Assembly: GCA_029448655.1 (NCBI GenBank)
Contig: JACCLO010000024.1
Location: 62,001 to 126,000, forward strand
Direction of reading: 5' to 3'
DNA: 64,000 nt
From: Wolfiporia cocos
Taxonomy: Eukaryota > Basidiomycota > Agaricomycetes > Polyporales > Phaeolaceae
Shown: positions 1-64,000 of the stretch, piece after piece
Position numbering within the stretch: the first letter of the stretch is position 1
Layout of the letters: the number at the start of each line of letters is the position of its first letter
Notes under the pieces: model-generated
Seen by the model: only the letters and a program-made list of their open reading frames with translations
The model's database searches: none
Told to the model about the DNA's origin: nothing
Position numbers and translations under genes: made by a program

Positions 1-203
1 GGAAAGGCTTGGCAGCCAGTCCCCGGTTCCGCTTAAGCCTACGGTCCGGCTATTTGCCCGAAGGCGGTGATCCTCCAGAGCCCACTAAGGATACCCCGCT
101 GCCTGGCGGCGAGCAGGGGTGCGCAGACGGCGATGAAAACCCCTAAGAAGAAAAAATCCCAGACCCTCAAAGAGGGCGGGGGCGAAAGCGAGTTCTATTC
201 ATA
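1..203 (-). mobile_element. Leader of a truncated LTR-B element (continues left of window)
   Basis: This stretch is nearly identical to 15904-16106, the untranslated leader next to the 5' LTR of the minus-strand element at 8406-16725. It is therefore the leader of a second copy, whose coding part lies outside the window. No ORF is seen in it. Confidence 0.8.
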
Positions 204-822
204 TAACACAAGATAACACTTACTTATAGTTGTTGCTTGGTTTGCTGGTTAGGCAGGATAGTTGTAAGAGTTAAGCAGGATACGTGGAGTGGTTAACTCG
301 TAGTATGAATGCAATGAATAGAACTGAGGCAATAGCGCTCAGCAAGTCCAGTATATATACATGATAAATAAGACCCCTAACAGTCTTATTAGATAATACT
401 AGTGTCCGTATTCGTATGTACAAGTCCCCAGGTACCTAAGTACTTAGTAATATACGATAAATACATATATTGATCAAAACCGGGATATAGAAAGGCGGCG
501 TAGACCGCGCGAATGGCATTTTGCGCTCTTGTCATTACAAAGACGGGGCGTGACCAAAGCCCGGTCCGCTGACGTTTATACGCTGACTGCTTCCGGATGG
601 AATGTCCGATTGGCTAGAACTAGACATGTGACTGATGGTAACTACTAGTGATAAGATAAGACCGTCGTTACGGGAGATAACGCGGCCATCGTTCGGCACG
701 TATGTAACCGTTAACTTATGAACCAGATAAGCTAGTTATTGGTCTAGAAAGTCGTAGATAATTCGTAGAATTGCCGGAAAAATAGTAAGAAATATAGGGA
801 AACTAGGAGAATTCTTGTGACA
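204..822 (-). repeat. LTR of family B (5' LTR, 619 bp)
   Basis: Read on the minus strand it begins TGTCACAAG and ends CTTGTGTTA. Two other copies of exactly 619 bp lie at 8406-9024 and 16107-16725. A TATA-like CATGTATATATA sits in its middle. Its outer edge at 822/823 cuts the C-terminus of the helicase pseudogene. Confidence 0.88.
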
Positions 823-1079
823 CGTCGTCGCTGCTGAAGGTGTCCCGACCGCTCGCGCGTGCGAAGAGTTCCCCTGTGTGAGTCGGCTGATCAGCCATGC
901 CGCCCCACGAGTACCAGTCCACTTACTGAGCGTCGAGCTCGCCTCCGTGAACGCCTTGTGCATGTATCCCTTTTCGAACGAGATGTTGTTCAGGAAGACG
1001 TCCGGGGTGCCCGCCGCGATCAGCCGATAGACGTGGACCCGCTTCGGTTGCGGGTGTCGCCAGAGCCGTCCGATCAGCT

Positions 1080-1682
1080 TGTCACGGTTTATCTTATTTT
1101 TCCCTATTTTTCCCTATTTTCTCTGATTTTCTACAGCTCGTTCTACTCGCTTTCCGTATCACGTTATGTCTCACCCTTATTTCACTCTCGTAGATAACTC
1201 TTATCTTATCTCTTGTGCACGTTAGCTCAGCGCCTATCACGGCGCCTCGTCTTATCTGTAGACCTATCTTATCTTTCCTGCACGTGACCCTACAAAGAGT
1301 TCACAACATACGTTGCCACACGTCACATGGCTTTCTAGTGACTCGCGTCACCTGCCGCTGGCTTACGCTCAGTCAGCGGCCTAACCCACGTCACATGCTG
1401 TAGCCTTATGCTCAGTCAGCGACCTTAGGAACTATCACAAGCTTCGGGTCGTACCATTACTGGTACACAACCCTACGCCCTGCGGTATCTCTAGTCTTAC
1501 CTACGGTGTTACGGGTCTTACCCTTCATGTATATAAGCTGGCCTCTGAGTACGTTGTAGACTCAGAATAGTTCTCCTCGACAATCGACTAGTTGTTCTTA
1601 CCAACTGCTTGACTCTTACATCTCACCTTTATTGACACCGCCCCTCAACACTTATTTTCAGTCTTAGTGAGTGTCTGTGTCA
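1080..1682 (+). mobile_element. Solo LTR (family F) inserted in helicase exon
   Basis: 603 bp beginning TGTCACGG and ending CTGTGTCA, flanked by a perfect 5-bp target duplication CAGCT (1075-1079 and 1683-1687). A CATGTATATAAG TATA-like box is present near 1530. No internal coding sequence remains, so it is a product of LTR-LTR recombination. Confidence 0.93.
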
Positions 1683-2357
1683 CAGCTGTCCGTCTTCTTG
1701 CGCCAACCAGAGAGTGTCCTGTCGTCGTCGCGCCTTCAGCGCGCAAGCACGTTCAAGAAGGAAAATGGACGCACCATAATGATGAGGATGTTCGCATCGG
1801 CGATGTTGAGGCCGACCATCCCGACGCCGGAAAGCAGCAGCACGCGGGGGCCCTCGACCCCGCTCTTGCGGAAGCGCTCCAGACTGACGGACCGCTGCTT
1901 GATGCTCATCCCTTAACCGACGACCCGCAGATATTCGATGTTGTGTTCCTGGAGAAACTGTCGACGGGGAGCGGTCAGTCTAACGTCAGGCGGCCGTCGT
2001 CAACACTTACCGGGGCGATCATGGGGATGTTCGACGGGAACGCGCAGTATACGATGATTTTGTCGGGGCGAAGGCCGGCGACGCGCTCGTCCAGGACGTG
2101 ATCCTCGTCGATCACCAGCTGCTGCGAGTCCTCGTTGAACTTCATGGGCTGAGCGTTGTCGCGCGCGAGGTGGTTCTTGAGCAGAGTGATGAGCGAGTGG
2201 ATCTTTGATGACGGGTTCATTTCTCCTGGCCCCAGAATCTGAGGCGGGAAGTGACACCCCAGATGGGTGATCACTCGCCTGATTCCAAGGTAGAATTTCT
2301 GCCGGTGGGTTGGATCAGTTGCCCAGTCTACGGCATCCATATTATGTGGCAGCAGCT

Positions 2358-2526
2358 AATTTTTTCGCAGCTCGATCTTACACAGCGCGGCCGTCCGATC
2401 ATGTCGGACGGGGATGTCCCCGCTGAGTGGGCGCCCAAGATGTCATGTGACCCCACCTAGCGGCGGACGTCTGCGTCCGACATGGTCGGACGGCCGCGCT
2501 GTGTAAGATCGAGCTGCAAAAAATTC
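2358..2526. mobile_element. MITE-like palindromic element in helicase intron
   Basis: About 169 bp with near-perfect terminal inverted repeats of roughly 50 bp: the left arm (AATTTTTTCGCAGCTCGATC...) matches the reverse complement of the right arm with one indel and one mismatch. It has no coding capacity and lies wholly inside the intron between the two helicase lobes. Confidence 0.8.
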
Positions 2527-5091
2527 CCCTACTTCCCCCTCCCCCGTCTCTGACTCCAACTGTCGATGAAGCGAGCACTCACCTTGCCCGTAAAGATCTG
2601 ATTCGCCATCCCAAGATGGTCGTCGACCATGAGATCGTGCGCGACCATGTCAAAGAACGGCTGCTCCTACTCCAGCAGCGGCCGCTGAATGATGTGCTCG
2701 TGGTACATCGGCAGCCCAGAGATCGGATCTCCCTTGAAGTCCAGAGAGTTCACCGTCCGCCAAACGATCGAGCCTGCGAATCGGTCACGGAGCGTCTCCA
2801 TCTTCTCGGCCACCACGCTGAGGTATGCCGATTTCGCGTGTACGCTCCGTCCGTGCGCGATGCGGTCCAGCACTTTGTTCGATTGCTCCGACTGCTTCAG
2901 TCTCCGCCGGTCCCGACGCAGCACCGACGAGAGGTCCTGCTCCATCGCCTTGAGGTCCTCCAGCTTCTCCTTGCCAAACCCTTCCATGCCCATCAGGTGG
3001 CCAAGGTTCCACAGGTCCTAAGATGCGCTCCGCCGTCAGCCCTCGGCCCCCTGCGAAAAAAAAAGAAATGCAAGCTCACCCCAGGACGCGTCAGAAGTGG
3101 CGTCGCTGTCATCGCGATGACCGTCCCGCCACTCATCCGCCGCAGGTTGTTGATCGCCGCGAACGTCATCTTCGTGTTTCGGGCAACGTGCGCCTTGTCG
3201 ACGATGATGGTGCCGAAGACGTGGCCGTGTATGGTGTTGGCGAGGTGCCTTGCGAACACCCTCGACGTGATTTTTGGCACGTAAGGGTTCGACGCGTCGA
3301 AACAGACCTCCAGGTCGGCCTTGACGGCCTGTTGTCGTGAGATGCGTCCGGCAGCGTGACGATCAGCTTTGATGAGCATGGACGTGTAAATAAAAAAGGG
3401 CCCACGTACCGTGTGTGTCGTGAGGAAGATGCGGCGGCAAGGCTCGTGTTTGCATTGGGCTTGCAGCTCCGCCCAGAACGTCTCGCGCGACCCCTGCGGA
3501 CCCATGTATGGGATGAGGTCGAACTCACCGTGCTTCAGGTACCGTTTGATCTCCCCCGTCCACTGATTCACGAGGTTGGGCGGGCAGATGATGATGGTGG
3601 ATGCGTCGTCGAGATTTTCCGTGTATTCCTGATTGCCTGCATGATGCGCATACCGTCAGCGCGCCCCAAATCACGCCCCGCCCCCCGCACTTACCGAACG
3701 CCCCGGGGAACTTGTTGTACTGTTTGTAATATTCGCGATAGTAGACCCTCAGCGCGGCGAACATGATCGCCTGCAGCGTCTTGCCGACCCCGACCTCGTC
3801 CATCAGCAGCATCGGCTTCCCGTTCAGCGCGCTGTGCATCATCTTGAGCACGCCGATGTACTGATGCCAGCGGGGGTTGAACGGACGCGCCGTCTCCGCT
3901 TCCAGCGCCGCCTTCCCTTCCTTTGACCAGGGGTCGCGGCCGTCCGGGTCTTCCTTCTCGTTGAGGAATGGGATGCGCCCGTCAGGGAGCCCCAGCGCCG
4001 CCACCACCTGCTCCAACGTCAGGTGCTCGTACTCTTCCATGCCGGTCCTCCACTCGATGTTGGGTGCCGCGTCAAAGTCGAGCTTGACCTGTTTGTTGTC
4101 GTCTTCCGAGTCGGGGCTCATGTCCGAGATCAGCCGCTGCACGGTGCCCTGCACCTGCATCACCGTGTCCTTCGTCGCGAGCGCTCGCAGCGCCATACGG
4201 AGAGGCTGTGGTAGGGCTGCGTTCCATCTCGTCAGCATCGTCGTCGTGGTGTCAAAAGTGCACTTACAGCTCGCCTTCGCCTTGACTGGGTCCAGGCAGT
4301 CCAGCATCTCCTGAACGCGCGTCTGGTACTGATCTCGCACCGTCGCCACCTCCGCCGCCTTGTACTGCGTCATGATCGGGATCAGGTCCGTGATGTCCTT
4401 GAGTACTTTCTTCAATGCCGCCGGTGTTGGCATCGTCTTGCCGCTCTCGATCTCTGCCTGTCGTCGTCCTTGTCGTCAGCAGCAAAACACCTGACCCCAT
4501 CTACATGTCCATGCTCACCTTCCATGCTCGTTTTGCACTTTTCCTTCAGCTCCTCGAACCGCCTCATGTCGCGCCGGAGCTTGCTTCTATACCATTCCCA
4601 TGTCGCCGCGAACGCCCAATGCGCGAAGGCCGCGAACGGCTCTCGGAGCCATCGCCGCCCGTTCGTCGTCGTGCCCACGCATTGAGGGCCGAATATGTCT
4701 TCGGAGAACGTGATCGTGTGCACCGTGGTGACGACGTCCAATTGGCTGGGCAGCTGTCGTGAGCCCCGCATGTCACCCGCCCCGCGCCGCTTCCAGTAGA
4801 CGACCAAATCGCTTACCGCGCCCATCCCTCTCTGCTCCACCAAGCTGTCCAGCGTGATCCCGTGGTCGTCCAGCACGCGGTCCACCATGTTGTCCACCTT
4901 GACCTGCTTCTTGGTGATCTTGACAAATTTGTGCCACCCCTCACGTCCGTTGGTATAGCCGTCTCCTGGCGCCTTCGCCTTGCGCATGAACCGCGCCCGG
5001 TCCTTCGGGTTCTTCGTCTCATAAGCGTCAATAAATGCTTTTACCTGTTTCACCGTGTCGTCGCTCCACGTCTCAGTTAACCACTCAACGT

Positions 5092-5166
5092 ATCCTGCTT
5101 AACCTCTTACAACTACCTTGCCTAACCAGCAACTTCAAGAATAACTAAGTAAGTCGTTATCTTGTG
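5092..5166 (+). repeat. U5 fragment of LTR family B
   Basis: Matches the last ~75 bp of LTR B (GTTAACCACTC to TTATCTTGTGTTA), in the opposite orientation to the copies at 204-822 and 8406-9024. It caps the truncated 5' end of the helicase pseudogene. Confidence 0.7.
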
Positions 5167-5557
5167 TTAGATAGGTTACACCTAGTTACATGTAGTGTAG
5201 CATCACTGTCACTCTTAGTTACCTTGCGCACAGGCCAGGACTTTAGGGTAGTACGTTCCGTCTCTTACACATGTATATAGCCTACGACAAGATGGGGCTT
5301 ATCCCCCATCTTTGAGATTCTAGTCTTAGGGCTTTGGCCCCTCTCTTATTCAGCGCGTGATGGGTCTCTGCCCCGGGGGCCCTCTCTCTCTTACTCGACT
5401 GTGAGCTAGTCAGCTACGTCAGCGTACACTAGGGAATGCGTTGTACATTACCCACGTAGCCTCTGCGCCCACCGCTGGTCGACGAGTACACATGCCTTGT
5501 AGGCGTGTTAGGGATACCCCTGTAGCCAGGTCCTCACAAACTGGTAAGTTTGTGACA
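5167..5557 (+). repeat. LTR fragment (family H-like)
   Basis: Contains a CATGTATATAG TATA-like box near 5272 and ends GTTTGTGACA. The terminal ~60 bp resemble the end of the LTRs at 60942-61499. The TGTCAC start is missing, so it is truncated. Confidence 0.6.
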
Positions 5558-5703
5558 ACACTCCCTCAACAGCCTCCACCCTAGCATCTGTGACATCTCC
5601 TTCAACTTCTACAATGCCCTCAACATCTGTGTGAGCCCTGGTGTCAGTTGTCACCAAGGCCCCCACCATTCCAGTTGCATCTGAATTTTGTTCAATGACA
5701 TGA
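5558..5703 (-). pseudogene. Relic of the KDZ-island cargo gene
   Basis: About 146 bp whose minus-strand translation (EQNSDATG...ALVTTDTRAHTDVEG) closely matches the last exon of the cargo gene at 43732-47002 (positions ~46605-46745, EQNSDANG...ALVTTDTRAHTDVEG). It is sandwiched between two LTR ends. It shows that another copy of the island, or at least of this gene, once existed here. Confidence 0.85.
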
Positions 5704-5965
5704 TGACACAGACTTGCCTCTGTGTCCAACCCAACCGCTGGTCTTGTCTCTAAGGGACCTAGTGTCGTCTTAGGGTGAGCCGCAACACTAAGGGGGGAGA
5801 CTACCAGACTAGCAGGTATAAGACAGAGGAGACGTCGCGCAGGCAGACAAGGAAGATGCAGAGTCAGAGGGCACACGCGCCCAGATTGACATTAATAGGT
5901 CTGAGGTTGTACGACCTCAGACGCTACTACTTATACATGACAGAGCCGCTACACTAGAGACTACC

Positions 5966-7307
5966 TGTCACAGATTTATCTGGGGCTTACAGCATTTTTC
6001 CTATGATTATAGCAATTTACCTGGGATTTATACGTCTAACTACAAGTCGTCTACGCCGCTCACGCTTACGCTCACGCTTACGCTCACGCTTACGCTCACG
6101 CTTACGCTCACGCTTACGCTCACGCTTACGCTCACGCTTACGCTCACGCTTACGCTCACGCTTACGCTCACGCTTACGCTCACGCTTACGCTCACGCTTA
6201 CGCTCACGCTTACGCTCACGCTTACGCTCACGCTTACGCTCACGCTTACGCTCACGCTTACGCTCACGCTTACGCTCACGCTTACGCTCACGCTTACGCT
6301 CACGCTGACGCTCACGCTGACGCTCACGCTGACGCTCACGCTTACGCTCACGCCTCGCTAACGCTAAGTGTAACCCTTGGCTCACGCTAAGCTAACGCTT
6401 GGCTAACGCCAAACCATATGGTCTCGCCCGACAGAGCAAGACCAGCCACGTCATAGATCTTAGATCATAATGATAGGCCGAGCGCGGCACGCTCGCATAA
6501 TAATGTCCACATGTACAAACAGTGCCTCGCGGCCTTGTACTATTGGGTCAGCCTTCCCGGCTTCCCACCGCCATAAGATCCTTGATCACAATGGCACCTC
6601 AGGCGCGCCACGCCTTCGCATAATAATGGCAACACGGCCAAATAGCACTATATTAGCACCAAGGCAATATCGCTATAGGCTCGGCCTTCTCGGCCATCCC
6701 ACGGACTCGGCATTCTCCAAGTCCCGGGCTTCTGCCATCACGGCGTTGCCCAAACACCGGTCCTCGCCTCACGGCTAAGACCACCATATGTTCCGGTAAC
6801 CATCCGGTCCGGACATATCACATGCTACGGTACCTATCGGTCCAATAGCATAACGACCTCGGCGTCCCGCCTTGGTCACCCAACGAAGCACGGCCAATCG
6901 CCATAATGCCGCAAGGCATCCGGCAACCGGCTTCCCCTATACCCGGGCTGCGCCCGCGTTAGCATCACAATAAAGACATAATCCCTCTATTACGATTGGG
7001 TCGGCCATTAGGGCCTTCCACGGCCATTCTAGATAGAGTAACTAAACATCAGATAAGATAAGCTTCGCCACTTGGCAAAGCCACATAACCCGGTAAGGCA
7101 ACCGCTAGCTAGTAGCACGTGCCCTCCCGACACACATGTATTTAAGTAGGAGCCAAGCGCTCTATAACTTCAGTTCTATTCTTCTTGGCGTACGCCGTAG
7201 AAGAACCTCCTACCCCCTGCTGCGTCTGATAACCTCTACCTCACCCAGTCGCCTTAGTTCATCGCAAGGATACTGGCTTGGTGAGTCCCACAGAGCCATC
7301 TGTGTCA
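5966..7307 (+). mobile_element. Solo LTR, family D (1342 bp)
   Basis: Starts TGTCACAGATTTATC, ends CTGTGTCA, flanked by the 5-bp duplication CTACC (5961-5965 and 7308-7312). A second, minus-oriented copy lies at 22928-24636. The extra length of this copy is due to a 12-bp satellite in its U3 region. Confidence 0.92.
6060..6355 (+). repeat. 12-bp tandem repeat (CTCACGCTTACG)n
   Basis: About 24 copies of a 12-bp unit, with CTGACG variants near 6301-6330. It lies in the U3 part of LTR D and is lacking in the copy at 22928-24636. The long ORFs across it on both strands (poly-RERK, poly-VS, poly-RSRL) are by-products of the period being divisible by three. Confidence 0.95.
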
Positions 7308-7343
7308 CTACCAGGCATACCCTAAAGGGGGTGGTCTGTGCGC

Positions 7344-7922
7344 TGTCACAAGAAATTCCGGAATAAAGGGGTTTTCTATTTGGCTCACCCTTGGCTCACG
7401 CTTATTTCCAGATATTCGCTATGTTATACCTAGCCGCCCGGGACTGCACGTGCATGGGAAAGTAGATAAGTCTTCATCATATCTTATCTCTTACGTAGGT
7501 CACGTGGTACGTCACTGGAGTCACCCGCGTTACTTAGTCATGTGCAGCGTAGTCACGGTGTGCACAGACCACACCATTAGGGCAGGTCTTGTAGCTATAG
7601 GAGTCTGCGTCCACATGTATATATACTAGGTAGCGTTCTGAGGTACTCCTCAGAACTTATCTTCTCGTCGTTGGGGGCGTGTCCCCTGGCAACCTTTCAA
7701 TACCGTCTGCCTTCTCGTCTTTGCGTGCAGGGTCCTAGACGACAAAGCCTGCTACGTCCTACTTGGGTGTGGGGGCCTCTATTCATTGCATCCACCTTGT
7801 CTCTCATTCCTTTACTTGCTAGTCTGAGGGCGTACCGGTACACTCATGGGTCGGTACCTCAGGCAATACGGCAGGGCTCCTCAACAGGAGTGCCTTCTTG
7901 TTCTCCGCCTTTAGGAGGGTGG
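7344..7922 (+). repeat. LTR family C, 3' truncated
   Basis: Begins TGTCACAAGAAATTCCGG and matches the complete copy at 22939-23550, with CATGTATATATAC near 7615. It is interrupted at 7923 by another LTR start and its 3' end is not found. Confidence 0.75.
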
Positions 7923-8405
7923 TGTCACAAGAAAGGTAACGGTTACCTTTTCCCTTGTCTAGACATGTGGTACACCGTAGATACGAGTCCAAGGGTCCTC
8001 ATTAAAGCCCTTAAGGCCTAAGCCATGCGGCGCGCCCATTACGGGACGCGTCCGACTTGTGTATCACGTACTGAAGAGTAAGTCACGTGATCACGACGCG
8101 TAGGCAGGTGACCGCGTAGCGGCACCTGACCTTACGATCACGACACCACGTCGAAGCGTCTCCTTAACCCGGGCCACTGACACCTTGTCAATGACAGATC
8201 GGCGGCCGCCATTACTGGCCGGCCGCTTATATAATCTAACGACGGTCTTAGCAACGCCGATAGGGCTGCGCACAGACCAATGCATTAGGGCAGGTAGTTA
8301 CTGAGTAGTTACCGTGCCCCTCATGTATATATACCTTCGTCTGGGATACTAGATCCTCAGACTTAGATTCTTAATCGTAGGGCTTAGGCCCCTTGACCGA
8401 CCTCT
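7923..8405 (+). repeat. LTR fragment (family M)
   Basis: Begins TGTCACAAGAAAGG and has a CATGTATATATACC box near 8325. It is cut at 8406 by the 3' LTR of element B. No gene is seen in this stretch. Confidence 0.6.
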
Positions 8406-9024
8406 TAACACAAGATAACAACTTACTTGTAATGTTCTTGGTTTTGCTGGTTAGGCAAGGGATAAGTGGATGTTAAGCAGGATACGCGGAGTGGTTAACT
8501 CGTAGTATGAATGCAATGAATAGAACTGAGGCCATAGCGCTCAGCAAGTCCAGTATATATACATGATAAATAAGACCCCTAACAGTCTTATTAGATAATA
8601 CTAGTGTCCGTATTTGTATGTACAAGTCCCCAGATACCTAAGTACTTAGTAATATACGATAAATACATATGCCGATCAAAACCGGGATATAGAAAGGCGG
8701 CGTAAGCCGCACGAATGGCGTTTTGCGCTCTTGTCATTACAAAGACGGGGCGTGACCAAAGCCCGGTCTGCTGACGTTTATACGCTGACTGCTTCCGGAC
8801 AGAATGTCCGATTGGCTAGAACTAGACATGTGACTGATGGTAACTACTAGTGATAAGATAAGACCGTCGTTACGGGAGATAACGCGGCCATCGTTCGGCA
8901 CGTATGTAACCGTTAACTTATGAACCAGATAAGCTAGTTATTGGTCTAGAAAGTTGTAGATAATTCGTAGAATTGCCGGAAAAATAGTAAGAAATATAGG
9001 GAAACTAGGAGAATTCTTGTGACA
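8406..9024 (-). repeat. 3' LTR of element B (619 bp)
   Basis: Minus-oriented, same length as the copy at 16107-16725. On the minus strand it directly follows a polypurine tract (a run of G after CTAAA) downstream of the dUTPase stop. No shared target duplication with the other LTR was found (CCTCT versus AGCAA), so the outer ends may have recombined. Confidence 0.85.
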
Positions 9025-9115
9025 TTACCCCCCCCTTTAGATTTCAACGACCCCGTTGAGAGTAGAAGTTGTGCTAGAGCCCATTGAAGGGTTAGTCTTT
9101 ACGATTTTTCTACTT

Positions 9116-11895
9116 TTATCGTCCCGTCGATCCAAAACCTTGTGTACCGCGCGTGGTTGGCTTGTTGAACTGCTCGTTGTAGGGCCCACTTCCATGTAGG
9201 TGAGGTCGAATTTCTTTTTCAAACTTCTCCCTTGTCATGGATTCCTGTATTTTGGGCGTGATTGCTACTTCGCAGATTAGCTGCGCAATTCTGTCGCCTT
9301 TCTTTACTTGGTACGGGTCTCCAGTGAGGTTCATCAACATGACAAAGACTTCTCCGCGGTAGTCATGGTCTATTACACCTGCAAGGACGTCAATGCCCTT
9401 TTTCGCAAGTCCAGACCTTGGCGCTATCCGACCGTATGTTCCATATGGAACTTTGATGCGAATATCTGTGGGGACCGAGGCGGATTTCCATGAGTTAATC
9501 AGGATATCCTGCGCGGCATACAGATCGTAGCCGATTGCATCGGTTGTTCCCCTGGTCGGTAGTTTGCCATTGACTCCTACTTCGATTTCCAAGTCTTCGT
9601 TGAACTCAACGTCAGAATGTACCCATTGCCCTGTAAAGGGGTCGCGCTTGTAGTACACTTTCGGTTGTGTAGGATCAACATCGTCTCGATATTGGGGCCA
9701 GTCATCGGGCCAGACACATGTGTCCGAATCCCAATCCGGCGAGTCAGGGTCGAAGACGGCTATTGTCTGCCGTGTTCCGCCGAGTCTAGTTGATCGGCGA
9801 AGGGGTTGATTTGGGTCGGTACTAAGGGCTGAATATTTTGCCTTGTACTCGTCCAGTATCTCCTTAGCGTTAGCCAAATGTTCCTCGATTTCCCATGTGT
9901 CTTCCGCAGGTCCGGTGCCTTTCCAATGGATAAGGTATTCCCACCGGCCGCGTCGGTTACGATGGTCGAGAATGGCTTCCACTTCCCATTCTTCCGGGTC
10001 TTCCATTTCCGTTGGCTTGTCAGCCGCAGGGGGATGACTCTTTTGACCTTCGATGGTTGATTCCTTGTACATGACCAGTTTTGAAGCATGGAACACAGGG
10101 TGGTAAGCCCTATATTGCGCGTCCATGTACACCTTGAACGTTACCGGTCCCAATTTTTCCGTAATTCGGAATGGGCAGATGTAGCGAGGGGCTAGACTTC
10201 TTTCGGTGTCTTGCCAACTTCGCACGTCCACGAGTACTTTGTCACCCACTTTGAAGGGGACAACCTGCTTCTTTTGGTCATAGTACCAGGACCATCTTTC
10301 GGCTGCAATTTTCATTGCTGCCTTAGCTTTTTCCTGTGCAGAGAACCGTGTGTTCGCAATTTCTACTAAGTCTTTGTTTCGACTTGGCTCGAAACTGCTT
10401 GGTCCTGCAATAGGGTGACGACCTAATTCTACCAGGAACGGAGATTCCTTGGTAGTTTCGCTGGCTGCATTATTGTACGCAAATTCCGCTGTTGGCAGGA
10501 ACTCCGACCAGTTATCTTTTTGGTACGTGTTGATGTAGCACCGCAGATACTGTTCGAGTATTTGATTTACTCGTTCGGTTTGTCCGTCTGCCTGCGGATG
10601 GTACGCAGTAGTCATCGACCTTTGGATTCCCAGCAGGGTACACCATTCACCAAATAGTTTTGAGGCGAATTGTGTCCCTCTGTCCGATACTATCTGTTTC
10701 GGTAACCCATGTAAGGGATATACCTTTTGATAGAGTATCGTAGCTAGGTCTTTCGTTGAGAAAGTGTTTTCTATAGGGAAAAACCTTGCTCTTTTGGTCA
10801 ACCGATCCACTACGACCATGATCGCGTCATGCATTCCCGATGGGGGTAGCTGAGTAATCAGATCTATTGTCACCACTTCCCACGGGCCTGACGGCACCGG
10901 TAAGGGTTGCAGAGGGCCGTACGGCTTCTGCGGGTGATTCTTCATACGTTGGCATGTGTCACATCCATCTACGTATTTTTGACGTAAACGAACATTCCGG
11001 GCCACCAATAGTTGCGGCTTAGCAATTCGTACGTTTTATAGCGTCCGAAATGCCCAGCTGACTTGTGATCGTGATGATACTTGACCACTTGCCGTCTGAT
11101 ATCCGCTGGTGTAGCTGGAACGTAGACTTTGCCTCTTCGGAGGAGTAACCCTCCTTCGTAGTTCCATTCTGATAGGTCTTTTTTGAATTCACGAGGGCCG
11201 GATGAGAGCAGCTCCTTGTAGTCTTTTGTGACCTTGTCGTCTAGCAACGCTTTGCGAATCTCTCGGAGTATCGATTCGTCTTCCGATTGTGGGGCAGCAT
11301 GGGAGGTATCAAGAGCCATTGCCATGTACTCTTGCTCGAACCACTCAGGTTTCAGAAGAACCTGATCGCGGTTATCGAGATCCACCCCCTCCTCATGGTC
11401 TGGCCGCCTGGACAGAGGATCCGCGGTTAGCATTGTTTTGCCAGGTTTGTGCTTCATTTGGAAGTTGAAGCGTGAGAGGTACAGTGCCCAACGGGCTTGT
11501 CGTCTCGTCAGTTTTTGCGCCGTTTTGAAATAGGTCAGGTTTAGATGATCCGACCATATCTCAAATTTTTCAGGGTGTCCCTCTAGGTAGTGTCGCCACT
11601 CCTCTAGAGCCCTGATGACAGCCAACATTTCCTTGTCGTAGATCTCGTAGTTCCTTTCCGGGGCACTTAGCGATTTGCTATAGTACGCCACGGGGTGGAA
11701 TTTTTTATCCGTAGGATCTAACTGAGATAATACTGCTCCAGTAGCGAAGTCCGACGCATCTGTTTCTACGCGGAAGGGCTGATCGTGCGACGGAATTCGA
11801 AGCACGGGCGCTTTGGTAAATGCTTCCTTTAGGGTTTGGAAAGCATTTTCCTGCTCGGCGTCCCAATGCCAAGCTTCTGACTTTTTGGTTAGCCT
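9116..11895 (-). pseudogene. Ty3/Gypsy pol remnant: RNase H-integrase-chromodomain-dUTPase
   Basis: C-terminal half of a chromovirus polyprotein. RNase H: VETDASDFATGAVLSQ, DKEML and WSDHLNL carry the acidic residues. Integrase: HHCC finger ending CDTCQRMK, then the DDE core (TIDLITQLPP, VSDRGTQF, ERVNQILEQ). Chromodomain around EEWEVEAILDH...YLIHWKG. Then a complete trimeric-type dUTPase at 9600-9116 with GYDLYAA, APRSGLA, GVIDHDYRGEV, GDRIAQLI and a C-terminal GFGSTGR. A one-base deletion in a T run (10976-10980) shifts the frame inside the zinc finger, and the upstream RT and protease are missing, replaced by LTR C sequence. The element is inactive. Confidence 0.92.
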
Positions 11896-12310
11896 CCCAA
11901 GTAGGACGTAGCAGGCTTTGTCGTCTAAGACCCTGCACGCAAAGACAAGCAGACAGACGGTATATGAAAGGTTGCCAGGGGACGCGCCCCCAACGACGAG
12001 AAGATAAGTTCTGAGGAGTACCTCAGAACGCTACCTAGTATATATACATGTGGACGCTATCTACTGTAGCTACAAGACCTGCCCTAATGGCATGGTCTGT
12101 GCACACTGTGACTACGCTGCACGTGACTAAGTAACGCGAGTGACTCCAGTGACGTACCACGTGACCTAAGTAAGAGATAAGATATGAGAAGCTTATCTAT
12201 TTCCCATGCACGTGCAGTCCCGGGCGGCTAGGTATAACGTAGCAAATATCTGGAGAATAAAGGTGAATAAATCATCAGGGAACCCCTTTATTCCGGGATT
12301 TCTTGTGACA
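11896..12310 (-). repeat. Truncated LTR C inside element B
   Basis: Minus-oriented first ~415 bp of LTR C (TGTCACAAGAAATCCCGG to CCTACTTGGG), joined directly to an RNase H codon on one side and to gag on the other. Protease and RT are absent, so this junction marks a deletion rather than a simple insertion. Confidence 0.85.
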
Positions 12311-14448
12311 GTAGCTTTGTCGGCGGTCTTGCCAGACCCCAACGACTCCTTTCTTTTTTCCTCCTCAAAGATCTTGCCTTTGAGCTTATCCGGGTATTGC
12401 CTCTTGTAGAGGTCAATGGCCATATCGAGGTAAACCTCCCAGTCGGTCGGCATTGTGAAGCCGGGCACCGATTCCAAAGTAGCGAGGGTCTCTCGCACCT
12501 TTTCTGGGAGGATCCGTTTGATGTGACTGAACAATGTTTTATTGTCGGTCTCGGCCAGGCGAACCAGGGTCCTGGGCTTCTGTGCCCAAGAGAAGAAGTC
12601 CGATTGGAGCTTCTTTTTCCCTTCGTCTCCGAAGTACCCTTCAATCTCCTTTTCGGCAATCTCCTTGTCCGTCTTCCTGCCGTATACCTTCTCGATTGTT
12701 TCCGCAAACGTTTTCCAGGTGTGCCCCGAGGTTTGTCCGGCGGCAATTTTATCAACTACCGGCGACATGTACTGGTAGGCCTCGCCCGTAAGCCGTAGCA
12801 GGGCTTGGCGATGACACAGATTCTGGGCCATCGCCTAGGATCTGCCCTCTCCGTGGGTCGAACGCGTAGACTGGTGCATTCAAGGTCACGTGGCCTATAG
12901 ATTAGATACAGATTGTCGTAGATAGTAGGGTTACGGCCCGTCCTCCCCGCCGGTCCGCTCACGTGTTAGGTAGATGACGTCTGTATTGCGTGCTATTGCG
13001 TAGCGGTGCACAGCCCCCTTTAGGGTGGGTCAACCCCCAGTAGTTACGCGGTCTCTACCTGTATATATAGTACGTCGAGCTGGGGCTTACTCCCCAGTTC
13101 TGTCAATCTCGTTATTGGGGGCGCTTCCCCTCTTACTGCTACCACTAGGCGTGCTCCCCTTGAGTCCTCGACCACCACACCTCGCCGACACCTTGAGACG
13201 GCGTTGTACCTCGGCCTTTCACGCGGGCTAGGGCTGAGAGATAGGGTGTATAGAGAGAGAGTAGAGGGTCAAAGGCACGTCTATGTCAGTTTGTGACAGG
13301 CGAACTTTGTCCTCTTCGAGGGTCACCTTGGCATCTGCGAAATACATGCCCATTTTCTGGATCCACTCTTTCGACGAGATGGAATCCTTAGGGCCCGAGA
13401 ATTTGGGCGGCTGAGTCGGTTTGGTCTGTTGGAAGTTGACCGTTGTGGCTGCTGCTGGCGCGGCTGCCGGTGCGTTTTTTAGAGCGGTTAACTCCGCTTC
13501 GAGTTGGTCAATTCTATTAATCAGTGCCGTGACCTGGGCACTGCTGGGTCCCGCGGTTGGGACTGCCGGATGCTTTTGCAGTATCGCAATATCTTTTTCT
13601 ATGCGGACGAACCGATTTTTGGAAAGGGTATCCAATTGTTGCCGCAAACTCTCCGCTTCCTCTAGTGCTTCGATTCTGTTTTGAAGCACCTGATTGTGGC
13701 TCCGAATCTGGTTGGTCTTGTTCCAGACCATTTCCAGATCTGTGTCCACCCGGCCTTTGTAGGGCGCGAGGTTGCTGTAGAGATGGTTTTTGGCTTGGTA
13801 CAGCGCCTCTCTGTACGCTTCCTTTCCCACCTGCAGAACTTCGTCTGAGGCGGCCACTTCCAGAGTGCGCTGCAGCCTTCCTGTCAATTCGTTTTCGCTC
13901 CTTTCCGGCTGCGCGACGATTTCCAGAGTCCTCCTTTCATAAGAAGGGAGGAGATCGGGGAGCGTCCCGAATAGGGGCTCCGTGTTGACCGGTTCGTCCG
14001 GTCGTGGAGTCTCACTGCCTTCGGGGGTGATGACTGCGTGGCATGCGGGTGTTTCCGGGTTGAAGAGCCTGGCGGCTCTCGTGCGGGGCGACTCTTCTTC
14101 CTCCGAGTACCAGTGGACGTCACCGTACAGGACTATGAGGTCCGATAGGGGGATGGCGGTACAATAGTTGTCCCACCTCCACCACGAAATGTGGTTCCTA
14201 GTCGAATCTTCCCCGTAGTACTTGATGTACGCCGTATGGTTCACATTCAGGAAGGGGCGCACATGCGCCGGAATTGAGTTAAAGGAGGTGACACTCCCCC
14301 TAACTCTGATGCCGAATACGACTCGCAGGTAGTCCATCAAGCAGGTTTGCTCTCCGGGCCACGCATGCTTGCCGACGGCGGGGCGGTAGGCCGTAGCCAC
14401 CTTGTGGGTGTTGTACAAAGCGCCTTGGACGATTGTGTAAGACACCAT
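12311..14448 (-). pseudogene. Gag of element B, split by a solo LTR
   Basis: Capsid-like protein of a Ty3/Gypsy element. The N-terminal part (14448-13299) has a coiled-coil-rich middle and a PPKFSGP...WIQKMGMYF motif typical of the start of the gag capsid domain; the capsid continues at 12811-12311 (ALLRLTGEAY...YPDKLKGKIF). The two halves join in frame across the solo LTR once one target copy is removed. The zinc knuckle expected at the C-terminus is lost with the deletion. The start at the ATG at 14448 is preferred over upstream non-ATG codons. Confidence 0.85.
12812..13298 (-). mobile_element. Solo LTR (family E) in gag
   Basis: 487 bp, minus orientation (TGTCACAAACTG to CTGTGTCA), flanked by a perfect duplication GGCGA (12807-12811 and 13299-13303). 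A TATA-like TATATATAG lies near 13061. Confidence 0.93.
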
Positions 14449-14603
14449 TGCTGGGTAGTATTCGTCAGCTTGAGTTATTTTCTTCCTTAAACGATAATTC
14501 AAGAAAAAAAAGTGCCTTTTCAGGACTTAAGTGCCTTTTCAGGACTTTTTCGCAATCAATGCCATGCACCAAAAAATAATGCCTTTCCAGGACTTTCTAT
14601 CTA

Positions 14604-15417
14604 CTACAGCTGGGGTTTGCCAAGGTCGAAGTTGAGACCGCTATGTACTAGATGTGTTTTTAAGTACGTAACGTGCTGTTTCACGTCTAGGTCTCCAAAA
14701 ACGTGCTCCACCCTCCTGAGATATTTTTCGAGGCGGCGGAGATCTTTGTTCTTCATGGAGTCCTGACGGACCCTTTGCTCCAGGTGTGTGGAGAGATCGT
14801 CGAAGTCGGTGACTAGTGTGGTGAATTTTGCTATTATGGGGGCCGTGGTGGTTGCGTCGGGGACCTTCCATAGCCGGAAGAGGTTCTTGTGGGCGGCGTT
14901 CATCTGTTTGTCGATTTCCAGAAACCAGTTCCACTTCCTTTCCGTGCAATGGACGTCCTTGGGGTTCGGAATACCCCGCTTCTCGACCCACTCGGCCGGC
15001 AATCTGAGCTCCTCCACTCTCTCCAACAGCGACTTCTTTGGGGGCTGGATTCGCTCCCGAAGACTCCTCACCATTCTCTCGTCCTCAACCCTCTTCCTGG
15101 CCGCCTCGGCGATCAGCTGATCCAGGCTCTGTTTCTGGATCCGAGCCTCGAGCTTCTCCTTTTGTCGGAAAAGCTTGTCGAGCTTCTTCCGCCTAATGTC
15201 GGCAAGGGCGGCCTCGTGGTTGACCCTTCGGATTTCCTCCGGGTCGGCTGGCTTCTTGTAGAAGACGTTGTTGCCCTTTTTGGGACTTTCCTCGCTTTGG
15301 GGCTGTGACCGCGGAGACGCGATCTTCGAGCGATTTAGAGGAGGCAATATGCCATTCCTCGCGCTCCCCCGTAGCAGCATTTCTCGGGGTAACCGTGAAA
15401 CGTGGTGCTTTCGGCAT
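14604..15417 (-). CDS. Extra ORF upstream of gag in element B
   Basis: About 258 residues in the main frame, rich in charged helices (RRKKLDKLFRQKEKLEARIQ, coiled-coil-like), then a helical C-terminal part (TLVTDFDDLSTHL...RRLEKYL). It occupies the same place and has the same plan as the ORF at 26843-27766 in element A, including a basic N-terminus and a FDDL/VELEDL helix followed by NKDLRRLEKYL/NRDRRIMKKYC. The ATG at 15417 (MPKAPRF) resembles the N-terminus of the element A protein but lies in a different frame, suggesting a small frameshift near 15375. Function unknown; not a canonical Gypsy protein. Confidence 0.7.
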
Positions 15418-16106
15418 GACTACATAAAAGTAAGCTATTCTAGTGGAAATTCACGCGGTCTTCTGTCGGGGCTTATCGTCGCTTCTTGATGTGTCATGCG
15501 CTTATCCTCCGGCATCAATGGGCGCTCCGCCCTCAACCGGAGTTAGTGTCAGCGACTGGATGGCGTCTCTCTCACGCTACCAGGTGGGGGATACAGCAGG
15601 TCGTCTTCCCTTGACGCCTGGGAATGCAGGATTTGGGGTATTACACCCTGCATGTGCCCACGCCTCACTCCAGTTAGGTGGCTGCCAGTGTTTAAACCAA
15701 ACCCATGCCCTGAGGGACTTAGAGGGCGCCAAGGCCAGAACTCTATCGTTCTGAAGCCGTATCGGCAGCAGTTCTAGGCAGGGCAACTCGTGCCCACCAT
15801 CCCAACTCTATATAGAGTGGCCCCTGTACGCCTGGGGATAGGCGAGAAGGTCGTCTCCGGCCCGGTCAAGAGGTTACACCGTTGCCATCAGTTCCCAACA
15901 CATGGGGAAAGGCTTGTCAGCCAGTCCCCGGTTCCGCTTAAGCCTACGGTCTGGCTATTTGCCCGAAGGCGGTCCCCCAGAACCCACTAAGGATACCCCG
16001 CTGCCTGGCGGCGAGCAGGAGTGCGCAGACGGCGACGAAAAACCCCTAAGAAGAAAAAATCCCAGACCCTCAAAGAGGGCGGGGGCGAAAGCAAGTTCTA
16101 TTCATA
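15418..16106 (-). other. 5' leader of element B
   Basis: No convincing ORF. Its outer part (15904-16106) matches 1-203. This is the long untranslated leader between 5' LTR and first ORF, as in element A (25820-26842). Confidence 0.65.
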
Positions 16107-16725
16107 TAACACAAGATAACACTTACTTATAGTTGTTGCTTGGTTTGCTGGTTAGGCAGGATAGTTGTAAAAGTTAAGCAGGATACGCGGAGTGGTTAAC
16201 TCGTAGTATGAATGCAATGAATAGAACTGAGGCCATAGCGCTCAGCAAGTCCAGTATATATACATGATAAATAAGACCCCTAACAGTCTTATTAGATAAT
16301 ACTAGTGTCCGTATTTGTATGTACAAGTCCCCAGATACCTAAGTACTTAGTAATATACGATAAATACATATGCCGATCAAAACCGGGATATAGAAAGGCG
16401 GCGTAAGCCGCACGAATGGCGTTTTGCGCTCTTGTCATTACAAAGACGGGGCGTGACCAAAGCCCGGTCTGCTGACGTTTATACGCTGACTGCTTCCGGA
16501 CAGAATGTCCGATTGGCTAGAACTAGACATGTGACTGATGGTAACTACTAGTGATAAGATAAGACCGTTGTTACGGGAGATAACACGGCCATCATTCGGC
16601 ACGTATGTAACCGTTAATTTATGAACCGGATAAGCTAGTTATTGGTCTAGAAAGTCGTAGATAATTCGTAGAATTGCCGGAAAAATAGTAAGAAATATAG
16701 GGAAACTAGGAGAATTCTTGTGACA
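16107..16725 (-). repeat. 5' LTR of element B (619 bp)
   Basis: Minus-oriented, TGTCACAAG to CTTGTGTTA, closely matching 8406-9024 and 204-822. Confidence 0.88.
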
Positions 16726-17094
16726 AGCAATCCGACATGCAGAACTTCATAAACCAATGCAATTCCTGGTTTACGATATACGAAACGTCATTCCAGAACG
16801 ACGTTCAGAGAGTGATCTTTATCCTCTCTTATATTTCGAACAAGGGGAAAACGGGCCAATGGAAACAGAATTATCACCGGGTCTATACGAACCCCCAGAT
16901 GAAACGATTCTTCCCGCCTAGTCTTGCACAGTTTGATGCAGACTTCCAGAAAGCCTTCGGAGCCATCGAAGAGGTACAGAAGGCGCGGAAGAAAATCCTG
17001 GATGTAACCCAGGACAGGAAGGACATCAATGATTATATCACTGAGTTCAACAACTTGGCCGGAAAGGCCCAGTACGATCGATACAGCGCGGACG
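16726..17094 (+). pseudogene. Gag/capsid fragment of another LTR element
   Basis: Open frame of about 120 residues with gag capsid features (NQCNSWFTIY, VIFILSYI, W...F, a DRKDINDYITEFNNLAGKA helix as in the retrotransposon gag family). It is cut on the left by the LTR at 16725 and on the right by TGTCAC at 17095. It differs from the gag of elements A and B, so it is a third lineage. Confidence 0.75.
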
Positions 17095-17219
17095 TGTCAC
17101 AAATTATTCTACTAATAGTTTGTACTCCCTCGCTATAGAACGCACGCGCGGCGCTAGGCGTACGCCGCGCCTCTGCACTGTAGCCACCTCCGGCGTCTCC
17201 CAGTTATTGCAGGTCACCT
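17095..17219. other. Possible LTR start, truncated
   Basis: Begins TGTCACAAATTATTC directly after the gag fragment and contains a GC-rich palindromic stretch, but no matching end was found. Too short to classify. Confidence 0.35.
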
Positions 17220-17833
17220 TGACACGGAAACCCACTGGTTGAGTGACGACCCGCAAAGCGGGGAAACCCTCCCTATAACCCTCCTATCCCTATCCTCCAA
17301 GGAGAACAGGACGTCTCTTGTGGACGAACTGCCGTTGCCCTTCCCTAGTATAGGGGCTGGTCGGGACGCACCGAACCGCTGGCGGATGAGGAGGACTGGC
17401 CGCTCCTTAGGCACCCAGGCTAGCAGTCAAAGAGAGAGAGAGAGAGAGAGAGTCGACGCTAAGTCAGACGCACACCAGAGAGATGAGATGGTTCCCAGGG
17501 GACTTGCCCCAAGGTCGAGAAGAATAGTTCTGAGGTGTAAGCCTCAGAACGTCGTAGTATATATACATGGGGAACAGTAACTACTGCCGCTAACAGCCTG
17601 CCCTAATGGCGTGGTCTGTGCGCGCGCTGTGACCGTAACCCATAACTACATGACGCTGTTACTACCCTTGACGTCACGTGACCTGTAGAGATAAGATTGT
17701 GAAGGAATTATCTACCTACGCACGTGCGGTTCCACTGAGCGGCTAAGTAATAACGTAGCGAATATCTGTGGATAAGCGTGAGCCAAGGGTGAGACAAAAA
17801 GGTAATCCCTTTATTCCGGGATTTCTTGTGACA
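17220..17833 (-). repeat. LTR family C, full length, minus
   Basis: Starts TGACACGG and ends TTCTTGTGACA; on the minus strand it matches the copy at 22939-23550. Flanks are CACCT and TTCTC, so there is no target duplication and recombination or deletion is likely. It abuts RNase H codons at 17834. A short GA run lies near 17430-17450. Confidence 0.8.
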
Positions 17834-19357
17834 TTCTCGAAAATAGTGAAGCCCTTAACATCGTTAACAAAGAAATCGGAGAAATGGCATTGGGATGGTG
17901 AACAAGAAGAAGCTTTCCAACAGCTCAAAACGGCATTTACAACTGCCCCCGTCCTACGAATTCCGGATAAGGAACAACAGTTCCGAGTAGAAGCCGACGC
18001 ATCAGATTTCGCAACAGGAGCAGTCCTGTCACAGTGGTCACCGGAGGACCAGAAATGGCATCCGTGTGCATTTTACTCCGCTGCAATGACAGCACCTGAA
18101 CGGAACTACGAAATCTATGATAAAGAAATGCTAGCAATCATTCGAGCGCTAGAGGAATGGCGGCACTACTTAGAAGGACATCCAAAGAAATTCGAAGTAT
18201 GGTCAGATCACCTAAATCTACATACTTCAAGACGGCACAGAAGCTAACACGGAGACAAGCGCGATTGGCACTTTACCTATCCCGTTTCAACTTTGAAATG
18301 CACCATAAGCCAGGAAAAACTATGCTCACTGCAGACCCTCTGTCCAGGAGGCCAGACCATGAAGAGGGGGTGGAACTCGATAATATTCTATTAAAACCAG
18401 AATTTTTTGTCAAATTCGTGCAAGAACTTGCTGTCCTTGCAATCGAGCCCTCTCATGCGTCAACGGTCCCAGACGACAGTCTCCAAAGGGAAATACGGAA
18501 AGCATTGCTAGACGACGAGGTAACCAAAGACTACAAAGGCCTATTGCAGTCAGGACCTCGAGGAAAAGCGCGAAAGGAATGGAACTATGAAAATGGTTTA
18601 CTCCTTTATAGAAATAAGATATACATACCCAAGCAACCAGAAGAGCTTAGAAATAAACTCTTACAGTTACACCACGATCATCCTACTGCAGGACATCAAG
18701 GGAGATGGAAAACATACGAACTAATCTCCCGTAACTACTGGTGGCCGGGACTATTCAACCCGGTAAAGAAATACGTAACGAACTGCGACACGTGCCAACG
18801 TATGAAGAACAGACCAGCGAAGCCATACGGTCCATTACAGCCCAACGTCACGCCAACCACGCCATGGGAAATAATCAAAACTGATTTCATCATGTACCTT
18901 CCCAAGTCCAAAGTAGACAACAAGGTATACGACGCAATTATGGTGGTAGTCGACCGCTTAACAAAGCGAGCACGCTTCTTCCCAATCTCCAGCAAGTTGG
19001 ATCTTGTAAAAGTCCTTTATGGAAGGTTCTACCCAATACACGGGCTACCGAACCAAATCATTTCCGATTGCGGAGTACAGTTTGCATCAGAACTCTTCGG
19101 AGAATGGTGTAAGCTACTAGGGATAAAACAAGCCATGACTACGGCATACCACCCACAGGCAGACGGACAAACGGAACGGACAAATCAAACCTTGGAACAG
19201 TATCTACGCTGTTACGTCAACTCATACCGGAAGGACAACTGGTCACAGTTCCTTCCAACGGCAGAGTTCGCGTACAACAACGCAGGATCAGAAACTACCA
19301 AGATGTCCCCATTTTACGTAGAATCAGGCAGACACCCACGAGCTGGACCGGCAGAGT
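17834..19357 (+). pseudogene. Ty3/Gypsy pol remnant: RNase H and integrase
   Basis: RNase H (VEADASDFATGAVLSQ, DKEMLAIIRALEEW, WSDHLNL) followed by integrase (HHDHPTAGHQG finger, CDTCQRMK, DFIMYLP, ISDCGVQF where SDRG is usual, QADGQTERTNQ). A one-base deletion near 18222 shifts the frame after WSDHLNL. It ends at GRHPRAGPAE, where a partial LTR interrupts it. The chromodomain is missing and protease and RT are absent upstream. Confidence 0.88.
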
Positions 19358-19359
19358 AA

Positions 19360-19624
19360 ACCGACGCGTGACATTATGCGCGGTCCGCTGACGTTGTGGT
19401 GCTGATGTGATACGGACGAGATGTCCGATTGGCTAGCGGCTAAGCTTGTGATATCCACGGGAACAGATCCGTGATGTCGTTACGGGAGATAACGCGGCCA
19501 TCAATCGGCATGAATCTAACTATTCGTTAGGTGCCGGGTTATGACGGGTTATAGGACGTATTGCGTAGATAATTGCTATTAATCCCAGGAAAATTGCAGT
19601 AAATGCAGGGAAATTCTTGTGACA
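19360..19624 (-). repeat. LTR B-like fragment
   Basis: Shares GTCCGCTGACGTT, ATGTCCGATTGGCTAG and GTTACGGGAGATAACGCGGCC with LTR B but is clearly diverged. It ends TTCTTGTGACA at 19624 and separates integrase from dUTPase remnants. Confidence 0.7.
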
Positions 19625-20331
19625 AGAACTAATCCCCGGGTTCGCGTAGCAAGCCCAGAAGACGACCCAGACTGGAAAGTTGGGGACTCCTATCTCTGGC
19701 CCGATGATTGGCCTCTTGAGTTCGAAAGCTTCTCACTAGAAGAATTAGCAAAAGAACGCAAGTGGTTAAAAAGGGACAAGAATGGCAATTTTGTAGAAGT
19801 CAAAGCGAAAGAAAACACATACCTGGAATTCGCTATCGACCCAAGTGCAGACACCAAATACCCAACCAAGGGTACTCCACACTCAGCAGGTTACGACATC
19901 GCCGCAGCAGAAGATATCACTGTTCCACCAGGAAAGGTAACCACCATATCCACAGGATTGAAGGTTCTACTACCCTACAAAACATATGGACAACTGCAGA
20001 CACGGTCGTTGGCGTTGTAATCGACTGGGATTATCGTGGAGAGGTAAAAGTCATGCTATTAAACTTGGGCACGACGGAGTGCTCGGTAGAAGAAGGTGAC
20101 CGTATTGCACAACTACTGGTCTTACCACAAGACCGGTCAGAAGAATACCTCACCTCACTTGACAGCTACAAAGCCAGACACGAGATAGAAGACAACGGAA
20201 GAGGAGATAAGGGTTTTGGTTCTACAGGTCGTCGCATTACATTCGAAGCATTCCCAGAACTGGATACCTCGAACATGACACCTGAAGAACTTGAAGAAAT
20301 GGAACTCCTTCTCCGGGACGTCGAACCTTGA
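19625..20331 (+). pseudogene. C-terminal dUTPase remnant of the same pol
   Basis: Contains the linker WPDDWP, then dUTPase motif 1 (SAGYDIAAA), a damaged motif 2 region (a deletion near 19995-20015 removes the PRSG core and shifts the frame), motif 3 GVVIDWDYRGEV, motif 4 GDRIAQLL and motif 5 GDKGFGSTGR. The polypurine tract GAAGAGGGGG follows the stop at 20331. Confidence 0.85.
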
Positions 20332-20343
20332 AGAGGGGGTAAT

Positions 20344-21002
20344 TGTCACAAGAAATATATTGTGATTTTTCCCTTATTTTTGCGATTTATATTCCGATTT
20401 CTAGGCTTGAAAACCGTCGCTGGAGGTATCACGTGCATAGGTAGATAAAGTCTTTATCTTATCTCGCTATCTCTACAGGTCACGTTGTCATATCTAGAGT
20501 CACGGTAGTTACCTCGTCACATGGGCGTTACCTAGTTACCTACTGTAGGCACATGATCCTGATGCGCACAGACCGTCACTTTAGGGTAGACAAAAGGTCT
20601 TTAGCTAGAGGTCTCCTACATGTATATATACTGGCGACGTCTGAGGCTACTCCTCAGACTTAAGATTTTGGCCTAGGGGGCGTGTCCCCTGGTCACCTCT
20701 TTATTATCCCTCTGCTGTCTGTCCTCGCGTGCAGGGTCCTTAACGACAAAGCCTGCTGCGTCCTACTTGGGCGTGGGGGCTCCTATTCATTGCATCCATA
20801 CCTGTCTCTTCTCTACTACCTTGCTAGTCTGGGGGCGTGCCGGTACACTCATGGGTCGGTACCTCAGGCAATACGGCAGGACCTCTCAATAGAGGTGCCT
20901 TCTTGTTCTCCGCCTATGGAGGGTGGGGGGCTATTGGAGATAGGATAGGGCGGATGTGGGGGTTCCCCGTTAGGACGGGTGGCACGGATGGTTTCCGTGT
21001 CA
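20344..21002 (+). repeat. 5' LTR of element I
   Basis: TGTCACAAGAAATATATTG to TTTCCGTGTCA, with a CATGTATATATACTGG box near 20622. Confidence 0.9.
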
Positions 21003-21587
21003 TAATCTTAAGTCTATTTTTTCTTCCCTCCTCGCGCTGATCGTCGGGGAGCCAAGGAATTTTCCACTCTAGGTACTCCAGCGTGCGCGGCGGGACACCC
21101 ACTGAGCCACAAGCGGCCTTGGGCGGTACATTTACCAGTCCCCACTAAGCGCGCGCATCACCATGGAGACCATGAGGAGTGAAAACGGCCACAAAGGGGC
21201 GCTGCAAGACACAGCAGTAGCCCACGTCCTGGGCAGGACAGCGGACCTAGCGGGTAGGTGAAGCACCTCGGTGTAACCCCGCGTCGGCAGGTCTTTCGGT
21301 ATGCAAGAATTTCGACGACCACCAAGGCGACTCGACTCCATGGTCGGCCTTAGGCGTAACGTCAACCGGTAAGGTCACTCACACTCAGAACTGCGCCCCA
21401 AAACGCGCAAGGGAGTAACTTGGCAGGGCCCGCGCGATAGGGCACCACCGTCTCTATCAGGTTACTGAATATGCGCAAAAAAGTTCAAGTAGCGCGAGCG
21501 AACCGCACTGGACGACCGATAACCCGACAGGAAGGAGCTGGATGGGCCGTCCTTCGTCGAGGTCGACGAACCTTAAGGGGGGGGTGA

Positions 21588-22246
21588 TGTCACAAGAAAT
21601 ATATTGTGATTTTTCCCTTATTTTTGCGATTTATATTCCGATTTCTAGGCTTGAAAACCGTCGCTGGAGGTATCACGTGCATAGGTAGATAAAGTCTTTA
21701 TCTTATCTCGCTATCTCTACAGGTCACGTTGTCATATCTAGAGTCACGGTAGTTACCTCGTCACATGGGCGTTACCTAGTTACCTACTGTAGGCACATGA
21801 TCCTGATGCGCACAGACCGTCACTTTAGGGTAGACAAAAGGTCTTTAGCTAGAGGTCTCCTACATGTATATATACTGGCGACGTCTGAGGCTACTCCTCA
21901 GACTTAAGATTTTGGCCTAGGGGGCGTGTCCCCTGGTCACCTCTTTATTATCCCTCTGCTGTCTGTCCTCGCGTGCAGGGTCCTTAACGACAAAGCCTGC
22001 TGCGTCCTACTTGGGCGTGGGGGCTCCTATTCATTGCATCCATACCTGTCTCTTCTCTACTACCTTGCTAGTCTGGGGGCGTGCCGGTACACTCATGGGT
22101 CGGTACCTCAGGCAATACGGCAGGACCTCTCAATAGAGGTGCCTTCTTGTTCTCCGCCTATGGAGGGTGGGGGGCTATTGGAGATAGGATAGGGCGGATG
22201 TGGGGGTTCCCCGTTAGGACGGGTGGCACGGATGGTTTCCGTGTCA
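21588..22246 (+). repeat. 3' LTR of element I
   Basis: Copy of 20344-21002 at a constant offset of 1244 bp. Confidence 0.9.
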
Positions 22247-22927
22247 GTAATGTCACAGATTTTTCCTTATTTTTAGCTATTTTTTCTGCTTTTATACTCC
22301 AATATCTACGTTGTAGCATAGAATACGTATAACTAGCCCATCATGTGACCAAGCGCTTACGCCCACGGAACTTACCGGAACCTTCTAGTGGGTTCCATAC
22401 CAACCAGAATCACATGCATCGCCTACGCTCACATGATCGCTGACTGATGCTCTTACCTAGAATCACATGTCGAAGTATTAGATCACATGTAGCATTACTC
22501 ATCCTTAGGTACCGTAGGTCCTAGTAGTATTAGGGGTCTCGCAACGCATGTATATATACTAGGGCAGACTGAGCGTTAATGTCACGGTTTTTACCTGACG
22601 TTAAGGCTAACGCTTAGTCTCCAGGTTCGATCCCGCGCCTCCTCAGACATGTAGTCACATGATGTATTCGCTGTTTAGTGTAGTGGTCAATACGCCCCCA
22701 AACTAACCACGTGTATAGGTTGCCTTTGCCTATGTACTGTAGCACATGACTGACATGCGCGCACGGTCCCTTACTGTAGGGTAGGACTTACGTCGCGCCT
22801 CTGTAGTACAGCATGTATATAGTCTACTGCGCTGGGGCCTTACAGCCCTATGCTTGTTATTCTCGACGTTGGGGCTTGTCCCCCTGTATACCATCTCTAC
22901 CCCTGTGTGCGCCTGCTAGCTTAGCCA

Positions 22928-24636
22928 TGACACAGTACTGTCACAAGAAATCCCGGAATAAAGGGGTTTCCTGCTGATTTATTAACCCTTATTCCCCAGA
23001 TATTCGCTACGTTATACCTAGCCGCCCGGGACTGCACGTGCATGGGAAATAGATAAGCTTTTCATATCTTATCTCTTACTTAGGTCACGTGGTACGTCAC
23101 TGGAGTCACGATCGTTACTTAGTCATGAGCAGCGTAGTCACAGCGTGCACAGACCATACCATTAGGGCAGGTCTTGTAGCTACAGTAGATAGCGTTCACA
23201 TGTATATATACTAGGTAGCGTTCTGAGGTACTCCTCAGAACTTATCTTCTCGTCGTTGGGGGCACGTCCCCTGGCAACCTTTTCTATACCGTCTGCTGGC
23301 TCGTCTCTTGCGTGCAGGGTCTTAGACGACAAAGCCTGCTACGTCCTACTTGGGCGTGGGGGCCTCTATTCATTGCATCCACCTTGTCTCTTTTATCTTT
23401 ACTTGCTTGTCTGTGCAATACGGCAGGACCTCTCAATAGAGGTGCCTTCTTGTTCTCCGCCTATGGAGGGTGAGGGGCTTTAGGTGTTAGAGATAGGGGC
23501 AGATATAGGGGTTCCCCACTGGGGCGGGTGGCACGGTGGTTACCGTGACAAGTACGCCTGTGGGACTCACCAAGTGCCTATATTGTTGAGATAAGGCAAC
23601 TTAGAGAGGAGGCAATACCAGCGCAGCAGGATGTGAGAGGTTATTCTACTGCGCAAGCCGAGAATAATAGAACTAGAGTTATAGGGCGTCAAGCCCCTAG
23701 TTATATACATGTTTATGGAAAGGTCACGTGCTACTAGCTAGCTGTTACCTTTCCGGGTTATGTGGCTTTGCCAAGTGGCGAAGCTTATCTTATCTACTGT
23801 TTATGGACTCTACATAGAATGGCCGTGGCAAGGCCCTAATGGCCGAACCAATCGTATGAGAGGGATTATGTCTTTATTGTTGTGATAACATGGGCGCAGC
23901 CCGGGTATAGGTGAAGCCGGTTGCCGGATACCGTGAGGTATAATGGCGATTGGCCGGTCTTCGTTGGATGACCAAGGCGAGACACCGAGGTCGTTATGCC
24001 ATTGGACGGGTAGTACCGTGGCATGTGTTACAGCCCGGTCCGGATGGTTACCGGGGCGTGTATTGGTCTTAGCCGTGAGGCAAGGACCGGTATTTGGGCA
24101 ACGCCGTGATGGCAGAAGCCCGGGACTTGGGGAACGCCGAGTCCGTGGGATGGCCGAGAAGGCCGAGCCTATAGCAATATTGCCTTGATGCTTAATATAG
24201 TGCTATTTGGCCGTGTTGCCATTATTATGCGAAGGCGTGGCGCGCCTGAGGTGCCATTGTGATCAAGGATCTTATGGCGGTGGGAAGCCGTGAAGGCCGA
24301 CCCAATAGTACAAGGCCACAAGGCACTGTTTGTACGTGTGGACATTATTATGCGAGTGTGCCGCGCTCGGCCTATCATTATGATCTAAGATCTATGACGT
24401 GGCTGGTCTTGCTCTGACGGGCGAGACCTGTATGACGTATGCTGTAGTGTTGCTATTGGACGTGGTTGTACCGTAGCGTTACGTAAGCTAGTCATGTGGT
24501 TGATAAGCCCAGTTAAGAGCTTGTTGTGGTGGCAATGGGAGTTAACCCATAGATAACTTGTAGTTAGACGTATAAATCCCAGGTAAATTGCTATAATCGT
24601 AGGAAAAATGCTGTAAGCCCCAGATAAATCTGTGAC
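22928..24636 (-). mobile_element. Solo LTR D, minus, itself interrupted
   Basis: Begins TGACACAGTAC and ends AAATCTGTGACA, with an AGCCA duplication (22923-22927 and 24637-24641). It is split after 11 bp by LTR C. It lacks the 12-bp satellite seen in the copy at 5966-7307. Confidence 0.9.
22939..23550 (+). mobile_element. Solo LTR C (612 bp)
   Basis: TGTCACAAGAAATCCCGG to GTTACCGTGACA, with an AGTAC duplication (22934-22938 and 23551-23555). Innermost member of a three-level nest. Confidence 0.92.
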
Positions 24637-24913
24637 AAGCCACCCCTTGCCTTGCTCGTCTGCGCCTCGTCACTGCGGTGTGAGGCGACCTTTATAAACC
24701 CCAAAGGACTTAGGTGTTAGGATGAGGGCTACTAGGATAGCGGTACACGGGATATACGGTATGAGCGTATATCTGTGTCAGTTAAACCTCAGTTCTGTTC
24801 TCCTCGATATTGAACTACAGCCTAACAAGCTACTTCATTGCCTTACTACTTTGCTTTCTACCCTCTAAGACACCCCCAAAGGATCTTAGTAAGTATTGTT
24901 GTTTGGTTTGTGT

Positions 24914-25121
24914 TGTCACAGATTTGGGACATGCCACTATTTTTCCCGTATTTTTACCTATTTATCTGGTATTTCTACGACCTTGACGCTGCTAAGCGCC
25001 CGTCTACACGTACACGCAACCAAACAACACGTACACAACGCGGTATACGTCCACCTGTCATAACAACACGTACATAACACGTTCGTACGCGTCAATGACT
25101 CAGCAGACTAACCCCCGGTGT
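24914..25121 (+). repeat. 5' LTR of element A', left part
   Basis: First 208 bp of an LTR A copy, interrupted by element A at the GGTGT duplication. It continues at 58856-59337. It has a ~14-bp deletion near 24980 relative to the inner copy. Confidence 0.9.
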
Positions 25122-25819
25122 TGTCACAGATTTGGGACATGCCACTATTTTTCCCGTATTTTTACCTATTTATCTGGTATTTCTACGACCTTGTAGACAT
25201 TTACGCTGTTAAGCGCCCGTCTACACGTACACGCAACCAAACAACACGTACACAACGCGGTATACGTCCACTTGTCATAACAACACGTACATAACACGTT
25301 TGTACGCGTCAATGACTCAGCGGACTAACCCCCGGTGTCACGCGCCTTACTCATATCCCGATATCGGGCTATGTCAGTACAAATTGGATAAGCGGCCCGC
25401 TTGTTATCACATGCCAATGCCCTTAGTATTACTCATATCCCGATGCCGGTATATAGTTATCACGTGCATGGCTTACTAACGTAGCAACGCCACTTCCACA
25501 ACACGGACCCACGGTCCAAACATTGTTTCTTACTGGTGCGGCCATTACCGGCGCACATGGTCTACTGTATTTTACGACTTAGCTGTATTAGTTATGTCTG
25601 CGCACAGACCGTCTCTATGTTTGGCTCCCTTACTGGTAACCAAACACTACATGTATATAAGTAGGGCTATCGCTACGATAAGCCTTAGATTTGTTCTCTG
25701 CATTCGCACAGTCACATATCATCTCTGCTTGCGCCCACTAGCCTCCTCACCAACCTCCAGCAACTCCTTCAAGTCGCTTCTAAGGTTATAGTGTGAGTCC
25801 CACAGTCTAGTCTGTGTCA
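25122..25819 (+). repeat. 5' LTR of element A (698 bp)
   Basis: TGTCACAGATTTGGG to CTGTGTCA. The 3' partner at 58153-58850 is the same length and I count about five mismatches, so the insertion is young. TATA-like CATGTATATAAG near 25650. The 5-bp duplication GGTGT lies at 25117-25121 and 58851-58855. Confidence 0.95.
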
Positions 25820-26842
25820 TAAGAACAAATCTCCCCCTACCCCCGCCCTTGCGCTTGCGCTTGGGCCTGGGTTTCTATCCTACAGGGGTATATTGCTCGT
25901 TGCTGCACACATCCCTTTCTGCCTGACAAGGCGATTGGGGTGATAGTTGAGATCTGGGGGATACATCGCCATCCTCGGCAGAGGATTGGCAACCAGGGAA
26001 GCCACATCGCCTTTTTAGGCAGGAGGCCTACCTAACCCGGACTCCAGGGTCAAGGAGACATGGTCCTCGCTGACAAGCTTGGACTATGCGCGGTTAAGAC
26101 CCGCCTGTGGAGAAAAGGGGACGGTCTGCCTGTGTGCGCCCAACCCCCTGTCATGGCAAGCGTTGTTCAGCACCCCATCGCTATCCACAGGGTCATCATT
26201 ATGATGGCATGGGAATTTTCCAAAGCCGCCTCCCAGGCGTAAGGGACCTGCTTTGAACCCGTTATGGGAAAAGCAGTGAGGGGGGTGACGTAAAAAATCA
26301 CCCTGCCATAGGTCACTCGCGGTAGCCAATAGCATAAGTCCTCCGGGCAGCTCGGCGTGCGAGCATGGGTCAAACCGAGTTGTCGGTCCCTCTGGAAGCC
26401 TGCGGCGTAGCCCACCATCTTAGATGTGTGGAGCGCTCGTTAAAGCGCGGTCTTTGACCGACAGAGGAGCTGCCTTTGATGTGACACCCATGTGGCTATA
26501 GACGGCAACCTCATTGTTGAAGCATGGACAGGCTAAGGGATGTAAAATCCCAGCCACTTTCCGGCATCATCCCTCCGGGGCGGTGTCGTGTATCCAAATC
26601 CCAATCATCTGACCCAGGAACCGGCCTGGCAGTCAGCAACTCTACCCCTGGAGTCGGCGCCTCTGACCGTTAGGGTCATGCGAATATCCGCGCCGTCTCG
26701 GCACAGGGTTTGCGCGCAACATAAGAGTAATTATGCCCCGTAGTACACCTTCTTTGCTCCTGAAAAGGAGTCCACTACCCTACCTTACATAAATCCCTTT
26801 TATTCCTGTTCTTGGACGTATCACTGGGAAACTTTGTTTCTC
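25820..26842 (+). other. Leader of element A
   Basis: About 1 kb between LTR and first ORF, with no convincing coding region. It contains a short GCGCTTGCGCTT repeat. The same leader is found in A' at 59338-60335. Confidence 0.7.
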
Positions 26843-27766
26843 ATGAAGGCTGCACTTTCTAGAATCATGCCCCGCGTTACCCGTCGCACACGTGGCTCCT
26901 CCACTGCCCCTTACGTCAAACCGGCGAAGCGGTCCCTTCTCAGCCGCATCGACACCACCGACATTCCTCGGGCAGAGGACGTCACCTACACGCTTCCTGT
27001 AAAGGAAGATTACACTGGGAAGCTCCATCTTTGGGAGATTCCCGTCCACATGCCAAAGCATATCGCTGAGGCTGGGAAACCCGCTCCTCGACCTCCCAAG
27101 CCAGTTCCGCTCGCTAAGCGTATCTGGACAGAGGAAGAGAAGCTAGCCGCTTCCATTACCGCCATGGAGAATCTCATCGAACTCCGCGAACTCAACAAGC
27201 TCAAGCTCGCCCGCGATAAGCTGAATAAGCGAATCGCCGCCAAACAAGCTGCCAAGGAAGCCAAACAAGCAACTTCTTCACTGGCCCTCCGTCTCTCCAG
27301 CCCAGCGGCCGGACCTCCTGTTCCGACCAACCACAAGACTCTCGACCCTTCCCTCGTCTTCGGGAAGAAGAAGCCTCTCCAAGCATGCGATCAAGTTATT
27401 CCCATGCTAGAAGGCACTCTTACTCGTCTCACTCCTCTCGCCAATCACCCCCCTAATTACCCAGGCTTCCATATGGAAAACGACATGCGTTTCCATACTA
27501 TGGTAGTAGAATTAGAGGACTTGGTGGATAACGTAAAGGATAGAGCGAGACGGGGGAGGATCACCAATAGAGACAGGAGAATTATGAAAAAGTACTGCAA
27601 ACAGCTCGGCAGTATTTCCTTTTTGGATTGGCGCATGGACTTGGCTCGTATCGTAGCAGAATGCGTAGCGCTACAAATTACTTTTGCCTTCGGTGTAACA
27701 CCACCTGACAAGGTGGCAGGGCCCTCAACTACTTCGGTAGAAGAGGATATACTCGCGATTGTATAG
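26843..27766 (+). CDS. Extra ORF upstream of gag in element A
   Basis: About 307 residues from the ATG at 26843 (a second in-frame ATG lies at 26870, and the B-element protein also begins MP plus basic residues). Very basic N-terminus (PRVTRRTRG), a charged helical middle (ELNKLKLARDKLNKRIAAKQ) and a C-terminal helical part (VVELEDLVDNVKDRARRGRI). A stop at 27766 is followed by ~150 bp before the gag ATG. The homologous ORF in element B shows it is a stable part of this retrotransposon group. No canonical Gypsy domain is recognised; a nucleic-acid-binding or gag-accessory role is a guess. Confidence 0.8.
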   Translation: MKAALSRIMPRVTRRTRGSSTAPYVKPAKRSLLSRIDTTDIPRAEDVTYTLPVKEDYTGKLHLWEIPVHMPKHIAEAGKPAPRPPKPVPLAKRIWTEEEKLAASITAMENLIELRELNKLKLARDKLNKRIAAKQAAKEAKQATSSLALRLSSPAAGPPVPTNHKTLDPSLVFGKKKPLQACDQVIPMLEGTLTRLTPLANHPPNYPGFHMENDMRFHTMVVELEDLVDNVKDRARRGRITNRDRRIMKKYCKQLGSISFLDWRMDLARIVAECVALQITFAFGVTPPDKVAGPSTTSVEEDILAIV

Positions 27767-27913
27767 TAGAAATACTATCATCTTTTAACTCTGAAATAGA
27801 GTGCGAGTGTGATCTATAACGAAAGTTGCAGCTTTCAAAACCAAAACCCTTCTTAAGAATCTAAGACAATGAGTAACCGGAAACTAACATTCGTCACAAA
27901 CAGATTCACAAAA

Positions 27914-29899
27914 ATGTCTTCCATCTCCTCCGTCAGCACCCCCCTCGCCCCTCGCAAGATGCGCCTCCGCTCAGAAGGCCCGGTGACGCCAGGACCCTCA
28001 GGGAGTCAACCCCTGGTGACCCTGGAGCACCTAAGCGAGGAAGAGGAAGAGGAAGAGGAAGAGGACGTACTCGAGTATGCCCCCCCACAAAGGGACTCCC
28101 CGTCCAACCCCATGGGGACACGCCCAGGCACGCCCATCCACGGATACCCCCCGGCTCGCCACACCCGTGCAATTGGACCCGTTACCAACATGGAAGTTGA
28201 GTACTCGGGGCCAATGCGCCAATCAAATGTTGAGGTCGAAGCCGGCCTCAAGGCTTACCTCCCAGAAGAGGACCACCACAAGGTGGATGGACCCCTTCAT
28301 GGGGCAATCCTCGACGCCGCCGTACAACGAAGTGCGGCAATCTCCCACGATAAGGTAAACACCCTCGGCCGGATGGTGTACGCCCGCCTGGAGCGAATCC
28401 ATGGCAGAATTGGCTCCCTGGTTGGGCAATCCAGGATAGTCGAACAGAAGGCCCAAGACGAGCTGCATGAAGCGGTCAATTCGGTCCGCAACGAGGTGCT
28501 GTCCACTCTGGTGGACCTCGGCAAGGAACTCCGACAGGAGTACACCGCCAAGTTCTCCGCAATGGAGAAAGAACTCCGGAAGGACTACCGGTCTCGGCTC
28601 GACGACCTCGAGGATGCGTTCGCTGAGCGCATGGAGAAGGTTGAGGAAGAACTTCGGAGGAGTCGCAAGAATCCCTCCGTTCCCAACCCTCCCGGTGTCC
28701 GCACGCCCCCGGAAGAACCCGCACCGGCTCCCAACACTGCTCGAACCCGTGCAGCCGAGGCCGCTGCCGCCGCACAAGCTGCAGCCGCTGCTGCAGCAGC
28801 CGTCGCCCCGCAGATTCCAGGTCTGCCTCAAAACCTGAAAATTCCCCCTCCCCCCGAATTCTCTGGGTCATCTGGAAAGGTGACTGCGCAGGAATGGGTG
28901 GAGAAGATGGGCCTGTACTTCGGTACGCTCAGGGTCTACGACGACCATGACCGTATCACCACGGCCCTCTTCCGCATCACAGGGGACGCATACAAATTTT
29001 TCTCGCCTCTCATCAAGAAGGCAGGAAACGGTGAACCTCTTGGCACCTGGGAGGACTTCACCAAGTCAGTCATGGTGCAATATGGGAAGATGACGGATAA
29101 GGAGATCGCGAAAAAGGAAATTCGAGGCTACTACGGTACCAAGGGCATGGAACTGGCAGAATCAAACTACTTCAATTACTGCGAACGGTTCCGCACCCTT
29201 GGCCGTCTCTCCGAAACCGCCAACGAGACTCTGGTGTGGGAATTCACCGAGACTCTCCCTGAAAAGGTCAAGGACACCTTAAACGTCCTCGGCAAGACCC
29301 CATTCTTCAAGGCCCCCACCGACATCGAGCCCCTGATAGATTTCACCCTCGAAATGTATCAGACATCTTACCCCGACAAGATCAAGGGTTCGATCTTCGA
29401 GAAGGCCGGCAAGAAGGACTCGGCCCCCGCCGAAAAGAAGGAGACGTCCTCCGCTTCTGCAAAGAAGTCGGAGAAAAAGAAGGACAAGGGAAAGGCGCCC
29501 GCCAAAACCCCCACCGACACCGCCAACGCCGTCTGCACCTACTGCAAGCAGACGGGACACTATTTCAATAAGTGTCCTAAGCTTGCCGCGGATAAGGCTG
29601 CGGGAACGTTCGTGCCTGCCGCTCAGCGGGCCGAACAACAAAGGGCGAAGGATGCAGCTGCCGCGTCTGGAAAGACCACGGCTGCCCCTTCGGGTAGTGG
29701 AAAGGGACAGGCTTCTGGCAAGAAGCCGTACTCGGCGCCCCCCGTGGATGGCAAGACGTATCGTGCCCGAACGATCTGGGAAGAAGTGACGGCTGACTCA
29801 AGCTCAGCAGGACCCTCGGCCCCCGCCACCACCGTCGCCAATGTCGGAACCATCTCGGTCCCCCTCGCCCCAACCACACGTCTCGAAGACGTTCTGTGA
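27914..29899 (+). CDS. Gag of element A
   Basis: About 661 residues. An acidic EEEEEEEE tract near residue 45 and a long coiled-coil region are followed by an alanine-rich linker and the capsid domain (PPPEFSGSSGKV...WVEKMGLYF). It ends in a KKSEKKKDKGK basic stretch, a CCHC zinc knuckle CTYCKQTGHYFNKC and a low-complexity tail. I chose the ATG at 27914 because the upstream ATG at 27869 is out of frame with gag in the A' copy (63261 versus 63304). The C-terminus overlaps the pol frame by 59 nt in the +1 frame. Confidence 0.92.
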   Translation: MSSISSVSTPLAPRKMRLRSEGPVTPGPSGSQPLVTLEHLSEEEEEEEEEDVLEYAPPQRDSPSNPMGTRPGTPIHGYPPARHTRAIGPVTNMEVEYSGPMRQSNVEVEAGLKAYLPEEDHHKVDGPLHGAILDAAVQRSAAISHDKVNTLGRMVYARLERIHGRIGSLVGQSRIVEQKAQDELHEAVNSVRNEVLSTLVDLGKELRQEYTAKFSAMEKELRKDYRSRLDDLEDAFAERMEKVEEELRRSRKNPSVPNPPGVRTPPEEPAPAPNTARTRAAEAAAAAQAAAAAAAAVAPQIPGLPQNLKIPPPPEFSGSSGKVTAQEWVEKMGLYFGTLRVYDDHDRITTALFRITGDAYKFFSPLIKKAGNGEPLGTWEDFTKSVMVQYGKMTDKEIAKKEIRGYYGTKGMELAESNYFNYCERFRTLGRLSETANETLVWEFTETLPEKVKDTLNVLGKTPFFKAPTDIEPLIDFTLEMYQTSYPDKIKGSIFEKAGKKDSAPAEKKETSSASAKKSEKKKDKGKAPAKTPTDTANAVCTYCKQTGHYFNKCPKLAADKAAGTFVPAAQRAEQQRAKDAAAASGKTTAAPSGSGKGQASGKKPYSAPPVDGKTYRARTIWEEVTADSSSAGPSAPATTVANVGTISVPLAPTTRLEDVL

Positions 29900-31637
29900 A
29901 GAACACACCAGCCCCGCAGCGGCTGGGAGTGTACAGCGCCCTGAAGAAGTGCACCTCTACGAAGAGGCTTCACAGAGACCCCTTATCTTGTGGGAAGACA
30001 AGGCGGTCGTACGTCACCCGGTATCCCATCTCGGTATATTCGGTAACTCGGCAATGGACTTTGCCCGGAGGACAAGGACACTAGCTACACGTGCCCCTCC
30101 TGTACAATACTTTTATCCTGACCCGCTCGCGCTGAAGTTTTTCACTTTGTATAATGTACATGGAAACGATTCTCGAGACGACAATAAATCGTTCTCTATC
30201 GAAGTGGAACTGTGGGTATATGGAAAGAAAGTTAACGCCATGGCATTAATCGACACCGGTGCATCAATAAGCGTCATCGATAAGAAACTCGTCCATGAGG
30301 AGAAATTAGTCACTCAGAAACTACCTTCACCTCTCGAGATTCGTAATGCCGACGGTACCTCTAATACCGCCGGTAATATCAATATGGCAGTAAAAGCTTA
30401 TATGGTGCACGAGGAACACAAGTCCACCGAATTCTTGTACGTAATGGACGTACAGAATGCGGATGTGATCCTCGGATATGACTGGTTCCTGAAACACAAC
30501 CCGGACTTCAATTGGCCGGAAGGAACTTTCACATATCGGTGTACGGAAAAATGCAAACATGGCAAACGGGTTTCAATTTCTGAGGAAGAAGACGAAATCG
30601 AACCCCGCAACATCTATCAGATTATCAACGACTTTCCAATAGATTTTCTCGGCTTAGAGGAGCCTGAGAATCCCTTTGTCGCTTGGGTGAACACCCTTGA
30701 CGAAGGAACGGAACTCCTTATCGACGCCATTCAGTCGATAACGGAGAAGTCGGATGATGAATTCCTGACAGATGCGGATCTCCAGAAATGGAAATCCTTG
30801 GTTCCGGAGGAATACCAGGAGTTTGGTCCCACGGTATTCTCTCAACGCGCATCCGAAAGAATGCCCGAGCGGAAACCATACGACCACGCCATCGACTTCC
30901 CCGATGACGCGGTACTACCGCCCCCGAGTAAGGCATACAAGATGTCTCCTCAGGAAGCGAACTCGCTAGATCAGTGGATTCAGGAAGAATTACGGAAGGG
31001 CTACATCCGACACTCGAAATCCCCGATCGCGAGCCCGGTCTTCTTCGTCCCTAAAAAAGACGGCGGAGCCCGAATGGTAGTCGATTACCGAAAAGTAAAC
31101 GACTTGACCATTAAAAACAGGTACCCTCTCCCACGCATAGACGAGCTCATCGATAAGCTTAGCCGGGCTTCGATATTTACGAAGCTCGACTTGCGTTGGG
31201 GTTACAACAACGTAAGAATCAAGGAGGGAGATGAATGGAAGACCGCATTCATTACGCCTAACGGCCTTTACGAAGCTGTAGTCATGTACTTCGGTTTTTG
31301 TAATGCACCCAGCACGTTCCAACACATGATGAACGATATCCTAGGGGACCTTATCAGAGAAGGAAAGGTCATTGTCTACCTAGACGACATCCTTGTGTTC
31401 GGAAACGACCTGTTGGAACACCGTCGTATTGTCAAGCAAGTAATACAAATCTTGCAAGACAACGACTTGTTCGCGAAGCCTGAAAAGTGCTTCTTCGAAC
31501 AAAGCAGCATTGAATACCTGGGAATGATCATTTCCAAAGGAAAAGTCGAAATGGACCCTAAGAAGGTAGCCGGCGTAATGGACTGGCCTACACCTGCCAA
31601 GGTGAAGGACGTCCAGGCCTTTGTTGGGGTTGACCCA
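29841..31637 (+). CDS. Pol of element A, 5' part: protease and reverse transcriptase
   Basis: Open from 29841 in the +1 frame relative to gag, so expression probably uses a +1 frameshift within 29841-29899. Aspartic protease with ALIDTGASISV near 30245. Complete reverse transcriptase: SPVFFVPKKDGGARMVVDYR, LDLRWGYNN, FGFCNAPSTFQ and the catalytic YLDDILVF at 31378. It stops at VQAFVG where the 24-kb island begins; RNase H and the rest resume at 55729. About 130 codons between the two parts are missing. Confidence 0.93.
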
Positions 31638-32836
31638 TGACTGCCGCGACCAGGCGGTTATGACGGTCGCGGGTCGGCCCACGACTTCCGCGACCAGACA
31701 GTTGTGACAGTAGTGGGTCGGCCCATGACCATCATGACTGGATGGTTGTGACGGTTGCGGGTCGGCCCACGACTGCTGTGACCGGATGGTTGTGACGGTT
31801 GCGGGTCGGCCCACGACAACCACGACCAGACAGTTGCGACGGTTGCGGGTCGGCCCACAACCATTGCGACTCCACGGTCATGACGGTCGCGGGTCGGCCC
31901 ACCAATGCCGTGACCAAACGATCGTGACGGTTGCGGGTCGGCCCACGACTTCCGCGACCAGACAGTTGTGGCAGTCATGGGTCGGCCCATGACCATCACG
32001 ACTGGATGGTTGTAACGGTCGCGGGTCGGCCCACGACTGCTGCGACCGGATGGTTGTGACGGTTGCCGGTCGGCCCACAACCATTGCGACTTGACGGTCA
32101 TGACGGTCGCGGGTCGGCCCACCACTTCCGCGACCAGACAGTTGCGACGGTTGCGGGTCGGCCCACAACCATTGCGACTCCATGGTCATGACGGTCATGG
32201 GTCGGCCCACCAATGCCGTGACCAAACGATCATGACGGTTGCGGGTCGGCCCACCACTTCCGCGACCAGACAGTTGTGATGGTCACTGGTCAGCCCACAG
32301 TCACCATGACCCAATGGTTGTGGGTGGGCCCACCAATGCTGCGATTTCCCCTTCATAGTCGATGACAATGTCAACTACGGGAAGGGACATGGTGATGGTT
32401 TGTTGATGAGAGCTGGCAAAAGAGTGATGACCTGTATTATTCTTGTATTGTTTGATGCATCAGTCACAGATTCCACAGCTTCAGAAGTTCCATTCCAAAC
32501 AGCCTCAAGACTTGGGATTGCCACAATCATGCTTCATGTGGAGTGTACAGATACATGCATCCATGGTGAGTTCTTAATTTATGTGTATCAGGTATCCCAA
32601 CACATCTACCAGATGCCAGGGATATCATCAAGGAAGCCATAGAAGACAACTCCCTCATGGTATTGGGCAAGACCATTAGTGGCCAGGGACACCAAAGGAG
32701 ATGGTGCAGAAGATATGCCTGTTAGGACACTGTCCAATTTCTCCATCCATGAATGGTACAGCCAGCAACTCATAGACATTGCTTGTCTCATGACTGTCAA
32801 CACAGAATTCCAGAATCCATGCATGTACAGGACTTT
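31638..32836. repeat. Left terminal inverted repeat with minisatellite
   Basis: About 16 units of ~43 bp (consensus around GTCGCGGGTCGGCCCACGAC plus CGCGACCAGACAGTTGTGAC) at 31638-32340, then ~0.5 kb of unique sequence to 32836. It matches the reverse complement of 54849-55625; a translated 80-residue stretch of the unique part differs at only about seven positions between the two ends. I do not regard the ORFs in it as genes. Confidence 0.92.
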
Positions 32837-33057
32837 GGGCCTTGTGTGGCCATACATGGATGATAATGAGGAAGGTGAGGACACCGAGATTAATCAGTTA
32901 CTTTGAGTGAAGCTGTGGAGGATACTCAACTTCAGCGTGCATTTCATCACCGATGCCACTGGGAAACTTCAAATTGATCCGTTGGTGTTCTTTCAAAGGC
33001 TGGATCTTGTTCAGAACCAATTTGGCAGCAGAAATATCTGCATCCACACACAGCACA
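32837..33057. other. Spacer inside the left end of the island
   Basis: Inner boundary of the inverted repeat to the next ORF. Nothing recognised. Confidence 0.4.
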
Positions 33058-33729
33058 CTACCAATGTTTTATTGCTTCATTACCTGCAACGGACCAGTGC
33101 ACAGAGGCTATAGCAATTGCTCTGAGAATGCTCCAAAGCGAGCTTACACAGGAAGATCTGGAATGGAGCAATGCAGTATGAAATTCAGTGGTTATGCTCA
33201 TTGTAGACAGGATCGAGACAGAAACAGCAAGCCTATGTAAGTGGCATACTAGAAATGCTGCACAAATAAAACATCCAACTGCAAAAGGCTCTTTCTCATG
33301 TACAGGTACAACCAGAACAAACTTGGCCACAAAAATATCTACATCCATGCACAGCATGCCTGGCCATATCACGGGGCATGCCACAGACCCAATGTGATGT
33401 GCCAATGAATGGTGCTTTAGCCACTCCTCCAAAAGGGCTACAATGACAGCTTGGGTATCATGTTGGGTCCAGCCATTTATGCAGTTCAATTTCCCATGCT
33501 TTGTGTGCTTTAGCACTACACTGCTCTTTTGAAGTGTAACGCGTGGCCTACCTCCCTCCGTAAGATCACATATTTCTTTGACAAGCCATCCAATGTCTAT
33601 GTCACCTTCACCGTCATTACCGTTGCCAGTGACGGCTACTGTCAAAGGAAGGGTGAATGCATTGTTCAAAAATAATGGCCAACTGGGGATCTGGGCTGCA
33701 GACATTACTTGAAAGGATGACCTTGACAT
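33058..33729 (-). CDS. Hypothetical cargo ORF, paralogue of 47236-47448
   Basis: A 223-codon minus-strand frame with no domain I recognise. The stretch after AAQIPSWPLFL (33700-33560) is clearly related at DNA and protein level to the ORF at 47236-47448 (VAQILGWPLLL...GNGNEGGG versus GNGNDGEG). In both places a GTCGCGG array lies just upstream on the coding strand. This suggests an exon, with the array in a 5' intron or 5' region. A GT donor near 33310 could end the exon. Could be a degenerate gene. Confidence 0.45.
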   Translation of the reverse strand: MSRSSFQVMSAAQIPSWPLFLNNAFTLPLTVAVTGNGNDGEGDIDIGWLVKEICDLTEGGRPRVTLQKSSVVLKHTKHGKLNCINGWTQHDTQAVIVALLEEWLKHHSLAHHIGSVACPVIWPGMLCMDVDIFVAKFVLVVPVHEKEPFAVGCFICAAFLVCHLHRLAVSVSILSTMSITTEFHTALLHSRSSCVSSLWSILRAIAIASVHWSVAGNEAIKHW

Positions 33730-33740
33730 CTGCGATCAGT

Positions 33741-33855
33741 CACCGCGACCTTCGCTACCGCCGCGACCACCGCGACCGCGACCACCGCGACCGCGACCAC
33801 CGCGACCGCGACCACCGCGACCGCGACCACCGCGACCGCGACCACCGCAGCTGCC
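33741..33855. repeat. GTCGCGG array 1
   Basis: CCGCGACCGCGACCA-type 15-bp units (C-rich on the plus strand), about seven copies with degenerate edges. Confidence 0.9.
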
Positions 33856-34361
33856 ACAACCACTGCAACTGTTCTGACAGGAAATATTACCTCTGGCAGT
33901 CCGATAACGTATATATAGTATTCTTAGCTGTGACATATGACTCGGACTTGGTTTGAACGAACGCACGTTATGCCTTGCTGAGGTATAGTAGGTCTTCTCG
34001 TCCTGCAGCCGTTTGCCTAGCTTCTGCGCTTCAAACGATGTAGGGATCTAGCCTGTCGCTCGAGAGATTTTTCTGCAAACTCACAAACACTTTCGCATTA
34101 GCTCGTTCCACCGCGGTGATGCTGCACGACATCTGGACGGCACTACCTTAACATCTGCTCTTGAAGTTGGGAAATCAAGCTCTGCGCGATCTCAGCTCTG
34201 ATGGTCGAGAATTATTGTCTTAGGGCAATCCTTGAAGATTTCGGGCTCAGGGCTGGTAAGTAAACTGGTACTTGACAACACTGAATTATATGCTTTGGAT
34301 ATTGGTACCGCTCCTGAAACTACCTTTATTGAGACCACCACCTCCACAACCTTCACTACCT

Positions 34362-34434
34362 CCGCGACCTCCGCGACCTCCGCGACCTCCGCGACTTCCG
34401 TGACCTCCGTGACCCCCGCAACCTCCGTGACCTC
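34362..34434. repeat. GTCGCGG array 2
   Basis: CCGCGACCT 9-bp units, about eight, the last ones decayed to CCGTGACC and CCGCAACC (C to T and G to A changes at CpG). It lies just 3' of the small minus-strand cargo gene. Confidence 0.88.
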
Positions 34435-34478
34435 TGTAGCTGCTTTGGCTACCCGGTTACATGTTACAATCGTAATAT

Positions 34479-36748
34479 TTAAAGCTGTTTACGCAATGCA
34501 GCAAGATCCTCCGAGATGAGGTTAATAGTTTGGCGATAGTTGGTTGACTGGACAGGAGAGATGCTCCCTTCATTTCCCCAGCCCTTGGGAGAATTCAGTT
34601 GTCACGGTTTTATGCCGTGGCATGGGGTCGAACCCCCGCACCCTAGTGTTGTAGTCACATGACCTCTCTTGCGTCGTAGTACAGTGGTCAATCGCCCCCA
34701 TAGCAGCGTAACCACTCACGTGTATAGGTCGCTCATTGCTTACGTACTATAGCACATGACTTAGATAGCGCACGGGCCCTTACTGTAGGGTAGGTAGTAG
34801 TGCGCGTCTCTACGTCTGAGCATGTATATAGTCTACTGCGCTGGGGCCTTACAGCCCCATGCTCGTTATTCTCGACGTCGGGGCTTGTCCCCCTGTATAC
34901 CACTCTACCTCTGTGTGCGCCCGCTGGCTTAGCCACCCCTTAGACCTGCTCGTCTGCGCCTCGACACTGCGGTGTGGGCTTATGCCCTAAGGACTTGCGT
35001 GTTAGGTTGAGGGCTACTAGGATAGCGGTACACAGGTATCACGGTATGAGGATATATCTGTGTCATAATAACGAGCATATCTTACCATCCCCCTTGACGT
35101 GAGTCCTACGTCTAGGGCTATGGGTTCTCCACTCCAATAGGTACGCGACACGGCGGGGGCACCTCTGCGTTCAAGCGAGGTCGGCATCAACTCGCCTGCC
35201 CCCCACATAAGTGTTGCTATGGCGACGGCTGCACAGACCGTACGCTATACCTGCGGAGGAGTGAGAGATGAAAGCCCCCCCTCGTTGTTGATGATAGAGG
35301 AGGACTAGTACGTATGTTCTTATAGAACGTACCCTCTGGGGGGCGGGACAGCCTTGATAACGACAGCATGACCTTTCGTGGGTAGGCGAAGCGCTTCGGC
35401 GTAACCCCACTTTCGACAAAGGTCAAGGCCGAACACCGGTACCTCAAGATTCGAAGATACTTCTCTAGTCACGACCGCCCTGGCATCGCGTCAGGGTACA
35501 AGCTCCAACAACCTCAAACTTCGGACTACGGCGGACCACACGACAGGCGACATACAGACCTAGGTGCCGTCTCTGTGGCCAGCGGCGGGTGGATTTACGC
35601 ACGACAGGCGATACACAGACCTAGGCGCCACTCCAGTGCCAGCCGGCAGACGGAACATGCCACATCAGGAGTTCAGCGAGGTCCACGGCATTTAGCCCAT
35701 GGAGCCATAATGTGTACGTGACCGTTTATGAGAATAGTTCTTCATCGGGACGATGAATCTTGACGGGAGGGTAATGTCACGGTTTTATGCCGTGGCATGG
35801 GGTCGAACCCCCGCACCCTAGTGTTGTAGTCACATGACCTCTCTTGCGTCGTAGTACAGTGGTCAATCGCCCCCATAGCAGCGTAACCACTCACGTGTAT
35901 AGGTCGCTCATTGCTTACGTACTATAGCACATGACTTAGATAGCGCACGGGCCCTTACTGTAGGGTAGGTAGTAGTGCGCGTCTCTACGTCTGAGCATGT
36001 ATATAGTCTACTGCGCTGGGGCCTTACAGCCCCATGCTCGTTATTCTCGACGTCGGGGCTTGTCCCCCTGTATACCACTCTACCTCTGTGTGTGCCCGCT
36101 GGCTTAGCCACCCCTTAGACCTGCTCGTCTGCGCCTCGACACTGCGGTGTGGGCTTATGCCCTAAGGACTTGCGTGTTAGGTTGAGGGCTACTAGGATAG
36201 CGGTACACAGGTATCACGGTATGAGGATATATCTGTGTCATCAGTCAAATATTGAGAAGAGTCGATGGAGAGGGGCACTCACGGATGCATGCTGGGGGTC
36301 CGTCCACCATCTAGGAGCATCCGCTCCTTGATCCTGCTTCCAGGTCCACCATGCATGCTCTTGTGCAAGACCTAACAGGTTTTCAGAAAGGGTGGTGGTC
36401 TTGGGAATGACGATGGCAGCAATATCGATGTGAGGTTCCTCGGACCAGATGGTGGCATCGGCAATGGCTTCGATGGTAGGAGGGATTTGAACGGATTCTC
36501 CCGCGAGCATCAGCTCTCCGAGAACGTTCCTGGCGGCAGTCTAAATCAAATGAGCTTTCTGACTAGACCAAAGGACATGGCAGACAAACCAGCTCCGTCT
36601 TGAGACCATTCTCCCAACGGATGAGATGGTCTTGGGTGCTAGGTTGAAGTGCATGGAGAGCAGACTCACACCTCCAGCTGATGATGGACAGCAGGTCACG
36701 GTTGACACTGATGTGCGCCTGCCTGAGCTGTTCCGGACTGGGGGACAT
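34479..36748 (-). CDS. Small three-exon cargo gene, unknown function
   Basis: Predicted 161 residues. Exon 1 36748-36590 starts MSPSPEQLRQAH, exon 2 36540-36283 contains SVQIPPTIEAIADATIW and WWTWKQDQGADAPRWW, exon 3 34547-34479 ends SEDLAALRKQL. All three exons are multiples of three and the introns have GT/AG ends (55 bp for the first). The second intron was about 90 bp until a 1641-bp LTR mini-element landed in it. It is transcribed divergently from the KDZ transposase, with 395 bp between the two ATGs. No domain recognised. Confidence 0.65.
34600..36240 (+). mobile_element. Non-autonomous LTR mini-element K (1641 bp)
   Basis: LTRs of 466 bp at 34600-35065 and 35775-36240 with one visible mismatch (near 34912/36087), and a 709-bp non-coding interior ending in a polypurine tract (GACGGGAGGG). 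Perfect TCAGT target duplication (34595-34599 and 36241-36245). It lies within an intron of a cargo gene. Same family as the solo LTR at 22580-24780. A TRIM/LARD-like parasite of a full-length helper not seen here. Confidence 0.95.
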
Positions 36749-37142
36749 TGTGGGTGAGAGGAGGAATGAGGACGATGAGTGTGGGAGGAGGCGGATGAAG
36801 AGGCATCTAGTATTCAATCGGTCACACTTGTCTACCGTGGTGGAAGTTCACAGTACAACTACCAAGATAGTGGCTTGCGCTGGGTGGCGGGATGCCACAG
36901 CACATGTGTGCCGGCCGCCGGTCCGAGGTTGTGGCATCCAAGACCATGGGTAAATATTCATCCTCCGTATCTCCCTCACGGTGGTCCCTGATCCTAAGAT
37001 TGCTCTCTCCCATCACTGCCTCCCGTCACTGCCTTTCTATTGTGGCCTCCCACCCCTGCTTCCCACCTCTGCTTCCCATTGTTGCTTCCCATTGCTTCTG
37101 AGCATCACCGGGTGCTGCACTCTTCTTTGCTGTGGAGCAAAG
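36749..37142. promoter_or_regulatory. Divergent intergenic region of the KDZ island
   Basis: Between the ATGs of the small cargo gene (minus) and the transposase (plus). The half next to the transposase is pyrimidine-rich, with repeated CCTCCC, CACTGCC and CTTCCCA words. It must hold both promoters unless one is further away; no defined factor site is identified. Confidence 0.4.
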
Positions 37143-40100
37143 ATGGGACCAAAGGGGCGCGTTATTATCCCCAAGGAGAAGGTGGTACATGTTGTGCGGA
37201 AGGAGCGACGCAACTTTCATGGAATAACTTATATTCCTATTCCAAAAGAACGGAACAGGCCACCTGAAGGCCCAAGGAACTCCTCTCCATCAAAGTCACC
37301 TGGCAAGGTCAGCAGCAATGTTGTTGAGGATTGTGGAGGAGGAATGGACTTTCTGCCTGTCTCGGAGAGTGTGCGGAGACAACAGTGTAAGGTGCGGTAT
37401 CCACTATGTTGAGGTGGAGGAAGTTGCAGCCATGGAGGTCGCGGTCGCGGTGGTCGCGGTCGCGGTGGTCGCGGTGGTCGCGGTGGTCGCGATGGTCACA
37501 GTTGTAGAGGTTGCAGAGGTTGCGGTCATGACAGCATCCATTATTCAGGCTGTAATTAATGTTTGGAATCATTTTAGACTCAGAATGATTTCCTACGGGA
37601 TTGGCTGCCCCATCGGGATGCATACCTGGCTATACTACTCGACTCTGATGCTCCACCAGACCCAAGGATATGCTCAAAGTGTGGCACACGGCAGGGCGAT
37701 TGGCAATGTCTAGAATGCTTTGGTCGACCGGTGACATGCATCGACTGCTGTCAGCTAGTGCATCTGCAGCATCCGTTCCATCGAGTCCAAAAGTGGGGCG
37801 GTCGCTTTTTTGTTCGCTCCTCACTACACGAGGTTGGGATCAAGCTTGAGCTGGGGCATGCTGGAAGGCGGTGTCCATATCACATTTCTGGTGAAACTCT
37901 GATGGAAATGGAGAAGGAGGGGGAGGACGACGACGACGACGACGACGACCAGGGGGCTGAGGCGGAGAGGGAGGAGTACACCTTGCGCACAGAATCAAGC
38001 CCATTCCGAGGCACCGGTCGGAACGGCAGCATGTTGACGGTCGTGGATATGACGGGCATTCACCATCTGGATGTCAACTGGTGTGGATGTGAAAACTGCC
38101 CACCACGTGACCAGCAGCTGCTTGCAATGGGACTGTATCCGGCGAGTACACTGCAGCCACAGACCGCCTTCACATTCCAGGTGCTTGATGACTATCTATT
38201 GACGAACAAAGAATGCAAGACGTCTGCCATGAGCTACTACAGCCGGCTCCGTCGGGTGACGGACAATGCTTTCCCACAGCGGGTACCGGTACGTAAATCA
38301 AATAATACCAGCATTCTAGGTGGAGATGACAATTGGATTACAGGATAGGTACTGGGAGCTGCTGAGGGTATCACGACAGTGGAGGAATCTAAAGTACCGG
38401 AAGTGGCATGGATTTGGACATGACCTTGGACGGAAGGTTGGCTCGGGAGATCTGGCAATCTTCTGTGCAGCCTGTCCACAGCCTGGGGTCAATCTACAAG
38501 ATGAATGGGAGCAGGATACAGACCAGTGCGTAACCCCTATTTTTGAAGGCCAAACCTCTGAGGTGCTCCAGATGGAAGTACAGCAGAAGCATGGTGATGG
38601 ACGGTAACTTTACTGCAGAGCACCTAAGAACAAGGCGGCCAGACGATGATGTGTGGCTGGGAGATGGGCATGGGTTCATGGTAGCAGAGGCGAGATACAA
38701 GATTCATTTGGCAGCGGCCAAGGAGAGCAAACAGGTGAAGCGATCTCACATGCCAGATAGAGATCATGGGGAAAGGGGCATTTCATGGTCGACAAAGGGC
38801 ATTGGGAGCACCTAGGCAGGGAGATTCGAGTTGTGCTTTGGGAGCAGGGAGTACTGTTGTGGCAGCTGTGGAGATTGCACAGAGTGAGGATGAGGTGGTT
38901 GCAGCCGCTGGCTGCTGAGGCTGCAGAGGTTGTGGCAGTCGCGATGGTCGTGGTGGTCGCGGTGGTCGCGGTCGCGGAGGTCGCGAATGCCGCGGAGGTT
39001 GTGGTCGCGGTGGTCGCGATGGTCGCGGTGGTCGCGATGGTCGCGGTGGTCGCGATGGTCGCGGTGGTCGCGATGGTTGCGGTGGTCGCGATGGTCGCGG
39101 TGGTCGCGATGGTCGCGGTGGTCGCGATGGTCGCGGTGGTTGTCGTTGCAGCTGTTGTTGCCTCTCGTGGTATTGGGCATGCTGACAATTGTTCTCAGAG
39201 GTCAACGTGCCACGATCATCGTGCTGTAAATCAGGCCAATGCAGACAGGCACAATCTGGAAGCAACTGGAATTGGGGCTGCTGCTTGTGGCCGTCACGGA
39301 TGCTTCTTTCCTCACTCGGTTGTTGACTTTCAGAAGGGGGAACGGTGAGCTATTTCCCAACCATCAGAGCTGTCACAAACCCCAGTTCCAGACAGATGAA
39401 CATGGATTATGTGCTCAGCCAGGCTGCGACATCCATGAAAGGTATGCGGAAGGTGCTGCTGATGTATGACATTATGTGCCAGTATCGGGTCCATCTTCAA
39501 GACCGTTTCCGTGACAATCCGTACTTGAGCATTCCAGATGGCCTCCAGATACAGGGAGGGATTGGGCAGTTTCATGTTCATGGACATCAGTCCGAGTGTT
39601 ATCCCAGATATTCCCCTGCATTCATGGAAGGTGCCGGACAGTTGGATGGGGAGGTCATCGAGACCTTGTGGGCTCCTCTCAATAACATTTCAGGAAGTAC
39701 AAGAGGCATGAGCACAGCTCACCGTAGGGAGGTCATTGACGACCACATGAACGACTCGAACTGGAAGAAGATGACCGGGCTGGGTGGGTAGAGCCTGTTG
39801 ACATCCACCGTGACCGTCTCATCATATGGCTGTGCAGTGCCCTCATTGGCCCGGAAGTGGAAGAAAGCCGTTGACGGGGTCATCAGCAGCACAAATGAGC
39901 TCAACGACCTGGAGACTACAGCAAGCGACACAAAGCTCGCGGAGTGGAGATCTGCTGCAGAAAATGCACAGACACGACGGCACCAAGAAATTTCTGCCAT
40001 GGACATTTACAATGTTCAGTTTGACAAGGGTGAGCAGTCGATCACCTCTATGCTGTCCGTGGTGTGAACACTTGGTTGCTTCCAGCTCCAACCAGGCAGG

Positions 40101-41281
40101 CCATCCAGCTGAAGATGATGAAGGAGGAGTCCCAAGGGAAAAAAGGGCGAGGTGTCACTGTATGGCTTTCAATGGGAATGAAGGCACAGGAGAAGCAGTG
40201 GGTTTTCATGTTGGATGGCTCTTGCCTTGGATGACACTTGACAGGCTGGAGCTTTGTGAGGTGTCAAGGCGGTTGCAAGGGAAGCGCATGCTGTCGGACC
40301 GGTTGAAACTTGAAGAAAAGCGACAGGTTCTACAACGTCAAATAGAGGCATTCGAGGCCAAGGCCCTTGGAGTCCTTCCTGGAATAGATGAGGAAGATGG
40401 GGGCCGCGATATGTACAGGGGCGATGATTGGATGGATGAAGAAGAAGATGATGAGCTGGATGCAGAATTGGTAGATGGTGAGGAAAGTGAGGACGGTGAT
40501 GAAGAGGTAGAAGCCAAGCCAGAGGAGTCGTGCCTTTCATTACCTTCACAGCTCGGGGCATCAGCAATCGAGAGAAGAGGATGGGGGCACATCGCTGAGG
40601 TGGAGCTACAGCTACGGCAAGGACAGGCCAATGATGCCCTGCATGAGATCCGAGTGGCGATCGGACACAAGTCATTCCTGTTCCGGAACAGAGTGAGGCC
40701 ATCCAACAGCCAGCAAACAAAGACACGGGCATGGGGCGAAGTGCAGGTGGTGGCCAAGATGGTGGCTCGACACGCACGGGTCTATACACAGGCAAGACGG
40801 GCAATGGAACGGCTCGGGGCCAACGGGGATATACTGGCAAAGTACAAGGTTCTCAAGCCACAAGACCTCAAGGCAATCACTCACATAATGGACAACACAG
40901 TCCAGGGCATGCACAACCAGCCCATGTCCTGGATCTGGGCGGTGGATGTGGCAGGGGACACCAGCCAGTCTGACTGGTTGGCTGAATGTGAGTCTCCAAG
41001 CTGTCCTGGTCAGCACGTCCACCTATTGATGTGAGCTGAAAGTGCAACGGGTGAACTGGCTAAGGACCAAGGCAAGAAATGATAGATGGAAAGAGGAGCA
41101 TGCCATCGTGCTGGCAGAGATGAATTGGACGGTGAGATATTTTGAGAAGAGGGCGAGGGATTGGCAGGAGATAGCAGATGGAACAGCCCAACGAGGAGCA
41201 GAGGCATATGCTTTTCAACAGCAGGCAATGTGGGTAGAGATGGCTCAGTCTGCAGCTAGCACATTCAAGGGCCACACATAA
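37143..41281 (+). CDS. KDZ-family transposase with CxC2-type cysteine cluster
   Basis: Ten exons, all phases consistent: 37143-37391, 37578-38288, 38344-38525, 38572-38734, 39199-39344, 39392-39783, 39838-40029, 40086-40197, 40245-40987 and 41043-41281, giving 1042 residues without an internal stop. N-terminal part with CSKC...WQCLECFGRPVTCIDCC and then a CGCENC motif: the CxC2 cluster known to accompany KDZ transposases. The core follows, with DRYWELLRVSRQW, CPHPG-like CPQPGVNL, DGNFTAEHL, RAVNQANADR, the strongly conserved GCFFPHSVVDFQKGER, YDIMCQY, HVHGHQSECYPRY and ETLWAPLN, then a long helical C-terminus. Two long introns (37392-37577 and 38735-39198) each hold a GTCGCGG array. It is presumed to catalyse DNA cut-and-paste of this island. 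Confidence 0.93.
37430..37535. repeat. GTCGCGG array 3, in transposase intron 1
   Basis: GGTCGCGGT and GGTCGCGA units, G-rich on the coding strand, wholly inside the intron 37392-37577. Confidence 0.9.
38935..39150. repeat. GTCGCGG array 4, in transposase intron 4
   Basis: About 20 GGTCGCGGT/GGTCGCGAT units in alternation (18-bp higher-order period), wholly inside the 464-bp intron 38735-39198. The other transposase introns are about 45-56 bp. Confidence 0.92.
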
Positions 41282-41544
41282 ATAGGAAAAGCCATGAGGA
41301 GTTTCACTTGTATATGAGCACCGGAAAATACATCCAAAATGAGTCTGAGAACCAGGGATCATGAAACAAGGTCTCAGCTTCAACCAAAGCAGATGTGGCT
41401 TTCAATCTCAATTCGCATAACATAAAGAAGCCTTGGTCAGGACATGTACATAAGGAGAACAGTTCTGTATACATAGGCACCATATCAACCTCTACTGCTA
41501 CTAGAATGACCTGCATCGCAGCCACAGAGATATCACCATGGATC

Positions 41545-41865
41545 TCCACGACCCCCGCGACTGCCGCCCGCGACCCTCACGACCCTGTTTCACGACCCTT
41601 GCGACCACCGCGACCTCCTTCCGCGACCACCGCGACCACCGCGACCACCGCGGCCACCGCGACTGCTGCAGCCCCGCGACTGCCACCCGCGACCCTCGCG
41701 ACCTTGTTTCGCGACCCTCGCGACCACCGCGACCTCCTTCCGCGACCACCGCGACCACCGCGACCACCGCGGCCACCGCAACCTTCGCGACCGCAACCTT
41801 CGCGATCCTCGCGGCCTCATTTCGCGACCTCCGCGATCTCCGTGACCTCCCTCTGCGACCTTCAC
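41545..41865. repeat. GTCGCGG array 5, between transposase and TET/JBP gene
   Basis: CGCGACCAC/CGCGACCTC units, C-rich on plus, with a ~126-bp higher-order duplication (41596-41680 and 41722-41806). It sits in the tail-to-tail intergenic space. Translations on either strand are treated as spurious. Confidence 0.88.
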
Positions 41866-43193
41866 AGCCCCTGCAACATCAAAAGTGCCTCCACATGGTC
41901 CGTCTTGCACCAGCCGGCAGCCTCCACATGCATGCTAGCATGCACACTGTCCCTCATGAAGTAAGCATAACATAACCTGTCACCTTCATACTTCATCAAT
42001 GAATGTCGAACTGCTGTGCCACAGAGGGCAATCACAGTTCCAGGTCCATCTTTGATTGAAATGTTGGCTCCATGTAGGTCGAGGGACGCATTGTGGTAGG
42101 AACCGATGCTGGCAAGCAGATCGTACCATTGCATGCGACTTTTCGAGTCGCGGTGAGCCGGGGTGACACGATTGCTTATGATCTGTGCCCCATTGAATAT
42201 GGAAGCCCACCGTTTTAAGGTATCCTTCAGCTTCCCATTCTGTGCAAGTCGTCTCATGCACTCCTGCCCCGCCGCATGCAGGTCAGGGTGCATGACCGCC
42301 ATCATTCCGGAGAGAATGGCGGACGACTCTTGTATGTCGCGGAGCCACTCATCGCCTGCCTGCTTGTTCTTGTCTCTGAGGCTGGCAGAGATGTAGATTG
42401 GATCATTTAGTCCCTGATGTGGACAGTTGATTGAGGAGAGCAGGTGTAAGCATCAAGAGGACTTACTTCATGTCCTTGGTGGTGCCACCCAGGGGAGAGG
42501 TTGACGACACCGGAATTAAGCTCGAGCTGGCTCCATTCTCTGAAATACCGTCTGTCTGTTCTCCAACTTGTGCTCCTTGACGGCTCTTCTGCACTATCAT
42601 CTGGGGTGTTCTTAAATTTGAGCTGCTGGTTGAGATGTATTGTTGCAGCCTTCATCAATATCTGTGAGGGAGATTTAGTGTTTGTCAACACATTTCTACA
42701 TGCACACATACCTGACGCCTCTCTGAGAGCACAAATGGCAAGCACCATGCGAGGATCTTCTTGTGCTCATCCATAATGATGGACGGACGAGAAATCTCAA
42801 GCGGGGGTCCCTGCTGCACAGGACCCCACTTCCTTTCAAGCCGAAGCTCCAACATATCATTGGTACCACTTGGCCTGCTCCCAAGCATGTCTGTGTACCT
42901 GTCAATGTCCCAGGGTACAGACACTATGAGGTCCACACCAGCAGGGTTACAGCAGCTAAAATGCTAGGAGTGAAGGATGGTCACACACCTTTGTTGGCAA
43001 ATGCCAATGCCAACTTCTCTGCAATGCTATTGCACTCTACCACCAGCGCACAGGACATGTAGAGTGACGCTGGAACATGTGGGATGGCCGGATGTTCGCC
43101 CCGGATGCACCGAGTGAAATAGACAAAAAGTGATCGGAACTATGATGCACACAGAGCCTCCAACTCAAGTCCAGTGACAGGTGATGAGCTCAT
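41862..43193 (-). CDS. TET/JBP-type 2-oxoglutarate/Fe(II) dioxygenase
   Basis: Predicted to oxidise 5-methylcytosine or thymine in DNA, as in the TET/JBP family. The C-terminal exon (42420-41862) carries the double-stranded beta-helix signature: SNRVTPAHRDSKS with the HxD iron ligands, then TAVRH with the distal iron histidine, and GDRLCYAYFMRD with the oxoglutarate-binding arginine. Upstream exons at 42955-42711 (VDLIVSVPWDIDRY), 42676-42480 and the ATG exon from 43193 are linked by GT/AG introns at about 42710-42677 and 42479-42421. An in-frame TAG lies at 43142-43140, 17 codons after the ATG, and the intron near 42970 is uncertain. The 5' end may therefore be damaged or start further in. 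Tail to tail with the KDZ gene, a pairing known in fungi. Confidence 0.88.
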
Positions 43194-43224
43194 GATTGGA
43201 TATTAATTCAGTGGAAAAGCAGCA

Positions 43225-43292
43225 GGGTTGCAGAGGTCGCGGAGGTCGCGGAGGTCGCGGAGGTCGCGGGTGGAAGGGGTCGCGGAGGTCGT
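43225..43292. repeat. GTCGCGG array 6, upstream of TET/JBP gene
   Basis: GGTCGCGGA units (about six), 30-100 bp upstream of the TET/JBP ATG. Confidence 0.88.
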
Positions 43293-43731
43293 GGAGAGAG
43301 GCAGCGGTGCGCATTGCAAACACGCTGCTGCCATGCACACCAATGCTCTCTCGCACTCTCGCGCGTTCCGTCCACAAATGTGGTGCACAGTGTCTACAAT
43401 GTGCACTAATCTCGATCTGGGCCGAATGCGGTTAGCGCGCACCAGAGCACCGGTAGCGCCAGCCTGAAACAGCATTGTATTGCCCATTTCGGATTAGCCG
43501 CCGAGTCGAATCTCCGATCGCACTCCATACGGTTAGCGCCACAAGTCGGCCCGGGACTATCAGGGCAATCTCATTGGTTTACAGATAATGCCCATGTGCT
43601 CCAGTGCCTCTGGCCGAGTTGGGGAGTCTGTTAGCTGTTGTCGCCTCTGCCCTGCTCTCAATTTACAGCTGCCTGTGATCTGCTTGTGATCCTCCTGCAT
43701 TCTCCTTGCCCTGCTACATTCCTGTAATACA

Positions 43732-46700
43732 ATGGCAAAGCACGACAAAGCGAGCTCTGCGCCGCCTCTAACAGAGGCACAAAAAGCGGTGGTCGCGACC
43801 AAGCTGCACGACTATCAGCAAGCGGCAACATATTCGGTGGAAAGAACGGAAATCTCAAACTCCCTCACTCAGGAGCTAAAAAGCAAGTTTGAGGACCTGG
43901 CAGAGGTGGAGGACTCAGTATTAGCAGCGGTGAGTGGGTCTCCTGCATGTGAAGCATTACAGCCTTATGCTCGGCCACAGAAAGTGAGGGAATGGCTGAG
44001 GAACCATTCAAAAGCAATCGGAGGCCAGTCATCAAAAGAGGAAGTCCAAATTGGCAAGAAGCTTTCAATGTGGAGACTGTGGGCCAAGGAGCATCCAGAC
44101 GAGGTGAAGGTTCGACAGGCAAAGCTCATGGCAGAGTCGAACGAGGAAACCAAGGATCAGGTTGTTTTCTGGGGCAGGGCGGGAACGGAGCTTTGGGGTG
44201 AGCTGACGAAGGAGCAGCAAGAGGAGTTTGAGGGACAGGTTAAGAGTCGTGAAGGGACAATGGCAGCTGTACAGCCAAAGTGAGTAGCTGCATGTTTCTG
44301 TGACCGCGACCTCCGCGACACTCGCGACCGCGACCTCCGCGACACTCGCGGCCTCCGCGGCCTCCGCGACCGCGACTCCCACGACCTTTGCGACTCTCGC
44401 GACTCTCGCGATCGCGACCTTCTCGGCTGCGACTCTCGCGATCGCGACCTTCTCGGCTGCGACTCTCGCGAGTGCTGCAACTGCAACTCACGTGGCTGCC
44501 CCATTTCCATTCATCATGACTGACAATCTTCCATAGCAAAGTAAATAGGAAGATGCATAGTTGGTGCAAGGCGTTCGCAGACCAAATGGCAACTGAGCTT
44601 GGTGTCCGAATGCTCGTGTTGACGGCATACCCCAAGGACAACCAAGCCTATGTTGAGCTGTGAGTTTAAAATCACTAGGGTCACCCCAGAGCTCATTCCT
44701 TGGCAGTCATGACTTTAATGATGCCTTTGACTCGGCCCCTTCATTTAAAGACAGGGCCGAGTGGGAGAATGACCTGTGGGGGCAATGGAAGGCATACAGT
44801 CATGAGGTGATTCTCGACAAGAAGACGTCCCAAGGATCTGATGAGGAAGATGACTCAGGAGACTCGGATGATGACAGGAAGTTTTCCTTGCCCATGGACG
44901 ATGAGGGATTGCCAATCTTGCCTCCGTATAATCCAAGAAAGCGGCTCCGTCTAGCTAGAATGCGGCAAATTATCAGATTGTTCCTTAACAGACATTACCG
45001 TGAGTGGGTCCTCCTCATAAAGTTATAATTAGATTGCTGAGCTGCAAATAGAGCTGGCCTGTGGAGCATCTGACCGTGCCTGTCCCTGGGGCTTGATGGC
45101 AAGTGAGCCTGAGAGCTTCTTTGACGATGCCATGATGCCGCACGGTATTTCCCTTGCCGAGCCACATCACATGAGAAAGGAGGACTGCATTGCCATCCTA
45201 CAGCACTGGGAGGATGCCAAGAGTGGCAGGAGCGGTGCGGTCCTCTTCCGATTCAAGAAATACACAACCGCCTACAGGAACAATCCGAAGCATGAGCTCC
45301 GCAATGCCATCTACAGGAACCTACCGAGTAGTGTGCCCCCAGCAAAGAAGCCCCAGACCAAAGAATATGTCGAGATTGATGAGGCTGGACCTGGAAGCAG
45401 CATGGCAGCTGGAGGACCTTCTGTCAGTGGGACACAGGCACTGAGAAGGAGTGAAAATGATGATGAGCAGATGGACGGTGGCCTTGCCAAAAATGAAGTA
45501 GGTCGCGAAACTCGTGGCCGCAGCAGTCGCGGAGGTCGCGGAGGTCGCGGAGGTCGCGGAGGTCGCGGAGGTCGCGGAGGTCGCGGAGGTCGCGGAGGTC
45601 GCGGAGGTCGCGGAGGTCGCGGAGGTCGCGGAGGTCGCGGAGGTCGCGGAGGTCGCGGAGGTCGCGGAGGTCGCGGAGGTCGCGGAGGTCGCGGAGGTCG
45701 CGGAGGTCGCGGAGGTCGCGGAGGTCGCGGAGGTCGCGGAGGTCGCGGAGGTCGCGGGGAAGATCGCGGTGGCCAAGACAAGTCCAACGAAGATGTCAAT
45801 GCCTCAAGTGACAGTGACCCCAACATGGCCATGAATCGTCCTCACCAATGGACACAATCTGAGCCTCTCACATTGTCAGGAAAGGGAAAAGGTCGTGCAC
45901 GCATCACCATCACTGACTGGGTCGACAATTGGGGTGCCACCGACCAAAGCGACAATCCCGAAAATATCCGTCATCTCCCTCCAGTGTGGGCTCTCATGAG
46001 TCCAACCCGCCGACAAAACTATCTCCTTGCTCTTGGCACTGGGGAATCATACAAGACCATGGTGGTGAAGTGCTCCGAGCTCATCGTATGAATGTCCTCC
46101 TTGATTGTCTCCCACCACTGACCCTTGGTGTTCAGGGAAGCCAGGTACTTTTCAGCAAAGATGAAGATGGTCCTCATTGGGCATCCTGGACCTGGGAGCA
46201 TCACAGAAGGGCTGACATTCATGGTCCCTCTGGACTTGACGAAGTTGCCTACTGGCTTTGACATGATCAGCCCATGAAGGACGATGAATGCAAGTTGACT
46301 TCTGACAAGGCATTGATCCAGCGCATCGTATTGATGATCGGCATCCTCTACCGGGAGATGGAGGATGCTCAATTTGTTTGAGTCGAGCCAGATGTCCCTA
46401 GGGAAGGGGCGCCTCAATACCTCATCGACAGCCAGATTACGATGGATTCTAACCCCGAAGGCATTTCCATTGGAGCTTTGGACATGCTGGTGTCTGTCAT
46501 GATCAGATTGCTTGATGGGAAGTCTGTTCTGGCCCCATTGTGGCAGAATCCAGAGTTCCAATCCCTGTGGGATTTCTCATCTGATGATGAGGGTGGAGGT
46601 CAGGTCCTCGAGCAGAATTCGGATGCAAATGGAGTGGTAGAGGCCTTGGTGACCACTGACACTAGGGCTCACACAGATGTTGAGGGTATTGTAGAAGTTG

Positions 46701-47002
46701 AAGGGGATGTCACAGATGCTAGGGCAGAGGTTGTTGAGGGGGCAGGTAGGGTTGGAGATGGATCTGGAGATGCTGATGCTCAGGAAGAAGGCTCGGGTGG
46801 AGGGGAAGGAAGCAGTGCATCCACAGCACAACTGGGAGCCAAACGTCGGAGGGATATGGTGCGGATGAAAGGCGCAGTCGAGCCAGCACCGAAACGGCAG
46901 GCAACCCACAGGCGTGTCAAGCATGCTTCCAGATCGGACACTGCAAGGTCTCCATCACCTCGCCGACTTAGATCTAAAAGGAAGGAAGGACACCATACAT
47001 AG
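43732..47002 (+). CDS. Large cargo gene with RGG tract, unknown function
   Basis: Five exons with matching phases: 43732-44279, 44549-44659, 44707-44999, 45052-46085 and 46136-47002, about 950 codons. The N-terminal region has helical charged segments (KLSMWRLWAKEHPDEVK, ELTKEQQEEFEG) that faintly recall an HMG-like fold; no firm match. Exon 4 encodes a tract of roughly 26 RGG repeats made by the 9-bp array; the C-terminus is basic (SPSPRRLRSKRK), suggesting nucleic-acid binding. Intron 1 (269 bp) holds array 7. Two in-frame TGA codons (46259-46261 and 46379-46381) interrupt exon 5, so this copy is probably inactive or has unseen introns. A relic of the same exon lies at 5558-5703. Confidence 0.7.
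44302..44480. repeat. GTCGCGG array 7, in cargo-gene intron 1
   Basis: CGCGACCTC, CTCGCGACT and GATCGCGACC units, C-rich on plus, inside the intron 44280-44548. Confidence 0.88.
45525..45760. repeat. GTCGCGG array 8, coding (RGG)n
   Basis: About 26 nearly perfect GGTCGCGGA units, in frame with the cargo gene. The purest array of the window, implying recent expansion or homogenisation. Confidence 0.95.
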
Positions 47003-47235
47003 ATGTGGCATGTTGTTTGCTTGGTAGTTGGTGATTAGATCGCCTTGCTACTTAAATATTTGATGTGCCTAATTGCTGTACTGATCATAGAGAATACACT
47101 TTATCCTTACAATTATATGCAGACTGGTTTCATATCAGCAAGAATGGAGACAGGTTGGGGGTTTTGCTGTTAGAACAGTGTGGCAATGTGAGATCTGTGG
47201 ATATATAGACCCACTGGTGGTATGACACTGCCATG

Positions 47236-47448
47236 CTATACCAAACTGCTCCAAGCATCCATGTGAGAGATATCAAGCCGGGCCCTTCTCATCATGAAAC
47301 AAAAGCAAATCCATAAGACTTCAGCATTTGCCTGGTTTCCTCCACCCTCATTGCCATTGCCGACAATGGCTAGCATTGAAGGAAGGCTGAATGAATAGCT
47401 CAGCAGTAATGGCCAACCTAAGATCTGGGCCACAGACTTTGCTTGCAA
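47236..47448 (-). pseudogene. Partial paralogue of the 33058-33729 ORF
   Basis: Short minus-strand frame related to 33560-33700. It ends quickly and is preceded on its coding strand by array 9. Likely an exon of a decayed duplicate. Confidence 0.45.
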
Positions 47449-47454
47449 GAACTA

Positions 47455-47605
47455 TCGCGACCGCTGTGACCGTTGCGACCTCTTTGTGAGGGTCCTGAGG
47501 GTCGCGACCACCACGACCACGACCTCCGCGATCATGACCTCCGCGGCTCTCGTGACCTCCGCGACCGCAACTCTCGCGACCTTTGTGACCGCAACACTCT
47601 TGACT
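47455..47605. repeat. GTCGCGG array 9 (degenerate)
   Basis: CGCGACCGC, CCGCGAT and CTCGTGACC variants, with many CpG to TpG/CpA differences. Confidence 0.82.
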
Positions 47606-48270
47606 CCTGTAAGGCTCAAGCCATATAATGCACATACCAAGTATATGTTGTTCTTTATGAACACTATATACATGTATTTATAGGTGGCTGAGTACATGGT
47701 ATATACATGGTATATAAAATGGTATACAGTTACTGTGAGTGCATTCAATATGTCTATGAGTAGACCTTCAGTAGACATATAATACTAATGGGATGCGGAT
47801 GAGAAAGCCATGTTGTTCTTGCATGTTTCTTCAAGAACTCCCAAAAGGTAGTGTGACAATCTATTGGCAATCGATTGATCTTTGCTATTGAATGCTGTAT
47901 CAATAATGCCTTACTTTGTGTAGAGCTTCAATGAGCTTCCATTTGAGATCTCATGTTTAAGTGACAACTGACATCTGTGGTGAAGCCACAGATAAATAAG
48001 CTAGTGACAGATAGTGTATCTGACTGAAATATGTGTTCTACAGATTGTATGGTGCGACAATATATAAGACTTGGATATGATTATAGCTACACGACCACAT
48101 GGATGTTGGGATATAATTTACAAACTCCAATTTACCCCCTTGTTCAGTAGAAAGTAAGATCTAATCAACGCTATACGTTGCCACATAGTGACCGCAACAT
48201 TAGTCTCATGCAGATGAGGTCCCCATCATCTTGTGCATTTAGTGCAATTTCCTGGACGTTCCTGCTGCTA
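47606..48270. other. AT-richer spacer, no gene recognised
   Basis: Contains short TATATACATGGTATATA repeats near 47690-47730. No coding sequence seen. Confidence 0.5.
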
Positions 48271-49647
48271 CAGTCCCAGACAAGCAAACTCCGCCAACTT
48301 GAGTAATGAATTTTCTATGCTCCCTAGGGTCTTAAAAATAGTATAATCATGTATAATCATGCATTACTTGATAAAGAGTTGCAAGTTGTACGAGCTGATT
48401 CTCAAAAAAAAACCATTCTTAGTTTTTTGAGTCCAAAAAATTGGCAGTGACCTCAAAATAAGCGCTAAAATCTCGGAAAATATACCAATCGACTCCTTTT
48501 CGTTGTCGCAATCTGATTGCATAATCAGAAATGGATTAATACTCCTATGTCATCCTCCATAAATCAATTATGGTGTGATAAGCACTACTACTGTGCATCA
48601 AACACAGCTTAGGGCGACATCCTAAACAGCCCAAAAATACATCTGGCCTTTGAAATCATACTTGTCAGGCATCTACTGCTCATTTGAACCCAATACAATG
48701 CAATCATTCTGCTGGAGATATGCTTGTGTGATCCTGTGTTCTGAGCCCTAAAGGCAACTAAGGTACTGAAGCTCAGAGTGATGTCAAAGAGGAAGATACA
48801 ACGAGTGGCACTGGAGTGGGTGAATGTAGTGATTGGGAAGAGCTTGACAATGAAGATTTCAGAACTTATCTTGCACAATGGGTTGAAGATGATCCAATGG
48901 ATGATAAATCATGCTGCTCTTCCCCAAATGCTCTCTGGGCATCCAACATGAATGGTTTGGATGGAGGCAAGCAGCGCTCACAGTGAGACACATTTATTCC
49001 CATGTCTAACCCTGTCACTACCCTTAGGGGACTTCCTCAGAAGATGACAACACTGGCAGGTGAGCCAAAAGGCCTAAAACCAGTACTTGAAGGATAGATG
49101 TCAGCAAGCTCTGTGCAAAATGCTCCACAGTCTGTTCTTTTGAGAGCAAGAACTGTTGCATGGCACAGCTGCTAAGTCAGCAAGACAACTTCATGAATTA
49201 GCCATCAGTGCTTGAGACAATGATTCAAGAAGCCAGGCTATTGTGTTTTCTTGCCCAAGTTCCATTGTGAGCTTAACCCAATAGAAATGATCAGACATTT
49301 TATAAGTTGTTCCTGGCTAAGTTCTTATCAACTTGGGCTGATGGAGAAGGCAGCAGCATGGGCTGTGTGGGAGCAAAAAATGGCACCCCAGGTTTCTGAA
49401 CAGGCAATTCAAGCTATAGAATTGAGTATGGAGTAGTCTACATATGTTTTTTTTGTTGGGAGCCATTGGGCACCTATATGTTTTTTGGGGCGAAAATTTG
49501 GCGGTGACCCAAAAGTTGTGGGAAAAATATGAATGGGGCGGATTTGGATGTTTTCAGGCCTCCAGAGTTCAGATATGCACTCAGAATGTAGTAAAATCCT
49601 CTCAGAGATGCTGTACAAAAATTGCGAAGTTTGCTTGTCCGGGACTG
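48271..49647. mobile_element. Tc1/mariner-like transposon relic
   Basis: 1377 bp with inverted ends CAGTCCCAGACAAGCAAACT and (right, reverse complement) CAGTCCCGGACAAGCAAACT, flanked by TA dinucleotides (48269-48270 and 49648-49649) as expected for this superfamily. Inside, broken frames contain the DDE-transposase hallmark FLPKFHCELNPIEM near 49255-49290 and other transposase-like bits around 48840-48960. Many stops: inactive. Inserted into the KDZ island, it contains no GTCGCGG array. Confidence 0.88.
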
Positions 49648-49649
49648 TA

Positions 49650-50065
49650 GTATGGCCATGGAATGTTGAATGCTGACTGCATGTCAACTCCTCATGCCAG
49701 CTATGTGCTGATACCTATGGTTCACTGAAAATGGAGATGATCTCTATGTCCATCTTGTAAAACAGTGGCCATGCTCATATACCATATGTTGACTGATTTT
49801 TCCTACATGTATATCATATGGCCGGAGCCTTAGACTCCTGCAACCATGAGTTCTGTAACCTCTTCCTGAGGGCCATTGCAATTGCTTCATCTGCTGGGAT
49901 GGCATTTCATTTGAGATTCCCCACTTATTGTGCTCACAGAGCCAGATGAAACCATTCCATTTAGTTTGTGGTACCCAAATGCAAAACCATATAATACATG
50001 AAAAATCCATTGAGATTGTGGTACACAACTACAAAACTGTATGATACATCCAAAGACCTTGTATT
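49650..50065. other. Spacer, no gene recognised
   Basis: Holds a short imperfect direct repeat (GTGGTACCCAAATGCAAAACC... and GTGGTACACAACTACAAAACT... near 49968-50050). Nothing else seen. Confidence 0.45.
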
Positions 50066-50991
50066 CTACTGACTCTTCCACAGCCTGTGGCGGACCGAGC
50101 TGTAATAGGAAGGGGGAGTACCATCACTCATGTCATAAAGAGAATCCATGTTTTCCTGCACTCTGTCCAGTATCTTGTATCTAGCAACTTCTTTATGTAG
50201 ATGATGGATGAGAATAAGCCAAGGAGATTTGCAGAAATAGCTCACCATCCTCAGCCACAAAGCGGACCCGTTTTCTGCCTGAACTTGAGGGCCCTGGAGC
50301 AGATTCATCACCCAGGTCCGCATACTTATCAATGGCCCGTGTCTTCCGCTTATTCACTTTTCGTGTCTGGCGCATTGCAGATTTTACTGTTCTTGACGGA
50401 GCCGCGGCCACGGCGGTCTCGGCTGAGGTTGATGGCAGCAGAACAGCCGGGTCGAAGCTCCATTCTGGATAGTCCGGCTTTGAGGTGGCGGTCTCGGCAG
50501 TCACGGTTGAGGTATTGTGGAGGAGAACTGATGGATCAAAGTTCCACTCTGGATATTCTGCACGTGAAGCGGGTGCTGTAGTTGTTGCGGATGCCGCGGT
50601 GGCGAGGGTCGCGGAGGTCGCGAATATTGCGACCGCGGAGGTCGCGGTCGCGGAGGTCGCGGTCGCGGAGGTCGCGGTCGCGGAGGTCGCGGTCGCGGAG
50701 GTCGCAGTTGAGGTCGCGGGCAGCAGCACCGCTGTGTTGAAACCCCAAGCTGGATAGTGTGGGTTTTCTGTGAATATAGAAGTTTGAAATAGAAAGTTTT
50801 GAGCAAAAAAAATATGTACCTTCCTGCATCTCAATGTCTTCATTTTCTTGAGGTTCTTGACTGTTTTGTGTGGGTGATGCCCCTTCTTCCAGTAGGGAGT
50901 CCCGCACTGCACTGGTGCGGAAGTGTAAGAACTTGAAGGGCATCGGGTACTGGGGAACTGGAGAGGGACTGAGCTGTTTTGATGGGTTCAT
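50066..50991 (-). CDS. Three-exon cargo gene with YPxW-F-LL repeats
   Basis: Exons 50991-50820, 50767-50246 and 50190-50066 with consistent phases, about 272 residues. Starts MNPSKQLSPSPVPQYP. The middle has three diverged copies of a YPxWxFxxxVLLPxTS module (about 50760, 50555 and 50470). The first is separated from the next by an alanine/threonine/serine tract encoded by array 10. The C-terminal third is basic (RQTRKVNKRKTRA and GRKRVRF), so a nuclear role is possible. No known domain. Antisense to and upstream of the 51333-54645 gene. Confidence 0.68.
50590..50722. repeat. GTCGCGG array 10, coding (ATS-rich on minus)
   Basis: GGTCGCGGTCGCGGA 15-bp units, G-rich on plus, read by the minus-strand gene as an Ala-Thr-Ser tract. 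Confidence 0.9.
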
Positions 50992-51332
50992 GTTGGGGTG
51001 AGGGTGGGCGGGAAAGAATATAGTCGCAGCAACAAGATATAATTGATACGGGTAGTTCCATAGAAGAACAGAAGCACAGAAGGGCAGCGTGAGAACAGAA
51101 GTGATCATGTGCTACGTAGACGCCGGCGCACTAATGAAATGTCCCGAAACGGAGATTAAGCGCTTCTCGGGCCGGCTCCCGGATGTGCCATGAGGCCGCG
51201 AGATATATATCAACAGCTCGCGACTCGCGACTCCGACGGCTCAACTTCGAACCATCACCCCACTTTTCGTCTCGCGCTCGCACTCGCTCCGCTCCTCCCA
51301 TATCCACTAGCTTTGAAACCTCACAAATCACT

Positions 51333-54300
51333 ATGTCAGACAACCAGTTGATGAACACCGCCAACAGAATGATCGCCCGTGCAGTTGCGGCGCTCAGGGC
51401 GGCTCCCGAGAGCATGGAGGGGGAGGACTATACCCAGTGGCAGACCAAGTTCATGGAAGAGCTTGTAAGTGATATCATTCTCTGAAACCATTCAAGGAAG
51501 CTGAGGCATGACCCTTCAGGCATTCAACATGGGAAACTTTCCCTATAAGGTATTCGAGCTCGGGTACAGGCTACCCGAGCTATACGGCAGCATGGTGGCG
51601 GAGTATACACAGGTGAGGAATGATGGGGAGGAATTCAACAAGATTCGTGTCCACGAAGGCGACACGAGGATTGCGAGTATCAAGAATCTTGCGCCAACAG
51701 TAGACCCCACCAGACCCCTCCCAGTTGTGGAGGACTTGGGGCCTAACCAGTGGTGGACAGCAGGTATGTAGTAACTCAAAAATTTTCTTATTTACAATAA
51801 TTGAGAATGTTCGCAAAAAAGACAATACATTGACTGAGGCAGAGGGCAGCTCGACCGCCCAGCATGCAACCAAAAAGAGAGGTCGGGAGGACTCGGACGA
51901 GGAGAGCACGGAGAAGGAGGGTGGAAAGGACGATGGGTTGGGAGGAGATGAGGAGGAGGATCATGGTCGCGGAGGGAGTGAAGATGACCAGCAAGGTCGC
52001 GAGACCAGTCGCGAGCCTCGCGACAGTCGCGAGCCGAGTCGGGAGCCTCGTGATCGTCGCGAGCGGAGTCGCGGGCCTCGCGGCAGTCGCGAGAAAAGTC
52101 GCGACACTCGTGGCAGTCGCGAGAAAAGTCGTGACACTCGCGACCGTCGCGAGCCAGGTCGCAAGTCTCGCGACACCGCGACTTCGACAACTGTCGTGAG
52201 CCAGACACGGTCCAAGTTGGGAACAAGGCCACCAAAGCGCCAGCGATCCATCCACCAGTCGCCATCAACTGCCCGACAGTCGTCGGACTCGGAGTCGGAC
52301 AGCCCCCCCCCAGCTCGCCATAGCCGTTCAAAAGGCTCCAACAAGGGGAAGAAGGCATCAAAACCCTCTGTGCTCAAAACTCCTAAGCCCAGGCCTAAGT
52401 TCTCAGATGAGGCAAAGCGCTCAGTAAGATCTTCGTCGGCTTGCAGATTTTTTGCTAACCTGATTTTCAGGTCTTACAATGTATAACATGCAGGACAGCA
52501 CCAACCGTATGCACTATCGACACCAATATACGAGCAAGATGTGAGCGCTGCACTACTAAAAGTCTTAAGTGTAGTCTTGTCCCCAAGGAGATTGAAGATG
52601 GAGAATTCGCCGCTATCACGGGGCAAGAAGTCTACGTGATTTCCCGCAAGTTTCAGAAGACGTATGAGGATGAAGTCAGCCGACCAGACAACTTTAATGA
52701 CCTCAAGGTGGTCTGCTACAACGCAGAGAAAAATGATTTCATTTTTGATAAGAGGACTCTTCTTTCTCAGAAGGAGAAGAAGCAGATCGCAAAAATTGGT
52801 GAGTCAGCATGCCATTATTTCTCATTTGGTACTGATTATATTATAGTGGCGGAAAAAAATGCTGCTACCAAGGCTGGACACAAGAAGCGGTCAACCCGAG
52901 AAAAGCCAATGGAGAAAGATGCCAGCGAATCGGAGGAGGACGAAGAGAACGAGGAGGATCAGATGGGCAGGGAGGAGGAGGCGAAATCAGGGGGGGCTGA
53001 AACTGACGGTTCAGTTGCAGCCGCATTCCAGAGACTCCGGCACGGCGACGACACGGAGATGGATGGGGAGGGGGAAGCGGGCCCTTCGGCTGGCCCTTCG
53101 GCTGGTCCTTCTGCTGGCCCTTCAACCACACGACTGGCCGACAAGGGCAAACAGGTGCCCCGACGGTCGACGAGGGTGGCCGAGCGTGAGCGTCGTGAGG
53201 CCTCACAAGCTCCTCAAGCAAGTGTCCATGTTCAGGCAGAGCAGCCATCAGGTGAGCAAAAAAAAAACTTAATTACTCTATTCTAATAAATAGCCTTCAC
53301 ATATCTATATATAGCGGACAACGAGGGCGGGTACAGTCGCTACCGCAGCCAGGTGGGGGACGACCGGGACGAGCTGTTGAAGGCGGTCACTCAAATGAGT
53401 GGCATGCTTCACCAGCTCGTCCGTAAAGTGGACGTCCTCCAAGAGACTGTCCATGAGATGCAGGTGGGTCACGTAGGTCTGCAGGCGCAGCTTGAGGCCC
53501 TGCGACAGGTGGCGATGGGGGTGCCTCTCGCGACCTCCACGACCGTGGCCCCTGCACCTCTCGCGACCTCCGCGACCGCGGTCCCTTCGCTCCCCGCACC
53601 TCTCGCGACGCCGCCCCCCGTGTCTCTCGCGACGCCACCACCCGTGCATCTCGTGACGCCACCTGATGCTCCTCACATGCCCGATATGACTCTCGCGACC
53701 TCCGCGACCGCGGTCCCTTCGCTCCCGGCACCTCTCGCGACGCCGCCCCTCGTGTCTCTCGCAATGCCGCCACCCGTGCATCTCGTGACTCCACTTGATG
53801 CTTCTCACGTGCCCGATGTGACTCTCGCGACCTCCGCAACCGCGGCCCCTGCAACTCTCGCGATCTCCGCGACCGCGGCCCCTGCACCTCTCGCGACCTC
53901 CGCGACCGCGGCCCCTGCACCTCTCGCGACCTCCGCGACCGCGGTCCCTTCGCTCCCCGCACCTCTCGCGACGCCGCCCCCCGTGTCTCTCGCGACGCCA
54001 CCCCCCGTGCATCTCGTGACGCCACTTGATGCCTCTCATGTGCCCGATGTGACTCTCACGACCTCCGCGACTGCGGCCCCTGCACCTCTCGCGACCTCCG
54101 CGACCACGGTCCCTTCGCTCCCCGCACGTCTCACGACACTGCCCCCCGCACATCTCGTGACACCGCCACCCATGCATTCCGCAACGCCACCTGATGCACC
54201 TGACGCGCCCAATGTGGCTCTCGTGACCACCGCGACCGTGGCACCTGCGCCTCTCGTGAACTCCGCGACCGCGACCCCCGTGCTTTCTGTGACTGGTAGC

Positions 54301-54645
54301 TCCATGACATCGTCCACACCAGCTTCTGTGGTCCCTCCAGCCTCTGAACATGCACCCATGAACGATGCAACTGACGACACTGTGCACAATGAAGACGTCG
54401 GCCCCACTGTAAGTACCACCATTCCCCTCTCACTCTGCCCGCACATTCTAAAGTCGATCTACGACTGGTCAGGACATTTCAATGGAAGATGATGACACCC
54501 ACTTGTCATCGCAACTGGATTCTCCTGTTGCCAGTGGGCAAGGTGAGCATTGGTACTCTGAGGAGGCTTAAAAAGGGGAATGCTCACCACCAATATCTTT
54601 ACAGGTGATGAGGACACAGATATGGATATGGGTGGGTCTGACTGA
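51333..54645 (+). CDS. Large cargo gene with cysteine cluster, unknown function
   Basis: First exons 51333-51464 and 51520-51763 (VFELGYRLPELYGSMV), then a long charged exon. The exon after ~52471 holds a cysteine cluster (QCITCRTAPTVC and ARCERCTTKSLKC) resembling a zinc-binding CxxC pair repeated. This is followed by an acidic/basic region with four GPSA repeats (53085-53125), a coiled-coil-like DDRDELLKAVTQMSGMLHQL segment and a long repetitive PLATSATA region. It ends DEDTDMDMGGSD after a small last exon at 54605-54645. Introns show GT/AG ends but not all boundaries are certain. A nuclear, DNA-associated protein is a reasonable guess only. Confidence 0.65.
51962..52185. repeat. GTCGCGG array 11, coding (SREPRD-type)
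   Basis: GTCGCGAG/CTCGCGAC 15-bp units (SREPR/DSREK) in the large cargo gene; the reverse strand also stays open. Confidence 0.88.
53527..54285. repeat. GTCGCGG array 12, coding (LATSATA-type)
   Basis: CTCTCGCGACCTCCGCGACCG-based units in a ~45-bp to ~160-bp higher-order arrangement across about 760 bp, C-rich on plus. Confidence 0.88.
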
Positions 54646-54848
54646 GCAGTTCCAGTCAGCATACAACTGTATTACCTTTTGTTCATTGTATAAATGTATA
54701 ATATATGATTTTTTCATTGCTTCATTGTGAGGAGAAAATCAATTTGAACCAGACAAAGAAATAAACTGGAATGTAAGGCAACAGTTTTTGCTTCATCTTG
54801 GAACAGGTAAACTCAATGACATTTCAGCTGCTGCAGGCACAGCAGTCA

Positions 54849-55728
54849 GGTGTACATGTATGGATTTTGGAATTCATGTTGACAGTCATGAGACAAGCAA
54901 TGTCTATGAGTTGCTGGCTGTACCATTCATGGATGGAGAAATTGGACAGTGTCCTAATGGGCATATCATCTGCACCATCTCCTTTGGTGTCCCTGGCCAC
55001 TAATGGTCTTGCCCAATACCATGAGGGAATTGTCTTCTATGGCTTCCTTGATGATATCCCTGGCATCTGGTAGATGTGTTGGGATACCTGATACACATAA
55101 ATTAAGAACTCACCATGGATAAATGTATCTGTACACTCCACATGAAGCATGATTGTGGCAATCCCAAGTCTTGAGGCTGTTTGGGATGGAACTTTGGAAG
55201 CTGTGGAATTTGTGACTGATGCATCAAATAATGCAAGAACAATGCAGGTCATCACTCTTTTGCCAGCTCCCATCAACAAACCATCATCATGTCCCTTCCT
55301 GTAGTTGACATTGTCATCAACTATGAAGGGGAAATTGCGGCATTGGTGGGGCGACCCACAACTGTCACAATCATTTGGTCACAGCATTGGTGGGCCGACC
55401 CGCAAGCATCACGACCGTCAAGTCATGATGGTCGTGGGCCGACCCACAACTGTCACAACCGTCTGGTCGCGGAAGTCGTGGGCCGACCCACGACCGTCAT
55501 AACCATCCGGTCACGGTGGTTGTGGGCCGACCCGCAACCGTCACAACCATCTAGTCGCAGCAGTCTTGGGCCCACCCACAACTGTTGCAACCGTCTGGTC
55601 ACAGAAGACGTCGGCCCACCCGACGGTAGGCCGGACGGTTAGGGCATGGGCCGACGACCGGCTGACCTGAACCGTTAGGGGTTGGTACAAGCCGGTTGAC
55701 CTGAACCGTCACCTACTGTCACTGAAAG
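54849..55728. repeat. Right terminal inverted repeat with minisatellite
   Basis: Reverse-complement partner of 31638-32836: ~0.5 kb unique part (54849-55352), then about six minisatellite units to 55625. The outermost ~100 bp (GACCTGAACCGT occurring twice, CACCTACTGTCACTG) has no counterpart at the left end. Confidence 0.9.
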
Positions 55729-58113
55729 GTGTGCCTCGAGGGACATCCACACAAATTTGAAGTATGGTCGGATCATCTCAATCTGACATATTTCAAATCG
55801 GCACAACGGCTAACCCGGAGACAGGCACGTTGGAGTCTCTACCTGACAAGGTTCAACTTCACCATGTGTCACAAACCCGGTAAAACAATGCTTACGGCTG
55901 ATCCTCTGTCACGGAGGCCAGACCATGAAGAGGGGGTGGAACTCGACAATCGCGATCAAATTTTGCTGAAACCGGAATACTTTACGGTTAGGGCACTAGA
56001 AGCGTCACAGCAGGAGATACAATCAGGCGACGAGGACCTTCTCAGACAAATCCGACAAGCCCTCATGGACGATCAGATTACCAAGGATTACCAGGAACTA
56101 ATGAAAAGTGGTCCCAAGGAATTCGGTAAAGATCTCCAGGAATGGAACATGGAGGCCGGATTACTCCTCAGACGAGGAAAAGTGTACGTTCCAAAAGAGC
56201 CTAAGGAATTGCGCACGAAGATTCTGGAGTTACATCATGACCATGTAACAGCCGGTCACTTTGGACGATGGAAGACCTATGAACTTCTATCACGTAATTA
56301 CTGGTGGCCTGGAATGACCACAATGGTGAAGCAATACGTGGAAGGTTGTGACACATGCCAGCGCATGAAGAACCGCAACCAGACCCCGTATGGACCCCTG
56401 CAACCGCTCCCAGTACCGGAAGCACCCTGGGACACAATCACAATCGACTTCATCGTTCACTTACCGCCTAGCGGCGAACGCAAACAATTCACTGCCATTA
56501 TGGTAGTAGTGGACCGATTGACCAAGCGCGCACACTTCATTCCCACGTCAGACAATATCTCGGCAAAGGAATTAGCGAACCTCCTGTATCTCCGGATTTA
56601 TCCAAATCACGGACTTCCGAAACAAATCATTTCGGATAGAGGACCGCAATTCTCTTCTGAGTTATTCAAGGGATGGTGCGAGCAATTGGGAATTCAGAGG
56701 TCGATGACGACAGCCTACCACCCGCAAGCGGACGGCCAAACGGAGAGAATTAACCAAATTCTAGAACAATACCTACGATGCTACATCGACGTTATCCAAA
56801 AAGATAACTGGGTGTTCTATCTCCCCACGGCAGAGTTTGCGTACAATAACGCGGCTAGCGAGACGACCAAGAATAGTCCATTCTTCGTCGAACTAGGAAG
56901 GCATCCCAATGCAGGACCTACGGATTTAAAGCCGACGCAATACTCGGACTTAAATCAATTTGCTTACGCCAGATGGTCAGCACAAGAACAAGCTAAGGCA
57001 GCTATGAAACTGGCTGCTGAACGCTGGTCTTGGTACTACGATCAACATAAGCGCTCGGTACCGTTTAAAGTCGGCGACAAAGTCCTCGTTGACGCCCGTA
57101 GCTGGCAAGACTCCGAAAGAAGTCTTAGTCCACGCTATTTGGGACCATTCAAGATAATTGAACAATTATCTCCGGTCACCTTCAGGGTACATATGGACGA
57201 GCAATACAGGGCTTATCACCCAGTATTTCACGCTTCCAAGTTGGTTATGTACAAGGACCCTGTGCATCAGAAAAAACCAGCGCCTCAACCAGAAATGGTC
57301 GATGGCGAGGAATTATGGGAAGTTGAGAAGATCCTAGATCATCGTCTCCGCGCAGGAAGAGTTGAATACAGAATCCGATGGAAAGGATTCGGTATCAATG
57401 ACGACTCCTGGGTACGCGAAGCCGATCTCGACACGGCATATGACATTCTACAGGAATACAAGGCTTCACACGCCATTCCCATGCAGGATGTCCCCCTCAG
57501 GCGATCAGCTAGAAGGAAAGAAGCAGTTCACGTCTTCGACCCTGACAGCGACGACTGGGAAGCCGACGAATGCACGTGGCCAGACGACTGGCCGCAGTAT
57601 CGCGAAGAATTTGTGAAAGATCCTAAGCAGCGCATGGTTAGACACCCCGACGGGGGATGGATGTCAGCTGACATTAACCAAAACGCGGACTTGAAAATCG
57701 TAGTCGGTGAAGGCGGCCGAATGCCGGAAAAGGGAACCAAGGACTCGGTTGGGTTTGACCTGTACACTGCAACAGGCGACGTTCTGCCAGCTCACGGGCA
57801 GACAGAATACAATACCAAACTGAAAATCCAGGTACCTTTCGGCACTTACGGACGTATCGCCCCCCGCTCTAGTCTCGCACGCAAAGGCATAGACGTAATG
57901 GGTGGCGTCATCGACCACGATTATCAAGGCGAAGTAATCATCATTCTCCGGAACCACTCCGACATATCTATCGATATTCGGGCCGGTGATAAGATTGCTC
58001 AGCTCATCTGCGAAGTTGCTAAGGACCCGCACATTACGCTACACGGAAAATCTTACTTTGAAAAGATTAAATCCGAGCGCGGTACTGGTGGATTCGGCTC
58101 CACAGGAAAGTAA
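55729..58113 (+). CDS. Pol of element A, 3' part: RNase H end-integrase-chromodomain-dUTPase
   Basis: Resumes at LEGHPHKFEVWSDHLNLTYF in RNase H. Integrase follows: HHDHVTAGHFG...CDTCQRMK finger; DFIVHLPP, ISDRGPQF and the ERINQ glutamate of the DDE core. Then the GDKVLVDARSW/PVFHASKL region, a chromodomain (LWEVEKILDHRLRAG...YRIRWKGFG), and a dUTPase (SVGFDLYTATGD, APRSSLARKG, GGVIDHDYQGEV, GDKIAQLI, GTGGFGSTGK) ending the ORF. The frame is open throughout. The polypurine tract GAAGAGGGGG leads into the 3' LTR. Without the island and the lost ~130 codons this would be a complete chromovirus pol. Confidence 0.94.
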   Translation: MCLEGHPHKFEVWSDHLNLTYFKSAQRLTRRQARWSLYLTRFNFTMCHKPGKTMLTADPLSRRPDHEEGVELDNRDQILLKPEYFTVRALEASQQEIQSGDEDLLRQIRQALMDDQITKDYQELMKSGPKEFGKDLQEWNMEAGLLLRRGKVYVPKEPKELRTKILELHHDHVTAGHFGRWKTYELLSRNYWWPGMTTMVKQYVEGCDTCQRMKNRNQTPYGPLQPLPVPEAPWDTITIDFIVHLPPSGERKQFTAIMVVVDRLTKRAHFIPTSDNISAKELANLLYLRIYPNHGLPKQIISDRGPQFSSELFKGWCEQLGIQRSMTTAYHPQADGQTERINQILEQYLRCYIDVIQKDNWVFYLPTAEFAYNNAASETTKNSPFFVELGRHPNAGPTDLKPTQYSDLNQFAYARWSAQEQAKAAMKLAAERWSWYYDQHKRSVPFKVGDKVLVDARSWQDSERSLSPRYLGPFKIIEQLSPVTFRVHMDEQYRAYHPVFHASKLVMYKDPVHQKKPAPQPEMVDGEELWEVEKILDHRLRAGRVEYRIRWKGFGINDDSWVREADLDTAYDILQEYKASHAIPMQDVPLRRSARRKEAVHVFDPDSDDWEADECTWPDDWPQYREEFVKDPKQRMVRHPDGGWMSADINQNADLKIVVGEGGRMPEKGTKDSVGFDLYTATGDVLPAHGQTEYNTKLKIQVPFGTYGRIAPRSSLARKGIDVMGGVIDHDYQGEVIIILRNHSDISIDIRAGDKIAQLICEVAKDPHITLHGKSYFEKIKSERGTGGFGSTGK

Positions 58114-58152
58114 TCGTTCCATTAGGGACAATGAAACCTGAAGAGGGGGTAA

Positions 58153-58850
58153 TGTCACAGATTTGGGACATGCCACTATTTTTCCCGTATTTTTACCTAT
58201 TTATCTGGTATTTCTACGACCTTGTAGACATTTACGCTGTTAAGCGCCCGTCTACACGTACACGCAACCAAACAACACGTACACAACGCGGTATACGTCC
58301 ACTTGTCATAACAACACGTACATAACACGTTTGTACGCGTCAATGACTCAGCGGACTAACCCCCGGTGTCACGCGCCTTACTCATATCCCGATATCGGGC
58401 TATGTCAGTACAAATCGGATAAGCGGCCCGCTCGTTATCACATGCCAATGCCCTTAGTATTACTCATATCCCGATGCCTGTATATAGTTATCACGTGCAT
58501 GGCTTACTAACGTAGCAATGCCACTTCCACAACACGGACCCACGGTCCAAACATTGTTTCTTACTGGTGCGGCCATTACCGGCGCACATGGTCTACTGTA
58601 GTTTACGACTTAGCTGTATTAGTTATGTCTGCGCACAGACCGTCTCTATGTTTGGCTCCCTTACTGGTAACCAAACACTACATGTATATAAGTAGGGCTA
58701 TCGCTACGATAAGCCTTAGATTTGTTCTCTGCATTCGCACAGTCACATATCATCTCTGCTTGCGCCCACTAGCCTCCTCACCAACCTCCAGCAACTCCTT
58801 CAAGTCGCTTCTAAGGTTATAGTGTGAGTCCCACAGTCTAGTCTGTGTCA
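58153..58850 (+). repeat. 3' LTR of element A (698 bp)
   Basis: Same length as 25122-25819; followed by the GGTGT duplication at 58851-58855. Confidence 0.95.
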
Positions 58851-58855
58851 GGTGT

Positions 58856-59337
58856 CACGCGCCTTACTCATATCCCGGTACCGGGCTATGTCAGTACCAT
58901 TGGATAAGCAGCCCGCTCGTTATCACATGCCAACAACCTCACGATTACTCATATCCTGATACCGGAATATAAGAATCACGTGCGTGGCTTACTAACGTAG
59001 CTACAGCCACTTCCACAACATGGACCTACGGTCCAAACAAACATCCTTACTGGTGCGGCCATTACCGGCGCACATGGTCTATTGTAGTTTACGACTTAAC
59101 CATATTAGTTGTGTCAGCGCACAGACCATCTTCATGTTTGGCTCCCTTACCGGTAACCAAACAAAGCATGTATATAAGTAGGGCTATCACTACGGATAAG
59201 CCTTAGATTTGTTCTCTGCATTCGCACAGTTACATAACATCTCTGCTTGCGCCCACTAGTCTCCTCACCAACCTCCAGCAACTCCTTCAAGTCGCTTACA
59301 AGGTTATAGTGTGAGTCCCACAGTCTAGTCTGTGTCA
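58856..59337 (+). repeat. 5' LTR of element A', right part
   Basis: Continues 24914-25121 across the element A insertion, ending CTGTGTCA. It differs from the inner LTRs at many positions (for example CCCGGTACCGGGC versus CCCGATATCGGGC), so A' is older. Confidence 0.9.
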
Positions 59338-60335
59338 TAAGAACAAATCTCCCCCTACCCCCGCCCTTGCGCTTGCGCTTGGGCCTGGGTCTCTATCCTA
59401 CCGGGGTATTTTGCTCGTTGCTGCGCACATCCCTTTCTGCCTGACAAGGCGATTGGGGTGATAGTTGAGATCTGGGGGATATATCGTCATCCTCGGCAGA
59501 GGATTGGCAACCAGGGAAGCCACATCGCCTTTTTAGGCAGGAGGCCTACCTAACCTGGACTCCAGGGTCAAGGAGACACGGTCCTCGCTGACAAGCTTGG
59601 ACTGTGAGCGGTTAAGACCCACCTGTGGAAAAAAGAGGACGGTCTGCCTGTGTGCGCCCAACCCCCTGCCATGGCAAGCGTTGTTCAGCGCCCCATCGCT
59701 ATCCACAGGGTCATCATTATGATGGCATGGGAATTTTCCAAAGCCGCCGCCCAGGCGTAAGGGCCCTGCTTTGAACCCGTCATGGGAAAAGCAGTGAGGG
59801 GGATCATCTTCAGATAATCCTGCCAAAGGACAAGTGCGGTAGCCACAAAACATAAGTCCTCCGAGCAGTTCGGCGTGCACGTCATGGGGTCAAATAGGGC
59901 AAAGGGGTACACTTGCGCGCCTTAGGGCTAATCCACTTACCTGTGGACGCGATGGTATTCCAATGTCCTGAAAAAGTCCCCGTGATAGTCTGTAGACGGC
60001 AACCTCATTGTTGAAGCATGGACAGGCTAAGGGATGTAAAATCCCAGCCACTTTCCGGCATCGTCCCTCCGTGGCGGTGTCGTGTATCCGAATCCCAATC
60101 ATCTGACCCAGGAACCGGCCTGGCAGTCAGCAACTCTACCCCTGGAGTCGGCGCCTCTGACCATTAGGGTCATGCGAATATCCGCACCATCTCGGCACAG
60201 GGTTTGCGCGCAACATAAGAGTAATTATGCCCCGTAGTACACCTTCTTTGCTCCTGAAAAGGAGACCACTACCCTACCTTACATAATCTCTTCTATTCCT
60301 GTTCTTGGACGTATCACTGGGAAACTTCGTTTCTC
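59338..60335 (+). other. Leader of element A'
   Basis: Closely matches 25820-26842, including the GCGCTTGCGCTT run. Non-coding. Confidence 0.7.
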
Positions 60336-63166
60336 ATGAAGGCTGCACTTTCTAGAATCATGCCCCGCGTTACCCGTCGCACCCGTGGCTCCTCCACTGC
60401 CCCCTACGTTAAGCCGGCAAAGCGGTCCCTTCTCAGCCGCATCGACACCGCCGACATTCCTCGGGCAGAGGACGTCACCTACACTCTTCCTGTAAAGGAA
60501 GATTACACTGGGAAGCTCCATCTTTGGGAGATTCCCGTCCACATGCCAAAGCACATCGCTGAGGCTGGGAAACCCGCTCCTCGACCTCCCAAGCCAGTTC
60601 CACTTGCCAAGCGCATCTGGACAGAGGAAGAGAAGCTAGCCGCTTCCATTACCACCATGGAGAACCTTATCGAACTCCACAAACTCAACAAGCTCAAGCT
60701 CGCCCACGATAAGCTGAATAAGCGAATCGCCGCCAAACAAGCCGCCAAGGAAGCCAAGCAAGCAGCTTCTTCACTGGCCCTCCGTCTCTCCATCCCGGCG
60801 GCCGGACCTTCCGTTCCGGCCAACCACAAGATTCTCGACCCTTCCCTCGTCTCGGGAAAAAGAAGCCTCTCCAAGCATGCGATCAAGTTATTCCCATGCT
60901 AGAAGGCACTCTCACTCGTCTCACTCCTCTCGCCAACCACCTGACACAGACTTACAACGTCTGTGGGACCCTGGCTACAGGGGAGTCCCTAGAAGCCTTA
61001 CAAGGCGGTGTGACAAGTCGCAACGGCGACGTCGGTTGTATCCCATGGGGGAACTCCTAAGTCGACGCGTCAAGGCTGCACACAGTCAAGCAAGTCAAAG
61101 AGGGCCCCCGGGGCAGCGTCGCACACAGACAGAATGCAAGAGAGGAGCCAGAGGCTCAGTTGCCGAAAATCCTAAAGATGAGGATGTAAGTCCTCATCTT
61201 GTCGTACTTATACATGGGGAGTTGGCCAGTAATGGCCGCCCTAAAGTATGGGCCTGTGCGCCGTAACTAAGAGAGCACATGACAATGTAACTACCGTGAC
61301 GTATGTACTTGTGTGACCCTAACGTGAGTACCTAAGGCGCGCGCTACCCTACAGCGCTAACCTACAGTCATATGATCTAGACGGAGTCCTGGATAGACGC
61401 GGAGGTGGCTGAGGATCATGGAAGCGCGCGCGCACCTAGCGGCGCCTATAATACCTACAGCGAGGGATGTTACGTATCCTCTAAGGAAAGTTTGTGACAT
61501 TACCCCCCCTCTCGAAAAACGTCGTCCCGACGTTGTACCTATAACCTACGACGCAACATCCCTTAGGTTGAGTTTTGATGTCTGGCACCTGCGCCCCCAG
61601 GTGGAAGTTCCAGTCATCGGCGGTCCTGTCCGCCAGTGGGAGTACGAAGGAGGGTGGCCATTCAGGATACATTGGGACGTTGTTCACCGTTCCCTGTTCC
61701 TTACATGCCTGACGTGAGAGCGTGAGTCGTCGCTAGCGGTGAGCGCAGAGGCTACTGGGAAGGTAATGCTGTGTCATTCCTTTCCTAGCATGTGCCGACT
61801 TGGCTACGCATGACGCGCCGACCTCCGACTATGTTGGGCCCTCGTCGATTAAGTACCTGGTCGTGTTTCCGTATTCATACTGTTGACCGTCGGTGTGGGG
61901 TTGGGAGACCCTCGCGGGTTCCCTTCGCATACCCACAGGTCAAGGATTGGTGAGCTGACTCCTGCCGCCCAGGGGTGATGGCGAGGATGCACTGTGCCTC
62001 CACACGCGCGTACATTCCCTTTGCAGGGGTGACGGCGGCGGGCCCTGAACGCGGCTTATACCTGTTGACCCCGCTACCCTGTTGTTCATGGGGGGCGGTC
62101 TTGCTTTTTACTCCTCGCGGCCGCTTTGCCAGGTGTAACGCTTAGATGGGGGCTCGTAAATCTACGGACCTCTGGGTCTTCTCCCAAGAGGCTGCCCCGC
62201 CGCGTTGCCTTGGCGACCTGCGAGTGAAAAACCCTCGGCCCCAGCGCAAGTGGCGCCGGAGGGGAGGTAAAACATCTTTAGGATTATGACACAGACTTAC
62301 AACGTCTGTGGGACCCTGGCTACAGGGGAGTCCCTAGAAGCCTTACAAGGCGGTGTGACAAGTCGCAACGGCGACGTCGGTTGTATCCCATGGGGGAACT
62401 CCTAAGTCGACGCGTCAAGGCTGCACACAGTCAAGCAAGTCAAAGAGGGCCCCCGGGGCAGCGTCGCACACAGACAGAATGCAAGAGAGGAGCCAGAGGC
62501 TCAGTTGCCGAAAATCCTAAAGATGAGGATGTAAGTCCTCATCTTGTCGTACTTATACATGGGGAGTTGGCCAGTAATGGCCGCCCTAAAGTATGGGCCT
62601 GTGCGCCGTAACTAAGAGAGCACATGACAATGTAACTACCGTGACGTATGTACTTGTGTGACCCTAACGTGAGTACCTAAGGCGCGCGCTACCCTACAGC
62701 GCTAACCTACAGTCATATGATCTAGACGGAGTCCTGGATAGACGCGGAGGTGGCTGAGGATCATGGAAGCGCGCGCGCACCTAGCGGCGCCTATAATACC
62801 TACAGCGAGGGATGTTACGTATCCTCTAAGGAAAGTTTGTGACACCACCCCCCTAATTACCCAGGCTTCCATATGGAAAACGACATGCGTTTCCATACTA
62901 TGGTAGTAGAATTGGAGGACTTGGTGGATAATGTAAAGGATAGAGCGAGACGGGGGAGGATCACCAATAGAGACTGGAGAATTATGAAAAAGTATTGCAA
63001 ACAACTCGGCAACATTTCCTTTTTGGATTGGCGTACGGACTTGGCTCGTATCGTAGCAGAATGTGTAGCGCTACAAATTACTTTTGCCTTCGGTGTAACA
63101 CCACCTGACAAGGTGGCAGGGCCCTCAACTACTTCGGTAGAAGAGGATATACTCGCGATTGTATAG
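60336..63166 (+). pseudogene. Extra ORF of element A', broken by mini-element H
   Basis: Homologue of 26843-27766. A one-base loss near 60853 (GTCTCGGG versus GTCTTCGGG) shifts the frame, and mini-element H (60942-62844) is inserted within the codons for the ANHPPNYPG region. The C-terminal part resumes at 62850-63166 and is almost identical to element A. Confidence 0.9.
60942..62844 (-). mobile_element. Non-autonomous LTR mini-element H (1903 bp)
   Basis: LTRs of 558 bp at 60942-61499 and 62287-62844, identical as far as I can read, with a 787-bp non-coding interior. Minus orientation: TGTCACAAACTTTCC start at 62844 and a polypurine tract (GAGAGGGGGGG) next to 61500. Perfect CCACC duplication (60937-60941 and 62845-62849). 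Confidence 0.94.
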
Positions 63167-63303
63167 TAGAAATACTATTAACTCTGAAATAGAGTGCGAG
63201 TGTGATCTATAACGAAAGTTGCAGTTTTCAAACCAAATCCCTTCTTAAGAATCTAAGACAATGAGTAACCGGAAACTAACATTCGTCATAAACAGATTCG
63301 CAA

Positions 63304-63713
63304 ATGTCTTCCATCTCCTCCGTTAGCACCCCCCTCGCCCCTTGCAAGATGCGCCTCCGCTCAGAAGGTCCGGTGACCCCGGTAGCCGGGCCCTCAGGGA
63401 CTCAATCCCTGGTGACCCTGGAGCACCTAAGCGAGGAAGAGGAAGAGGAAGAGGAAGAGGATGCACTCGAGTATGTCCCCCCACAAAGGGACTCCCCGTC
63501 CAACCCCATGGGAACGCGTCCAGGCACACCTATCCACGGATATCCTCGGGCTCGCTACACCCGTCCAATTGGGCCCGTCACCAATATGGAAATAGAATAC
63601 TCGGGTGCAGCACGCCAACCCAATGCCGAGGTCGAAGCCAGCCTCAAGGCGTACCTCCCAGATGAGGACCACCACAAGGTGATGGACCCCTTCATGGGGC
63701 AATTCTCGACGCC
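63304..63713 (+). pseudogene. Gag of element A', truncated
   Basis: N-terminal ~136 residues matching gag of element A (MSSISSVSTPLAP..., EEEEEEEE tract, DEDHHKV). It is cut at 63714 by an LTR; the reading frame beyond that is LTR sequence. The upstream ATG at 63261 is out of frame. Confidence 0.88.
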
Positions 63714-64000
63714 TGACACAGAACATACCGCCCTTCCCCCCCTATCTCCAGTGTTCAGGCGCAGCCCCAAGGTGTGTCGGTTCTAGGCGTACGCGCATAG
63801 AGGTAGAGGGTCTCCCAGACTAGCATGACTTAGTGAAGGTAGTCGCGCAGCACACAGGGAGTTCCATGGGTGACAGTCCTGCCCCTCATCAGGGAGGACG
63901 TCGAGAGATTTCTAGTTCTGGGGAGTAAGCCCCAGAACGCATAGGCTTATATACATGAGTAGACGCGCTACCTACTGTTCTACACTACCGGCCCTAAAGG
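63714..64000 (-). repeat. LTR (family P), runs off the window
   Basis: Begins TGACACAGAAC (minus-oriented LTR end) directly in gag of A'. TATA-like CTTATATACATG near 63945. The end lies beyond 64000, so its target duplication (expected ACGCC) cannot be checked. Confidence 0.75.

Follow-up and report, generated by a model that had tools for sequence, protein, structure and literature searches.

How do fungal transposons that carry a TET-type dioxygenase aim the enzyme at themselves? We found no answer to this in the literature examined. TET-carrying KDZ transposons of Agaricomycetes were reportedly described by Iyer et al. in 2014, and an initial annotation of 64,000 nucleotides of Wolfiporia cocos contig C17 (hereafter the window) placed one of them, with a TET/JBP gene, inside a young LTR retrotransposon. 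Our analysis bears this out, and the island is almost certainly a copy of a 24-kb cut-and-paste, Kyakuja-like KDZ transposon with an AG-type TET/JBP. This genome holds copies that are nearly identical, one that is truncated and has a broken TET gene, older relatives, decayed fossils and a candidate tag, and published bisulfite data, very probably from the same strain, could be remapped to the question of self-targeting.

The host is a Ty3/gypsy element (Table 1) whose pol carries a chromodomain and a C-terminal dUTPase (Pfam). Its LTR divergence, initially estimated at about five differences, was confirmed by count. Both borders of the island required correction. The right end, first placed at 55728, lies at 55733, a border common to ten right tips, the window's included, with a TSD copy beginning at 55734. 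The left junction, first placed at 31638, falls at 31627/31628 and there is no transposon end there. The match of the window to the C12 stretch begins at base 606, whilst the C12 element itself begins at base 142; approximately 464 bp of the window copy's left tip are missing, together with one TSD copy. Moreover, this junction lacks 376 bp of pol that are retained at two other loci sharing the insertion site. The copy in the island is damaged, and the insertion is not a clean one. The long inverted ends noted previously consist of 486-nt arms that are 95% complementary, together with 44-bp subterminal arrays, and the element ends GAGCCC...GGTGTG. The nested LTR element is not found in three other aligned copies.

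Table 1. Features of the window, with positions counted from its first nucleotide.
Feature	Position	Strand	Details
5-bp direct repeat around host retrotransposon	25117-25121 and 58851-58855		GGTGT
Host Ty3/gypsy LTR retrotransposon	25122..58850	+	LTRs and borders compared; Pfam
LTR pair of host element	25122-25819 and 58153-58850		5 mismatches in 698
TET-carrying KDZ transposon copy, left end truncated	31628..55733	+	comparison with other copies
Left TIR	31628..32802	+	44-bp subterminal array to ~32298; outermost part missing
Inner inverted repeat of left TIR	32317-32802		
Array, left part	33741..33848	.	longer in C12 copy
Array, left part	34335..34434	.	
Nested LTR element, 1,641 bp	34600..36240	.	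467-bp LTRs, 1 mismatch; TSD TCAGT
Gene F, incomplete model	36283..36748	-	candidate exons 36670-36748, 36377-36510, 36283-36333
KDZ transposase	37143..41281	+	10 exons, 1042 aa, open; CxC2 and KDZ domains
Array, transposase intron 1 (37392-37577)	37437..37497	.	
Array, transposase intron 4 (38735-39198)	38938..39140	.	
Array between convergent transposase and TET genes	41553..41850	.	
TET/JBP dioxygenase	41862..43193	-	4 exons, 387 codons; TAG at codon 18
Array between divergent TET and B genes	43233..43296	.	
Cargo gene B	43732..46091	+	448 aa modelled, then in-frame RGG-type array; 3' end perhaps to ~47002
Array, gene B intron (44280-44536)	44302..44471	.	
Perfect 9-bp array, in frame in gene B	45526..45757	.	
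Array downstream of gene B	47505..47604	.	
Cargo gene D	50066..50991	-	3 exons, 272 aa
15-bp array, gene D exon	50634..50705	.	in-frame length differences between copies
Cargo gene E	51333..54645	+	8 exons, 964 aa; Cys-rich cluster and array-encoded repeats
30-bp array, gene E exon 3	51996..52175	.	
33-bp array with higher-order repeats, gene E exon 6	53524..54270	.	
Right TIR	54877..55733	-	44-bp array 55346-55621; tip intact, ...CACTGAAAGGTGTG
Surviving 7-bp TSD copy	55734..55740	+	CCTCGAG

A complete copy on C12 measures 24,008 bp, is flanked by the TSD ACTTACC and is 99.22% identical to the window copy over aligned bases. It holds the same genes between inverted ends within its 7-bp TSD, so the cargo does not lie outside the inverted repeats, the finding that the initial annotation had named as its refutation. 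A second copy (C8) is flanked by CAACCAT. Matching TSDs were found at these two of the five copies for which both presumed flanks were read; at C76, C11 and C23 they do not match, and the flanks on the two sides are unlike. Genome-wide, the tip pattern gave 39 matches and the same pattern read backwards none; pairing adjacent tips would put them 24 to >50 kb apart. TET, B, D and E occur together at 13 of 22 loci, these being the loci, clustered by hand, with TET exon 4 at ≥90%. Older relatives, at 31-63% protein identity, retain parts of the gene set; for TET/B/E the identities are 57/44/35% in a C4 relative and 53/40-46/31% in a C23 relative. Four long copies are mutually 98.35-99.41% identical, and recent activity of the family is better shown by this identity than by the divergence of the host LTRs, which is an upper bound only, in substitutions; as a date, we replaced the latter with the former. 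The lower left-side identity of the C23 copy was considered as a sign of exchange and rejected, as 1-kb windows confine the loss to the 44-bp array region.

The transposase, described beforehand as intact-looking at 1042 residues, is intact, with Pfam matches over that protein to KDZ (E 2.1e-53) and CxC2 (E 1e-27), and several of its matches bear the name 'CxC2-like cysteine cluster KDZ transposase'. Again as annotated, the TET/JBP gene (Pfam E 5e-14) lies tail to tail with the transposase. Its last-exon ORF (196 aa, residues 29-170 aligned) matches CcTET of Coprinopsis cinerea (PDB 7vpn and 8jkk, E 1.4e-17 and 1.3e-17), keeping the HxD motif, the downstream His and the equivalent of Asp337, with Ser at the Gly331 position; the roles of these residues are described in PMC12730594. 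By its conserved residues the predicted product is an AG-type TET/JBP. Across 19 other genomic matches, no listing shows the in-frame TAG of the window copy. Because the left tip is lost and the TET reading frame is broken, the window copy is unlikely to be an autonomous source. For the final gene models, splice sites were chosen by eye, with CcTET and proteins of Wolfiporia cocos for comparison; a home-made splice-aware scorer recovered B and E, missed TET and split the transposase.

The gene models uphold the multi-exon structure claimed for the cargo. TET and B, as well as D and E, are arranged as divergent pairs, and candidate gene F would be divergent to the transposase if its weak, ab initio only model, with a first exon placed by offset from the C12 copy, is correct. 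Gene D is open in four copies (272, 307, 279 and 257 aa), and the C terminus of E matches Wolfiporia cocos protein P0007. A Pfam search gave no credible match for B, D or E, and a DNA-binding role for any of them is therefore a guess. A divergent HMG domain, reportedly described by Iyer et al. 2014, was expected in gene B; Pfam detected none there and the name HMG-like was dropped. None of the cargo genes is named among the literature matches listed. As a group they resemble genes that belong to the transposon and are conserved with it, more than genes taken up from the host.

The initial annotation further took the island for a dated, bounded example of a recent move. As worded, this is unsupported: the left border is a deletion scar and the same target is occupied at C4, C11 and C23, so that the CCTCGAG site in pol is filled at four loci, C17 included. 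At C4 and C11 the same 7 bp directly precede a left tip that is intact; they also occur at C23. Over 486 bp of upstream pol the window differs at 1 position from L008, 2 from L005 and 5-12 from eight other pol copies; beside the insertion, the C4 and C11 flanks are nearer to the window's than are those eight. Given the common target and these close flanks, the window copy is perhaps a duplicate or exchange product. We consider it evenly poised whether the C17 island is a product, truncated later, of duplication or exchange involving an older locus of retrotransposon plus KDZ element (C4, C11, C17, C23). The unlike outer flanks at C11 and C23 fit such a history as well. However, the C17 retrotransposon is flanked by a 5-bp direct repeat of its own, L069 (C4) matches the interior at 25547-27500 at only 95.6%, L070 (C23) gives no match, and L068 (C11) matches window positions 23892-24637, outside the LTR, at 91.3%. 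The outer flanks of C4, C11 and C23 yield no proof of simple segmental duplication, and a preferred target may have been used repeatedly instead. An assembly join at one or both junctions would explain a left junction with neither transposon tip nor TSD, in a 204-kb contig from an assembly in which flanks of C1 and C8 reappear on the small contigs C20 and C27. We regard it as very improbable, given that the LTRs of the two halves are 99.3% identical with the same 5-bp flanks, that the right junction joins a perfect tip to target-site sequence, and that the probable source genome was built from ~330x PacBio reads, according to PMC9503964.

Whilst the transposon and its gene content stood, the initial annotation overlooked arrays of CGCGACC throughout the element. 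This 7-mer occurs 139 times in the element against a shuffle mean of 1.9, and is likewise in excess in the divergent relative L072 (21 against 1.4) and in L074 (45 against 0.8). In fossils L073 and L071, CpG-decayed forms are in excess (157 against 12.6 and 33 against 10.3), showing that the arrays themselves erode at CpG. Control positions 1-25000 of the window gave 4 intact copies against 3.3 and 27 decayed forms against 24.4. Furthermore, GGTCGCGG occurs 105 times in 22,465 bp of the element and once in the window's other 39,894 bp. Genome-wide, GGTCGCGGNGGTCGCGG has 736 matches (backward control, 1), and 98 of 100 among the matches listed fall in loci of the TET-KDZ family. The common feature of the arrays is the 7-mer core, which is present on both strands, inside introns and exons, in spacers and within the left TIR, whilst the repeat units vary from 9 to 44 bp. 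Array lengths vary between copies, and in some arrays the repeats are perfect. Only a single GTCGCGG core is present in the window copy's right TIR, whose array units show no CpG excess (0.042 vs 0.083 per cell), and this makes a role for the core at both ends less likely.

CpG sites also change rapidly amongst the KDZ copies, with transitions in 59 of 1143 CpG columns compared to 37 of 7789 other C/G columns (~11-fold), 33 of the 59 coming from C75, the most divergent copy. In retrotransposons the counts are 36/382 and 37/1079 (a ratio of ~2.7), an imperfect control because retrotransposons pass through RNA. In bisulfite data very probably from the same strain, 93.48% of 5mC lies in CG, and transposons are methylated at 15.09% compared to 1.28% for genes (both from PMC9503964).

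TET-carrying Kyakuja (KDZ) DNA transposons are known in Agaricomycetes, with Polyporales a reported host order (Kojima 2025, PMC12730594), and the 24-kb element is a variant of these. It resembles Kyakuja in its KDZ transposase, an AG-type TET/JBP near CcTET, a 7-bp TSD and a TG-3' end. In contrast, the two Laccaria families have 5'-CA..TG-3' ends and no TIRs (PMC12730594), and we use the label Kyakuja-like because the present ends are GAGCCC...GGTGTG with long TIRs. Going by the descriptions, its 44-bp arrays, ~24 kb length, at least three further genes and CGCGACC arrays also set it apart from Laccaria Kyakuja; the family may already stand among those tabulated by Kojima 2025. Zisupton and Dileera have the KDZ transposase group in common with it but 8-bp TSDs (PMC12730594). 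The VANDAL/VANC system (PMC5735166) offers a parallel in anatomy: a family-specific short motif in variable tandem repeats across introns, intergenic and terminal regions, in an element that counters methylation. A family-specific tandem motif throughout the element is what we observe here. The transposon and proteins are unrelated, however, and binding and demethylation are established there whilst the likeness here is of anatomy only. The Wolfiporia arrays also enter coding exons, the element carries a TET gene of its own, and the core is common to divergent relatives, whereas the targets of VANC differ from one related family to another (PMC5735166).

From this anatomy we infer that the CGCGACC arrays are family-specific recognition sites, perhaps for VANC-like, TET-based anti-silencing. 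Host CpG methylation would silence copies and TET would counter it. The companion genes of the transposon are B, D, E and perhaps F, and CGCGACC would be bound by an element-encoded protein, be it the transposase Zn domain, B, D or E. Such a reader could tie transposition, anti-silencing or both to the family's own DNA, in a working mode akin to VANDAL/VANC in Arabidopsis with an oxidising enzyme added. On this view the element would label its own DNA and so evade silencing by the host. We give the explanation as a whole, arrays as recognition sites included, an even chance, weakened as it is by the right TIR. A stronger form, in which the tags and a putative reader bring TET to oxidise methylcytosine there, with demethylation falling mainly on the family's own DNA and loss of TET or reader exposing the tags to deamination, as in the fossils, is rather doubtful. 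Nearly even is the chance that this is an ordinary TET-carrying Kyakuja element whose arrays are functionless ancestral minisatellites, grown by slippage and spread by recombination, with TET acting without sequence guidance. Differing array lengths, perfect repeats of the pattern of fresh slippage, the unlike flanks at C11, C23 and C76 that indicate inter-copy exchange, and CpG decay in fossil arrays all agree with this. Yet it is the core rather than the repeat unit that is common, even in relatives at 31-63% identity; it is present on both strands, from exons and introns to spacers and the left TIR, and is near chance in the control positions. Starships move by tyrosine recombinase, and a giant element of that type with cargo serving the host is very improbable here: size, several unknown genes and the long tip-to-tip distances would suit it, but movement is accounted for by the KDZ transposase with the TIRs and TSDs, 13 of the 22 loci carry the same four genes, and the long copies may hold nested insertions.

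Also on the side against the recognition-site reading, no significant purifying selection was detected among the four recent copies, counting nonsynonymous plus nonsense changes as observed/expected (KDZ 20/19.7; E 19/17.3; TET 9/12.0, P 0.09; B 0/1.3, from two changes only). CpG observed/expected ratios also differ along the element, being 0.95 in D, 0.94 in E, 0.76 in B, 0.68 in KDZ, 0.48 in TET and 0.24 at 47605-50190.

The most unusual feature of the TET-carrying KDZ element, overlooked in the initial annotation, is its arrays, which share the core CGCGACC. Besides the 44-bp TIR arrays, 12 tandem arrays are spread over introns, exons and spacers, and their basic units measure about 9 to 33 bp. 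The element holds 118 GTCGCGG sites, of which 45 lie outside modelled genes, 26 in a B exon, 16 in transposase introns, 13 in E exons, 9 in the left TIR, 6 in a B intron, 2 in a TET exon and 1 in the right TIR. GGTCGCGG has 105 occurrences in the element's 22,465 bp (without its nested insert) and a single one in the window's remaining 39,894 bp. The 17-mer GGTCGCGGNGGTCGCGG has 736 matches genome-wide versus 1 for the reversed 17-mer; among 100 matches listed, 98 fall in four family loci (C1, C4) and the other two are on C3.

Against 100 dinucleotide shuffles (200 agree for L072 and L074), the element contains 139 intact cores where a mean of 1.9 was obtained, and the control (window 1-25000) 4 against 3.3. 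L074, on C75, contains 45 (mean 0.8), yet this right end belongs to a copy that shares 98% identity with the window's TET and B and, in part of gene E, 88%; it is therefore not an independent witness. Three relatives with 31-63% protein identity are independent. The divergent L072 has 21 intact cores (mean 1.4), whilst the decayed fossils L073 and L071 retain 3 and 0 but carry 157 (shuffle mean 12.6, largest 21) and 33 (10.3, largest 17) variants differing by CpG transitions only; the control has 27 versus 24.4. CpG O/E is 0.40 in L071, 0.35 in L073 and 0.88 in L072. The core decays at CpG in dead-looking copies.

The recent copies show a methylation footprint. Outside arrays and TIRs there are 157 singleton changes among four copies, with 59 CpG transitions in 1,143 CpG columns (5.2%) versus 37 C>T/G>A changes in 7,789 other C/G columns (0.48%). 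Outside its arrays the element has a CpG O/E of 0.52, compared with 1.29 for arrays plus TIRs, 0.96 for the host retrotransposon and 0.99 for window 1-24000; regions of the element range between 0.24 at 47605-50190 and 0.95 in gene D. In Wolfiporia hoelen SS20, very probably the same strain, 93.48% of methylcytosines are reported in CG, and methylation is 15.09% in transposons versus 1.28% in genes (PMC9503964). Taken together, these data make it very likely that, even with a TET gene, the copies were methylated in the course of their descent. The arrays themselves give a mixed picture: changes per cell are 0.19 at CpG versus 0.08-0.09 elsewhere in the left TIR, 0.087 versus 0.02 in the intron array at 38938, and 0.042 versus 0.083 in the right TIR. 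The perfect 9-bp and 15-bp arrays show no within-array changes, which fresh slippage alone can explain.

The held view of TET-bearing Kyakuja elements is that the KDZ transposase moves the element and TET counters host methylation (PMC12730594); in Laccaria and Coprinopsis, transposons and TET genes are the sites where 5hmC/5fC are located (PMC8889193). Our own addition, by analogy, is that CGCGACC may be a family recognition site. In the VANDAL/VANC system an element protein binds short motifs and lowers methylation, and there too introns, spacers and termini hold the motifs as tandem repeats of variable make-up (PMC5735166); however, binding and demethylation are attributes of VANC, whereas the present arrays are known from sequence. 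That an element protein would read the arrays as tags, with TET demethylating mainly its own family, we consider rather unlikely, because spread by slippage and exchange explains the arrays almost as well as putative recognition sites do. In the literature searched, we found no publication on KDZ elements with minisatellites or on a fungal TET with sequence-specific demethylation, and for Kyakuja with tandem repeats the matches were three papers on nematode, oyster and alga genomes. TET-bearing Kyakuja elements are already known, and this family may itself already be catalogued in Repbase or in Kojima's tables.

The element has been mobile as a unit, as the initial annotation proposed. This is proved by the C12 copy, in which 24,008 bp lie between the left tip (5'-GAGCCCATTCAG...) and the right tip, with ACTTACC on both sides; the C8 copy has CAACCAT on both sides. 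Ten right tips of the family, one of them in the window, share ...CACTGAAAGGTGTG and diverge beyond it, and over aligned bases the identity among four copies (window, C12, C23, C75) is 98.35-99.41%. Searching the assembly (76 contigs, 64,431,438 bases; the window corresponds to C17:62001-126000) with a 23-base tip pattern at up to 2 mismatches gave 39 matches, and 0 for the reversed pattern. Independent insertions are fewer than tips, since C27 and C20 show the same flanks as C8 and C1, respectively (L022/L039, L029/L037); likewise C41 repeats C7 (L047/L051). C27, C20 and C41 are segmental duplicates or redundant contigs. At C76, C11 and C23 the flanks beyond the two presumed ends are unlike, as part-swapping between copies would produce.

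Of the borders first proposed for the window copy (31638..55728), the right one stands, moved to the perfect tip at 55733, whilst the left has neither tip nor TSD copy. It lies inside a 44-bp array, at the equivalent of base 606 of a C12 stretch in which the complete element starts at base 142. At C11 (L005) and C4 (L008) pol extends for another 376 bp, up to the target CCTCGAG, and an intact left tip follows. The window copy therefore lacks the left tip and the TSD copy on that side, together with 376 bp of pol, most simply by deletion. The two pol halves do belong to one retrotransposon insertion, as the initial annotation stated, given its paired LTRs (5/698 mismatches) and GGTGT on either side; its Pfam domains are protease, reverse transcriptase, integrase, chromodomain and a terminal dUTPase. 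The left pol target is common to L015/L005 (C11), L008 (C4) and L062-L064 (C23), with a different right-side flank at C11 and C23.

Rather than being a fresh insertion, the window copy may derive from one older nested locus by copying or exchange, the reading that the pol sequences favour. The copies at C4, C11 and C23 use the identical 7-bp target in this pol too, and 486 bp of pol at the left border have 1 difference from L008 and 2 from L005 versus 5-12 from eight other pol copies. Simple duplication is opposed by the C4 stretch farther out, only 95.6% identical to the window retrotransposon interior, by the C23 stretch farther out, which gave no match, and by the C11 stretch, whose 91.3% match to the window falls at 23892-24637, outside the LTR.

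Features of the window and partial older relatives of the gene set
Feature	Position	Description
Host LTRs	25122-25819; 58153-58850	Ty3/gypsy
LTR-like partial copies	24914-25121; 58851-59894	directly outside both host LTRs, suggesting nested or tandem insertions
Short LTR element	34600-36240	1,641 bp; 467-bp LTRs, one mismatch; TSD TCAGT; third nesting layer, in the window copy only among four aligned
AT-rich stretch	47605-50190	CpG O/E 0.24; stretch shared by all four aligned copies; near 49.2 kb a putative DDE-transposase-like remnant, motif judged by eye
Remaining TSD copy	55734-55740	right side only
End of host pol	55726-58113	closed by dUTPase after the chromodomain (Pfam 9e-33)
Repeat pair	60942-62586	downstream of host; identical 300-bp stretches spaced 1,345 bp, perhaps another short LTR element
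Older relative	C4:2.22 Mb	TET 57%, B 44%, E 35%
Older relative	C23:2.36 Mb	TET 53%, B 40-46%, E 31%
Older relative	C12:3.81 Mb	E 53%, D 63%, TET 50%

Hand clustering of search matches, whose counts are lower bounds, placed TET exon 4 (at least 90% identity) at no fewer than 22 loci. TET, B, D and E (the last three at 82% or more) occur together at 13/22, on C1, C8, C9, C11, C12 (twice), C17, C19, C23, C27, C67, C75 and C76; the full B/D/E set is absent at nine. Older relatives retain the set partly. This recurring set looks like transposon machinery rather than chance cargo. A second right-end type (C75:1.79 Mb, C4:2.84 Mb, C67:1.94 Mb, C15:64 kb; E 54-57%, D 71%) has D and E reversed in order and orientation. 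In L074 (C75:1790001-1797000) inverted D/E at 57-71% adjoin TET and B that are 98% identical to those of the window, a mix that points to module exchange between subfamilies.

The transposase was rightly described as intact: the open 1042-aa model, in 10 exons, carries KDZ and CxC2 domains (Pfam). Its relatives, among the 120 listed of 437 matches, come from W. cocos, Sparassis, Fomitopsis, Ganoderma, Lactarius, Suillus, Pisolithus, Coprinopsis and other mushrooms. The TET/JBP assignment also holds, as the 387 codons in 4 exons, aligned to Coprinopsis cinerea CcTET, keep HRD, the downstream His, the Asp337 equivalent and Ser at 331. Codon 18 is TAG in the window and a sense codon in C12 and C23; among 20 genomic matches, each from residue 1 and of at least 68 residues, TAG is listed for the window alone. 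One TGA is listed for the window and 17/19 others, and for 2/19 no stop is listed. TET/B and D/E are divergent pairs; transposase and TET are convergent. The first three exon joins of B agree with W. cocos protein P0001. D is open in four copies, at 257-307 aa because its exonic 15-bp array varies in size with the frame unbroken. E has 964 aa in 8 exons and matches P0007 at its C terminus, and F is a weak, partial model. A Pfam search of B, D and E gave no credible domain. Homologues at E <=1e-3 (six for B, four for E, 66-95% identical) are all from Wolfiporia cocos MD-104, in a search that needs shared 5-residue words and misses remote relatives. The W. cocos models P0004 and P0005 seem to translate across an array-bearing intron, and public annotations may therefore hold array-encoded peptide of intronic origin.
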